Shown: one piece after another, positions 1 to 56,244 of the stretch
How the letters are laid out: each line of letters starts with the position of its first letter
Position numbering within the stretch: position 1 is the first letter of the stretch
From: Perkinsus marinus ATCC 50983
Taxonomy: Eukaryota > Perkinsozoa > Perkinsida > Perkinsidae
Length of the DNA stretch: 56,244 nt
Assembly: GCF_000006405.1 (NCBI RefSeq)
Contig: NW_003216737.1
Location: 76,407 to 132,650 of the forward strand
Direction: 5' to 3'
The notes under the pieces: generated by a model
What the model was told of the DNA's origin: nothing
The model's database searches: none
The model's input: the letters and a program-made list of their open reading frames with translations, nothing else
Made by a program: the position numbers and the translations under genes

Positions 1-261
1 GGTCGAAGTGGGTGGCCACCCACTGGTGGGTTCTCCACCCACCTTCTCATAGTTTCGGGGATAGCTTCGAATCAGCATGTAGTTCAAAAACATGTTGTTC
101 TGGTTTGTAGCTGTTTTCAGCTGCTCCTCAATCCCATAGACTTCGGTAGTCACAGCAACAAGCCAAGTAAGGCTTTTGTTCACATCTCTGTATCATGATA
201 ATGAGTGTTGCTCATACGACTCGTACAGTACAAGGCAGATCGGCCGGTTTCGCTTGCTGTA

Positions 262-503
262 CCATTCAGCGTTGTATTCTTCTTTATTCCTAGTTTATCC
301 GCACTCTCCGACGGCGAAGTAGTTTCACGCAGGAACACTACGACCGTGCGTGCTGCGCGCGCAAGTTCATTGCTCATCGGTCGGTCCAAGCTTTTTGTCT
401 CTTCGTCCCGTCATCCCTATGCCTCCTGCGCATAGCGTTTCCGGAAAGTATTCTGGCTCGAACTCCAAATCACATGGCTCTAGCAGCGCCAATAGCTCAC
501 CAT
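262..503. mobile_element. MITE copy A, 4-bp target duplication CCAT
   Basis: The element body is 266-499 (234 bp). It is flanked by CCAT at 262-265 and again at 500-503. It aligns along its whole length with the 252-bp element at 31146-31397; both hold the internal string GTAGTTTCACGCAGGA and end in AGCTCA. Ends are imperfectly inverted: TCAGCG...TGT on the left and ACAGCGCC...AGCTCA-type on the right. It has no coding capacity, so it is a non-autonomous DNA transposon. The superfamily is not assigned; a 4-bp duplication excludes typical hAT (8 bp) and MULE (9-10 bp). Confidence 0.75.
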
Positions 504-1462
504 CTTCTTACCATGTCTTTTCGTCAGGAGCTATATCCAGATCTTTCTGGCTTCTCACTGCTGGCTTGAAGGCCAGAAAATCTGTGACGGAACTCGCCAG
601 GTGGGTACGGGTGTCGCTGCAAGCAGTGCTATGCTAAGCAAGGCCATACGAATCAATGTTTGGGAATGTGATTGTAAGAGATGTGGCAACCCCGAGAGCT
701 GAAAACCGAACACTTGACTTGCAGAACATAATGCATCGCACGATGCTACATGGAATGGTAGTACCATTATGGTACAGCCACCGCTCGCCACGGTCATTCC
801 CAGCGGGTTCAGCCGGGCTGGAAGGCAAAAAAGAGGCAAACAGGAGAGAGACGGGCAAATTGTCAAGATGGTTCCCATCACGGCGTCCCTACACCTGATG
901 GATGGCGATCTATCAACTACCCCTTCATCATGGCTCATTCATTTGATACTATCTCGTAGGCTTCTCTCCTTAGTTCTAACTTCGGAACATGGCATAGGGA
1001 GTGAACAAGCCCAGTAAAGAGGGACCGCACGTTGATTTACTTGAATGAGGGCCGTTAGCTATATGGGTGAATGTACCAGCTCTGTCTACCACGAACAATC
1101 ACGCTGTCTCCATTTCAATAGTTCCACCACAAATCTTGAGGGAGGGGTCCGGCGACTTTGGGTTGACGTCCCGGTTCTGGCCGGGACATGCGACGAGAAG
1201 GTGGAATTGCCAGTTCATGACCCGAGATCCGCGAATATAACTCGCATGACTGACTCACAAGACACTCATGACGGGCAGCGAGTCACTTGCTGCGAGTGCT
1301 GACACAGACTTCTCACAGGAATAGGCCAAAGCGGACATCGAAGAACCTGTCTTGGTTCGTATCAGAAGCTCGTCGTATGTTAATGAGGTGTCTACCCGAG
1401 GACGGGAACTGCCGGGCCAGCTTGTTGTAGGATTCAGGACAGATGTGAGCTAAGTGGTGATT
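504..1462. other. no gene recognised
   Basis: Only short reading frames without recognisable domains occur here. The one structured site is the 14-nt palindromic insertion at 754-775, listed separately. Confidence 0.6.
754..775. repeat. 14-nt palindromic insertion scar 1
   Basis: Geometry pR + rc(pRf) + Rf with p=A, R=ATGGTA, f=C. R is at 755-760 and 769-774; the inverted 8-mer is 761-768. All bases fit without mismatch. Confidence 0.85.
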
Positions 1463-1543
1463 CTAGTGTTTAGAATCTAAACACTAGGTCGTGTTAACAC
1501 ATCTAAACTTTAGATGTGTTAAGTTAACACTGTTAACACGACC
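1463..1543. repeat. cluster of nested perfect palindromes
   Basis: 1463-1487 is a 12-1-12 palindrome and 1494-1522 a 14-1-14 palindrome. GGTCGTGTTAAC at 1487-1498 is repeated inverted at 1532-1543, so the second palindrome sits inside a larger inverted repeat. TTAACAC recurs at 1494, 1524 and 1533. Consistent with stacked inverted-duplication events. Confidence 0.85.
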
Positions 1544-3075
1544 AAGAGGGATCTTAATATAGGTGGTTGGATGAAGTAGTGAAGTTGGAGTGACAATATG
1601 GAACGCTAACAGCTGGCCGTGCAGATTAACTTTACATTAAACATAGCACGTAAGTACAATGACTGCGCGAGAATAAAGGCGCCGGCTTCACGCCACCTGT
1701 TTATGAGGTCTTGAAGGGCCTTCTTCCTTGGCTGCAGCCGACGACTGAGTGACTGCTTGGGCAGCCTCTCGCGAGAGGGAGTACTTCCCCATTCTTTACA
1801 AAACATACAACAATATCAATTGTTAACCGGCGGTGCACTAGTGTCCAGGCACTGCATGACAGCAAGGCACAGTCGATGGAAGGGCTTGCACTGCTCCAAA
1901 TTCGTCACTATTCGATACAAATTAGACGAGACGTCGCCAAGGACCTTCTTCCTAGGCGTTGTAAGATACGGACAGGCTCGAAGGTCATGGCGAACATCCC
2001 CTACAGCGCCCCTACAGCCGCAATTGGGAGACACAACTTGTGGTGGACTCTCGCGCAAGGGCGCAGTCATTGCAACTTCATTAGCCTGAGGCTAATGAAG
2101 TTGCAATAGCCTAGGCTAATAGCCTCCGACATGTTAAGTCGAAGATTGAGATTGACAGAGCACGCACACGCTAGTAACCGCGGATAGTGCATGCGACTAC
2201 AAGACAGTGGTGATTCCAAGCTCCTATCTCTTTTTACACCCGATAGTAAGCAGTTCGCTAGTTTTATCCATGGCGAGAAATTAAAAAGAGAGTTGTTAAG
2301 GAAAGAAAACGCGATGAAATCACCATCAAATGGGCGTCAGCAGGGCAGCAGACAAAAGTGATGGATGCAACAGCATGGAGTGCATAACATTACGGCAGAC
2401 ACGAACGGCAAAGGGACAAGTAAGACCCGCGAATAGCGAAAGCATTGCGGAATTGCTTGCTTTTCTGTCGACACCTTTACGAACGTGTTAGAACAGTGAC
2501 TATGAGATACATTGCGCATAATCGAGGTCGCCGACTACAACACCACGTATGAGAAGACAGTGATTGTGTACTGTCCGCTCCTAGGCAACCGACTCTCTCA
2601 AAGATATCATTGGGCATTTAGGAGCCCCCAACTAAGAGAGTGATCAGGACAAACCGCTTATGAGTAATAACCATTCATGTGTTGAATAATTGCGTTCAAG
2701 GCATCAACTCATCATACCGGCACCTACGGGTCGAGGGAACTGGACATGCCCAAGCTGTTCCGTGTGTGAACATGGACTACATATCGTTAGCACTCTAAGG
2801 GACAGTCTGGGCGTTGAAGACGTTGAACAACCCTACCCAAGTGGATTTACAAAAACTCAAAAGACCAGCTCGAGCCGCAAGAAGTAAGAAACTTTTAACC
2901 CTGTAAAACGTGAGAATCCACTAAGGTATACAATTGGAAGAATTACTCTAGAACAGTTGAAGTTATATAATCAACGTCAGCAGGAAAACTTTATAGCAGC
3001 ATATAAGGTAATAGCATCACACTATAACAGGCTTGTCTGACACACACATTCCCCATATAATCTACAAGACAGGTT
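1544..3075. other. no gene recognised
   Basis: No frame with recognisable protein features was found on either strand. The stretch holds the palindrome cluster at 2069-2125. DNA just before 3076 is the 3' flank of the downstream minus-strand gene. Confidence 0.6.
2069..2125. repeat. 19-1-19 palindrome with adjoining palindrome
   Basis: 2069-2107 is a perfect 39-bp palindrome with 19-bp arms and a single G centre at 2088. It runs into the perfect 12-bp palindrome TAGCCTAGGCTA at 2107-2118. TAGCCT occurs at 2082, 2107 and 2120, with its inverse AGGCTA at 2089 and 2113. This looks like a compound version of the 14-nt scars. Confidence 0.9.
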
Positions 3076-4773
3076 TCACTCGGATCGGCACTTGCCAGCG
3101 AGTTCGTGGTATTGGTCCAGACAATCGGAATACCCCATCTCAAGAGAGAAACTGTCACCATAGTAGCACTTCACCCATTCCCAGTTATGAACAACATACA
3201 GGGAACCATGGATATCATAGAGGAAATCGAACTGCTCTTGTGTGAGAATACCATCAGAAACTGTACGGGCCTTCAACTCGTTGAGCAACTCCCATGCATA
3301 TTCAATACCACCAGTGGAATCGGGATAAGCTGAGGCATCGTAAGCACACATAGAAAGCTTGTGACAGTATTTACCAACAGTGCAAGAACCCTCCAACATG
3401 ATGGTGATCTTGGCCTTCAAGTTCTCCCATCCTGGTTGAGTACACACAGCACACTGTTCTGTCATCATATAATTCATACGATAAACGAGATCATCTGCAT
3501 AGTCACCGTCAATAGCGTTACGATAGAGCATCATCGTAGCATGGTCGGCATACTGCATAATGTACTGAGTACCCAGAGTATTTTTTTGACCCTCGATGGC
3601 AAAATCGATGAACAAAGAACCAGAGGCATATCCCATCCTCTTGCTAACATCCTTCTTCATCTGCTGAGCCTTCAGTAAAGTCGTCTTGATATCCTCCGGC
3701 TGCATGTGCTCAATATCGTAGCTCAAACCGATGGGAGCAATTTCCCGCATGTCTTCTGCCGAAATATAATTTTCCAAGTACTCTTGGAAGGTATCAACGA
3801 AGTCTGCCATCCTTTTCCCATTGGACTTCTCTGTGTCACCGTAAGTCAACCAAATCCTCTCAGTATTGCCAGTTTGCTTCCTCCATCCCTTCATCCACGG
3901 AAGGAGCCTCTCCGGGTTATGAATACGGTCATAGTTGGTATAATCAGCGATATTCACATACACATCGCCAGTGTTCCACAACTTGCCCATATCAGAAGCA
4001 CCAAAGTCAGTAAGACTGGGGTCACCTGACCTCCAGTAATCCTGGGACCATGAATAGGTACCGAACCGGACAGAACCATCATCATGATTGCTCGTGGTTG
4101 GAGCTGCACTTGTTGTTGCCAAAATCTCCGTGGTCGTCGACAGGTCCTCCGTCGTGTTCATTGTTGATGTAGCCGTTGTCGTCACCATGGACGACGTCGG
4201 TGCCGTCGGCTGAGTAGTCGTCCTCGGACTGGTTGTAGTCGGGGCTACGAACTCAGTAGTGGTTGTAGCTGCTGTTTTGCCACCACTGCAAGAGCACGGG
4301 ACTCCCGAACCTTGGCAGACACTAGGTGTCTCATAGTATTTGCAATAGGAACCAGAAGAAAGACTTGCACAATACTTGTCACCATCACTGCAATCAGTGC
4401 CAGTGGAAACGCTCATCGTCGACGTAGTTGATCGTGCCTCCTTCGTCGTTGTTGACGGATCCGTTGCTATCGTCGTTGACACAGTAATCGGAGTTGTCGT
4501 TGTAGGTTGTGGAGTTGCTTTCGAACTAGCTGAGGTCGGAGGTAAGAACTTAGTTCTAGCTGCAACTGTAGTGCTACCACTACAAGAGCACTGAGTATTC
4601 GAGCCTTGACAGACACTAGGTGTTTCATAGTATTTGCAATACGAACCAGGAATAAGACTTGCACAGTACTCGTCGCCCTCACTGCAGTCAGTGGCAGCAG
4701 AGACGCCCAAAGCAATGTAGGATAGCGTGATGGCGTGAGCCAAGCGATGCAGCATTGAGAGATATAGTAACAA
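3076..4773 (-). CDS. secreted two-Cys-domain protein with barrel-like domain
   Basis: A single-exon gene of 565 aa. The N terminus carries a signal peptide ending near GVSA; the internal Met 8 may be the true start. Two copies of a Cys-rich module follow (about residues 28-67 and 127-165) with the core GSYCKYYETPSVCQGS. They are joined by Thr/Ser-rich, probably O-glycosylated linkers. The C-terminal ~330 residues look like a TIM barrel: short hydrophobic strands such as VYVNIADY, RIWLTYG and the acidic IGLSYDIEHM, reminiscent of the DxxDxDxE strand of GH18 chitinases. Family assignment is inference; a wall-binding or secreted glycosidase-like role fits. It is a tandem paralogue of 6546-8237 in the same orientation. 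The barrel is almost identical between the two, while the Cys-module number and linker differ. Confidence 0.85.
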   Translation of the reverse strand: MLLYLSMLHRLAHAITLSYIALGVSAATDCSEGDEYCASLIPGSYCKYYETPSVCQGSNTQCSCSGSTTVAARTKFLPPTSASSKATPQPTTTTPITVSTTIATDPSTTTKEARSTTSTMSVSTGTDCSDGDKYCASLSSGSYCKYYETPSVCQGSGVPCSCSGGKTAATTTTEFVAPTTTSPRTTTQPTAPTSSMVTTTATSTMNTTEDLSTTTEILATTSAAPTTSNHDDGSVRFGTYSWSQDYWRSGDPSLTDFGASDMGKLWNTGDVYVNIADYTNYDRIHNPERLLPWMKGWRKQTGNTERIWLTYGDTEKSNGKRMADFVDTFQEYLENYISAEDMREIAPIGLSYDIEHMQPEDIKTTLLKAQQMKKDVSKRMGYASGSLFIDFAIEGQKNTLGTQYIMQYADHATMMLYRNAIDGDYADDLVYRMNYMMTEQCAVCTQPGWENLKAKITIMLEGSCTVGKYCHKLSMCAYDASAYPDSTGGIEYAWELLNELKARTVSDGILTQEQFDFLYDIHGSLYVVHNWEWVKCYYGDSFSLEMGYSDCLDQYHELAGKCRSE

Positions 4774-5498
4774 TAGATACTACATACAAACTGGCTATAA
4801 GGGAACCGAATGATGCACAGAACCATGTAGATCAGCTCGCTAACTGATTCGCTAACTTCGTTCAAATTCATCGACTATGTCTAGCTTTTCTCTGCGATTT
4901 GCGAAGTGGAATTGTGCAATACAGACAGCCGTAGGAGACAAAAGCTCTCTGCACAAAGGTTGTGATAGGGACGCGATTTCCAGATGGACTCTATTTACTT
5001 CGACCCTCGATCGTCAGCTCGGGCGTGATGACAAGCTACGATCAAGTCCCTTAATGTCGATTTAGCAGGACAAGTTATAGCCAATTGCTCCAAAGAACGC
5101 GGCTACAACCATTCCGATAACCATGCGAGTTATAGCATTGCATTGTGCTCATCTGCTTCTGAGCATTCAGTCTGGGCCGCAGGATCGCTACTGACGCACG
5201 TCTGCACAAATGCGCACAATGGACTAGGGCAGTAATAACCCTATAGGTTATTCAGCAGACTGATAGCAGGGTTTCAGTTGACCCATTTCGAAATCATGTC
5301 AATACCCCTTAGGATGATCGAGTTATACAATCACGAACTCCAATGTGCAGCGGTTGTCCAGCGTAAAACCGTACCTTCTTTTGTCCACCATTCAATGGAA
5401 GACGGCTCGCCTGTGATGATCAACTTGGGTCTATTCGCCAAATTTTAATCGCGTCACTTTTCAGGGTAATCTGCTCTGAGTGAGAGCAACTCATTTGG
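4774..5498. other. intergenic, no gene recognised
   Basis: Upstream region of the minus-strand gene at 3076-4773, ending at the minisatellite. No coding or RNA feature recognised. Part resembles the upstream region of the 6546-8237 paralogue (shared GGACAAAAGCTCT-like string near 4940 and 8360), as expected after tandem duplication. Confidence 0.5.
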
Positions 5499-6270
5499 GA
5501 TGGGGCAACTATGCCATCTCAGAGTATGCCTGAAGGAGTTAACTTCTCCAAGATGGGGCAGCTATGCCATATCAAGATATATCTGATGGGGTAACGTTCT
5601 CCAGGACGGGGCAACTATGCCATCTCAGAGTATGCCTAAAGGAGTTAACTTCTCCAAGATGGGGCAGCTATGCCATATCAAGATATATCTGATGGGGTAA
5701 CGTTCTCCAGGACGGGGCAACTATGCCATCTCAGAGTATGCCTGAAGGAGTTAACTTCTCCCAGATGGGGCAGCTATGCCATATCAAGATATATCTGATG
5801 GGATAACCTTGTCCGGGATAACGGCTTTGCCATGCCACGGTATGCCTAGTGGAGGGAAGTTCTCCAGGACGGGGCAACTATGCCATATCAGGATATATCT
5901 GATGGGGTAACGTTGTCCAGGATGGGGCAACTATGCCATCCCATAGTATGCCTAGTAGAGTAATAGACGGGGCAACTATGCCATTTCATAATATGCCTGA
6001 TGGAGTATTAGATGGGGCAACTATGCCATCCCATAGTATGCCTAGTGGAGTACTAGATGGGGCAACCATGCCATCCCATAGTATGCCTGGTGGAGTAATA
6101 GATGGGGCAACTATGCCATCCCATAGTATGCCTAGTGGAGTAATAGATGGGGCAACTATGCCATCCCATAGTATGCCTGGTGGAGTAATGGATGGGGCAA
6201 CTATGCCATCCCATAGTGTATCTGACGGCATAAAGTTCTCCAAGATGAGGCAACATGGTCTCAAAAGGCG
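5499..6270. repeat. minisatellite, 53-bp units switching to 45-bp units
   Basis: Units start at GATGGGGCAACTATGCCAT. Eight units of 53 bp (one of 51) run 5499-5920 and alternate in two variants, giving a 106-bp higher-order period. Six units of 45 bp run 5921-6190; each lacks the 8-bp GTTCTCCA-type tail. A last 53-bp unit (6191-6243) and a partial unit follow. Because 45 is divisible by 3, open frames appear on both strands in the 45-bp block. These are likely by-products, not genes. Confidence 0.9.
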
Positions 6271-6545
6271 CTTGATGATTTTCTCCGAAAACCTCCCATT
6301 CCTCTGGTGAGAGGATAAGAGGAACTCAAGTTAACAGAACTGAGGGAAACGAAATCTCCGAACCTCCTTGATACACCTGGGAATTGAACCAGATACACAT
6401 CAGTAAAGTACAATCGAAACTGTATGAAGAACGTTGACAAACAACCATAATATCAACATACAAGTCATGTACAGAGTCACGCAAAAATGCTCGGGAAGCA
6501 ATCATTTCCAGACAACTTGTATGATACAAGTCAGGTATACAAGAT

Positions 6546-8237
6546 TCACTCTGCTCGGCACTTGCCACTGAGTTCGTGATATTGATCTAAACAATCGGAA
6601 TATCCCATCTCGAGAGAAAAACTGTCACCATAGTAACATCTAACCCATTCCCAGTTATGAACAACATACAGGGAACCATGGATATCATAGAGGAAATCGA
6701 ACTGCTCCTGCGTGAGAATACCATCAGAAACCGTACGGGCCTTCAACTCGTTGAGCAACTCCCATGCATATTCAATACCACCAGTGGAGTTGGGATAAGC
6801 TGCGGCATCGTAAGCACACATAGAAAGCTTGTGGCAGTATTTACCAACAGTGCAAGAACCTTCCAACATGATGGTGATCTTGGCCTTCAAGTTCTCCCAT
6901 CCTGGTTGAGTACACACAGCACACTGTTCTGTCATCATATAATTCATACGATAAACGAGATCATCTGCATAGTCACCGTCAATAGCGTTACGATAGAGCA
7001 TCATCGTAGCATGGTCGGCATACTGCATAATGTACTGAGTACCCAGAGTATTTTTCTGACCCTCGATGGCCGAATCAATAAGCAGAGAACCAGGGGCATA
7101 GCCCATTTTCTTGCTAACATCCTTCTTCATCTGCTGAGCCTTCAGCAAAGTCGTCTTAATATCCTCCGGCTGCATGTGCTCAATATCGTAGCTCAAACCG
7201 ATGGGAGCAATTTCCCGCATGTCTTCTGCCGAAATATAATTTTCCAAGTACTCTTCGAAGGTATCCACGAAGTCTGCCATCCTTTTCCCATTGGACTTCT
7301 CTGTGTCACCGTAAGTCAACCAAATCCTCTCAGTATTGCCAGTTTGCTTCCTCCATCCCTTCATCCACGGAAGGAGCCTCTCCGGGTTATGAATACGGTC
7401 ATAGTTGGTATAATCAGCGATATTCACATACACATCGCCAGTGTTCCACAACTTGCCCATATCAGAAGCACCAAAGTCAGTAAGACTGGGGTCACCTGAC
7501 CTCCAGTAATCCTGGGACCATGAATAGGTGCCAAACCGGACAGAACCATCAAGATGGTTAGTGGTCGGCGTCATCCTCGTCGTCGAAGGAACCATCGTAG
7601 TCATCGTTGACAAAGCCTTCGTGGTCGTCATTGACGAAGCCCCTGTAGTCGTTGACAAAGCCGTCGTGGTAGTCGTTGACGAAGCCGTCGTGGTAGTCGT
7701 TGACGAAGCCATCGTGGTAGTCGTTGACAAAGCCGTCGTGGTAGTCGTTGACAAAGCCGTCGTAGTAGTCGTTGACGGAACCTTTGTGGTAGTCGTTGAC
7801 GAAGCCGTCGTGGTAGTCGTTGACGAAGCCCCCGTAGTCGTTGACGGAACCTTTGTGGTAGTCGTTGACGAAGCCGTCGTGGTAGTCGTTGACGAAGCCC
7901 CCGTAGTCGTTGACGGAACCTTTGTGGTAGTCGTTGACGAAGCCGTCGTGGTAGTCGTCGTTAAACGAGTAGTTGCCTCCGCAGTAGTCGTAGTGGGTGC
8001 TAGGAACTTAGTGGTGGCTTTGTGCTTACTGCTACCACTACATGAACACGGGACATTCGAGCCTTGACAGACACTAGGTGTCTCATAGTACTTGCAGTAG
8101 GAACCAGGTAAAATAGCAGTACAGTACTTATCACCTTTACTGCAATCGGTAGCAGCAGACACGCACAGAACAATGCAACATAGCGAAATAGTGTGAGCCA
8201 AACGAAAGGACATCCACGACATCAAAATGACGGTCAA
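6546..8237 (-). CDS. secreted Thr-linker protein with barrel-like domain
   Basis: A single-exon gene of 563 aa, paralogous to the gene at 3076-4773. A signal peptide (best start at the internal MSW or MSF Met) precedes one Cys-rich module with GSYCKYYETPSVCQGS. About 140 residues then consist almost only of Thr and Ser, with KVPSTTTGAS-type repeats encoded by a 69-bp and shorter tandem array. The remaining ~330 residues match the paralogue's barrel-like domain nearly residue for residue, including IGLSYDIEHM and the six clustered Cys near CAVCTQPG and GSCTVGKYC. Likely exported and heavily O-glycosylated. Enzymatic activity is not proven. Confidence 0.85.
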   Translation of the reverse strand: MTVILMSWMSFRLAHTISLCCIVLCVSAATDCSKGDKYCTAILPGSYCKYYETPSVCQGSNVPCSCSGSSKHKATTKFLAPTTTTAEATTRLTTTTTTASSTTTTKVPSTTTGASSTTTTTASSTTTTKVPSTTTGASSTTTTTASSTTTTKVPSTTTTTALSTTTTTALSTTTTMASSTTTTTASSTTTTTALSTTTGASSMTTTKALSTMTTMVPSTTRMTPTTNHLDGSVRFGTYSWSQDYWRSGDPSLTDFGASDMGKLWNTGDVYVNIADYTNYDRIHNPERLLPWMKGWRKQTGNTERIWLTYGDTEKSNGKRMADFVDTFEEYLENYISAEDMREIAPIGLSYDIEHMQPEDIKTTLLKAQQMKKDVSKKMGYAPGSLLIDSAIEGQKNTLGTQYIMQYADHATMMLYRNAIDGDYADDLVYRMNYMMTEQCAVCTQPGWENLKAKITIMLEGSCTVGKYCHKLSMCAYDAAAYPNSTGGIEYAWELLNELKARTVSDGILTQEQFDFLYDIHGSLYVVHNWEWVRCYYGDSFSLEMGYSDCLDQYHELSGKCRAE

Positions 8238-9240
8238 ATTAAATACTACGGAGCGACTCCGATAGAGTTCAAACGGTCACACAAACTGCTACGTCATTCT
8301 CGTCCATCTACTAGACTAGACTCTCTGTTAGAGCTGTGTTGTGTAGACATGTGCTGAAGGGGACAAAAGCTCTTCCACACAAATTATTGTGATATCATGC
8401 CCGCAGGCCTTCTGCTAAGTTGCTGGTCGATTCTTCTCACGGATATCGGTTCGGATGCGAGGAGTCCGATACGATGACGAGTATGATATCGGATGCTAGT
8501 ATTCGAATGTGTGATAGAGGCTCTTCACGAGTCGAGCTTTATTTTGGTTCTTGTTCTAGTCGAGCAACCATTCGATGATCCTTCACATTGAATGATCGAT
8601 GGTATGGCAACAACGATAGCATCACAACTCCGTATATTAGGGCGGAAACTCTGCGATCGTGGACTCATCCTGTTTTTGTAGTATACTTCTCTATTTGATG
8701 TTAGTTTGCTATCGCTATTAACTTGCTCTACTACTTTCGTGCTGAGCTTCTCCTCTGGTGCCGTATCGGCACTGCCGATACTCTTGCTCATCACAGTGTG
8801 ATGATATTCCAGATTCTACTATAGTAAGGGGGCCAGCAGTTAGATCGTATCAAAAAGCAAATCACATCTACAACAGATACGGTTGCGTTAAACAATCCTT
8901 TGGTGCTTTCTATCACACCATTTCGATGACGAAGATGCGGGTCTTGTCTACTCAATCAGGTCGTCCTTCACACGCAGATACCATAGCGGATATGATGTTT
9001 GGAAGGTGTGGTATGGCAATAACCACAACGCCACGTCAACCAAATAGGATTACTGAATCAAAAGTGTTGATAGCGGCATTAATGGTCTCCTCTAAGATAC
9101 TCATTCAGTAGTCAACTCTACGAAGAGTTCTTGAGCTAGAATACGATGCAACACTGTGTGTATTTCTGTCGCCAGGCTTCTATCTGTTGCTTTCGAACAT
9201 TCAATAACCGATTCTTGTAACGGCGATAAGGCTCAACAGA
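8238..9240. other. intergenic, no gene recognised
   Basis: Only short unconvincing frames. Contains the 14-nt scar at 8758-8779. Confidence 0.5.
8758..8779. repeat. 14-nt palindromic insertion scar 2
   Basis: p=G, R=TGCCGA, f=T; the left copy of R is TGCCGT (one mismatch). The inverted 8-mer occupies 8765-8772. A 9-1-9 palindrome is visible at 8763-8781. Confidence 0.8.
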
Positions 9241-9305
9241 AAACATTCATAAAGGCACTACGAAGAAGACAGACTGTCTTCTTCGTAGTGCCTTTATGAA
9301 TGTTT
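9241..9305. repeat. 65-bp perfect palindrome, 32-1-32
   Basis: The left arm 9241-9272 is the exact reverse complement of 9274-9305, with a single A centre at 9273. No mismatch in 32 bp. The sequence is not seen elsewhere in the window, so this is not a shared TIR. It can extrude as a cruciform or fold as a hairpin transcript. Confidence 0.97.
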
Positions 9306-9769
9306 ATGTCTTAGACAGTGACGAATCCACAGACGGTAAATTACGATGCCGTGGGATAGCACATCGTGCTAACTAGCCCACGCTTCCCGTTGAATCTATC
9401 GGATCGTCCAATAGATGAGTTCTGAAACTGGGAACTGGTTCCAGAACCGGACGAAAGCGACTAATGGCATCGAATCCAATCGATTGCTTGGGCGCGCGCT
9501 TTTTCCAAAGCCCTTGCGTAGCCCGCCAAACAACGTGAAGGTGCCGAATCGAAATAGTTAAGTTTGCTCACACAATCCCTTTTAAGTGTCAATCGCCTCA
9601 GTCGAGATGGGCTGAAGAGTATAAACCGATCGAGGCGCAAAACGTGTCCTCGTCCATCAGCACTTTATTAGGTCGTAGGCATATCTTGACAGAAAAAGAG
9701 GACCTAACTGCTCATCGAAGTTATGAGGAGGTCCTTCTCAAAGAGTAGCTCCTAAGCTAAAGGTCAATT
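9306..9769. other. no gene recognised
   Basis: 5' flank of the zinc-finger gene. Nothing else supported. Confidence 0.4.
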
Positions 9770-10688
9770 GTGCTTAGTTGGCTGTTTGTTACATTAATGC
9801 TTTCCGGATGGTTATGGAAAATTTATCAAAGTGTACATTACGTATCCTCCACCGATTCTACTGTGGCTTCTATGGCTGGTTATGATAACAATAATGGTCA
9901 ATTCACAGCGATACGGTATGAGCTAGCAAAGCATTGTGTGCTCATGCTCGCTCTTATTGTGTGTCAGTGAAGAAGCTTTCTGCTGTCACCATTGCGGTAA
10001 AGCCATCAGTAAACAAGATAACGTTTTCATGTACCGAGATCGAACTTTTTGCAGCCGAGCTTGTCGCAAGGGCATTCCAGGGTGACCAGAAACATATTTT
10101 CGCGTTATCAAACTATCGGTGTTGTTTCAGATATGAGGAATCGCTGAGAACTCAACCGATCGCGAGAAGTGATTCACGCACCAGTGACTTGTTTGATGAA
10201 AGAGGAGAAGAACTTGAGGTCGATCGTCTTGTGCATATTAGAAATGATAATCTGACGTTATTGAAAACAGCGAATGAAGGAATACTTTTCCGTTCCGAAT
10301 TGGTGTGGAATAGGACTTGAACTCATTTTTAATGGAGATTAGGAGAGAACTTGTCGTTGATTTCCGTTGTGTGTTTTGTCCGCAGTTCAGCGCAACAGGC
10401 TATACTTGAGGAAGGTACATATCATTTCTATTCAAAATCACTTTGGCTGCTATTGCAGCGGCCTTTAGATCTTTCAATTCTCTTATTAACATTTTTAAAC
10501 GTATTCAACTTCAGCGCTCTCGTGAAAAAATTCATTTTAAATCATGTAATTGGATATTCTAATGTTTCGGTTATATCACATCCCCTTGAGAGTTCGACTG
10601 GCGATGCTCACCAAAGTCCTTTCAGATGGTCAGTGACGACGAAACTTTGTCTTCATCGCCGGACTTGCTCGATCGTGAACTAGCGTGA
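9770..10688 (+). CDS. FCS/FLZ-like zinc-finger protein, multi-exon
   Basis: Introns 9916-9967 (52 nt) and 10082-10130 (49 nt) are required by frame and have GT...AG ends. Splicing the first creates a zinc-binding module at the start of exon 2: CCHHCGKAIS, then DNVFMYRDRTFCSRACRKG. This is the Cys-x2-Cys ... MYR ... FCSxxCR signature of plant FLZ (DUF581) and FCS-type zinc fingers, which act as protein-interaction adaptors. The start may be 9770 or, more simply, the in-frame ATG at 9872, since the first 34 residues are hydrophobic and atypical. Exon 3 stays open to TGA at 10318-10320. Further exon-like stretches (helical SAQQAILEE..., C-terminal VSDDETLSSSPDLLDRELA ending at 10688) suggest more splicing, but those junctions are not settled. 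Confidence 0.65.
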
Positions 10689-12362
10689 GTTGATGTAAAC
10701 CCCACCTTTTCCTCTTAAAAGCCTTTCAGTTTCGATTCGAGTGGCGACCTTCATAACGCTCTATCCTCCATAACTAGCTTTGGTCGATCTACGGAGATGG
10801 TATGCTTACTGCAGACTACCATATTTTGCTATGATTCCACTCAGGAATCTTCTGGGCCTCACCTCAATTCTCCGTCAACGACTTGTTTATTATTATTCTC
10901 ACATTCGGCCGAGCTCCCCACAGTAACATCTCATTAGCATCTTTCGCGATCCACGTGTGGTTTTCAGATTGCACAGACTTTCTCAAAAGGCGAGATGAAG
11001 CATCGCCACGTGAGCAACATGACGTTATTCTCTTTTATTAGTTGTTTTCAGAATTCTGAAGCCGCGATCAGCCACTTGAGCTCTGCTGTATCCATCGTGA
11101 GGTTAGCAAACACATAAATGCAGGTATGTTCCTCTCACAAAACAGTATCATTACTCTTATTTTCGGCAGATACTCCGAGAGCATTTTTCTAGAAAAATCC
11201 GGTTTTTATGCAACACCAACAATCGTCATAATGTCTGTATTATGTTAACTTTATGCAGAACTATCCCCGTCTTTGGTTTCATCCTCCCCTCCCTGTTGTT
11301 AGCATGTACTCACGATATTGTCGTAGCCTTCGTGTGTGGGTCATCATCGCTTGACTCCATTGTAACACCATTGTCTTTGTAACACTAGCGAGAGTACCCG
11401 GTTGTTGCTGTCGCCATTATTATTTTGCTATGCACCATGTCGCGTTCGATGAGTTTTTCTCACCGAGGGAATACCTCATCTTTGACAGCAATCCCATCTT
11501 CACAGTGGAAGCCTGGGAATTTCTTACTCAATCCTCACATGTGCATAGCCTAGCTCAAAGTGTCCTGTGATTGATTTTCACTCCACTACTTCGGAATCAT
11601 CGTAAAAAAGTATCTCACGATCTGTAATAGAACGAGCCTTTGATACCATAAGAAGACGAAGCGAAGCGCTGTATTACGATTGAACAGCACAACGATAGTA
11701 ATTGCGAGTCAATGATGAGCCTGGTCATGCATTGTAATGAACACTCGACTAGCGGACCGCTGAGCATGCCAACCTAAGTGAACCTAGTCTATGAAAGAGT
11801 AGGGCTCTCGCTACATTGTACTTAGCAATAGGGTAGCTTCTCCGATGTCGAAACCATCTCGGAGAGTTACTATCGGGAGGGTCGGGTTGGCAACACGATC
11901 CAAACGATCGCTATTCCCACAAGGACCCCCTGAGGCTTTAAAGCTGGCGGGCAAGTCGCGCTAGCAGGACTTCGAGTGGTGTTGTAAATGGGTTGAAATT
12001 TTCTAACCAACGTCTGCGATGTATGTTATCCTGTTATCTCGAGTGTCCGTAGTGTACCTCCCCCGTACCTAGGAAATTCATTTGTACCCTGCCACAATTC
12101 AGAGCTTTTGAAATGCAACTCTCGAAGCCTTTCGTAGCTCGATGGCTGTGGTATTGCTGTTCTTCATATAGTACTTGGCATATGTCGTTATAAGTTGTAC
12201 GTCTGTGACAGATCTATTTACCCTAGCTTCATTGCTACACGGCGTGTACACAAATACAATTCTGCCTCTCAATTCACCCTTCTGTTGCACAGTCTTCCGG
12301 CAATCTGTGATGCTTCCCTCTCCTTGTGTAACTCGACAACATGTCGGTGCATCAGAAGCATC
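10689..12362. other. intergenic, no gene recognised
   Basis: Low-information DNA between the zinc-finger gene and the 3' end of the minus-strand coiled-coil gene. No conserved frame, RNA gene or repeat recognised. Confidence 0.5.
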
Positions 12363-15300
12363 TCACTTAGGCACATGTAATGGTTTCACTTTACGAGACA
12401 GTCTCGGACCCATGCCCGATATCGTCAATGATCGTATCTCCTCTCGTTGTCGTGAGACGATCCCTTCGAGCTCTTCAGCTAATGCTTCGCCCTTCGACAC
12501 TTTCATTTTGAGTTCCTCTATCACTTCGTCCTTCCTCTTCAGCATTCTCCGCACTCTCTCTTCTAACGATCGTATAGCCTCATCGCCCTTAACCTACCAT
12601 CCGCACAAACACTCCAAAAAAATCTATGAATTGCTCCTATCTCGATCTCACATGTTCTTGCTCGAGTTTCTCCTCTGCATTCGTCTTAACTGCCGAAAGT
12701 TCCCCTTCCAGATGAGCCTTTTCTCTCCTGGCCATCAGTCGTGACGGCTCTCGACAGGGCAAACGACCAACCTTAGCTGCTCTAGCTCCCTGCCAATTTC
12801 TTGCCGTGCCTTTTCAGCTTCTATCGTAGCTCTAGCGCTCTCCTTCTCATGGGCGAGTAGCTGACTTCAAATTCGTCACAGTTTATTCTCAGATGAGTTC
12901 ACAATGTCCTTCCGTTCCTGTTCAGCACATGCCAATCTTTCTCTCGTCAGTTTCAACTCTTCTTTCGAATTGTCAACATCTTTCTTCAATTTGTCAATCT
13001 CAGTCGCCATGCTTTCTCGCTCTTTCTCGAGTGCCTTCATCTGATGAGCGGTATTAAATTGTCTTTGTTGACAGTGTTCCGTACGTTTTGCTGTAGATCG
13101 GCAATTTCGCCTGTGAGTCGCGTTTTGTTATCTTCCCACTCCTTTGAGGCAGAAGCCTTTGCGCGATACTCCGCCTCGACAACCTCTCGACTCAAACGGT
13201 CCACAACTGTCGCAACCTAAGTTATCATTAATGAATTGAAAGTGAATAACCCAACGAAATGGTGAGACGTTGGTATGCACTCAATTTTCATATTTCCACT
13301 TATTAGACGCTTTTCTTTGTTCGTCTGCCGGTTGAGTCCTTCATATGGACGATTTGCTGTCTGGTGATGGTGGCCAGACTTCTACTACAGTTCGTAGCTG
13401 TTCCCTATATAGCCAAGGTTATGATTGGACAATCGACATGGTCATTTCGAGATATACACGTTGGGAGGGAGGCCCCATGCCTTGCCCTTACGGCTAAATA
13501 CAAATGCTATGAATGTCGGTCGTCTACCGAGTGGAATGCAATTCCCTGCCGTTATCATGTCGCTACCCTCTTGAAGAGGCCCTCGCAACCCGGGGTTGCG
13601 AGGGCCTCTTCAGTCTACGTAAGGAGTGGTCATCGTCAGTGGTTTTGAGGTCATTCAATTCTCCTTCTCTCGGAAGAGGTTCTATCAACAAGGTTCTTCC
13701 GAACGGCGACCTCATCACTCGAGGGCATTCAACCGTCCGTTCTGAATTCCTCGCGGCGGATCGTTTCGAAATTACGATTTCCTCAGACTTCGACGTACAC
13801 CTCCTTGGCTTCACCATCACGGGCATGACCATGTGGATGAGTGTTTCCCTCTCCTCGCACAATCTAACAGCTGCGATATGAGACTCGGCCATTTCTCTTT
13901 CAATCGCCAATGATTGACAGGCAGCTTCTGACCTCCATCCGAGCCCACTGGTTTGCTTCGTGTTGGTGATACCAAACGGCTGCGAATCGTTCTCAAGGCC
14001 GGTTTGATATGTCCTTGCACCTGTCGTTGGATGTCGTGCTGTTACACTATCTGTTTGATCTTATTCTCCTCAGCGTCCACTTCATCCGGGCATTATTTCT
14101 TATGTGACGTGAATCGCTGATTGAAAATACATTATTCAACCCCAGTGTTGTTTACAATCAAATCGATTCTGATATTCAAATCTCCGTACTTTTTTTCTGA
14201 TACATAAACATTGGTCGCTATGGGGTGAATTATCCAAGGAACTGTGAGCCTCCATTCTATCATGCATCGGCATGTCTTATGACGTCGCATCTCCGGTGGT
14301 ATTAAAATTTCACAACAGTGTTCATTTGAATGACCGTAACTGAACTTAGTATTTGCTCTGCGTTACAGTGTCCGCGTAGTAATAAGAAATTACACTGGAT
14401 GACTCGGTGAGCCTTTGGATGATGTGAAGCTCGTTGTCTCCCTCTGTACAAATGAGGCTAGATCGAACTATAGACCTAGCTGGATCACAAGTGATGGTAC
14501 TTTTTCGCAAGTGACCATTAGTGACTTTAGAATTCTAGATATGATTAAGTACGCCAATGCCCTTGAGAGGGCTAGGCGCTCTTAACTATGTCTCTACATC
14601 TTAGAGAGGTGCCCTTAAAGCCACAAGGCTGATAGGAGAGGGTCGTCAGACTGAGCCACTTCGGGGTCGGATCGGCCACTAGATCGATGGTCAACTACGT
14701 GGTTGGATTGACGCGGCTCGTGCTCAAATTTTAGCATCGCATAGTACACCTTCGGCACGAAGGACGTGCATATGCGTGGCAACCCCACCCCGGGAAACGT
14801 TCAAGTTGCGTTATCATGGTTGTCGTTGAGTATGGGGATGAAATTTGATGATAATATACAAGTCGACGAGGCATTCGAATAAACGCGGTCGAATTCTACG
14901 ACTTGACGACATGGCGTCTGATCTATCCCAACATAAGCGATTTTTGAAAGTTGAAAATTTTCGATTCCCCCTTGACGACTCAAAATATAAAATTTATCAT
15001 CATAACAACAAGGCCCTTCTCAGCTGGTATCTCATCCCTCTACCCCTACCTTGCTATTCAAAAAGTAGGACATGTTTTCGGAGAACTCTATAACTCCAAT
15101 GAGTATAGCTTCTACTCGAAACACAGCAATAAAGTTTTATTATTCCGGTATCATCTCAACGAAAAACACACCCAAAACGGAGCCGAATTTTACTAATTCT
15201 CACCTGGCGATTTCTCTCTTCTTCACATTCTTTTCTCATCTCCTTTTCCTTTTCTCTTAACTCGTCTTCCAGCTTCCTCCGTATCTGCGTTTTCGTCCAG

Positions 15301-16737
15301 ATGCTCAATTCATCAACCCTGCCTCACATTTTCCATCCATGTCTCTCGTTCGAGTTCTTCTCCTCGTTTAATCGTCTTAACTTCAACCTCCTTAGCAGAT
15401 TTCACTCGCGTCAATTCTTCCTCGAACTTTTGCTCGGCCTCTTTCAATCGCTTCATAGCCTCAACGTGCGCCTGCTTGCGAGCCGGTTTTTATCGCTCAA
15501 TCAAGGAGATCCGCACCTGATGCAGTTCCTCTCTAAATTTGATATCCAATTTATTGCGCTCTTCCTCGGCCTGCTTTCTAACCTCTACCATATCTTGCTG
15601 AGCGCCTATCCGGATTGACCTCATCTGTTCATTCCATTTCTCAGCCTCTTCAGCGACCTAGCAGGAATTCTATACGCGGTTCGGCTTTCCTCGCGGACCT
15701 GCCGCCGGCAGCGGTCCCTCTCGACCAGCACTAGGGCGTCGCATTCCCTTCTTATCGCCTCGGTTTTCATCTCTAGTTCAAGTTTATGTTCGGCCGCTAG
15801 TTCAGCACGCTGAACTCCTAAAGCTTCCCTATGGCGTTCAAGTAATGCCTGTTGGATAGAAATAACTCCGATTTAATCGAGTCGAATTAACGAGACAGCA
15901 GAGGCAGGAGAGCTCTCGCCTGCTTATCCTTGCGTGATTCACTGAGTATCCTCTCAACTTCTGGTTCCATCCCACGTATAGTAGATTCCTTAATTTCTCT
16001 AGTTTTTGTCGCTTCCCATTCGGATCTTCGAATTTTCTCTTGAGCCATCCACATCTTTTTCTGTTTGCTTACCTATGGGAACCCTTACGGCTGCTGTTAC
16101 AGAGCGCTCGCCTCGCGTATCAAATGCTCCTCGGCCTCTTCCTTCAGCATTTCCATTCTTCTCTCACTCGTTTTCAGTCCTTCAACGAGATGCTCACATT
16201 GTTTAGTCAATTCAGTTTTATCAACAAGCAGTTTGTCTATCATTTTCAACTGTCGTTCCCCTTTTGTCATCAAATCTCGTTTTATCTGGCTGAACATTTT
16301 TTCACTTAAGCTGTTTTTCCATCACACATTTTGAATCTTCGTGTTGCTCTGACGCTCTATTTCGCCAACTTTGGTCATCCACTCCCGTTCCTGGTCCTCG
16401 AACTTAACCCGCAATTCTCGTATAAGTGAAGTCTTAGCAGCTAACTCGCCCTCCAGAGTTGTCAATCTCGCCTATCACATTCATAGGCTCATCATTTCAT
16501 CTTCGACTCACCCTAAGTTTTGCCTCTTTATCTCCTCGTTCCCTCTCAAGCGGTGAATACTCCTCATCATTCCAGGTCGAGGTAGCGTTGTCTCTATTTT
16601 CATTGTATTTTGTATAGCGTTTATACTGTCGCTTACCTGATGCTCTCCAGGACGGTCTCGGATTTCTCCTCGGCCAACTCTATAAGGGAGATAATTGAAT
16701 CCAACGGACTGTCGGCGGTGTTGTCGCAGCGCGCCAT
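12363..16737 (-). CDS. long coiled-coil protein, many exons
   Basis: Start MARCDNTADSPLDSII at 16737; stop at 12363-12365. Exons joined by ~33-60-nt introns encode near-continuous coiled coil, for example KLEDELREKEKEMRKECEE, AEEAEKWNEQM and RSLEERVRRMLKRKDEVIEE. This is typical of centrosome, basal-body or cytoskeletal scaffolds; no catalytic domain is seen. One junction, after SESRKDKQ, fits best with a GC-AG intron. Exons are clear at 16737-15198 and 13216-12363. An additional exon-like stretch lies near 13850-14100 (LAIEREMAESHIAAVRLCEE). The rest of 13216-15197 is unresolved and contains a foreign gene copy. Two tiny stop-containing gaps (12865-12879 and 14039-14047) lie within otherwise continuous coding and could be nonsense mutations or ultra-short introns. 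It may be intact or decaying. Confidence 0.6.
13320..13881 (+). pseudogene. broken paralogue of the 26-kb membrane-protein gene
   Basis: Matches 26540-27075. The first ~240 bp (to about 13560) is nearly identical at DNA level and encodes the same TM segment and ...EYKCYECRSS-type region. After the palindrome at 13565-13612 only the protein resemblance persists (NGDLITRGHSTVRSE against NGDLFSNGQLSVRRD, and the LLGFTITG region), at much lower identity. The palindrome shifts the frame and the N-terminal ~60 residues are missing. It lies on the opposite strand to the coiled-coil gene, in that gene's unresolved interval. Confidence 0.75.
13566..13612. repeat. 20-1-20 palindrome flanked by CCTCTT repeats
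   Basis: 13572-13591 and 13593-13612 are exact reverse complements around G13592. CCTCTT occurs at 13566-13571 and again at 13605-13610, so the inserted material sits between 6-bp direct repeats. The parent locus near 26790 lacks it. Confidence 0.9.
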
Positions 16738-18558
16738 GTCTTTATCGGGTGAACCGCATCGCTGATATAAGAGGAAATGGTGGAGCCAATGACTTCCTCG
16801 CCCACCTCCGGGTCTATCTTATTCGGGGGTTTATTTTCAGACCCTTCTACTGTGCCTCCACTGCATGCTGCGACCCCATCGGGATCACCATTATACTGGA
16901 TTACCATGGAAAATACGAGGAAACGAAATATGAGGATGGAATTCAACTAACTACACCTCCCCCATTCAAGCTTGATGAATAGGCAGTCGAGAGTGACAGT
17001 TTCACAAGGGCAAGTTTGATTTCGAGCAGATGGAAGTTTAATGCTCCAGATGGCTAACCCTCGGAGGCTTCTTCCAATGACATACCATCAGCGCGATCAG
17101 TAATCAACAAGTGCAATGGTACAGCTGATGAGGACTGGCATCTCCAATTCATAAGGCCCGACAGAGGACCGAGTATAACATCAGGAGTAGTGGAGCTTCA
17201 GCATTCAAAACCAAATCTTCGAATTATATCGTCGAGGGCTTTAGATGAAGATTATGCCAAACTCTTCTTATCTACTTTCCCAGCCATGGCTCGATGAAGC
17301 AGCTTAGTTGTCTCTACGTTAGTGCCAAAAGTGACTACATGACTGGTAGTCAAGTTTATCTTCTCAATCAACCGATAATTTCATACTACTACCAGTGATC
17401 GGTAGTAGGCATGTGCGTTCTGTCGGAGTTTATACTACGGTTTTCTCACCTGGCTTCAGAAGTTTTCTCATTAGTTTATATCCACAACATATGACAAAAC
17501 TGAACGAAGAGATTCCAAATGTTTTGACCATGTGCACATTCCTCAGACTTCTTTAATACACGGTTAATAGCTTTGTATCGACATGTGTTAATAAAGAATG
17601 AAGATATCATCAATGCCAAGTACTGGTAACCGGTGATAGGGAGCGCAACAGTAGTTGGGGGGTACCCTCTCCGGGGAGTGCAGTCCGATAAGTGTCTTCC
17701 TGACATGACTACCGCCGTAGACCAACTCCCTATTCTTATTTTCGCGGTAACATATTTCATCTAACACGTCTTCTAGTGAGGGCAGCTCAGTTCTCTACAG
17801 TAATTTTCAACTATCTGTAAAGGCTGTGCGCCTTATAGGTTCACAGCCCCAAATCTACTCCCATGTGCCAGTACAGACCAACTCGGAACTGGCAACGACT
17901 CGGTTGAGCATCATACTGGACCCAGCTGAGATTCGGATATCTCAGAATTCAAATGTCATGTAAAACGAACCGACGTGATAGACGCAGTCTCGCCTCTGGC
18001 ATACAAGGAATTGTGATCAGAATTACTTATTCACCTGGGCAACGATTTAGTCTTGAGGCTGTCTTGAAGTCGAATACGGCGTCTCTAGCATCCAAGAAAA
18101 CGTATTATTCTTGATTCGCCACTTTATGGTTTGAAAACTCCGCGTTGCCACGAGGAGTCGTTGAGGCGTCTTGAAGTGCTCCTCAATCGCCGCAGGAGGT
18201 CCTTATGGAAGACACCCCAGGATTGGCTCTCAGAGAGAGAGTGTATAAAAAGTATGTTGATCCAGTTAACGTATTGTGTTGTAGATAGATCGTATAAGCT
18301 GAAGCTTAGTGCTCTCATGGAGTGGTTCGCCACAGTTAGCGATTGTTGAGTCTTGTGCGCAAAACCAATCGGTTACATACAGCCGTCCTCTGCATCGCAG
18401 GAAATTGAAGGCTCTAATTCACAGTGTGAGCCTCGAATCATTATCGCCTCGATTACCCCTCTAGAACGTACCAGGCTGAACCTCCTCCTCCTCCTCCAGC
18501 TATAGAGTATCCTTTTCATTCCGCATTTTCTTTGACGCTAATGCTAACTTCGCTCGAG
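16738..18558. other. intergenic, no gene recognised
   Basis: Short frames on both strands, none with recognisable domains. A stem of 8 bp with a 7-nt loop lies near 17382-17404. A short pyrimidine (CTC) run occurs near 18481. Confidence 0.5.
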
Positions 18559-21252
18559 AACAAGATTCTTGGCCGGAATTTGTCGCTGATTGATTCGAGA
18601 TGAATACGATGTACCACAATCTCGAGATATCGTTTTTCCTTGGAGCCTTGGAAATTTTGAGAGGAATTTGAGGGGTGTTTCATCCCGGATTGATTTTTCG
18701 ACAATAAACCGCAGATTTCCTCCTTTGACGATTCAACGATACTCCAACGACTCATAGTTGATACGGGGAGTAGTATGACGTAACAGACGATAGCTGCACG
18801 CATACACAAGGAAGGTTACCTGAATAGGATATCTTAGGTTCACAAGAGGAAGATACAAAATAGGTCCCATCGAAAGGAAGTCATCGAGTAACGATAATCC
18901 CAATGCATTTTGGTGGTCAACTGAAAATGATCAACTGACAAGATCATCGAGAGTCCAACACAACGATTAAAGTTAAGTGAAAGTATCACTACTAAGCACT
19001 GAGAGATAGGGAACGACGATGATGAGGGTAAACTGAGGGTTGCTGCTATGCTGCTCATAACGACGACTACCATCTTGTCTTCAATGGTGATGATTTGAAT
19101 GAAATAATTCCACAACAGTGAATGAGCAGTCATGATACCCTCGTGATGAACAACAGTTAATCACGAGGAATGGGTAGTAGTGAATAATGAGGACTGTAGT
19201 AGTGGTAGTAATAGAAGAGGTGCTAATAGTATATTAAGGGACACTCGTTGTTTATTTACATATACTCACTTTACCTCTCAACACGCCGAAACCTTGGCAT
19301 GTGGTGGTGACACTATTAGTACAACTGTCACCAGAAATAAGTGACAGAATATAGCAATGCTGACATAATCGTCGTCGATGAGATCGGAACACAATAATAC
19401 TTCTACTACCGACTCCTCACCAGAAGGAAGCTCCCAGGAAAACACAGGCAGCTACTCCAAGGCCTCCGGCAAACGTCGGGAAGACCGGCGGCGGCAGCAT
19501 TCGTCGAGTAGTCGAGTACGAAATGTATTCACATTATACCGACAAGAATCTGATAAATTATAATAATTATAACAACGGCGAGGTTATATAACGTACGTAG
19601 CAGATTGATAAAGTTAACGACTTAGAGACGATGATGATAGCAGTCGTTATCTGTTAAGATGAATATTTCAATACATTTAATAAACTTACATCATTTTATT
19701 GGACAACCTTTTGAGGACGACTCCGAAGAGATAAATCCAATTGATGCTTCTGAGAGGATGAGGACTACATTGAAGGCAACATAGGATTTATTACTCTCGA
19801 TGATGATGAGCGATGGTGATGATGTAATGATGTAGTTGATGATACTGTCGTCCGCATTGCACTCATTGGATCACCGATATCAACAACTGATGCCCTCCCT
19901 CTTGGAGTAGTCACCCCGACTCTCGGTGTAGATCTAAAGAATTGAAAATTAAATTAATTTCAACTTTTATAATATTACCCTCTAGGGCTCGGTTGAGGGT
20001 AATAGGCCGATGACGACACACCACCTCGTGGGGTCGTATAAGATGATAATCCTGAACCTCTCGGACTCTGTTGGTGATAATATGATAAAGCCGAAGTGGA
20101 GGAAGCAGCACGCTGAAGGCAGCGATGAGGGAGGGCACCATATCCCCCAACAGGGGATTCATAAGGAAGAGGCCGAGATGATGATAGACTCCGATTAGAG
20201 GTCGACCTAGACACTCCAACACTAGGATGATATGCTACCCCTGGTGTTGAAGGATGACGACCAATCGATGATGAGGATGTTGATGATGTCAAATGATGAT
20301 GATGAAGTGTAGAGGAAGAAGCTCTCGAAGGTGGGGGTCGACGACGAGGAGAAGAAGAAGCCATCATACCGACACTGTGGGAGAGAGATCAATGAATATT
20401 AACAGAATGATGGGAATTACTTTGAAGTTGAGGACATTGGACTCATACGATGCATAGCAACAGCAGCCGTCGCAGCATTGCTATCGGGGCCATTCTGAAT
20501 CGAACCTGATGATAACAGTCGGATGAGTTATTATTATATATAAACACCTTCAAATTGTTGCATTTCTTCATCTTCTTTTCCCCTTCGTTTTCTACGTTCC
20601 TCCACAATCCTCCTTTTCCCCATTAGTTCATCCCAAGGAGGTATAACACCTTTACGCTGATGCTCTCGGACATCCCCTGTGTAAAAGGAAGAATATCAAT
20701 ACTGTGAGTAGTAGATTATTCGAATATACCATCATCATCATCATCACCACTACTGCTGAAATCAAACTCATCATCATGTTCCCGTACACGATTAGAAGAC
20801 CCCTCCGTCGTAGCAGGTGAAGACGATGCAGATAATCTGTATAATAATATTTTATATAATATAAGCAATAATATTACTCTCCTTCTTCCCTCACTGATGT
20901 GGTAATTAAGGCACTAACAGCACCAGTAACGTCATCACCTTTGAGGGGAGTCCGAGGCGTTCTAGTCGGAGAGGAAGAGGAAGTTGCTGTAGTAGAGACC
21001 GGATGATCTATATCTTGTTTACTACTAGTACAGCCCATGACGGATCAAGACGACAAGTATCACCAAATACTACAATGCTCTGAAAATATGATAAATACCG
21101 GTTTATTAGTGGTAACACAATTATACACCTGGTCTGATATGAAGGGATATATGACAAACGAATTGAATAAGGAGGTAAAATGAAAATGAATAATACTCAA
21201 GTACTACAGCTCATAATATACGACATTTCAAATAATATCGGATTGAATGCTT
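18559..21252. repeat. left arm of a 2.7-kb inverted duplication
   Basis: Reverse complement of 22690-25312 across its length with few differences. The outer boundary is at AACAAGATTCTT and the inner boundary at GAATGCTT. The left arm carries about 55 bp near 18590-18640 that the right arm lacks. It contains the complete gene 19765-21038. Confidence 0.95.
19765..21038 (-). CDS. predicted myristoylated Ser/Arg-rich protein, copy L
   Basis: Starts MGCTSSKQD. Gly2 with Ser/Thr at 5-6 is a classic N-myristoylation signal, and Cys3 is a typical palmitoylation site, so membrane anchoring is expected. Six exons mirror the right-arm copy, with short AT-rich introns. The middle carries a charged helical stretch (PPWDELMGKKRIVEERRKRR). 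The large exon 5 encodes a Ser/Arg/Pro-rich region with a poly-His run and SPRG motifs. No known domain. Differences from copy R include HHLTSSTSSSS for HHMTSSTSSS and SNRS for SHRS. The two genes are divergent, 5' ends facing the spacer. Confidence 0.85.
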
Positions 21253-22689
21253 AACTATCCCAAATTGGGATTCCCAATATATTCCTACGTGCACGCACAA
21301 GGAAGACCGTTTCGTTGTGCGGTAGCTACGCTAGTAGTGTACGCATCCCTAGTACTCAATGTAAGGAGTATACGTACTAGGCCTTCTCGGAGAAGGGACG
21401 GAGCTCGCGTCATTCGCGCAAGAACGATTAACTCGATCGACTCCCGCGCCGAAAATTGGAAAACGAAAAGGTCGCAGGTTCGATCCCCACGGACGTCATT
21501 TCTACCGCAATTAATTTGTCGGCGGTTTTCGGAGCAGTTGCTGATGAGTTGATCGAGTACGCAGGGTTTCATATTTTTCGCAAGATCCCCAGACCGGGAG
21601 CTTTCGAATGGTGGTTCATACGTTCTCATATCTGTTGTGGATCGGGCATACGCATGCACGCATGCACGCACGCACCAACACACCAACGCACGCACGAAGT
21701 TATCGTGAAGTGAGAGAATACGCTCCGTTCGCTTCGCAATCAAGTATCCAAGCTCTCGGAGACATTGAAAACGAGTAAGCTCTATCTATTACTACCCTTC
21801 TGGTTGTGTTCTATCGACAAGTTGCTATATCATCGTCCAATGTTGGAGGATGATGGCATCCAACGTGCACAGGAGTTAGGTCCAATGATGATGCGGCCAT
21901 TGTGGAATCACTTGTGGAGGTGTGTAGTTCCTTTCCGATTGAAACTATCTTAATAACAAGTGTTCAATCCAAGTATGCCGTGTTAACTGAGTACCTCATT
22001 TAGTCATGTTCTTCGTAGGCTCCGATTATCGGTGTCAAATCATCATCCGATCCTTATCGCCTTCTACCCATCTGCTAAACTTTCCCAGAGCGAGCTCCTC
22101 TCTTGTTGCTACTATCAGCACCGATCGTGCTAGTAGCCTGTATTAGTACGTCCTCAATGAGGACCCTCAATGTCGTCGAGCGGTAACCCGAAACTTTCGG
22201 GTTACGTAACAGCTAGTTCTATATACCGCAACAACAGGCACTTTCGAGTTATGCGTGCGTGTCTGCGTGCAGAATTATTATGGCTTAACTACGAAGCGTG
22301 GGAGGCTATCAGATAGGTCAAACGACTTCTCAATATGCGGAGGTGTTGGGAAAACTCGATTATGCGAACAGCTCGAAGAGATATGCACGATAAACTGATG
22401 ATGGAGAAATGTCCCAGCCGGGGATCGAACCAGGGACCTATGTAAAATTCATTGATTGACTCCATTGACGTGGGCTCAGTGAGCTCCGCCCCTTCGTCAC
22501 GAAGGCCTAGTTCCTAAACCGATATGTTGACGAAATTTGAGTCCCCTAAACCGCGCACCGTCGAAATTGGCGTTTCAATAGGAGTATCTTGGGGCACGAA
22601 CTCGCTCGCCTGGTGAAATTGAAGTTTTTAATGTTGAGATAGAGGTTGAAAAGGTGTATTTTATCAACGAATTTACATGCATTAGCAAG
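21253..22689. other. spacer between inverted arms; tRNA-like and CG-rich repeats
   Basis: Contains B-box-like GGTTCGATCCC at 21477-21487 (plus) and its counterpart on the minus strand at 22420-22431, typical of tRNA-derived repeats. A CGCATGCACG-type simple repeat lies at 21650-21700. Palindromes occur at 22183-22205 (11-1-11) and 21382-21396 (7-1-7). No protein gene recognised. It also serves as the shared upstream region of the two divergent myristoylated-protein genes. Confidence 0.6.
22183..22205. repeat. 11-1-11 perfect palindrome
   Basis: GTAACCCGAAA, centre C at 22194, then the exact reverse complement. GTAAC is repeated at 22206-22210 immediately after it. Confidence 0.9.
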
Positions 22690-25312
22690 AAGCATTCAAT
22701 TCGATATTATTTGAAGTGTCGTATCAATATGACCTGTAGTATCTGAGTATTATCCATTTTCATTTTACCTCCTTATTCAATTCGTTTGTCATATATCCCT
22801 TCATATCAGACCACGTGTATAATTGTGTTACCACTAATAAACCGGTATTTATCACATTCTCAGAGCATTGTAGTATTTGGTGATACTCGTCGTCTTTATC
22901 CGTCATGGGCTGTACTAGTAGTAAACAAGACATAGATCATCCGGTCTCTACTACAGCAACCTCCTCCTCTTCCTCTCCGACTAGAACGCCTCGGACTCCC
23001 CTCAAAGGTGATGACGTTACTGGTGCTGTTAGTGCCTTAATTACCACATCAGCGAGGGAAGAAGGAGAGTAATATTATTGCTTATATTACACAAAATATT
23101 ATTATACAGATTATCTGCATCGTCTACACCTGCTACGACGGAGGGGTCTTCTAATCGTGTACGGGAGCATGACGATGAGTTTGATTTCAGCAGTAGTGGT
23201 GATGACGATGATGATGGTATATTCGAATAATTAACTACTCACAGTATTGATATTCTTCCTTTTACACAGGGGATGTCCGAGAGCATCAGCGTAAAGGTGT
23301 TATACCCCCTTGGGATGAACTAATGGGGAAAAAGAGGATTGTGGAGGAACGTAGAAAACGAAGGGGAAAAGAAGATGAAGAAATGCAACAATTTGAAGGT
23401 GTTTATATATAATAATAACTCATCCGACTGTTATCATCAGGTTCGATTCAGGATGGCCCCGATAGCAATGCTGCGACTGCTGCTGTTGCTATGCATCGTA
23501 TGAGTCCAATGTCCTCAACTTCAAAGTAATTCCCATCATTCTGTTAATATTTATTGATCACAGTGTCGGCATGATGGCTTCTTCTTCTCCTCGTCGTCGA
23601 CCCCCACCCTCGAGAGCTTCTTCCTCTACACTTCATCATCATCATATGACATCATCAACATCATCATCGATTGGTCGTCATCCTTCAACACCAGGGGTAG
23701 CATATCATCCTAGTGTTGGAGTGTCTAGGTCGACCTCTCATCGGAGTCTATCATCATCTCGGCCTCTTCCTTATGAATCCCCTGTTGGGGGATATGGTGC
23801 CCTCCCTCATCGCTGTCTTCAGCATGCTGCTTCCTCTACTTCGGCTTTATCATATTATCACCAACAGAGTCCGAGAGGTTCAGGATTATCATCTTATACG
23901 ACCCCAAGAGGTGGTGTGTCGTCGTCGGCCTATTACCCTCAACCGAGCCCCAGAGGGTAATATTATAAAAGTTGAAATTAATTTAATTTTTAATTGTTTA
24001 GATCTACGCCGAGAGTCGGGGTGACTACTCCAAGAGGAAGGGCATCAGTTGTTGATATCGGTGATCCAATGAGTGCAATGCGGACATCATCAACTACATC
24101 ATTACATCATCACCATCGCTCATCATCATCGAGAGTAATAAATCCTATGTTGCCTTCAATGTAGTCCTCATCCTCTCAGAAGCATCAATTGGATTTATCT
24201 GTTCGGAGTCGTCCTCAAAAGGTTGTCCAATAAAATGATGTAAGTTTATTAAATGTATTGAAATATTCATCTTAACAGATAACGACTGCTATCATCATCG
24301 TCTCTAAGTCGTTAACTTTATCAATCTGCTACGTACGTTATATAACCTCGGCGTTGTTATTATTATTATAATTTATCAGATTCTTGTCGGTATAATGTGA
24401 ATACATTTCGTACTCGACTACTCGACGAATGCCGCCGCTGCCGATCTTCCCGACGTTTGCCGGAGGCCTTGGAGTAGCTGTCTGTGTTCTATTGGGAGCT
24501 TCCTTCTGGTGAGGAGTCAGTAGTAGAAGTATTATTGTGTTCCGGTCTCATCGACGACGATTATGTCAGCATTGCTATATTCTGTCACTTATTTCTGGTG
24601 ACAGTTGTACTAATAGTGTCACCACCACATGCCAAGGTTTCGGCGTGTTGAGAGGTAAAGTGAGTATATGTAAATAAACAACGAGTGTCCCTTAATATAC
24701 TATTAGCACCTCTTCTATTACTACCACTACTACAGTCCTCATTATTTACTACTACCCCTTCCTCGTGATTAACTGTTGTTTATCACGGGAGTATCATAAC
24801 TGCTCATTCACTGTTGTGGAATTATTTCATTCAAATCATCACCATTGGAGACAAGATGGTAGTCGTCGTTATGAGCAGCATAGCAGCAACTCTCATTTTA
24901 CCCTCATCATCGTCGTTCCCTATCCCTCAGTGCTTAGTAGTGACACTTTCATCACTTAACTTTAATCGTTGTGTTGGACTCTCGATGATCTTGTCTGTTG
25001 ATCATTTTCAGTTGACCACCAAAATGCATTGGGATTATCGTTACTCGATGATTTCCTCTCGATGGGACCTATTCTGTATCTTCCTCTTGTGAACCTAAGA
25101 TATCCTATTCAGGTATCCTTGTGTATGCGTGCAGCTCTCGTCTGTTATGTTATACAACTCCCCGTATCAGCTATGAATAGTTGGAGTGCCTCCCCTCATT
25201 GAATTGTCGAAGGAGGAAATGTGCGGTTTATTGTCGAAATATCAATCCGGGATGAATCGCTCCTCAAATTCCTCTCAAAATTTCCAGGCCTCGACCGGCC
25301 AAGAATCTTGTT
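22690..25312. repeat. right arm of the 2.7-kb inverted duplication
   Basis: Inverted copy of 18559-21252. Carries the complete gene 22905-24164. Arms are separated by a 1.44-kb spacer, giving a 6.75-kb palindromic unit. Confidence 0.95.
22905..24164 (+). CDS. predicted myristoylated Ser/Arg-rich protein, copy R
   Basis: Six exons: 22905-23068, 23110-23216, 23270-23398, 23441-23525, 23564-23956, 24002-24164. Introns are 38-53 nt, all GT...AG, and the spliced length (1041 nt, 346 aa) keeps frame throughout. N terminus MGCTSSKQDIDHP predicts myristoylation plus palmitoylation. An acidic stretch (FDFSSSGDDDDDG) precedes the basic helix GKKRIVEERRKRRGKEDEE. The C-terminal half is Ser/Pro/Arg-rich with HHHH and TTPRG motifs and looks disordered. 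No recognised family. Role unknown; membrane-anchored scaffold or signalling protein is a guess. Confidence 0.85.
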
Positions 25313-26361
25313 GTTGATTCTCAATTTGGCCGTGCGATATCTGCGGAGCGAGCTGAGCGTATACGAATCTCCGCATGCGTGCAGAATCAATTTGACTCGA
25401 CTACCAGGCGTCCAAGTGCATCAGATTGATTAAACTATGCGTTGAGGTTTGTAAGAAAACATAAAAACTAGAGTACGCGCACAGCTTCGAGAAGTATGTG
25501 CGAAAATGATATTTGACCGAAAAATGTCGAATTCCGGGTCGGATCGGGAAATTATTACTTTAGGGTGGAGTTTGGTGCTGGACTCCAAATCTTCGGCTAC
25601 CGAATTTCCATGATACGACACAAATACCCCATCCGCCGATGACGAGTTCAATCAAAATAGTTGACTTTACTCGACTTTGTCGATTTGCGATAGCGATTTC
25701 CATACTAGTCCGGGCCTCTTCGGAATTAAATTTATCGTAGATGAGTTGGTTTAGTGTATAATTGAGTATCACTAATCGAAAACTTTCTGAAGCTATCGTT
25801 TGAACTCGTTGCGTTCGTCGTGTATTATGCGCCATGGATTTCGCGTCTGGAACGCCCGTACAACCCTTTCCTGGCACGACTCGTCCACTGGGGTCTACGT
25901 CACTACGTTGCGTATGGTGTTCGCTTGGACTTACTTGAGTTCATGCTTTGTACCCCCTCTAAGCGCATTCCTGAGGAGGAGTTATCCTAGTATTTGTCTC
26001 ACGTTACCTCCGGACTGTCTGTCGACCTCTATCCCCGTAGGAACATGGTAGATCTCGCTCGCCCTCATTTTGTAGCTGAGTTGTTCTTGGGCTGAACTCG
26101 ATTATGTTACCTCTAAGTGGTGATCTAGACTTGAGTTCTCTAGTGACTATTAAAGACAAATGCATATTCCAACGATCTGATTAAATCTCCACTGGTCAGA
26201 TTTGAATTTCGGGCGCGCGCTACCTTCACCCGCCCACTAACACATCTCGTAAGGACGCCTTATGTCGAGATGAAGAACCGAACATTTAACAATAAGTATT
26301 GTGGCGTATCTTGAAGGCTCCTAAGGGGACCAGCGTATCCAGATTGTGTTAAGGTGCACCG
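25313..26361. other. intergenic, no gene recognised
   Basis: Short frames only. Nothing with domain-like content was found on either strand. Confidence 0.5.
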
Positions 26362-27075
26362 ATGGCAGCGCACGCTTTGGAAGACAGCATTTTGCTCCAT
26401 GTCCCTCCGCGTGGCTCCACGATGGGATTCTGCTGGCGCTACACGCGGGCGCTTATCTTGCCGCTACTGAGTAGATTACTTGGCTTTCGAATGCGACCAG
26501 CCGCCGCTTCATATGACGATAAGCGGCCTCCATTGTGGTGTCGTCTACCGGTTGGGTCCTTCATATGGACGATTTGCTGTCTGGTGATGGTGGCCAGACT
26601 TCTACTACAGTTCGTAGTGGTTCCCTATATAGCCAAGGTTATGATTGGACAATCGACATGGTCATTTCGAGATATACACGTTGGGAGGGAGACCCCATGC
26701 CTTGCCCTTACGCCTGAATACAAATGCTATGAATGTCGGTCGTCTATCGAGGTCTCTGGCATGCAATTCCCTGCCGTTATCATGATACCACCCGTTTCAG
26801 TATTCGTAGAGAGCGGGATCGATCAGTGGTTTTTGGGCGACCTGGTATTGCCAACTCTTACTCTGAATGGTGGAGGTTCTGTCGAGACATTCATTTCTAA
26901 TGGCGATTTATTCTCGAATGGTCAACTTTCTGTTCGTCGCGACCGACTGGCGGACCCTTTGGAGGTGTCTATTGCGGCCGACTTGGATGTGCAACTATTT
27001 GGTTTCCCCGTCACGCGAGTGTACATGTTTAAAAAATTTTCAATGCCTTTACGCAACTTCACAGTTGCGACTTGA
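26362..27075 (+). CDS. single-pass membrane protein, unknown function
   Basis: An intronless frame of 237 aa. A basic, proline-containing N-terminal ~60 residues (cytosolic by the positive-inside rule) precede one strong hydrophobic segment (about residues 66-90, FIWTICCLVMVARLLLQFV). An extracytosolic domain of ~145 residues contains a CYEC motif and beta-rich stretches (VSIAADLDVQLFGFPVT). No family recognised; the alternating-strand C-terminal part faintly recalls LEA2-type beta domains, but this is weak. A broken paralogue lies at 13320-13881. Purifying constraint is suggested because that diverged copy keeps the same residue pattern. Confidence 0.7.
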   Translation: MAAHALEDSILLHVPPRGSTMGFCWRYTRALILPLLSRLLGFRMRPAAASYDDKRPPLWCRLPVGSFIWTICCLVMVARLLLQFVVVPYIAKVMIGQSTWSFRDIHVGRETPCLALTPEYKCYECRSSIEVSGMQFPAVIMIPPVSVFVESGIDQWFLGDLVLPTLTLNGGGSVETFISNGDLFSNGQLSVRRDRLADPLEVSIAADLDVQLFGFPVTRVYMFKKFSMPLRNFTVAT

Positions 27076-27414
27076 ACTACTCGTGGTGATCCTATAGTGT
27101 TGATAGCCTCTGTGAGGCTGCAGATCAGAGTGACTGTTGCTCATCCAAGGAGCAATTCAACAGTACTATACCGTTTTTCAAGATGAATATTCTATGCTCT
27201 ATACGCTCTAGTAATTTCCCCGGATGACTTCTGAGATGGGTTTTCAAGCCGATGTCCTCAACGAGTCGCTCACCGGTATCATCTCATCCTAGAGGCTTCA
27301 CAACGACGAGGTCGCCAATGATGAGAATTTCCCCGAGTTGATAATCACCGGCTAGTTTATCCAACGGACCGTGAATCTCAACTCGATTAAATGCCTCATG
27401 GCATCGCAACTCTA

Positions 27415-27660
27415 TAGCATTAGGATTTCAAGACAGTATTAATTCCATCTCCGTCGATAACAATCAGTTCTTATCACAATTCATCTCTCTAGTGAATTGT
27501 GTTGAAGTATCAAGCCGACTACCAAATAGGAAAATTCGGTCACGAATTTTTCGAGTTCGATTTTCGCCCCGATGGACGACTGCGTTTTGCGAATAATTCC
27601 AATTAGTAATAGGATTTGATGGTAAGAAAGGAAGCTCATGTCAGCCAAGCTGTTGTTGAG
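27415..27660. repeat. 245-bp dispersed repeat, copy 1
   Basis: Almost identical to 43962-44207. Both begin TAGCATTAGGATTTCAAGAC and end near AGCTGTTGTTGA, then diverge abruptly. A minus-strand frame ([17 protein letters not shown]) is open in both, so it may be the tail of a mobile-element gene, but no domain is recognised. Confidence 0.85.
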
Positions 27661-28307
27661 GAATGTCAAAAAAGTGAATTTGAAATTACTATTATTTTTT
27701 AGGAGTTGCGGCGTATTGCTGACGATAATAAAATAGCAAAAGAGAGGATGACAACATATGGAAGTTTTCTGATGGGGTGGATGAAAATTTTGGGAAATTT
27801 TCAGTGTTTTTGCGTACTCGTGCCTGAATTCACATGTGAACTTAAACAATTAGTGGGTTTTACATTATTTTTCAACATTGTGGGTGACACCCTCAGATCG
27901 GCCGACAGGAGCTCTAAGTCGCTTTGGCGGACGGCGGTTTAGGAGAGGAAATGGTATTTGTCGGGAAAGACAAAATGCAGATAGATTCATCGTCTACTAG
28001 GAGTAAATTATTGGTTCGCTGCACGATGTAGGCAATTGGGAGCATCCCGATGGATTGAAAAGTTGCTATTAGTTCAACTAGGAAGGCTGATTTGATCTAC
28101 TCTGCGAAATTGTTATTATTGTTTTAGTATTTGGGGTGTTTTGTATTTGCTCTGATCGGTTTACATTTTAGAATAAAACCGGTATAAAATATAGTGGGAA
28201 GGATTTAGTTCTATGCTTCCCTTCGGCTCTATAGTGTACCTTGTTGAGTTCAGAGATACGTTGAGAGGGGAGTGGTATGAGATGACGTCGTCGCAGCTTT
28301 TTGACAA
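27661..28307. other. upstream region of the transporter gene
   Basis: AT-rich, no gene recognised. Near 27750-27810 it weakly resembles the repeat found in the SCO1 introns. Confidence 0.4.
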
Positions 28308-29585
28308 ATGACAGTATCACCTCAGGCTTATGCTCGAGGACCTAGTGGTACGATTCTGACAAGTTGGGCGGCGCTTACTAACACTATCATCGATACAGGC
28401 TTGCTCACTATGGCTAGCGCGTTAAGCGTCTGCGGCTGGATTCTGGGTATGGCAGTATTCACTATATTTGGGCTGTTGGCATTATTCTCTCTCACACTCC
28501 TCAATGCGATATGTATGCGATTACCCGATTCTGATCTGAGTTTTTTCGCGGCTTGTGATGCTGCCGGATTGACTCACTTGAGATGGCTTATAGATGTCAT
28601 CTTGATAACGAACAACTTGGGTTTCAGCGTGGTGTATTTGCAAGTCTCAGCTACTCTCATTGGTCTACTTCTTGATCACTGGGCTTCGGTCGAGTTCACA
28701 GGAATCTGGTATCGCTTCATAGTCTTATCGGCGGTATTGCTACTACTCATGCCGATCTGCCTTATGCGACACATAACGGGAACAACGATAGCAAATTTCG
28801 CGGGTATATTTGGATTTGTATATGTTGTTGGTGCTGGTACTTCGTATGTGCTACTACACGCTGAATCGCAGACAAATCACTCCATATGGCCAACAGGAAA
28901 CGGCTTGGAGGTCCTCAGTGTTCTTCCGGTGTTCATATTCGCGTTTGGTGGTCATTTCAATGCGTTTCTGGTAGCTGAAGACTTACGCGAAAGGAGCATT
29001 TCTCGGTTGAATTTGGTCGCGGTGTTGACAATTGGTTCAACTGTGTTGTTATTTCTCCCGGCTATGTGCGTGCCTTATGCAATTCTAAGTGGTGAAGTGA
29101 GAGAAAACTTCTATGAAAATCTCTCTATTGAAAATGTGGCAGTCCATATTGGTCATGTTATTCTACCCATCGCCATTCTATCGTCTTATCCGTTATTACT
29201 TCTACCCGCTCGAGGGTCTATGTCCAACCTCATTGGTATCTTCTTGCCTACATGGAAAGATACAAATCAGGTCCGAATTTGTACCACAATTAGTTACATG
29301 TTGATAACGCTTATACTAGCATCAACAATAAGTTCACTTGGAAACACCATGGCACTTATAGGTCTATTGGGTGCAAATACGATGACTTTTGTTGCTCCTT
29401 CGTATCTCTATCTCAAAATATTCAATCGTTCTATCGAAATGTGTGAAAATGACGCATTTTCAGAAGATGTTGAGAAAACGACTAACTACACCTGGTATAT
29501 TGCGGCGGTATTATTCGTGCTAAGCTGTGCCCTTTATCCCGCATGCCTTTCAGGGATCATATACTCGTTGGTCGTGTCGAGATGA
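28308..29585 (+). CDS. amino acid/auxin permease (AAAP, SLC32/36/38-like) transporter
   Basis: An intronless gene of 425 aa with about eleven hydrophobic segments. The N-terminal SGTILTSWAALTNTIIDTGLL is the conserved first helix of AAAP transporters (normally G-S..g..N.ii.ag.l), and LPDSDLSFFAACDAAG is in the expected loop. The later segment LPVFIFAFGGHFNAFLVAEDL matches the family's P.....F.fh.n...i..EL helix. Substrates in this family are amino acids moved with H+ or Na+; the exact substrate is unknown. The first in-frame Met gives a short 12-residue cytosolic tail, unusually brief but workable. Location plasma or vacuolar membrane. Confidence 0.88.
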   Translation: MTVSPQAYARGPSGTILTSWAALTNTIIDTGLLTMASALSVCGWILGMAVFTIFGLLALFSLTLLNAICMRLPDSDLSFFAACDAAGLTHLRWLIDVILITNNLGFSVVYLQVSATLIGLLLDHWASVEFTGIWYRFIVLSAVLLLLMPICLMRHITGTTIANFAGIFGFVYVVGAGTSYVLLHAESQTNHSIWPTGNGLEVLSVLPVFIFAFGGHFNAFLVAEDLRERSISRLNLVAVLTIGSTVLLFLPAMCVPYAILSGEVRENFYENLSIENVAVHIGHVILPIAILSSYPLLLLPARGSMSNLIGIFLPTWKDTNQVRICTTISYMLITLILASTISSLGNTMALIGLLGANTMTFVAPSYLYLKIFNRSIEMCENDAFSEDVEKTTNYTWYIAAVLFVLSCALYPACLSGIIYSLVVSR

Positions 29586-30169
29586 AATATTGCATAGCCT
29601 TTTCATTGTCATTGTTACATCAGTGTTTTCCGTCGGTCTGTCTATGAGCTCATTGTGACTATGAGCTCGATGTTGGCTCGTCATCTCTTTTCAGAGTTTT
29701 CATGTTGTTGGTGTTGTTTGGTTGAATATAGTGTGGGAATGTACCCTAAACAGTGAAATCCGGCGAAAGAATCTAGTCGGAATTTTAGTACCACATTTTT
29801 TTAATTCGAACGATGAGCGTTATCAAAGAAACGATGAATTCGCTGAAAATGTTGATATCTCGATAACGCATGATAATGATGGTATTCACAGAATATTGAA
29901 AATTTGTTAACCATTATGAAACTTGAGTCAATGGTTAATGAAATCTAGAACGTCTATCTACAGTCGTACTCATAAAAACATCGACTAGATTCGAGCTAAG
30001 CTAAGATCCCATACTTTTGCACTCTGTACAACTACAATATTCCTGTATGTAGATTAGCGTAACATAACACAACCAGCTTCATATAAGGTAATCCTCGTGA
30101 AGAAATATTTGTTATTATTAATAGGGTGGTATACCCTCGAGAATAGTCATCAGAATCGGAGTTCATAGA

Positions 30170-30607
30170 TCAAACTGGACATCTTCCAAGGGTGAACTTT
30201 CTCCATGCCCCACCGATCTCTATGTGTGGTAAGTCATCATTGCCGGACGCCAAAAAAGTGATATTCTGCATATCATGTTCTCCAAGAGTAACGTCATCCT
30301 TACAGCCGATCTTGGTCTGGTTGATGAAGCCGTTGTAAGCTTTCATAGTATCTTGATCTAGAGTATCAATTGTGAAGTTGTTGGGTGTAGGGGGTACTGG
30401 GTTGAAATGCAGGTCGCTTCCTAAACCATAATCTCCATATTGACAAAACGATGCGTAAGTGACCGATAGGAAGGCCTTCTCTCGCCAGATGATTGCATCG
30501 AAGCACCCTTTTTTGATCGTAGTCTTGTAACTCGTAAAGTTCTCTGCTAGGACTGTCATCATCATCATAGTCGTCCCCATAGTTATGAAAATAGTTGTGG
30601 GAATCAT
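30170..30607 (-). CDS. small secreted protein, copy 1
   Basis: 145 aa. The N terminus MIPTTIFITMGTTMMMMTVLAEN is a signal peptide with cleavage expected near LAEN. The mature ~122 residues have two to four Cys, the sequence NNFTIDTLD (N-glycosylation sequon) and end in WRKFTLGRCPV. No family recognised. The paralogue at 46282-46719 shares almost the whole protein, with changes concentrated in the mature part (GSDLHF against GGMEF). Preserved reading frame in both copies suggests function. Confidence 0.7.
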   Translation of the reverse strand: MIPTTIFITMGTTMMMMTVLAENFTSYKTTIKKGCFDAIIWREKAFLSVTYASFCQYGDYGLGSDLHFNPVPPTPNNFTIDTLDQDTMKAYNGFINQTKIGCKDDVTLGEHDMQNITFLASGNDDLPHIEIGGAWRKFTLGRCPV

Positions 30608-30684
30608 ATAAGAGTTGAGAATATACTACTGAATGTGGGTACCATCTCCCAGTGTGAGAATACATGTACATCATGTACGATGCC

Positions 30685-30723
30685 AACACACGTAGTTGAC
30701 CATGATGATCAACTACGTGTGTT
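30685..30723. repeat. 15-bp stem hairpin upstream of secreted-protein gene
   Basis: 30685-30699 is the exact reverse complement of 30709-30723, with a 9-nt loop. It sits about 80 bp upstream of the start codon of the minus-strand gene. The right half begins the repeat that also occurs in the SCO1 introns. Confidence 0.85.
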
Positions 30724-31141
30724 TGTGACAATATGAGAATCCTGAAGGAATTTCAGGAGCTCCCATACTGATCCTTAGGGAAGTAAGTTGTCCCTATACT
30801 CCTTATGGATCGTCGCTTTGCATCACAATTGTAACACTCGCCACTCCCGGGAGTCGCGTTATCCCATCTACTCCGACTAGTGTAGTGCCGTTCGTGAGGT
30901 GATGCATTACCCTCCTCCATCTCCTTGCAGTACTATCCTCTGCATTCTAGAGGATGATCCTGTGGGACACTGTGCTCAGCACGCGAACTAATATGTACAT
31001 CTAGCGCAAACAGACAGTGTCACTAAACTTTGTTTCTTTCATCACTAATAGTAACGCGGCCAGTAAGTCCATAAGTTACTGCGGGTGTTAGGTAGTTCCT
31101 TGATGTTTTGCACTGTAGAGGCAATGGAGTCTGTTATTGTG

Positions 31142-31401
31142 CATATGAGCGCTGTATTCTCATTTATTTCTAGTCCATCCCTATGTTATTCCCATAGTAG
31201 AGAGACAGCCTCCATCGGCGACGTAGTTTCACGCAGGAGCGCTATGCACATGCATGCGGCGCGCCGAAGATCATTGCTCATTGATCAACTTTTGTCTTCT
31301 TCGTCCCGACTTCCCTGTGCCTCCTGCGCGTCGTGTTCCCGGGAAGTTTTCTAACTCGAACTGTAGGTCACAGGGCTCTAACAGCGCCAACAGCTCACAT
31401 A
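31142..31401. mobile_element. MITE copy B with empty-site proof
   Basis: The element is 31146-31397 (252 bp), flanked by CATA at 31142-31145 and 31398-31401. The duplicated locus near 47271 keeps the uninterrupted site (GTGCATACATACACTG), so insertion followed the segmental duplication. Full-length relative of the element at 266-499. Confidence 0.9.
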
Positions 31402-31536
31402 CATACACTGTATGCGCTACAGTTGGGCTGCTGATCTCTGCGCAACATCATATAGTTGTTGAGCCCTCATGAAACAATATTTACAACCAGGGCTACACTG
31501 CGCAGTTCACATTGCATGATATTTGTTGATGCATTT

Positions 31537-31558
31537 GACTGGTGACCAGTCACTGGTC
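31537..31558. repeat. 14-nt palindromic insertion scar 3
   Basis: p=G, R=ACTGGT, f=C. R at 31538-31543 and 31552-31557; inverted 8-mer 31544-31551. Perfect fit. Confidence 0.9.
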
Positions 31559-31637
31559 TGCGACCCTAAGTGTTCGGGCCCCAAAATTCCCATTTTCCTA
31601 GCCTCGCTGTATCGTGTCACGAGTATCGTGTACATCA

Positions 31638-31659
31638 TTGTCTCGGAGACAATGTCTCC
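31638..31659. repeat. 14-nt palindromic insertion scar 4
   Basis: p=T, R=TGTCTC, f=C. R at 31639-31644 and 31653-31658; inverted 8-mer 31645-31652. Perfect fit. Confidence 0.9.
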
Positions 31660-31799
31660 ATATGCTCTCTATGCATGCTTTTTTACATCCATAGATGGCA
31701 TGGTTATCTGATATTATCATCAGCTATTTCTGTCGCAAATCAATTTTCTTTCGCTCAACTCCTTATTTATGGATTTACTGTAACCACCCATATTGTGTT

Positions 31800-32005
31800 C
31801 AGTAATATGGAGGTTTGGGTGGTTGCCACTGGTTCATCAAACCCGTGGCGCTTCTAAACTTTATCTCCTATATACAACATCCTAGTTATAACACCAGGTC
31901 AGCCACGAAGGTCAATAAACTAGGGTGTTGTGAAACCACTCAAATGGAGATAATCTAGAAGCCCTCCCAATGAACCGCCCAAACCAGTTCATCAAGTTTC
32001 CGACA
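31800..32005. repeat. long imperfect hairpin (fold-back)
   Basis: The left arm (~31800-31890) and right arm (~31918-32005) pair with interruptions. Paired strings include GTTTGGG(T/C)GGTT, GCTTCTA, TATCTCC and ACA(A)CA.CCTAGTT. It abuts the 3' end of the decayed tyrosine recombinase. It could be the inverted terminus of that element or a source of hairpin RNA. Confidence 0.55.
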
Positions 32006-32880
32006 TCAAGTTAATGTCCTCAGCATATGTTGCACTCGAGCGCCGACAACTATGACCTGTAAACTTCATCATATCCCCAATTTCTTGCTTGGAGATATCA
32101 AAACGCTTCGACAGTTCCATACCAAGTTGTTGAGCATTCGTCGGCAACTTCTAATAGATCTTATCAAATATTCTCAAGCATGCTGGTACACTCACAACAA
32201 TCTTTGCCATACGGTGCACCACACAACATAATCCTCTATGCATACGCTGATCCTTAAAATGTACACATTCCCGCACTATAGTCTCAGAGGAACCCATTTT
32301 TGGTAACACCCAACTCAATCTCTATAGTCATATCTATCGATCCTTAAGATGCACCATCAATAACTTTGATATCCTTTGCTCGAATTTCCAATAACTCTCC
32401 AGATCGTAGAGCTAATAAAATGCCCATTAGGACAGCATCCTTGGTTTGTTCAAGTTCCACCGTTTTTAACATACCAACCGGTATTTTGAACATACTTTCC
32501 GCTACTTTTCCGGTATCGACGGAGCTTACCTCTTTTTCATCTGAGGTTTTATCTTACGCGCCGATTGCAGCGTCCGAGCTACCAGCTTAAAGCTGGTAGC
32601 TTTTCTTCCGATCTCGAAATATCACCGAAACCATGTAATTGGTTGAGTGTCTTCAATCCCGATGTGTATTTCGATATCGTTGTGTACTGCAATTTTATTG
32701 ATTCCACTAAACCCCTCACAAACGTAACTTCAAACCAGACAATGGGAATTCCATTCCCGTGGATTTATATTATTTATAGGCAGATTCGTAACCTTTTTTT
32801 ATTTCTGCTGATATATAAAGCTCTAGGAAATCAAGGAGATTCTTTCTCCCCTCTTCCGTTTCCGCCCTAGCTTGATGAGA
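32006..32880 (-). pseudogene. decayed tyrosine-recombinase mobile element
   Basis: Reading the minus strand, an N-terminal core-binding-like helix region (NLLDFLELYISAEIKKGYES, ~32800-32860) is followed by LVESIKLQYTTISKYTSGLK. Then comes LALRSGELLEIRAKDI (32370-32412), the Arg-x-Gly-Glu box I of tyrosine recombinases. Finally TGHSCRRSSATYAED (from 32061 downward) is the His-x-x-Arg box II. These are the catalytic landmarks of Crypton, DIRS/Ngaro and phage-integrase-like enzymes. Several stops and frame changes break the gene, and the terminal Tyr region cannot be read. One break is the 14-nt scar at 32582-32603: removing 14 nt rejoins the frame on both sides. Confidence 0.65.
32582..32603. 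repeat. 14-nt palindromic insertion scar 13, breaks recombinase frame
   Basis: p=C, R=CAGCTT (right copy TAGCTT, one mismatch), f=T. The inverted 8-mer AAAGCTGG is at 32589-32596. It appears as a 12-1-12 palindrome at 32577-32601. Confidence 0.8.
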
Positions 32881-32949
32881 AGCCCACTCAGTAGACTTGG
32901 AGAATATCTACTTCGATGCAAAATATTTCAACACTTATTCAACACAACA

Positions 32950-32987
32950 AACAAACGCAAGTTGCGTTTGTTGCGTTACGCAACAAA
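32950..32987. repeat. two overlapping odd palindromes flanked by AACAAA
   Basis: 11-1-11 centred on 32961 and 10-1-10 centred on 32977. AACAAA lies at 32950-32955 and 32982-32987, with its inverse TTTGTT between them at 32967-32972. It resembles the scars but with extra palindromic filler (11 and 9 nt). Confidence 0.85.
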
Positions 32988-33174
32988 TTACTTTCAAATT
33001 ATATTCTGTTGATGACGGGAAATCCGTTTCCCAGTCGACACACACCGAGTATCAACTACTAACATCGGATTATATCCTAGTTAAAAGAACACTCACAGAA
33101 ACAAACTTCCAACCTCACACAAGATACCCGTATTGACTTAATACTATCAAGTATCGGGCGTACATCGCAACCGG

Positions 33175-33411
33175 CTATCGTTTAGCTGCCGTATTATCTC
33201 TCGGGCCCTGCCCCTGATTGCTAATAGCTCTTTTATCCATATTAGTATCCCTTTGCTGAGTAGTAGGCGGTGAATGCTCACCAAACTTGCAATCTTTATA
33301 TGGGCAGTCTTCTTTGGTAAACCTGCATGTGTTTTCCCACACCATTTTTGACATATTTCTCGCCCCAAGTGCATTCGATTTCCCCAACATCGGGGAAGCA
33401 TCCGAACGCAC
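33175..33411 (-). other. zinc-knuckle-like reading frame
   Basis: A 78-aa frame with TCRFTKEDCPYKDCKFGEHS, a Cys-x6-Cys-x4-Cys-x4-His pattern near CCCH fingers or Gag knuckles. It lies between recombinase remnants and a second decayed gene on the same strand, so it may belong to one mobile element. A splice-acceptor-like TCTTGCAG precedes it. Confidence 0.35.
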
Positions 33412-33622
33412 CTCTGCAAGACGCTCAGGCTCTAGACTCTAGTCAGAAAGATAGAGAATGCCTGATGATCTTCCATCTTGACCTCATCATGAACAGGGGA
33501 AGACTGCAACAGTCTTATGCATAACATCATTCGCTGACGATAACGTCGATCAAACAACTGTGCTTTACCAAAACCGTGTTTATTTGATATCGAAGCAAAC
33601 CTCGCAGCATACTCAGTGACTA

Positions 33623-34404
33623 TTACTCACAGACATGTATCAAGTCACCATTGCCCTCAAGAACATATATAGTGAAAGCCCACCGCAACATCAATGGAAG
33701 CCATTGCACAAAGGTATTAGGAAGCTTCCCCGTAGGAAGTATCGCAGTCTCCACAGCTTGACCATCTAGAGTAAACTGTATAACAGACTTGCTGGCCGAC
33801 GCGGTGATCTCAGGAGAAGCCGTAAGTTCAATAAATGAATATCTATCTCGAGACAAGACCACCGCAACATGCGGAAAAGGAACCTGGTTCCTGGAACCAG
33901 TTCATTATCGGGTAGACAACCAAATAACTTTGCCGCTGCCGCGAGTATCGTATCCACGGAGAACTTCGCCTTCACCATATCCTCTTTTTTGAGAAGCAGC
34001 AGCAATCAATGCCGCTCTGAGTCTTGCTCTTCTCAGTCTCACAGCGATAACATCAGTCTGAGGCTGTTCGGCATCATTATCCAATACGGCACCCATAGCG
34101 ACAGCACAAGCATCTACCATTTCCCCCAACAATTCGGCATCATCAACCGCTGCCTTCAACGCTCTCGAAGAGTCGACCGAAAAGGATGGCTGCATTAATG
34201 TCTCAACTATGGTCCCAGACGGATCTGGATTCCAGGTTCTGGAGCAGTTGAAAATGTCGACGTCAACAACGGTGCATCCATATTTTCAGACAAAATATCT
34301 AGAAAAGGAACTAAATTAAAGAGATAAACAAAATGCGAGGGCAATTCAAGCATAACGCCACTCCAAGGCGGCTGGAACTCGAAATCACCATGAAGATGAA
34401 TCAA
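33623..34404 (-). pseudogene. decayed gene of unknown family, two or more frameshifts
   Basis: Good coding character moves between frames: LELPSHFVYLFNLVPFLDIL, then MQPSFSVDSSRALKAAVDD, then KFSVDTILAAAAKLFGCLPD, then YSFIELTASPEITASASKSV to the stop at 33623. The shift near 33966 is one base in a six-base A/T run. The shift at 33878-33899 is exactly the 14-nt palindromic scar; removing it restores a continuous frame. No domain recognised. Position beside the recombinase suggests a mobile-element protein, but that is inference. Confidence 0.6.
33878..33899. repeat. 14-nt palindromic insertion scar 5, breaks coding frame
   Basis: p=A, R=GGAACC, f=A. R at 33879-33884 and 33893-33898; inverted 8-mer 33885-33892. 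Perfect fit. Confidence 0.92.
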
Positions 34405-34529
34405 AACAATATAAACGAGCAGTAATGCGAAAGAATAATAACACTCATGATAAACATGTATGTGATTAGAAAATCATCACGACTACTTAGTACGCGAAGC
34501 TAGTAGTTTGCACAAATCTAGCGTCGCAC

Positions 34530-34551
34530 TACCCGATTCGGGTAACCCGAA
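34530..34551. repeat. 14-nt palindromic insertion scar 6
   Basis: p=T, R=ACCCGA, f=A. R at 34531-34536 and 34545-34550; inverted 8-mer 34537-34544. Perfect fit. Confidence 0.92.
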
Positions 34552-34780
34552 TTGAGTCAGGGGACACCGAATCGAGTCCGAATCGAAACTACCCGAGTCA
34601 GGGGACAACATTGACGTAATTGGAGGTAACAACTGTATCGAGGTTCTTTTTCGATCAGCAATGCCCGATCCTCATCAAGTACAGTAACTGCTGTGGCGTG
34701 TGGAATTTCTCAATTGGGATGCATTGATCATTTAGAGGTACCGAAGTTCGGTATATGAGCAGATGTTCAGGTATATGTTG

Positions 34781-34802
34781 ACTATACAGTATAGTCTATA
34801 CT
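34781..34802. repeat. 14-nt palindromic insertion scar 7
   Basis: p=A, R=CTATAC, f=T. R at 34782-34787 and 34796-34801; inverted 8-mer 34788-34795. Perfect fit, 24 bp before the start codon of the UVR-motif gene. Confidence 0.92.
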
Positions 34803-34825
34803 CACTCTGATCGACTGTCTCATTT

Positions 34826-35442
34826 ATGGGCCATTCCTCCCAGACAGTTCTCAACACTGAAGATACGTTCCCAAGCGGTGATACAGAAGAGAAGGTACAA
34901 GTCTCCATCCAGTTTGGAAATAAGCGACCTCTGCCATTTTCGAGGCCGTGGATGTTCGCAAACGACTTGAAGAGATGGGCCGTCTCAAGGAAGAGCTCGC
35001 GGCGCAGCTCAGTTTTTCAGTTGAGAAGACGCAATAGGTGGGATATCTCTACATGTTCCGTGGAGAACTTGTATCAGAGGTCGAATGGCAATTTGCTTGT
35101 GAGCTAAGTTTTGTGTAGGCCGCAGACTTTGAGGAAGCGGCGAAGGCGGCGGATAGGATCAAAGTCGGGAGTTTTATTATGTCCTGTTATTGAACAGAGG
35201 AAGTTCTCTCGAGTAAACTTGACAGTGATTTCATTGTTAGGCCGAGCAAGCTCTGGAGATCGAATTTCTCAAGGAACACATTATCAGACTTGAGTCGTCA
35301 TATCCATCATCGACAGCGGCGCAAGGAATCAGACATGTTAGGCATAGTGGAATGATTATCAGTCACCGATTAATTTCAGATCTGTGATCCTAGGGGCAAC
35401 CTCGGTGAAGTTGTGAAAACCAGAGCAGGTGTGCAGGAGTGA
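34826..35442 (+). CDS. small UVR-motif coiled-coil protein, five exons
   Basis: Exons 34826-34894, 34945-35019, 35119-35163, 35241-35336 and 35380-35442 are each a multiple of three and join in frame (348 nt, 115 aa). The core KEELAAQLSFS joined to AADFEEAAKAADRIK resembles a UVR motif, a ~35-residue helical hairpin found in UvrB/C, Clp adaptors and eukaryotic ciliary proteins. A helix (AEQALEIEFLKEHIIRLE) follows. N-terminal MGHSSQ is compatible with myristoylation but short. Exact use of introns 2 (99 nt) and 3 (77 nt), longer than typical here, is inferred from frame. The 3' end could instead splice onward near 35431. Confidence 0.55.
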
Positions 35443-35688
35443 GCTGTTATGGTACATCGTCGGAGATTAGGTTGTACTACTTCAGTTATTCAGCAGAGCT
35501 TCAAAAGTTACACAGAGTGAAGGATGACGCCATTGGGAGGCCTGTGAAGGATAACAGTTACTGCTTGGAATAAACCAATTTCGCAAGATTAGTATCTTTG
35601 TGTTTTGTTTGTAGTCAGATGCATCATCCATTTGTATAGGCGTACGGGGGGTAAGCCTTTGAGTAGCACTGTTAACTACCCCAGTGGT

Positions 35689-35710
35689 CGTTGAAATTCA
35701 ACGGTTGAAT
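35689..35710. repeat. 14-nt palindromic insertion scar 8
   Basis: p=C, R=GTTGAA, f=T. R at 35690-35695 and 35704-35709; inverted 8-mer 35696-35703. Perfect fit. Confidence 0.92.
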
Positions 35711-35739
35711 GTAACGTAGCTGGATTTTGGGTTTTGGGT

Positions 35740-36086
35740 TTAGCTGGGTTTTCTCTCTGGGGGCTCTGTTTTATTGCGGGTGATAATAAAGTGCTTGTCC
35801 TTCATCATGCCCCCGAAACCATTTAGCTGCTCACTTATCCTCTGTTCCAACTGTACGATTTGGACAGCATGTGCTTTAACTTTGTTACGGCGGCCCATAA
35901 CTCCAGATTCGACTCTTTTGATCCCTCTAATAATGTGATACACATTCCTACATCCTTTGGCCTTCCGGATTCAGCTTCTCCAACTACGGCTTTCTGCTTC
36001 AGTGCGACTTCTTTTATTAGCTTCTTGACTTGCTGCTGAAGCTGTTGAATAGGGTCGGCGTTTGAATGGTGGCATGTGGGGCGCAA
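35740..36086 (-). CDS. coiled-coil protein, 3' part
   Basis: Minus-strand coding: DPIQQLQQQVKKLIKEVALK leads to LELWAA, a 38-nt intron (35851-35888), then LEQRISEQLNGFGGMMKDKH to a stop at 35740. The coiled coil is clear and no family is identified. The 5' end is not found; it may be the downstream part of the helicase-like gene at 36280-36800 or a separate gene. Confidence 0.45.
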
Positions 36087-36279
36087 AATGATGCAAACTT
36101 GAGGCAGATGGCTACTGCGAGCCAGGCGGGTAGCCGGGAGAGTACCTCATATGGTTAATATGAAAATATGAGCAGGGGGACGCATACTCGAGTACTGCCA
36201 TTCGATGTCAGATGTAATGCTGTTGAGTTACTGCCCTTAGTAGTTGCTCTAGCAAAACACAGATAATTGTGCGCTAATT

Positions 36280-36800
36280 TCATAGGGTCCTCCTGAATGT
36301 TTGATAAAAGCTATAGAGAATGATATGAAAGATGAAGTGAATACCCGTTGGAAACTTAAATTCCTCTCCCGATACATCAACATCTAGAGCCAACAATTGC
36401 AGCAGACTATGGACCAAGGGGTCGAAGATCCGAGTAATCTGAATAACGTGATGACAGCAGCAACAAATCTGGTGGTATCCTTTCCCACACCCTTCCGGGC
36501 GAGTGTAAGCCAGCATGTACTGTGTAAGCTTTACCGAATACCTGCATGGAGTGATGCAGTCGCGAAGAATGATACAGTCTTGAACACACATCCTGTAATA
36601 TTGTCCAGGCCCCGTGCGGCCAGATGTGCCCGTCCGTTGATCAGCACTAGCCAGTGATATCCATTGCTCTGCCAATCGCCTAGTACTGCTTCCCGCATCC
36701 ACACTCAGCTCTTCAACTTTACCACTGTCGATCACAAAGCGAATACCATCAATTGCGATACGAGTGGTATGCTGTTACAGGTATCGACATACGTGAGATC
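36280..36800 (-). pseudogene. DEAH-box helicase C-terminal fragment
   Basis: Minus-strand DGIRFVIDSGKVEELSVDAG and QWISLASADQRTG..GRTGPG match motifs V-VI of DEAH/RHA helicases (family form: VIDSG.V......, W.S.ASA.QR.GRAGRTGPG). The usual GRAGRTGPG reads GTSGRTGPG. The ...NIAETS.T.. block before it is missing or scrambled. A segment like the winged-helix/ratchet region (DPLVHSLLQLLALDVDVSGEEF) follows after a plausible intron. Upstream, a 21-nt stop-containing GT...AG gap (36772-36792) interrupts reading. No ATPase motifs I-III are in the window, so this is a fragment, probably decayed. Confidence 0.6.
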
Positions 36801-36989
36801 TCGGGCTCATCTCGTATAGCGTTGCACCAGGTCTCGCTGAGCTTCCTGTCAAGAATACAGCGGGCTCTAATTGAAATTATTTTGTAAATTGGGTTACTAA
36901 AAAACAAGAAGTTGCCGAAGGTTGGCTGGTGTCGTCGACGTGGCCGACCACTTTCTCCTCATGGGGACATATGATGAAAGTAATCATCG

Positions 36990-37050
36990 TGGGATCCGAC
37001 CCTGGGTCGTTCGATTGAGAGCGTGGTCACTAACGTACTGAGCTAATAGT
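36990..37050 (-). ncRNA. tRNA-like repeat (A and B boxes)
   Basis: Minus strand TTAGCTCAGTACG (A-box-like, from 37046) and GGGTCGGATCCC (B-box-like, ending at 36991) lie ~43 nt apart, the spacing of a tRNA. The anticodon arm does not pair well, so this is a tRNA pseudogene or SINE head rather than a working tRNA. Confidence 0.4.
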
Positions 37051-37207
37051 TCATCTCTCGTGCGAAGAATCGTTTCGTCAAAAATGAGCGGGCGAAGCAA
37101 CAGGCACACTTTCGCTATATTTTTACGCTGATAAGCAGTCAACGGGTGACAGAATGATACCCTGTTTGTCTTCTGAATCGCCCTGGTCGGGTCGGGATTT
37201 TTGCTCA

Positions 37208-37272
37208 CGCACGGACGGACGGACGGACGGACGGACGGACGGACGGACGGACGGACGGACGCACGCACGCAC
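37208..37272. repeat. (CGGA)n / (CGCA)n microsatellite
   Basis: About twelve tandem CGGA units followed by CGCA units. A related CG-rich repeat at 21650-21700 shares a flanking GC(A/G)AG(C/T)GA(A/G)CGGAGC-like string in inverse. Confidence 0.95.
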
Positions 37273-37996
37273 ACGAGTGTTCGTGAGCAGTAACATAAGC
37301 TCCGCTCACTCCGCAATAAGCATTCAATCTCCTGTGCCCCACTCAGGAAGATCAATGCATCACCACTTTGGCTCTTGGGTGTAGTGGTCTGGATTTTCTT
37401 CAGTAAGGCCAGGTATGGGCCTTACTGCACTCTAACTCTGTATTTCAAGGGAGTTAGAATAAGGAGAGCTCATCACAGGAAATGCCGCGTGACGCGGCCC
37501 GCGTCCCATACAGCTCCGAATAGCTAGCAGGGCAAGCCGGAAACGCCCGGAGTCCTTCTCAGAATGCATCTACTAGTACCAACGTTGTACAGGTGCACAC
37601 TACGGGAATCTAAATTAACCAACGCCACTCGGTGGTACAATTCAAACTGACATGAAGAATTTTTTTAACTCATTATCTCTAATATTAACTGAAATCTCCA
37701 TCTTGAAGACTCGATGCGTCGTAAAAGACGCGCCGTTCGGCCACAACATATCGAGATCAATCCGGGGAGCTAGGTTTGCGCGCACCATAAGGGTGCACGC
37801 ATGTATAATGAAAGAAAGCAGCTGCTCCATGCTGGAGCCGGAGCATATACATGTGTAATCGACCATCCTTCACTCTGGAAAATCTTCATTCCATGTATAT
37901 GTCGGTTTGAAATAAGATATGTAAGTCGACAGGCTGTATTATCTTCGCTTGAAATTCTAACTCTTGTCACCAAGGTCACATCCAACCTCATTTAAC
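37273..37996. other. intergenic, no gene recognised
   Basis: 3' flank of the sterol-desaturase family gene. Holds a 10-bp stem with a 7-nt loop near 37400-37427. Confidence 0.5.
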
Positions 37997-39143
37997 CTAA
38001 CGCGGTATGTACCTTAAAGAACGGATGCATCGATAAGTCTCGATGCTAGGAATCCCACCGTGCAGGTAGTCGAGGATCCCAAGCACACCGTAGTTACACC
38101 CGCATTGCTCATGGTGTAGGTCATGCATATCAGGGTTCATTACCTGGATATTCAACAATAGATAAGTCTCTAAGAGCTTATACCTTACAGGAACGAAGTT
38201 ATATCCCGAGTGAGAGACCAGCGTGTTAACGAAGGAGAAAGTTAACCACAGAGCGAAGGTTAGTATCTACTTTCCAGTATGGAACGATTCCAAGGATTCG
38301 ATGTACATGAGATTGCATTATTATTGGTCCGGCGAGTATAGGGGTAACATTGATGATAACTTGATCGAGTGGGTGATTATATAGAGCTTGTAGAGGGACA
38401 GGGGATGTGAACCTGATTAGTCTTGATCATAACAATGACTGAAGGCTGTTCATTACGTATGATGGAGCTTATGTACCACCCTATAGCCAGCCTTCCATTC
38501 ATGGAACAGACGGTGCAGATAGTAGAGCCCCACTTCTTCGATGAGCATATAGGCTACCATATCGCGGACTATAGTCTGGTACTTGGGTAGTTCACCAAAG
38601 ACGAACTCTGAAAGAGTATTTCCCTCAACATGGTAGGTAAAAAAACTGTTGAGGACTCACCGTCAGTAGTGAGATACAGGAGAACGAAATGCCTGAAATC
38701 CGAGCAAGCAGCTGCCTCACAGACTTCCAACGGATTTTTTGTACTCACGCATAAGCATTGCCGACGATCCACGCCACGAAGATGACCGGCATGCCAGCAA
38801 AGATTGGTAAAAACCCCTTCCTGAGTTGCATCTTCCATTCGGAACGACGTAAGACCTAGTAATGGTGCTGCAGCTGGAGTGAGGTGTAGGGGTCGTACCG
38901 TAGGCATTGACAAAAGCAGACCAATTCCAAAGTAGCCAATATGTCCCAAAGGACCAAGGAAGCCAATGAAAATGTCATTTTTAGTCAGCTTTCCGCTCTC
39001 TACGAAGGTTATAGTGTACCATGGGAAGATCGTTCTGAAGAGCTAATCGTAGAGCAAGAGTAATAGTGACGAGTATCATTTAACCTCTCGGCTAGGTGAA
39101 CTAACGGCTGAAGGGCGAGAAGGAAAAGAATTATACTGCTCAT
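37997..39143 (-). CDS. sterol desaturase/fatty-acid hydroxylase family enzyme (ERG25/SC4MOL-like)
   Basis: Eight exons, seven introns of 40-56 nt; the spliced length (816 nt, 271 aa) is in frame from ATG at 39143 (MSSIILFLLALQPLVH) to TAG at 37997-37999. All three di-iron histidine boxes are present: HRLFH, HKLHH and HDLHHEQ, with the family landmarks TFTSPVPLQALYNHP, SHSGYNF and GVLGILDYLHG in the expected order. The enzyme is an ER membrane non-haem di-iron oxygenase. C-4 methylsterol oxidation is the closest match by motif wording, but the superfamily also includes C-5 desaturase and alkylglycerol monooxygenase, so the substrate is not fixed. The last exon reads through to ...RSLRYIPR; the final residues could be altered by another splice. 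Confidence 0.88.
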
Positions 39144-40663
39144 AGTGTGAAGCACTTTCGATCGTATCTACCGAGCCAAATGACATCAGTTATCCATTTG
39201 GTGTGCATTTCCCGTTTTACCACAGCAGACGAGGTGGTAGTACAAGAAGCGCCAATCTGCTGAGCTTCTTTCGTAGGATAGGAGTGGTTCATCGAAGAGT
39301 TGAAGCCTTCAACTGAAGGAGGACTGATGACCGGTTGTAGAATCGTGACGGTGAAGCAGTATCACTGACATCTTTTCTCATTGCGCTCCATCAGGTACTC
39401 AGAAACATAGCCATAGCGGGATATATACTCGTAGAATTTCTACGGTGGAAACAATAAGGTGAGCATACATGGGACTCTTATCAAGTCGACAGATGAGGAG
39501 ATTGTCAACTTGAGCGTGGATGGACGGAGTCATTCATACCGCAAGTGACCTAGCGTAATCGACAGTTTGGGCATACATCCAACTAATAAAAGCGGCGGAT
39601 GATGTACATTTTGAACCAGTGCACGGTGCAAAAGGACCATGAAGGAACGCAAGAGAGTGGCACGTGTGGTCCAGAGGTCCTGGAGTGCACATGCAGCTCG
39701 ATTCACGCATGCACGGAAGATACGCTCAATTTACCTAAGACAGCCCTAATCGTGTCGGGCAGAGTATTTGATAAGTGAGTTTTGGCTAAGATTAGGAATT
39801 TTTTTCCAAATCCAGGCCGGTTTTGTGAAGATGTGAAGTTGCGTTGCAAAGTTTCGGAACTTGTTAGAAAAGACCTACATTTCGTACGTTCTGCTCACGC
39901 GTGCGTGGGCAGACCTACCTGCCGTCTCCTTCAGAAGGAGACATGGAGGCATGTACTATCTCCTATACCGTACCTATTCCTATCCATGATATCCCCTATT
40001 CCTATTCATTGATGAGAATCATCATCAAACGACTCTATAGTACATAGCTTCATGGAGTATGAGAGGTGGTTGGCGATAATGCGTGTTAGCAGAGATGAAG
40101 ACGAAAAGAGATCATCGTCTTTTGCATTCAACAATAGGCGCCATCGAAGTTCGAATACAATCGTTATAAAACGTGCAATACCTTTTGCATTTTTTGTCGT
40201 CAATGCAAGGCACTCGCTGGTGTACAGCAGCACTGAGAAGATCGAAACCTTTAACACAGTGAATTAAGCTTTCAAGAAGATATCGTGGGATTTCCACACT
40301 GCCCGTAATCTTGCCATTCTTTGCCCTGCTGCTTTTATGCGCTCCGTAATCTCTTTTTCGTTGTTGTGTGAATCTGAGAATATAGCTCCAACAATTTTTC
40401 TCTTTGACAGCTCATTTATCATTGTACCCATCTTTTGTCTGCCAATATGTGAGCGGGTTGAGCGTCCGGGTTGCTTGTTAGTGTCCAATAAGGGGAAGCC
40501 GTGCGGAGAGTTCCTCAGTTTTTCGCTGAGCACTCGATGTGTGCGAAATGGCGCTTAGTCACGTTGAGTGTTGAACGCGTTCACATGCGAGTCTCTATGG
40601 TCTAGTGCATCTTCTTAGTTCTCTGGCTCGAATCTCACGCACTACATTCTACTCCCCATATAT
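39144..40663. other. no gene recognised; contains a 155-bp inverted-repeat arm
   Basis: Arm 39515-39669 is listed separately. A 9-1-9 palindrome lies at 39924-39942. Short frames have no recognised content. Confidence 0.5.
39515..39669. repeat. 155-bp dispersed repeat, inverted partner at 42759-42913
   Basis: Near-perfect reverse complement of 42759-42913; shared strings include CAAACTGTCGATTACGCTAG and ATGTACATCATCCGCCGC (in the partner's orientation). The two copies flank 3.1 kb. Confidence 0.93.
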
Positions 40664-40926
40664 ATGAAAAGCATCTTCCACCTTGTGTTGGTCGTCACTG
40701 CCATCGTCTGCTTTGCCTATGCAGTAAACGATGATGTTGGAGGGAGGCAGGTTCCGCAGCCAAGGATTTTGGGTGGTGAGATGTGTAAGAAATGCCCCCA
40801 TAATTGCCAATGCGCCCCAAGAACACCCAGTTGTTGGTGTCCAGATGGTAAGCCATGGCATTCTCTGTGAATGTTTCTTGTATAATACTGAATACAGTTC
40901 CATGCTCAGGTTTGACGAATGAATGA
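40664..40926 (+). CDS. small secreted Cys-rich peptide
   Basis: Exon 1 is 40664-40847 and exon 2 is 40898-40926, around a 50-nt GTAAGC...ACAG intron (40848-40897). The product is ~70 aa. The signal peptide MKSIFHLVLVVTAIVCFAYA is clear. The mature ~50 residues hold seven Cys in the pattern CKKCPHNCQC ... CWCPDVPC, a compact disulphide-knot style. Without splicing the frame ends in KPWHSL and loses the last Cys. Function unknown; such peptides may be antimicrobial, inhibitory or host-directed. Confidence 0.65.
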
Positions 40927-42594
40927 GGAGTTGAGAGGCGTCTTGCATGAGTGATGGACATTGAACGCGTCGGTCAGGCCGACCTACAGTCTTGTGGTAT
41001 TCCCACAAAAGTCCTTTTTTGTTTCCACCTCACCCCTCATTATCTCTCTTTGACTTAGTCGTCATATCTTTCTATACTTATACAGTTGTCTGTGCGTTTA
41101 GTGGGAAGTGTCAAGGTCAGGAACTGCCTCCCAGAAAAAAGGAGCTGTTCTACTTTCTGACACGATGGCACGCGTCGTGTGGGTTGGAAGCACCGCTCTG
41201 ATTGGCGTGGTTCAGTTCGACAAACAAATTGAAGACTTGATTAGATTCGTTGCACAATTCCAAGGCTCGGAATCCGAGCTGAACTTGCTTGCAAGTGTTC
41301 CAAAATCCATTGATGAAGATTTCTCGGTCGATACACGAACGGATGATCGATATACAGCATGTGAGTGTAGAGAGTGCGCTCCGCAGAGAAAACTCGTCCA
41401 AATGATCGAGAAAGTTCCCAGGAGATTCAGAACTTCTGACCAATCCCGTTGTGTACCTGCAGCAGTTGCAGTATTTCCGACTAGGCTCGGCTGGCCCACG
41501 AAAGGTCACCGCGAGAGAGAGTGTCGACCGGAAAGTTCCTTCGAACAACCCATTTCGGTCAGCGTAATCACTGTGACTACTCCTCGAATACCATGCAAGT
41601 GAGGCAAATCCTCTGCGCGGAGATTCTATTATCCTAACGCAACAATAAAGATCAACAGTTGAAATTCAAGGCAACGAGGTAACTTGGGGAAACTCGTCCC
41701 CTCTGATGGAAATTTTATATCTGCTCAGGCCGCGCTAAGCATCAAAAGCTGAATACGCTATGAGACTCATAGTAGGAGTTGTAGCCTATCACTGTCCCAA
41801 TGAATTTTCAAGTTGGCTCACATGCACAAGCTTCGAGAATCTCGAGCTCAAAAAACAGTTTGATCGGAATGTGCTTCAGCACAATACGTGAGCACAGGTT
41901 TGAATGCCACGCTCTACATTTTCCTCACTCTTTATGGCGCATGGGTTCTGTCCGTTACTTATGTCATTCCCTCAGGCAACGATCTGGAACACGTTAAAAA
42001 TAGGAGAATTCCCTGTTTCTAACATGTTCCAGATCATGATCTGGGACTCATCCAAGTTGTCGCCGCCGTATTATTCCAGTAACAATGCAGTGTTTCACAG
42101 TAGCTTCCGCTCCACTGTCTGGATTGTCTGAACCATCCACACGATTCTCTGTCGGCTCCGCCTCGAGTAGCCTTAGTGTAGTTCCGCCAGGCATCTCTGC
42201 TAGTGCTAAGAAACGTACTTGCCGAGAATCTGTAGGCTCGGCAGTTGTATCGGTTGATCCTCCGGGAGGATTATTCCCCCTGGTGCTCACGCGGAGCCTC
42301 CATGCAAGCTCAAGCTAGACTATACCAAGTACGAGTACACCGCTTAGAATAACTTCTTCTTTGGTAGTCTCTAGTCATGAGCTCATTGGATGCCTTAATA
42401 CCATGATACAAGGTACTCCTACCGAGATATCCTGCATACCACGTAAATGCACATATCTATTACACTTATCTGTTGTTTGATTCGATGAAATGTCAGATGA
42501 ACTCAACTTCCGAAGTTCGATCCTCGCTCCAACTAGACCCTGGTCACCACTGTGAAAAGCTAGCCGCTAGGAACTACAGCATTTCCAGGTCAAA
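40927..42594. other. no confident gene
   Basis: A 164-codon plus-strand frame (41108-41602) and a 132-codon minus frame over the same DNA are open, but neither shows a domain, signal or biased composition, so neither is called. An imperfect hairpin with ~16-bp arms spans 41984-42036 and is followed by a perfect 16-bp palindrome (CCAGATCATGATCTGG). Confidence 0.4.
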
Positions 42595-42714
42595 TTAATT
42601 TTTCACCGACAAACTTAATTTTTTACCCATTTGGTTAACGTCTTACCTCTTCAGTTAACGTTTTACCCATGGGTTTAATAAAATACCAAGAAAATTAATA
42701 TTATACCCGGTATA
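42595..42714. repeat. six diverged 20-bp tandem units starting TTAA
   Basis: Exact 20-bp spacing of TTAA at 42595, 42615, 42635, 42655, 42675 and 42695. Most units continue ...TTTTACC/CATNNNG, but the rest of each unit has diverged. Confidence 0.8.
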
Positions 42715-42758
42715 TTTGAAAGTTTAGGAGTTTAGTTTAATCAAGGCGCGCCCAATGT

Positions 42759-42913
42759 CCACACGTGCCACTCTCTTGCGTTCCTTCATGGCCCTTTTGC
42801 ACCGTGCACTGGTTCAAAATGTACATCATCCGCCGCTTTTATTAGTTGGATGTATGCCCAAACTGTCGATTACGCTAGGTCACTTGCGGTATGAATGACT
42901 CCGTCCATCCACG
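42759..42913. repeat. 155-bp dispersed repeat, inverted partner of 39515-39669
   Basis: See the partner copy. No coding content recognised. Confidence 0.93.
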
Positions 42914-43061
42914 TCCATTCGCGTGCGTTGGGTCTTCGTCCAATCGTGGTACGAGTCTCTTCACTCTGTTTCATTCCATTCGGCCAGGCATGATAGCATC
43001 TTAGTTGTTAGAGCTCCGAGACTCAACTGGATATGAATCGATCCCGTTCAGCTATTATTAG

Positions 43062-43619
43062 CTAACTTAACTGGTTGATCGCGCGCCCCTGTTTGTATTG
43101 TACAAACAGGGTCGCACAAGTCAGGCTGCGTATGAAGAGTATCGGGCTCCAACAGTCGCCTTGTCTTAAGCCACGGTCCAGGGGAACAATTCGTTCCTTT
43201 GAGCTTATCCGGATGCTTACTTTAGCTGACTCATACCAATTACGGATAATCCGTAAGTATTTCAAATGTACACCAGCCATCCTTAATGATTCATATACAT
43301 GCGACCTGGATATTCGATCAAATATCTTGCGGAAGTCTATGATCGTTAGTGTGAGCGGTAGATCATATAGCTTGCACTTATGTATTAGGAGATGTATTGC
43401 ATGTACTTTTTCCAGGCCAGACCGTCCGGCCCCAAAGGCCGTCTGTGATGCGTCGACCGAACTGTCCACTTGAACATATATTCTGGCCATAACGATCAAG
43501 CTGAATATCTCAGCGATGGCGCTTTGGGACAATACTGTATGGAAGCTGAGCTTCCGAAGCTCTTGCAATTTTTTCTGGATGTGCTTTTGTAAATGGGAGT
43601 AACCTTCGAGGTGTTCCAA
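43062..43619 (-). mobile_element. LINE-type reverse transcriptase fragment
   Basis: A 185-codon minus-strand frame contains QTAFGAGRSGLEKVHAIHLL, LTLTIIDFRKIFDRISR and LDRGLRQGDCWSPILF. These match non-LTR retrotransposon RT motifs (Q.GF..GRS..., ..FIDF.KAFD.., RG.RQGDP.SP.LF). Asp in IDFR is retained. The family's GDP reads GDC and the YADD motif is absent. Sequence identity to the family stops near 43130, just before an 11-3-11 hairpin at 43087-43111. Truncated and inactive. Confidence 0.75.
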
Positions 43620-43961
43620 TCGTCTGGTAGGCGTTCTGTTCTAAAGCATATCGAACATACTTTACGCACCCATTTTGCTATGGCTTTCCTGCTTTGGAAG
43701 AGCGCAGCTTCTCCGCGGTTGAAACCGTGCCAGAGAGTTGTCTTTCGGCGAAGCCTGGTTTAGGACAGCGATTGCCACAATCGCTGCCGGCACAAAGCGA
43801 CAATCTGAGTCCTTCAAGCTGCCAAGCTTGTCACACAAGCCAGACTGTCTTGACAACGTGGAGTAGTGTATGTGTTAAGCGTGATATTTTTTTAGTTCCA
43901 TAATGAAACTTTCATTCGCATGGCTTGACCCATCGAATGGTCACTTGGTCACCAATGCTAT

Positions 43962-44207
43962 TAGCATTAGGATTTCAAGACAGTATGAATTTTATCTCCG
44001 CCGATAACAATCAGTTCTTATCACAATTCATCTCTCTAGTGAACTGTGTTGAAGTATCAAGCCGACTACCAAATAGGAAAATTCGGTCACGAATTTTTCG
44101 AGTTTGATTTTCGCCCCGATGGACGACTGCGTTTTGCGAATAATTCCAATTAGTAATAGGATTTGATGGTAAGAAAGGAAGCTCATGTTAGCCAAGCTGT
44201 TGTTGAA
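43962..44207. repeat. 245-bp dispersed repeat, copy 2
   Basis: Partner of 27415-27660, same orientation. Diverges immediately after AGCTGTTGTTGA. Confidence 0.85.
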
Positions 44208-44209
44208 AC

Positions 44210-44410
44210 CACACTTTTCAACTGGGGCAATCGGTGAATGCGTTTCACGATTTTCGGGCGGTTCAATTCCGGACAGTTGAAACTGGGGCAGAAACCGGCG
44301 ACGAAGCCGTACCAATCCGGACAGTGGAAACTGGTGCATTGGATTCCTCGCTCACCCTTCGGGCAGTGCCAACTGAGGCAGTACTAAGCGATCCACTCGG
44401 CCAACTCAAG
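44210..44410. repeat. diverged tandem motif AACTGGGGCAG
   Basis: Related strings recur at about 44222, 44281, 44327 and 44370 (CAACTGGGGCA, GAAACTGGGGCAG, GAAACTGGTGCAT, CAACTGAGGCAG), three of them preceded by GG(A/G)CAG. An old short-period array. Confidence 0.5.
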
Positions 44411-44467
44411 GACTGGGTATAGTTAAATGAAACTTGACAAGTATCATCACGATATCACACAATTATC

Positions 44468-44489
44468 GATATCAGTGATATCATATCAC
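44468..44489. repeat. 14-nt palindromic insertion scar 9
   Basis: p=G, R=ATATCA, f=C. R at 44469-44474 and 44483-44488; inverted 8-mer 44475-44482. Perfect fit. Confidence 0.88.
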
Positions 44490-44554
44490 GGTATCACACA
44501 ATCGTGTGCTCTCGTCAACAAAAAGACTTCACACGTTAGCCATTTATTCAATGC

Positions 44555-45290
44555 TCAGTCATAGATATCGTTCACGGTGATGAACACTTCATCAGAGGAT
44601 AGGGTGGAAGCTTGTTGATGCTCAGGCTGAGCTACCTTACCGGGGGGCTTGCTCCTTTCAAGAGTAGCGCTACAGCTCCGGAGATACTGTATGTATTTCT
44701 CATCCACTAATCTGATGGGCGTCGCAGCCCAACACTTGCCGCCGCACTCCGGGAACGTCGCAGCATATTCTCTCTCCAAGGTACCTTCAGTGTTCTTTCT
44801 ATTGGTGGTGACTTTACGAGAGCATCGCCTTGCTCTATTCCGGAGAACATCCTAGCGAACTCGTCGAACTCGTCCACTATGTTAGTAAAATGTAATAGAA
44901 AGTAGGAGTCGAAGTAACACACAGAGAATTTAATATGTGGTGGAATGCCTCGCAAAGGTTACAGAGATTACGATAGAGAGCTGCTGCCCAGTGGTACAAG
45001 CAAAGACTTATGATGGTCTGCGGCATTAGAGCTTGTATGGCTCGACTCATGCCACATTCGAAATCAAAAATCACGTGTTCAATGTTGAGGCCATCTCCGA
45101 AGAGATCGCGGCATTTCTCATCAAGTAAATACAAAAAATCAACGTAAATTTGCTTAGTTTTCGCTTGTAAAAAACACAGAATAACGGGCGAACCATAATT
45201 ATTCTTCTTCGCATGAATCCGATACAATTGGCGGAAGAAACTGGAGGAACATTTGAAGGTGCCATCACAGTAGATTTTGACTCCACCCAA
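44555..45290 (-). mobile_element. MULE-family transposase gene remnant
   Basis: The minus-strand frame from 45290 carries YCDGTFKCSSSFFRQLYRIH, PVILCFLQAKTKQIYVDFL, VIFDFECGMSRAIQ and SLCLYHWAAALYRN. These are the MULE domain landmarks (first catalytic Asp in DGTF, second in DFE, then the C/H motif). A 44-nt intron near 44880 joins it to LDEFDEFARMFSGIEQGDAL. The rest (GTLEREYAATFPECGGKC to TAG/TGA near 44555) needs a one-base frame change. No N-terminal DNA-binding domain was found. Decayed or partial. Confidence 0.7.
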
Positions 45291-45445
45291 AGTGAAGTTT
45301 CAGGTTCTCACGAGTGCCGAGACAAATGAATCTATTTCCCCAGAAGACAGTAGTACTATTGACGAGGGCTTAAGCGCCATGTAACGGTCGTAGAAGTTGA
45401 TCAGGAACAAGACAAGAACAGAGTACAAAATTTAGTATGGCTTTT

Positions 45446-45499
45446 TGGCATAATGGTCAGACATGCTGATAAACATCCTGGTGGTAGTGAGCTCGATCC
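45446..45499 (+). ncRNA. tRNA-like repeat with A and B boxes
   Basis: TGGCATAATGG (A box, 45446-45456) and GAGCTCGATCC (B box, 45489-45499) are at tRNA spacing. A D stem GCAT/ATGC can form. The anticodon and T stems do not pair properly. Probably a SINE head or tRNA pseudogene. Confidence 0.4.
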
Positions 45500-45551
45500 C
45501 TCGCAGTGATCATGCGAATCGCCAATTTGGAGGGCGCGTGGAGCGCACCCA

Positions 45552-45602
45552 ATTTTTTCACTATAGTTTCGCGAATGATTCGCGAAACTATAGTGAAAAA
45601 AT
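45552..45602. repeat. 51-bp perfect palindrome, 25-1-25
   Basis: 45552-45576 is the exact reverse complement of 45578-45602 around G45577. Beyond one mismatch the pairing continues (CCC against GGG). Confidence 0.97.
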
Positions 45603-46245
45603 CGGGTGGATGGGTTAACACTGCATGAGTTTGCACTGTATGGGATTAAAGTGCACGAGAGTTCTCCGTTACATTGTACGACTTTGGAATTGTCTGAGAA
45701 AACTCGCCTAATAGTGTCTGGGATTATATTGCCCGAAAGACGGTGTCCGAGCCGGGAATTGTACGAAAAAAGTGCCCGAGTTGAAAAGTGCCGAATTTGA
45801 ACTGTACGGCTTGGGATACTACCGTTTGGTTGAATATAGTGTGGGAGAGTACACTAAACAGCGAAATCCGGCGAAAAATCTAGTCGGAATTTTAGTACCA
45901 CATTTTTTTAATTCGAACGATGAACGTTACCAAAGAAATGATGAAAATGTTGATATCTCGATAACGCATGATAATGATGGTACTCACAGAATATTGAATA
46001 TGTGTTAACCATTATGGAACTCGAGTCAATGGTTGATGGAACGTAGAACGTCTATCTACAGTCGTACTCATAAAAACATCGACTAGATTCGAGCTAAGCT
46101 AAGATCCCATACTTTTGCACTCTGTACAACTACACTATTCCTGTATGTAGATTAGCGTAACATAACACAACCAGCTTCATATAAGGTAATCCTCGTGAAA
46201 AAATATTTGTTATTATGAATAGGGTGGTATACCATCGAGAATAGT

Positions 46246-46267
46246 CATCAGATTCTGATGATCAGAA
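46246..46267. repeat. 14-nt palindromic insertion scar 10, empty site present
   Basis: p=C, R=ATCAGA, f=A. R at 46247-46252 and 46261-46266; inverted 8-mer 46253-46260. The paralogous site near 30148-30160 reads straight through (GTCATCAGAATCGG), lacking exactly these 14 nt. Confidence 0.97.
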
Positions 46268-46281
46268 TCGGAGTTCATAGA

Positions 46282-46719
46282 TCAATGTGGACAGCTTCCA
46301 AGGGTGAACTTTCTCCATGCTCCACCGATCTCTATGTGTGGTAAGTCTTCATTGCCGTTGGCCAAAAAAGTGATATTCTGCATATCATGTTCTCCAAGAG
46401 TAACGTCATCTTTACAGACGAACTTGGTCTGGTTGATGAAGCCGTTGTAAGCTTTCATAGTATCTGGATCTAGAGTATCAATTGTGAAGTTGTTGGGTGT
46501 AGGGGGTACTGGGTTGAACTCCATGCCGCCTCCTAAACCATTACCATAATGACAAAACGATGCGTAAGTGACCGATAGGAAGGCCTTCTCTCGCCAGATG
46601 ATTGCGACGAAGCACCCTTTTTTGATCGTAGTCGTGTAACTCGTACCGTTCTCTGCGAGGACTGTCATCATCATCATCATGGTCGTCCCCAAAGTCATGA
46701 AAATAATTGTGGAAATCAT
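46282..46719 (-). CDS. small secreted protein, copy 2
   Basis: 145 aa, paralogue of 30170-30607. Signal peptide MISTIIFMTLGTTMMMMMTVLA; mature part keeps VTYASFCHYG, NNFTIDTLDPDTMKAYNGF and ends WRKFTLGSCPH. Substitutions are scattered but no stop or frameshift has appeared, so both copies may be expressed. The start lies about 75 bp downstream (minus sense) of the conserved hairpin at 46795-46837. Confidence 0.7.
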   Translation of the reverse strand: MISTIIFMTLGTTMMMMMTVLAENGTSYTTTIKKGCFVAIIWREKAFLSVTYASFCHYGNGLGGGMEFNPVPPTPNNFTIDTLDPDTMKAYNGFINQTKFVCKDDVTLGEHDMQNITFLANGNEDLPHIEIGGAWRKFTLGSCPH

Positions 46720-46794
46720 ATAAGAGTTGAGAATATACTACTGAATGTGGGTACCATCTCCCAGTGTGAGAATACATGTACATCATGTACGATG

Positions 46795-46837
46795 CCAACA
46801 CACGTAGTTGACCATGATGATCAACTACGTGTGTTGG
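46795..46837. repeat. 17-bp stem hairpin upstream of secreted-protein gene, copy 2
   Basis: 46795-46811 is the exact reverse complement of 46821-46837 with a 9-nt loop identical to that of the copy at 30685-30723. Confidence 0.88.
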
Positions 46838-47352
46838 TGACAATATGAGAATTCTGAAGGAATTTCAAGAGCTCCCATACTGATCCTTAGGGAAGTAAGT
46901 TGTCTCTATACTCCGTATGGATCGTCGCTTTGCATCACAATTGTACCACTCGCCACTCCCGGGAGTCGCGTTATCCCATCTACTCCGACTAGTGTAGTGC
47001 CGTTCGTGAGGTGATGCATTGCCCTCCTCCATCTCCTTGCAGTACTATCATCTCTCTGCATTCTTGAGGATGATCATGTGGGACACTGTGCTCAGCACGA
47101 GAACCAATGTGTACATGTCTAGTACTCCTTGCTGGCGCAAACAGACAGTGTCACTAAACTTCGTTTCTTTCATCACTAATAATAATGCAGCCAGTAAGTC
47201 CATAAGTTACGGCGGGTGTTAGGTAATTCCTTGACGTTTTACACTGTAGAGGCAATAGAGTCTGTCATTGTGCATACATACACTGTATGCGCTACAGTTG
47301 GGCCGCTGATCTCTGCGCAACATCATATAGTTGTTGAGCCCTCATGAAACAA

Positions 47353-47394
47353 TACTTAGTAATACTCTTAGAGTATTCTTAAGTATTACTTACA
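47353..47394. repeat. palindromic insertion flanked by TACTTA
   Basis: TACTTA is repeated at both ends and its inverse TAAGTA lies inside, next to an 8-1-8 palindrome. Copy 1 near 31470 has only CAATATTTACAACC at this point, so ~34 nt were gained. Confidence 0.8.
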
Positions 47395-47444
47395 ACCAGG
47401 GCTACACTGCGCGGTTCACGTTGCATGATATTTGTCGATGCATT

Positions 47445-48224
47445 CAACATTTATTTTGCGCTGTCACTTGGCTCAAAGTCAAGTCTTCCCAGTGCTAACT
47501 CAAGAATGTCGTCGTTGTCTACGGAGTTAACCATTAGTGAATGATAGTGATGCTAACTATAATAGAGCTACTATCAACATCGTAAACGGACAATCCGTTT
47601 AATAACGTGCAGTAAGCGTTGGGTGCTCACCCTATGCGTGTCAGCGGAGCGACCGATGTCATGTTTGTGGAAAAAGAGACTATCCGCAGTGCAGGGGCTC
47701 TCCCTTCATATGGCTTAACCCCATTTAACTACTGCGTGTAATGTCATATCTATTAGCTCTGCAATGGATCTTGGATCTTGACCAGCGAAGGATTGTTTAA
47801 TGTGAATACGGCATTTGTTGCGCCGCGCAACTTGCGCGCGCGCCACTTTTTTACTTCTGAGCCATGGAATCCCATCGAATACGGGGTTGCGGGAGGTAGC
47901 AACCGTGATCGGTCGGCCCGTCGGTATTCTCAACCGTAATGACCCAAACCGGTTGGGCCACACACGGTCCGACCACATCAGGTGCTACCAATGCCTTCAA
48001 TTGACCTCGTGACCCCCACGTAGCTGCGCGAAGGGCCCACCTGGGATGGAAGCCGGACGTCCGGTCCTCCAATTGTTGGTGGGATCAGTATGAAGGCATC
48101 GCCATATTCAAGCGAATAAAAAAATTATTCTGGCCCGTCGAGGGACCCCTCGACACTCGGGGTTGAGCTCGGCCTCACAGCCGTACTCGATCCACGTTGT
48201 AGACCTTTAAGGTCCAACTCAAGG
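47445..48224. other. no confident gene; possible transposase HTH remnant on minus strand
   Basis: The minus-strand frame 47715-47978 ends QDPRSIAELIDMTLHAVVKW, which resembles the helix-turn-helix of Tc1/IS630-type transposases. No catalytic part follows. A perfect palindrome CCGGACGTCCGG is near 48055. Confidence 0.3.
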
Positions 48225-49700
48225 TTGTTTCACCTTCGGTTTCCGCTTTGCAACACTCGAAAACCGTTTACGGGCGCGCGCACTTCACTTGTGTTATATG
48301 TCTTCCATGGGTGCACCCCTCCTTGCGCGACATTTCCCTCACACTACAGGACTGTTGTCCTTCCGCTCACCACTAAATTGCTCCTTAGGCCACTTCTACT
48401 GATGATCGTGCGTGAAAATGATTCCAAATACTCTATCCTGAGACAATCGCATCACCCTCCCCACGTCTCGATTAATGCGGCGGAAAATTGCGAAAAAGCC
48501 TCGGAGTCCGGCCCTCGCCCTCTTCTGCACCCCGAAGCTCAACAGTTCGTTAATGATCTTACTGCTGGTGGAGCGAAATCCAAAGGTGTTATCAAAGTCT
48601 TGAGAGAGAAGAACTGGATTCCAGAGCAAGTCATATTGAAACAGCTGCGGAAGACGATTTATAATCAACGGGCTAAATAACTGAGAAACAGTCCGGTCAG
48701 ACCACGGCCCGTGGACTCATCTATCCTGGCTCTCCGACAACCTTGCGAGGAGCGATATAACCTCGCTCTAGGCGCCGACAGTCACGACAGTATTTGCCTC
48801 GCATACCGCTTTGACTGTGATAATAATGATTCCGAGCTACAAAAGGCTAAGGATGATCCTGATGCTGAGGTTTTCGGATGCTTCAGCTCTCCTTCATTAT
48901 TAAAACAAGTTAGCTTCCTCGATGTTGCGGCGATGGATTTTACTTATGGCTTATGCTATGTGGCAGTAGTATGCTTGGTTATTGGTATGATCCGAAGTCC
49001 TGGTCAGTTTTGTCCATTAGCCATCGCTTTTTCGTTACGAGAAAGCTATGCTTGTGTCAAGGATGGCATCCTTGGTATTCGCAGAGAATGCGAACGGTTG
49101 GACCTTCCATTTAAACCAGTCGTATAAGTGGCGGATGCAGCTCCATGCTTTACGACCGTTTGCAAAGAAGTAGTTCCAGACTAGAGAACTTTTGCTCTCT
49201 GAACAAAAGCTTCATCCTATCCGAAACTGGCATACGACCTCAAGGCTCACAAAAGAGTTGCGCGAGAAGCCTTCAACGGCCAAGTTTGCGCGACTCTTTT
49301 GCTTTGTGTATATGTGGAGGCAGACCTTGAAGCACAGCTTATCTCTCATTCAGAAAAACTCTGACCATGGGATCCTCAGTCGGGAACACTGCCTAGAGAT
49401 TCGAGGCGAATTCAAAAGAGATATTACGCTATTACAACGAGTTCCTGAGTCTGCACACTTCTCCTGGGTCTGTGACGTGCTTAATCGTGAATGGAGCGTT
49501 AAGTGCAAGAGTCTATGCCATGCGTTTGGAGTAGCTCCATAGACTCTATGGAGCTACTCAAAACGCGCCTGGCTTGAACATCGATGGGGCTGGTCGCAAA
49601 ATGTCAATGCCGATATCATCGACTTTGCTGTATGTAGACATAGCAATTCGATTGAGGCCACTAATAACTCTCCGAAAAAAACACACTGGGGCACCTACCA
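48225..49700 (+). pseudogene. second MULE-type transposase, decayed
   Basis: Plus-strand pieces in order: VINAAENCEKA-like region with SHHPPHVS (FAR1/FLYWCH-like); GGAKSKGVIKVLREKNWIPE..LRKTIYNQRAK (typical ...LR......IYN.RAK helix); SLLKQVSFLDVAAMDFTYGL (first catalytic Asp, DFTY); PFKPVV then VADAAP (second acidic block); and HSNSIEATNN.PK (the TNN.xE motif near MULE C-termini). In-frame stops occur at least at 49124 and within 49170-49200. A 15-1-15 palindrome at 49529-49559 introduces another. Different subfamily from the 44.6-45.3 kb copy. Confidence 0.6.
49529..49559. repeat. 15-1-15 perfect palindrome inside MULE pseudogene
   Basis: 49529-49543 is the exact reverse complement of 49545-49559 around C49544. 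It adds an in-frame TAG to the transposase reading frame. Confidence 0.95.
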
Positions 49701-49843
49701 CCAAGAATCTTGTGTATTCAGAGTTCGCAAGAACTATGTAATGCCCGAATACATCCGATCGAGGCGCCTACTCTACCCCAACTCAACAACACTCCGGGGT
49801 AAGCACCAGCGAGGATCTCGTGTATTCGGAGTTGGCAGGAATT

Positions 49844-49865
49844 GTGTGATCCTCACACTGTGAGG
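49844..49865. repeat. 14-nt palindromic insertion scar 11
   Basis: p=G, R=TGTGAG (left copy TGTGAT), f=G. The inverted 8-mer CCTCACAC is at 49851-49858. The first tandem unit lacks it. Confidence 0.85.
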
Positions 49866-49886
49866 CCCGAATACATCCGATGTAGA

Positions 49887-49908
49887 CCCTCACAGTGAGA
49901 GTCTCACT
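49887..49908. repeat. 14-nt palindromic insertion scar 12
   Basis: p=C, R=TCTCAC (left copy CCTCAC), f=T. Inverted 8-mer 49894-49901. One mismatch in total. Confidence 0.85.
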
Positions 49909-50289
49909 CTACCTCAATGAAACCATACACACTCGAAAAGCCACGCCGGACTAGCAAAGAGGGTTCCTCAGTCGCGGCATCAATGGGAAGTAAAGGTTGA
50001 TATCCAGGTGATGACCGTAACGCAAGTGAGGATCTAAACTGCAAATTCCAAAAAAAACAGGAACTGCAGGTGAAAGCGGAGAGGGAAAACCGAAAGCCCA
50101 CCCGAAACCCGACGCGAAAACAGAAACCCGAACTGTTATTCAAGGTCAGGCTGCAATCCAAGGCTAAGTCGAAATGCAGGTGAGAGCGTGCGCTAAACTT
50201 CTTTGGAAAAGAGGCCTATTCTTTAGAAATGAGGATTCCCTTAGAAAGTCGCGGTCGAAGGAAAAAAGTGGCGCGGGGAAATACCCTCA

Positions 50290-50350
50290 CTAGGGATCGA
50301 ACCTGAGTCCTCCGACTCCCAGCTCCTGGGCGAGCGCTTTTTCATGCGCT
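50290..50350 (-). ncRNA. B-box-containing tRNA-like repeat, weak
   Basis: Minus strand GGTTCGATCCC at 50303-50293 with a paired block GAGTC..GACTC just before it. The A-box is unclear. Lies 90-150 bp upstream of the pescadillo start codon. Confidence 0.3.
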
Positions 50351-50441
50351 TGCGTGCATCACCTTCATATTGTGAGATGGGGGAGGCGACGATTCGCATC
50401 ATATCGTTGCTCCAGCTTTTCCCTGTATATAAGCTTCCATT

Positions 50442-52265
50442 ATGGTGAAACGTATGAAGGCCGGCAAGAAGGGCTCTTCTGCTCACTACATCACTCGGGC
50501 TCAAGCTTTAAAACGACTTCAACTTTCCTTGCAGGAATTTCGAAGATTGTGTATTCTTAAAGGAGTCTACCCGAGGGAACCCAAGAGGAAACTACAAGGC
50601 GCCGATAAGACGTATGTTAGCTGTTGAGGTTTACAGCGATGATGATGTTGTTGTGAATGTAAGGTATTACCACATCAAGGACATCACTTTCCTCATGCAA
50701 GACCCTCTGGTTAACACTTCGTATTCGACCCAAGCCTACCTCAAGAAGCATAGGAGGATGATGGCGAGGAAGGACTACAAGCGAGGACGGACCTTGGAGA
50801 GGTTTCATAAGCCTAAGCAAGATCTAAGTCATCTCATCAAGGAGCGGTATGAAAGAATATTCAACAGTTCAAGTGCTGACTGCCGACCGATTAGGTACCC
50901 GACTTTTGACGCGGCCCTTCGCGATCTTGATGATTGCGTCGCTTCGCTGGCGATGTTCGCCCACCTTCCAGCAGATCAGTTGAAAAGGATCAAGCCGGAA
51001 CAAGTGAGATTGTTAGCCTAGTCGTTGTCGTAGCTCCTCATGGTTTCACTAGGTTGCGGAAGCTCGCAAGCTCTACGATGAGTTTCTTTTCTATGTCATT
51101 CACACTGGCCGATTAACCAAGGTCTTTGCTTCGATCAAGGGGTATTACTTCGAGGCTCAACTGCCCTACGTAAGAAAAAAAGCAAATTTTCAACTTTTAC
51201 TTTTGAGTAATTTTTTCAGGGCGCTGTGGTGTGTTGGTTGCAACCGCATAATTTCGCTCCGCGTTTCCCAGCAGAAGTTGATATGAATGTCCTCAACACG
51301 TTTGGCGAATGGTAGTAATATGGTTGCGGATCAATTTTGCATCTCTTCTCCACGACAGGTACCGCACCTTGCTGAGGTTTGTCAACTTCAAACTGTACAA
51401 GGAAGTAGGCTGGCGCTATCCCCCGACTCACGCCCCGATGGCCGATGAACGTGAAGACACTTCTAGTACTAGTCTGGCCACCATTAAAGTCGACAAGGCT
51501 CCTCGCACCATGACAGAGGGTGACCAAACGAACGGCAAGGAAGGAATATTCAAGGGCCTGGTCTTCTGGATCTCCCGTGAAGTTGCTTTAGCTCCTATCT
51601 ATACCGTTCTGGTCGCTGGGGGCGCTCAAGTGAAATGGCTTAGGGAAAATATGAACGATGATGATATCACACACTGTGTGATCGATCGACCTATGGTTCC
51701 TGAGGGCTTTGCTGAGGATCACGATAGAGATATAGTACAGCCACAATGGGTTTTGGATTCTTTCAATGAAGGAGTTCTACTACCTGTGGGCGAATATGCA
51801 TTAGGGAAGGACCTTCCTCCTCATTTATCGCCGTTCGTTGATGATGATGGTGACGGATATGTTCCCGACCGGAGGAAAATCTTGGATGATATTGTTGGCA
51901 CTATGGCGGGTAAGAAGAACTCTCAGGGTTTGCTCAAGGCCACTGCTGATGTTATGAATATGACGGATGAGGTTGATGACCGTTTGGCTGAGCGAGACTA
52001 CTTACGTGAAGTGAAATCAGAGATGCGGTCGAAGGAAACCGCGGAGAGAATCAGCGAGGCCGAACAGAAGGCTGAGAGGGAGAAGGAGTTGGCGAAGCGA
52101 GCTGAGGAGAAGGCTCAGGAGAAGATGGAATTACAGAAGAGTATGTTGAGCAAGAAACACGCCAAGTTGTTGTCTAGGATTGAGTTCGGGAAGGCTACAC
52201 GTGACCAGAAAGCGGCTAAGTTGATTCAGAAGAAGAAGGAAGCGAAAAATAAGGCCGGAAAATGA
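50442..52265 (+). CDS. PES1: pescadillo homologue (PeBoW, 60S ribosome biogenesis)
   Basis: Five exons; introns 50612-50663, 51004-51052, 51170-51219 and 51312-51358 (47-52 nt, GT...AG). Spliced product 541 aa, slightly shorter than animal PES1. Start [19 protein letters not shown] and the N-terminal Pescadillo_N signature ([62 protein letters not shown]) are all present. A BRCT domain follows (~residues 345-440: [14 protein letters not shown] ... [12 protein letters not shown] ... [17 protein letters not shown]). The C terminus is a charged coiled coil ([20 protein letters not shown]) as in the family. The protein acts in the nucleolus with Bop1 and WDR12 in 27S pre-rRNA processing. Apparently complete and functional. 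Confidence 0.96.
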
Positions 52266-52938
52266 TTGGAAGCTGTTCGCTATCATAAACGTCTCTCATA
52301 CGGTTCCTATAACATAGGGCATCGGTTGCGTTGATTGTCAGTATAGACCGGGGTTGACTGAGGGAAGCTAGTGAAGCGGCGTAGAACTGTTATATTCGAG
52401 TAATCATTATTAATAACGAGTTGTTATGTCAAGGCATCCCTATTTTTGCTGACTGATAATCCCTGTGGAAAAAGATGTATATGGGCTGTGTGTTGCTGAG
52501 AAAATACAATTTTAGAACTTCTTTCGGGGATCTACGTGAACTTGTAGTCTGAAATCTTCTACCATTTTCGTACGCTAGAGTGAGCCCCAGTGCCAAATTG
52601 ATGTCCTTTCTCGTTAGTGTGAATTCCTTATCCACGAGCATAGTAGCTGTAATCGCCGAATATATTGCTGAATGGTAATTTGATCTAATCTAGTGATTCA
52701 CCAGCGAGAGAGTGAACTGGAATCTACACCGTTCCTTTTCACATTTCGTCACATTCCATGATATGTTTATCATGATGGTAAACAAGTCTCGAACAACAAC
52801 CGGGTATCACGCGACTCGTGCAGGCTCGCCTATAATTCTATCCAGTAGTTCTGGTAGTTCTATATATATCCCAATGAACTTCGGAAACTCCACATGAGAT
52901 CAATAACAGAAACATGATATCACCCATCAGCATTATTC
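52266..52938. other. convergent intergenic region
   Basis: Between the 3' ends of pescadillo and SCO1. A minus-strand frame (52429-52641, with FTLTRKDINLAL) weakly resembles one at 55602-55874 (FLLTRKDLNQAI), hinting at a shared repeat. No gene called. Confidence 0.4.
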
Positions 52939-54836
52939 TTATTTTTCATTATCTTCAACTCCTCTACTCTGCCGTCGTTCTTCACGACGTTTTCGATACC
53001 TGTAGATCTCCTTCCCGATTTTTCCCGCGATTTCCTCAGCCGTCATGTTTTTCCCATAAAAGTCAATAAATTTCCCATTAGGGCCCATCAGATAGTGTAT
53101 GATCGAATGATCAACCAAATAGTCCTCGGAGTCAGTTCGAATACCCTGGTTGTAATACCTAAGGCCGACCACCATATGCACACATGGTGAACTACGTGTA
53201 CTGATGACAATACGAAAATGCTGAGGAAATTCTAGGTGAATTTTCATTTATTTTTTGTCGTTTTTGGTTCCTGTATATTTCTACCCAGTGTTGGAGTATA
53301 TGTTCGCTTTTCTCAGCTGGGTTCGGGTCTCAGAGAAAATTCCCACACACGAATTCGAGTAGAAGTGTACCGAAACCAATAAAAATTCCCTCAGTTTCCT
53401 CAGACTTTCTCTAGTGTCATCAACACATGTAGTTGACTATATTTTCCCACAATGTTTCTACCCTAAATCAAATGTAAATTTGATGAAGTTAGGAAACTCT
53501 TGAGCTGAGTAAATGCAGCATATATTCCAACAACAACAACTCCAGAGTTCGACAAGTCATGCCTACGCCCGACTACACGCGGAACTTCCTGGTGATGTCT
53601 TTTATTTGTTCGTGAGTGCCCGTAAGACCGATCGTCCGTGGATCAAACTCACTCAGATAAAGGGAGGTCTGCCATAGAGAACATAATAGTCATCATCGAT
53701 TAGCCCTACCTGTGCACATGTGTCTCTACTAGGGTCAACAGTCACGAAAATCGGCACTATCGTGCCTAACAGTCGCGTAGAGTGGTAAACCACCATAGAG
53801 AAATTACCAGCTCCAAATTCCTTTTCTATGATGTCCACCGTCTTGCCGGCTTTCTCGAGTTCTTGAGGGCATATGTCCGGACAAAAAGTAAAGCCAAAAT
53901 AAATGAGATAATATTTCCCCCTCAACTGCTCCGATGCCACCGGTTTACCATTTCCTGATGATAACACATCCCCTCAGTCACCACAAAGAGAAGGCTTACG
54001 GCAGTCTACGAGGGTCCACGGACCTCCCAACTTCGGTTTGCCGATTTCCTCGACTTCTGCGAGGGACCGCCCGACGCCGTGTTTACGCTGATAGTCCGCA
54101 CTGAAGAGCAATTCTAAGAGCTAATGAAGTAGTGAAAATTACTTACAATTCTACCATTAATAGGACCAACGACCCGACGCATACGAACAACGCTGCACTC
54201 TTATACGTGAAACTGAAAACAGAGGTCATTCCAGAGATGTATCATGTATCCGCTTTCCTCAGCTGACCCTAGAAGGTTGTATACGAATTCGGGTAGAAAT
54301 GTACAGAAACCAACGAGAATTTCCCAAAATTTCCTCAGAATTTTCATATTGTCACCAACATATGTGGCTGGGCATATTTTGAGGATTATAAAATATGAAA
54401 ATACTATTTTCCCCACACTGAGTGTTCCTCTACAAAGCCAACAGTGAAAAGGGCTTACTTAACGTTGGTATCATCTTCCTTGATAATACCGGCGTCGTCG
54501 AAATTCCACTGATTTGACGGTAGAGGCTTCAAATTCGATGATGGTGGCCTCTCAGGAACTGCAGAAAAATTCCTTTATATATCAAACTAAATGGGGATCT
54601 CAGATCCATCACGAGGCGTTACCAGGTCTCCCTTCTGCCTTAGCCTTGAGTTCCTCTTCTTTCCAATACCTCTCAGGATCTGTCTTAGGGTTCATCATAG
54701 CCCTCTTCAACTGTTCTATATGGTCGTCACCATAAGGACCCCGACCCTGTGTGAACCCTCGTGTAGCCGTTGTCCTTAATAGCAGTCGGCGTCCTGGTAT
54801 CGATCGACTGTGCCGAAGTAGCAATAATGACATCAA
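52939..54836 (-). CDS. SCO1: SCO1/SenC copper chaperone for cytochrome c oxidase
   Basis: Eight exons: 54836-54623, 54558-54459, 54212-54147, 54100-54000, 53954-53808, 53765-53710, 53668-53577, 53158-52939. They sum to 996 nt (331 aa) in frame. The N terminus ([25 protein letters not shown]) is a mitochondrial presequence. One TM segment follows ([20 protein letters not shown]), then the thioredoxin-fold SCO domain with the Cu-binding FCPDICP, VDPSRDT, IGLTGT and EDYLVDHS including the essential distal His. It delivers copper to COX2 in the inner membrane. Six introns are 41-64 nt or so. Two are exceptional, 246 and 418 nt, and those two contain copies of a dispersed repeat. Confidence 0.95.
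53188..53440. repeat. inverted pair of dispersed repeat copies inside SCO1 intron 7
   Basis: A forward copy begins TGAACTACGTGTACTGATGA at 53188; an inverted copy ends TCATCAACACATGTAGTTGA near 53437. The same core (ACTACGTGTGTTGGTGACAA, then GA.AAT.CTGA.GGAA) occurs at 30709, 46821 and, inverted, at 54319-54374. Confidence 0.7.
54296..54380. repeat. dispersed repeat copy inside SCO1 intron 2
   Basis: Inverted relative to the copies at 30709 and 46821. Shares AGAA(A/G)TGTAC(A/C)GAAACCAA with 53361-53380 and the TTTCCTCAGAATTTTCATAT block with the other copies. Only the two SCO1 introns that contain this repeat exceed 100 nt. Confidence 0.7.
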
Positions 54837-55295
54837 CTCAAGATTAGAATATCAACTTACCAAAGTAGTTCACGAAAACGTTTACGTGAAGTGGCGTAAA
54901 ACTTGGTGAAAAACGCGAAGTTCACGGTATGCAGTAGTCGTGGAATATATTTTTCATATCACTAGGGTGGTGAAACTCCAGTGAATTTTACAGTTTTTCT
55001 CACTTTACACTAAGATTCAGCGAGACAACCCTCCTAGTCGTTACACGATATGACCCAACGTTATAAAAAACGCAATACCAACGAGAGCTCAAAAATGGTC
55101 ATGATGATAATGTTGCTACTCTCAACCGACGACGAACAAAACCTCACATCATAGTAGTAGGGAGCTCACGCAACTGAAATAGACACCAAATAAGGAAATG
55201 CAGTATAACAGATAATAGTAACTCACCCTAGTTTTCCCAAGCCTAGTAGCCAACCTGCAACGACAAGTGAACAGGGCCATTACGAAGGCCTTACC
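54837..55295. other. intergenic, no gene recognised
   Basis: 5' flank of SCO1 and 3' flank of the next minus-strand gene. GT...AG-like spacers are visible near 55262-55300 and may be 3' UTR introns. Confidence 0.4.
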
Positions 55296-55538
55296 TTAGT
55301 GCCCCTGATATGGTATGACCCCGGGGAAAAACCAACCTCGGTTGCCAACACTAACGCCGCTTTCGATAGGGACAGGAGTGAACCTCTTGAACTGAGTAAA
55401 GCCCATACCCCTCTTGCACTCGGGAGCCTTGATGGTGGAGTTAACATCATAGCTGAGGTTACCACTACATAGCATAGAACGGCCATGCTTGAGGACGGCA
55501 CGGCCACTGGGGAGGAGAGGCTTCTGAATCGGTGGCAT
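55296..55538 (-). CDS. small basic hypothetical protein
   Basis: 80 aa: MPPIQKPLLPSGRAVLKHGR at the start, GFTQFKRFTPVPIESGVSVG in the middle, ending WFFPGVIPYQGH. Basic, with no TM segment or known domain. It sits upstream of SCO1 on the same strand, separated by ~460 bp. A mitochondrial or ribosomal accessory subunit would fit the size and charge, but that is a guess. A splice-like donor immediately after the stop raises the possibility of an alternative frame. Confidence 0.5.
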   Translation of the reverse strand: MPPIQKPLLPSGRAVLKHGRSMLCSGNLSYDVNSTIKAPECKRGMGFTQFKRFTPVPIESGVSVGNRGWFFPGVIPYQGH

Positions 55539-56244
55539 TACGATGAGAACTGCTAATATAATTCCAGTCTTGCAACAACGTGTCGTCGTCGCATTAACTT
55601 GTTATAACACTTTGGTGTAGACGTAGTACCACTTACGACTGCAAAAGTACACCTGTACATTTCCCCCCCTATTCGGGATGGCTTGATTCAAATCCTTGCG
55701 TGTTAACAAGAATGTTCCGGTAAAATCTCGCTCGCCCGAAAATCGATGTGGAGTCCTTCGGGAGTCAAGTCCACAAGCCGTCACGAGGAGCGAAAATTGT
55801 AAGGTGCCTTGCAAGGCACTTCCACATCCGTACGATTTACGGGGTGGAAGGTAAGGTGATATAGGGTTTCTCATCGTAAGGCTCCTTATCGCGTAAGGCT
55901 TGTACCGTTGCTCCCAAAAGACTCGGAGGAATCAACACCGAGATGAGGAGAGGTGAGATTGAGAGGAGTCTGTGCATCGTCGGAAGGCTGGGAAGAACCC
56001 AAGGCATCGCCAGGCATTGTGGATGGCAATTAATAACTTGAGCCAGGTGGCTACGGCACCAATCTCAACAACAGATCGTGCAACCGTGAATCTGATACCA
56101 CAGCCGTATACATGTGTAATCTGGCACGCAGACGCAGACGAGAAAGGTAGCAAGCCTTGGCAGAACACTATAAACTTTAAGGACTAAAAAGGTTGGAGTT
56201 GTTCTCGACAATACTCGAACATGTAACGGGTTCGAGTAGATGTA
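55539..56244. other. window end, no confident gene
   Basis: Contains the perfect palindrome GTGCCTTGCAAGGCAC near 55809. Minus-strand frames at 55602-55874 and 55932-56168 are unremarkable. Confidence 0.4.

Follow-up and report, generated by a model that had tools for sequence, protein, structure and literature searches.

The stretch of DNA analysed here (hereafter the window: 56,244 nucleotides of the Perkinsus marinus ATCC 50983 contig NW_003216737.1) contains, besides a copy of a repeat family, a series of 22-mers that share a single geometry. In each of them, an 8-mer pRf, where p and f are one base each and R is six bases, appears extended to pR-f'R'p'-Rf (primes denote reverse complements), a gain of 14 nt that creates two overlapping palindromes with one-base centres. 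A scan of the window for this form returned 14 sites that fit perfectly and 11 with a single mismatch, whereas five dinucleotide shuffles gave 0.0 of either kind, and no other length of R gave a comparable signal. A preliminary description of this DNA had listed thirteen such sites, and all 13 of these 22-mers are real and present at their positions, 9/13 being perfect and 4/13 (8758, 32582, 49844 and 49887) showing one deviating position in a comparison among the three R copies; under a stricter count, against the first R copy, these four differ by 2, 1, 2 and 2 letters, respectively. The list was not complete, however, and the perfect and one-mismatch sites beyond it are marked in Table 1.

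Table 1. Footprints and related features of the window. No feature has an assigned strand; "listed", included in the preliminary description; "added", outside it.
Feature	Position	Source	Copies compared
Footprint, perfect	754..775	scan, listed	
Footprint, one mismatch	1277..1298	scan, added	
Footprint, perfect	1516..1537	scan, added	
Footprint, one mismatch	6509..6530	scan, added	
Footprint, one mismatch	8758..8779	scan, listed	
Footprint, perfect	21257..21278	scan, added	
Empty site, 8-mer CATCAGAA	30148..30155		paralogous copy of the 46246 footprint
Footprint, perfect	31537..31558	scan, listed	
Footprint, perfect	31638..31659	listed	C197 copy without it (gap of 15)
Repeat-family copy	31755..34540		six near-full-length relatives aligned to it
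Footprint, one mismatch	32582..32603	listed	six relatives without it; another footprint in C217 lies a few bases off
Footprint, two mismatches	33130..33151		also in C217, C55 and C181 (perfect in C181)
Footprint, one mismatch	33609..33630	added	also in C217, C55 and C181 (older event)
Footprint, perfect	33878..33899	listed	in 0/6 relatives
Footprint, two mismatches	34223..34244		in 0/6 relatives
Footprint, perfect	34530..34551	scan, listed	
Footprint, perfect	34781..34802	scan, listed	
Footprint, perfect	35689..35710	scan, listed	
Footprint, perfect	37484..37505	scan, added	
Footprint, one mismatch	39430..39451	scan, added	
Footprint, one mismatch	41258..41279	scan, added	
Footprint, one mismatch	41758..41779	scan, added	
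Footprint, perfect	43541..43562	added	C34 copy without it (gap of 15, with a 1-nt difference in the opposite direction)
Footprint, one mismatch	43895..43916	scan, added	
Footprint, perfect	44468..44489	listed	C201 and C119 copies without exactly these 14 nt
Footprint, perfect	46246..46267	listed	paralogue at 30148 empty, exactly 14 nt shorter
Footprint, perfect	47817..47838	scan, added	
Footprint, one mismatch	49844..49865	scan, listed	
Footprint, one mismatch	49887..49908	scan, listed	

Length spectrum in the sampled genome

When the scan was extended to 311,199 bases of this genome (the window among them), the combination of offset 1 (the length of p and of f) with R = 6 yielded 59 perfect and 43 one-mismatch positions, with shuffles again at 0.0 and 0.0; the 59 positions include repeated copies and reduce to 55 distinct perfect 22-mers. 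Every other combination of offsets 0-3 with R of 4-10 gave 0-2 perfect sites in these bases, the exception being offset 3 with R = 4 (4 perfect), an excess that we rejected as a sub-case of the main class, about 1/16 of whose sites are derived to satisfy it by chance at the two outer bases. Even the alternatives with the same gain, offsets 0 and 2, gave 0 perfect sites each, against 59 for offset 1. The spectrum of R lengths, which the preliminary description had singled out as a check, is thus a single spike with nothing in the shuffles, and the duplicated unit of the sole enriched class is 8 nt long. The spacing of direct repeats likewise peaks at 14, with 119 repeats, 61 of which enclose an inverted copy; the other spacings from 6 to 20 have 36-95 repeats each, 0-5 with an inverted copy. 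The tandem-duplication class was left out of the counts because runs of N match themselves.

With L001 and L002, both of which lie inside the window, excluded, the distinct 22-mers number 120 when up to two mismatches are allowed and 91 when up to one is allowed, 55 of them being perfect; 90 of the 91 have full unmasked flanks. The 311 kb are a non-random sample, made up of the contig to which the window belongs, starts of contigs, regions surrounding hAT domains and some of the repeat copies, so that footprint densities cannot confidently be scaled to the genome; the starts of four other contigs (90 kb) contain just 2 sites when up to one mismatch is allowed.

Copies with and without the gain

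So did these structures arise as insertions into ordinary sequence? Comparison of related copies indicates that they did. Within the window, the paralogues at 30148 (empty) and 46246 (filled) differ by exactly 14 nt. In the family of seven copies that comprises 31755-34540 and its six relatives (one ORF of this family has no Pfam match), there are 12 gains of 14 nt, 10 of them exact, that is, about one per 41 substitutions, and of the 20 indel blocks that span 4 nt or more, 11 include the 14-nt form (12 events). The same copies also have insertions of 8, 10, 13 and 23 nt, and C266 and C316 have a common +14 without clean geometry. Four further 14-nt differences separate L014 from L016, whose alignment is usable only across the homologous part, the gaps beyond being noise that was not counted; one more is found at 44468 and one in C305, and at 43541 and 31638 the filled and empty copies differ by 15-nt gaps. 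When the in-window pair is included with these, the geometry is exact in eight of nine differences and has one mismatch in the ninth. Length differences in the search tables were used solely to pick the stretches to compare.

The empty copies have the plain 8-mer. Such empty copies, whose absence the preliminary description would have counted against its reading, exist in the window pair, in the seven-copy family and among copies on other contigs. Furthermore, some gains are common to the more similar copies (C55, C181 and C48; C217, C333 and C158) and are therefore inherited rather than read errors. The seven aligned repeat copies contain no element-sized insertion; among the other repeat-family matches, with 40 of 63 candidates scored, one such insertion was read, in C241.

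hAT elements and the target preference of the 8-mers

The prediction that this genome holds hAT elements with 8-bp duplications was borne out: the hAT dimerisation domain PF05699 has 14 matches, all above the Pfam cut-off, and 27 of the 31 element copies read for both ends are flanked by exact 8-bp target duplications. Three element families have such duplications, with the ends CATAC..GTATG, TAGGGTGGCA and CAGGGTGTGAT. In the CATAC..GTATG family, the hAT domain lies inside the element ends, and three 4.3-kb copies are 99.9% identical, which implies recent activity; the second and third families we take to be hAT from their duplications and end sequences. One relative of the repeat copy in the window carries a CAGGG-family element, at another site. 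Five 8-bp candidates came out of an inverted-repeat scan, one of them a real element; the other four were rejected, their "duplications" being palindromic and located within larger inverted repeats. Empty and scarred states are seen across the sites. Two occupied sites were searched by their joined flanks for scarred copies, and neither such a copy nor an occupied footprint 8-mer was found: one search returned the element's own flanks and two 73%-identical relatives, the other its own flanks alone.

In the 87 distinct footprint 8-mers, the T2/A7 positions of the motif nTnnnnAn conform in 73/174 cases (42% vs 27% expected, p = 2e-5). For the element duplications the value is 25/54 (46%), with 15/22, 7/16 and 3/16 in the individual families, so that the preference is strong in only one of the three. 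At position 1, the footprint 8-mers show a further bias towards G and away from T that does not belong to the hAT motif. Judged by the sequences, the nTnnnnAn preference of the footprint 8-mers is the hAT target preference, of the Ac/Hermes type; nTnnnnAn is given for Hermes in the available part of the source (PMC10368747).

Origin of the footprints and comparison with known systems

The single length spike, the empty copies, the hAT elements with 8-bp duplications and the target preference all support the excision origin proposed in the preliminary description, and we consider it likely that every one of the 22-mers marks a donor site from which a hAT-superfamily transposon was excised and whose repair followed one stereotyped course. 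The footprint 8-mers would then once have been target duplications of hAT elements. In this scenario, an element would insert and duplicate the 8 bp pRf, as seen at 27 elements here, and at excision the transposase would nick one base outside each element end, leaving hairpins on the flanks. A nuclease of the host, or the transposase, might then open the hairpins on the far arm to give 3' overhangs, f'R'p' and pRf, which are complementary because both flanks have the same 8-mer; the overhangs could anneal and, with gaps filled and strands ligated, yield pR-f'R'p'-Rf. With hairpins offset by one base and an 8-bp duplication, the gain would be fixed at 2×8−2×1 = 14 wherever the hairpins are opened, provided that the overhangs overlap. 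The complement of the base adjoining each transposon end would become the one-base centre of each palindrome, and the centres found here are compatible with just such a one-base hairpin offset, as in a hAT footprint. In Ac/Ds footprints, the palindromes have as their centre the complement of the base adjoining the element (PMC5873905), and the Kat1 hairpin forms mostly 1 nt from the end repeat (PMC4763223), according to the portions of these reports available to us.

Classical short hAT footprints show no clear excess over shuffles (pRf'-p'Rf, 3 vs 1.8; pRf'Rf, 12 vs 14.4; pRp'Rf, 21 vs 13.8), and the heterogeneous end-joined products of the studied hAT hosts are not what is found here; such heterogeneity is a repair outcome and lies outside a definition by transposase. 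A broader proposal, which we put forward tentatively and with somewhat less than even confidence, is that in this lineage hAT donor sites are repaired by one near-deterministic route, in which the hairpins of the two flanks, probably kept together up to that point, are opened and then anneal via the duplicated target. Nearly every excision would then give the same 14-bp double palindrome, which would have become a leading source of short insertions in the repeats of this lineage, and the genome would be a readable fossil record of transposon departures.

Could the scars have arisen without a transposon? A template switch in replication or repair that copies a fixed 8-nt patch of the opposite strand and returns, the alternative named in the preliminary description, gives short inverted copies in place and needs no occupied allele, none having been found at the two sites searched. 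Yet it does not account for a single exact length offset by one base at either end, nor for the identity of this length with that of the hAT duplication, and it leaves the T2/A7 preference, common to the genome's elements, unexplained; variable patch length is the mark of such mutation, and a single length is observed. We regard this account as decidedly improbable. That the structures are due to chance, to a fault of sequencing or assembly, or to insertion into palindromes already present can practically be dismissed: the shuffles gave 0.0, related copies have events in common and the empty copies have the plain 8-mer.

A transposase might also act without settled insertions, if a hAT enzyme or a domesticated relative broke DNA with hairpin ends in failed or very brief insertions, so that most scars never had a resident transposon; we know of no pathway of this kind and think this very unlikely. 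In its favour, footprints far exceed settled elements in the sample (in the 160 kb of C80, 37 with at most one mismatch vs one hAT-like element with an 8-bp duplication by the inverted-repeat scan), the 12 footprints of the seven repeat copies and the lone insertion in C241 point the same way, and Kat1 is a domesticated hAT enzyme able to make hairpin-capped breaks, as described in the accessible part of the report (PMC4763223). However, ordinary cut-and-paste also yields many scars per surviving element, because each jump leaves one while the copy number can stay flat, and degraded elements would be missed by an inverted-repeat scan. Duplications of about 8 bp are made by several superfamilies, so the scars could in principle belong to one other than hAT that also forms flank hairpins, a reading to which we assign a very low probability. 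Perkinsus marinus does have Dada transposons; in zebrafish, a 6-bp duplication is proposed for these, as far as the available text goes (PMC3706591). Nevertheless, in the portions of the literature at hand, both the one-base offset of the hairpins and nTnnnnAn belong to hAT, and hAT elements with recent copies are present in this genome.

Hairpin footprints of hAT elements are already known; what the hAT excision reading adds is a single product that is near-invariant throughout a genome. The preliminary description held the constant length and density of the 14-nt footprints to be undescribed; searches of an open-access library listed no report of either. As a class, however, palindromic hAT footprints have been amply documented, and in other hosts a single short footprint may predominate at an individual site. 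The accessible portions of the literature on Amoebophrya introners and on Dada transposons (PMC3706591), both of which mention Perkinsus, describe no such scars. So far, hAT excision has usually been read from limited sets of mostly short footprints in engineered assays. One uniform product spread through a natural genome makes departures findable by sequence alone, datable against substitutions and countable without the transposon. It also offers a clean test of hairpin opening and joining, the gain being predicted from the duplication length and the nick offset (2×8−2). An event in a coding region would always cause a frameshift, 14 not being divisible by three. Furthermore, these breaks may be repaired by annealing instead of simple end joining in an alveolate, which is neither plant, fungus nor animal.

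Among the known systems, V(D)J coding joints have hairpin-ended flanks and palindromic P nucleotides after off-centre opening, as proposed here, but there is no target duplication and hence no self-complementary overhang, and the products are diverse. In the parts of the reports available, Hermes has 8-bp duplications along with its nTnnnnAn preference (PMC10368747), and TcBuster is similar in its hairpin-type repair, but its footprints in human cells consist of a few inserted bases, with deletions of up to 50 bp in a few cases (PMC3499496). For mPing, of the PIF/Harbinger superfamily, the complementarity of the two target-duplication copies steers repair, whereas the cut is modelled as staggered at the duplication without flank hairpins, and the original sequence is restored (PMC4561436, in the accessible portion); a principle of this type combined with a flank hairpin would give the fixed 14-nt gain seen here. 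The studied hAT systems, as far as the available texts tell, have mostly short, varied footprints. The closest parallel comes from Ac/Ds in yeasts and plants, with palindromic insertions from flanking DNA, hairpin opening and microhomology joining, but there, in the portions accessible to us, 28 footprint types occur among 128 in Candida albicans, palindrome arms reach 20 nt in baker's yeast, and the single footprints that may predominate at a site (35/128 and 18/128 in Candida, 11/17 in Arabidopsis) are short ones (PMC5873905, PMC1978519, PMC4561436). In the genome analysed here, by contrast, one 14-nt, two-palindrome product dominates at unrelated sites.

One footprint length, in clusters

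The preliminary description had claimed thirteen footprints, that is, 22-mers of the form pR-rc(pRf)-Rf that derive from an 8-mer pRf (R = 6) and are 14 nt longer than the plain 8-mer; all thirteen were confirmed in the window, 9 perfect and 4 with one mismatch. The single length of R held up as well, with R = 6 standing out in the window scan and nothing comparable at adjacent lengths. The complete scan of the window yields 14 perfect and 11 one-mismatch sites for this geometry, compared with 0.0 of either kind in five dinucleotide shuffles. Protein matches of two ORFs in the window (see table) assign it to a Perkinsus species. The assembly that contains the window comprises 54.46 Mb in 347 contigs; in a non-random sample of 311,199 bases from this genome (the window's contig with the window itself, contig starts, loci around hAT domains and some repeat copies), offset 1 with R = 6 gives 59 perfect and 43 one-mismatch positions versus 0.0 expected. 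The remaining offset and length combinations tested in these bases give 0 to 2 perfect sites each, with a single exception, whose 4 sites represent a sub-case of the offset-1, R = 6 class. Counting short direct repeats at each spacing, an approach that does not presuppose the geometry, leads to the same result: at spacing 14 there are 119 such repeats, 61 of them with an inverted copy between, as against 36 to 95 repeats, with 0 to 5 inverted copies, at the remaining spacings between 6 and 20.

The footprints cluster: when 160 kb of contig C80 are divided into 32 bins (5 kb each), the 37 sites that have one mismatch or none are confined to 11 of them (variance/mean 3.3). The loci around hAT domains number 14, three of them near-identical copies; 12 contain one or more such sites (L004 and L007 have none), and none of the 30 window sites with two or fewer mismatches falls inside the two conserved ORFs that were checked. 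This distribution could in part reflect local jumping, selection against shifts of the reading frame, or both.

Features of the window, with coordinates in nucleotides
Feature	Coordinates	Description
Repeat pair	2950-8237	copies 2950-4747 and 6407-8205, 80% identical; tandem arrays of 24 nt, 45 nt and 53 nt within and between the copies
Long palindrome around CCCGGG	about 13566-13612	inverted insertion, larger than the 14-nt class; missing from the related copy at 26541-27075
Large inverted duplication	18643-25292	arms ~2.6 kb, 95% identical, 1.4-kb centre; perfect footprint 21257 starts a few bases past the left arm
Amino-acid transporter ORF	28308-29585	P. chesapeaki 69%; P. olseni 78% (85% of query), 77% (60%)
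Inverted arms	39515-42913	two 155-nt arms, 99% complementary, 3.1 kb between; no obvious terminal target duplication; may be a terminal-inverted-repeat element or belong to a repeat
Reverse transcriptase fragment (PF00078)	43062-43619, minus strand	contains a perfect footprint at 43541
Palindromic 34-nt insertion	47353-47386	relative to the paralogue at 31478; by eye, outer part matches the 14-nt footprint (ATACTTAC), inside which another 20 nt are nested
Pescadillo-like ORF	51309-52265	matches two proteins of Perkinsus olseni at 83% and 78% identity

Copies with and without the gain

The claim that each footprint is a gain of 14 nt is borne out by a duplicated segment within the window, the copies of which at 30148 and 46246 differ by exactly this length, one reading CATCAGAA and the other CATCAGA-TTCTGATG-ATCAGAA. 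Furthermore, the segment 31755-34540 is a member of a repeat family of undefined type, and its alignment with six near-full-length relatives contains 20 blocks in which the copies differ in length by 4 nt or more. In 11 of these 20 blocks there is a 14-nt gain with the footprint geometry, and one block holds two independent gains, for 12 events altogether; 9 of these are exact in the alignment, a tenth (33878) is exact by the window scan, and the other two (window sites 32582 and 34223) carry mismatches. Copies of greater similarity (C55, C181 and C48; C217, C333 and C158) have some gains in common, which are thus inherited. The tree of the seven copies has a summed length of ~0.18 substitutions per site, or ~500 substitutions over 2.75 kb, which translates into one scar per ~41 substitutions in this family.

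Other copies provide eight further cases. At site 44468, copies on C201 and C119 are shorter by exactly the 14 nt; 15 nt are absent at 43541 in C34 and at 31638 in C197; C305 shows a gain of 14; and L014 and L016, two stretches of this genome, differ by four 14-nt events, all with the plain sequence in the opposite copy. In these eight cases and the in-window pair, the geometry is exact in 8 of 9 and has one mismatch in the ninth.

Length differences of other size or form also occur. One other 14-nt block in the seven-copy family is a deletion in one copy and lacks the geometry, as does a +14 shared by C266 and C316. C55 and C181 have a 13-nt insertion holding a repeated CTCTAGAG and a 10-nt insertion for which we have no explanation, the same being true of an 8-nt insertion in C48. 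The 23-nt insertion at 32955-32977 contains, by eye, the 14-nt footprint (AACGCAAC) and 9 more nt, namely a second copy of the inverted 8-mer plus one base, and possibly reflects repeated excision there. Opposite window position 33426, L041 and L042 carry an insertion with two CTCTAGAG copies and AATG between, which matches the hAT target consensus with both duplications kept.

hAT elements and a probable route to the footprint

The whole-genome search for the hAT dimerisation domain gave 14 matches, every one over the cut-off. Three element families have 8-bp target duplications. Family 1 includes three 4.3-kb copies that contain the hAT domain, are 99.9% identical, end in CATAC..GTATG and have perfect duplications, along with at least 10 shorter derivatives; families 2 and 3, with the ends TAGGGTGGCA and CAGGGTGTGAT, respectively, are presumably hAT as well, judging by their duplications and ends. 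Exact 8-bp duplications flank 27 of the 31 copies examined at both ends (11, 8 and 8 in families 1, 2 and 3); in the C250 and C23 copies the two sides mismatch, and in two others one side is unreadable. Four additional copies, outside the 31, were taken at one end only. One family 3 element is inserted in a relative of the repeat copy that lies in the window. A 1159-bp hAT-like element (L020:6537-7695; ends TAGGGTGGCACG, duplication AGCCGATG) has inside it one perfect and one one-mismatch footprint, which implies that such elements themselves served as landing sites.

The footprint 8-mers bear a hAT signature. Among 87 distinct 8-mers, T2 or A7 is found in 73 of 174 cases (42%) versus 27% expected (p = 2e-5), a preference present both in the window (22/50, p = 0.008) and in the rest (51/124, p = 6e-4); nTnnnnAn is given as the target preference of Hermes in the available part of one report (PMC10368747). 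The elements' own duplications (25/54, 46%) do not differ from the footprints in this respect (Fisher p = 0.64). By family, the preference is strong in family 1 (15/22), not significant in family 2 (7/16) and absent in family 3 (3/16). At position 1 of the footprint 8-mers, G is favoured and T avoided, for which we know of no hAT precedent.

This genome thus demonstrably holds the elements, the 8-bp duplications beside them and the product, and the footprints most likely arose by opening and annealing of hairpins. Transposases of the hAT type produce hairpins on the DNA beside the element; in the accessible text on Kat1, the hairpin lies in most cases one base away from the end of the element (PMC4763223). 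For an 8-bp duplication pRf with hairpins offset by one base, the strand of the left hairpin would read pR-f'R'p' and that of the right one f'R'-pRf. If the hairpins were opened on the far arms, the resulting overhangs f'R'p' and pRf would be complementary because they derive from the two copies of the target, and annealing, filling and ligation would give pR-f'R'p'-Rf. The gain would be 14 no matter where in the overlap the hairpins opened. This formula yields the sequence at 46246. We infer the tie between a particular element and a particular scar; a search of two occupied sites found no element at a footprint 8-mer.

Comparison with known systems

Among the papers listed in searches of an open-access library, none describes a near-invariant 14-nt footprint in its title or displayed abstract. 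As far as the available portions of the published accounts go, the footprints of Ac/Ds in yeasts and plants take the form of palindromes whose centre is the complement of the base adjoining the element, and in baker's yeast and Arabidopsis most of them show microhomology (PMC5873905; PMC1978519). Those in Candida albicans are varied, with 28 types among 128 footprints, two of the types accounting for 35 and 18 (PMC5873905), and an identical short footprint made up 11 of 17 in a study of Arabidopsis (PMC1978519). From similarly partial sources, TcBuster leaves small insertions and deletions as its footprints in human cells (PMC3499496), and for mPing the target duplication steers repair (PMC4561436). 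What is new here is that one long product is near-invariant across unrelated sites, its density, and the finding that classical short footprint forms show no clear excess in the 311,199 bases.
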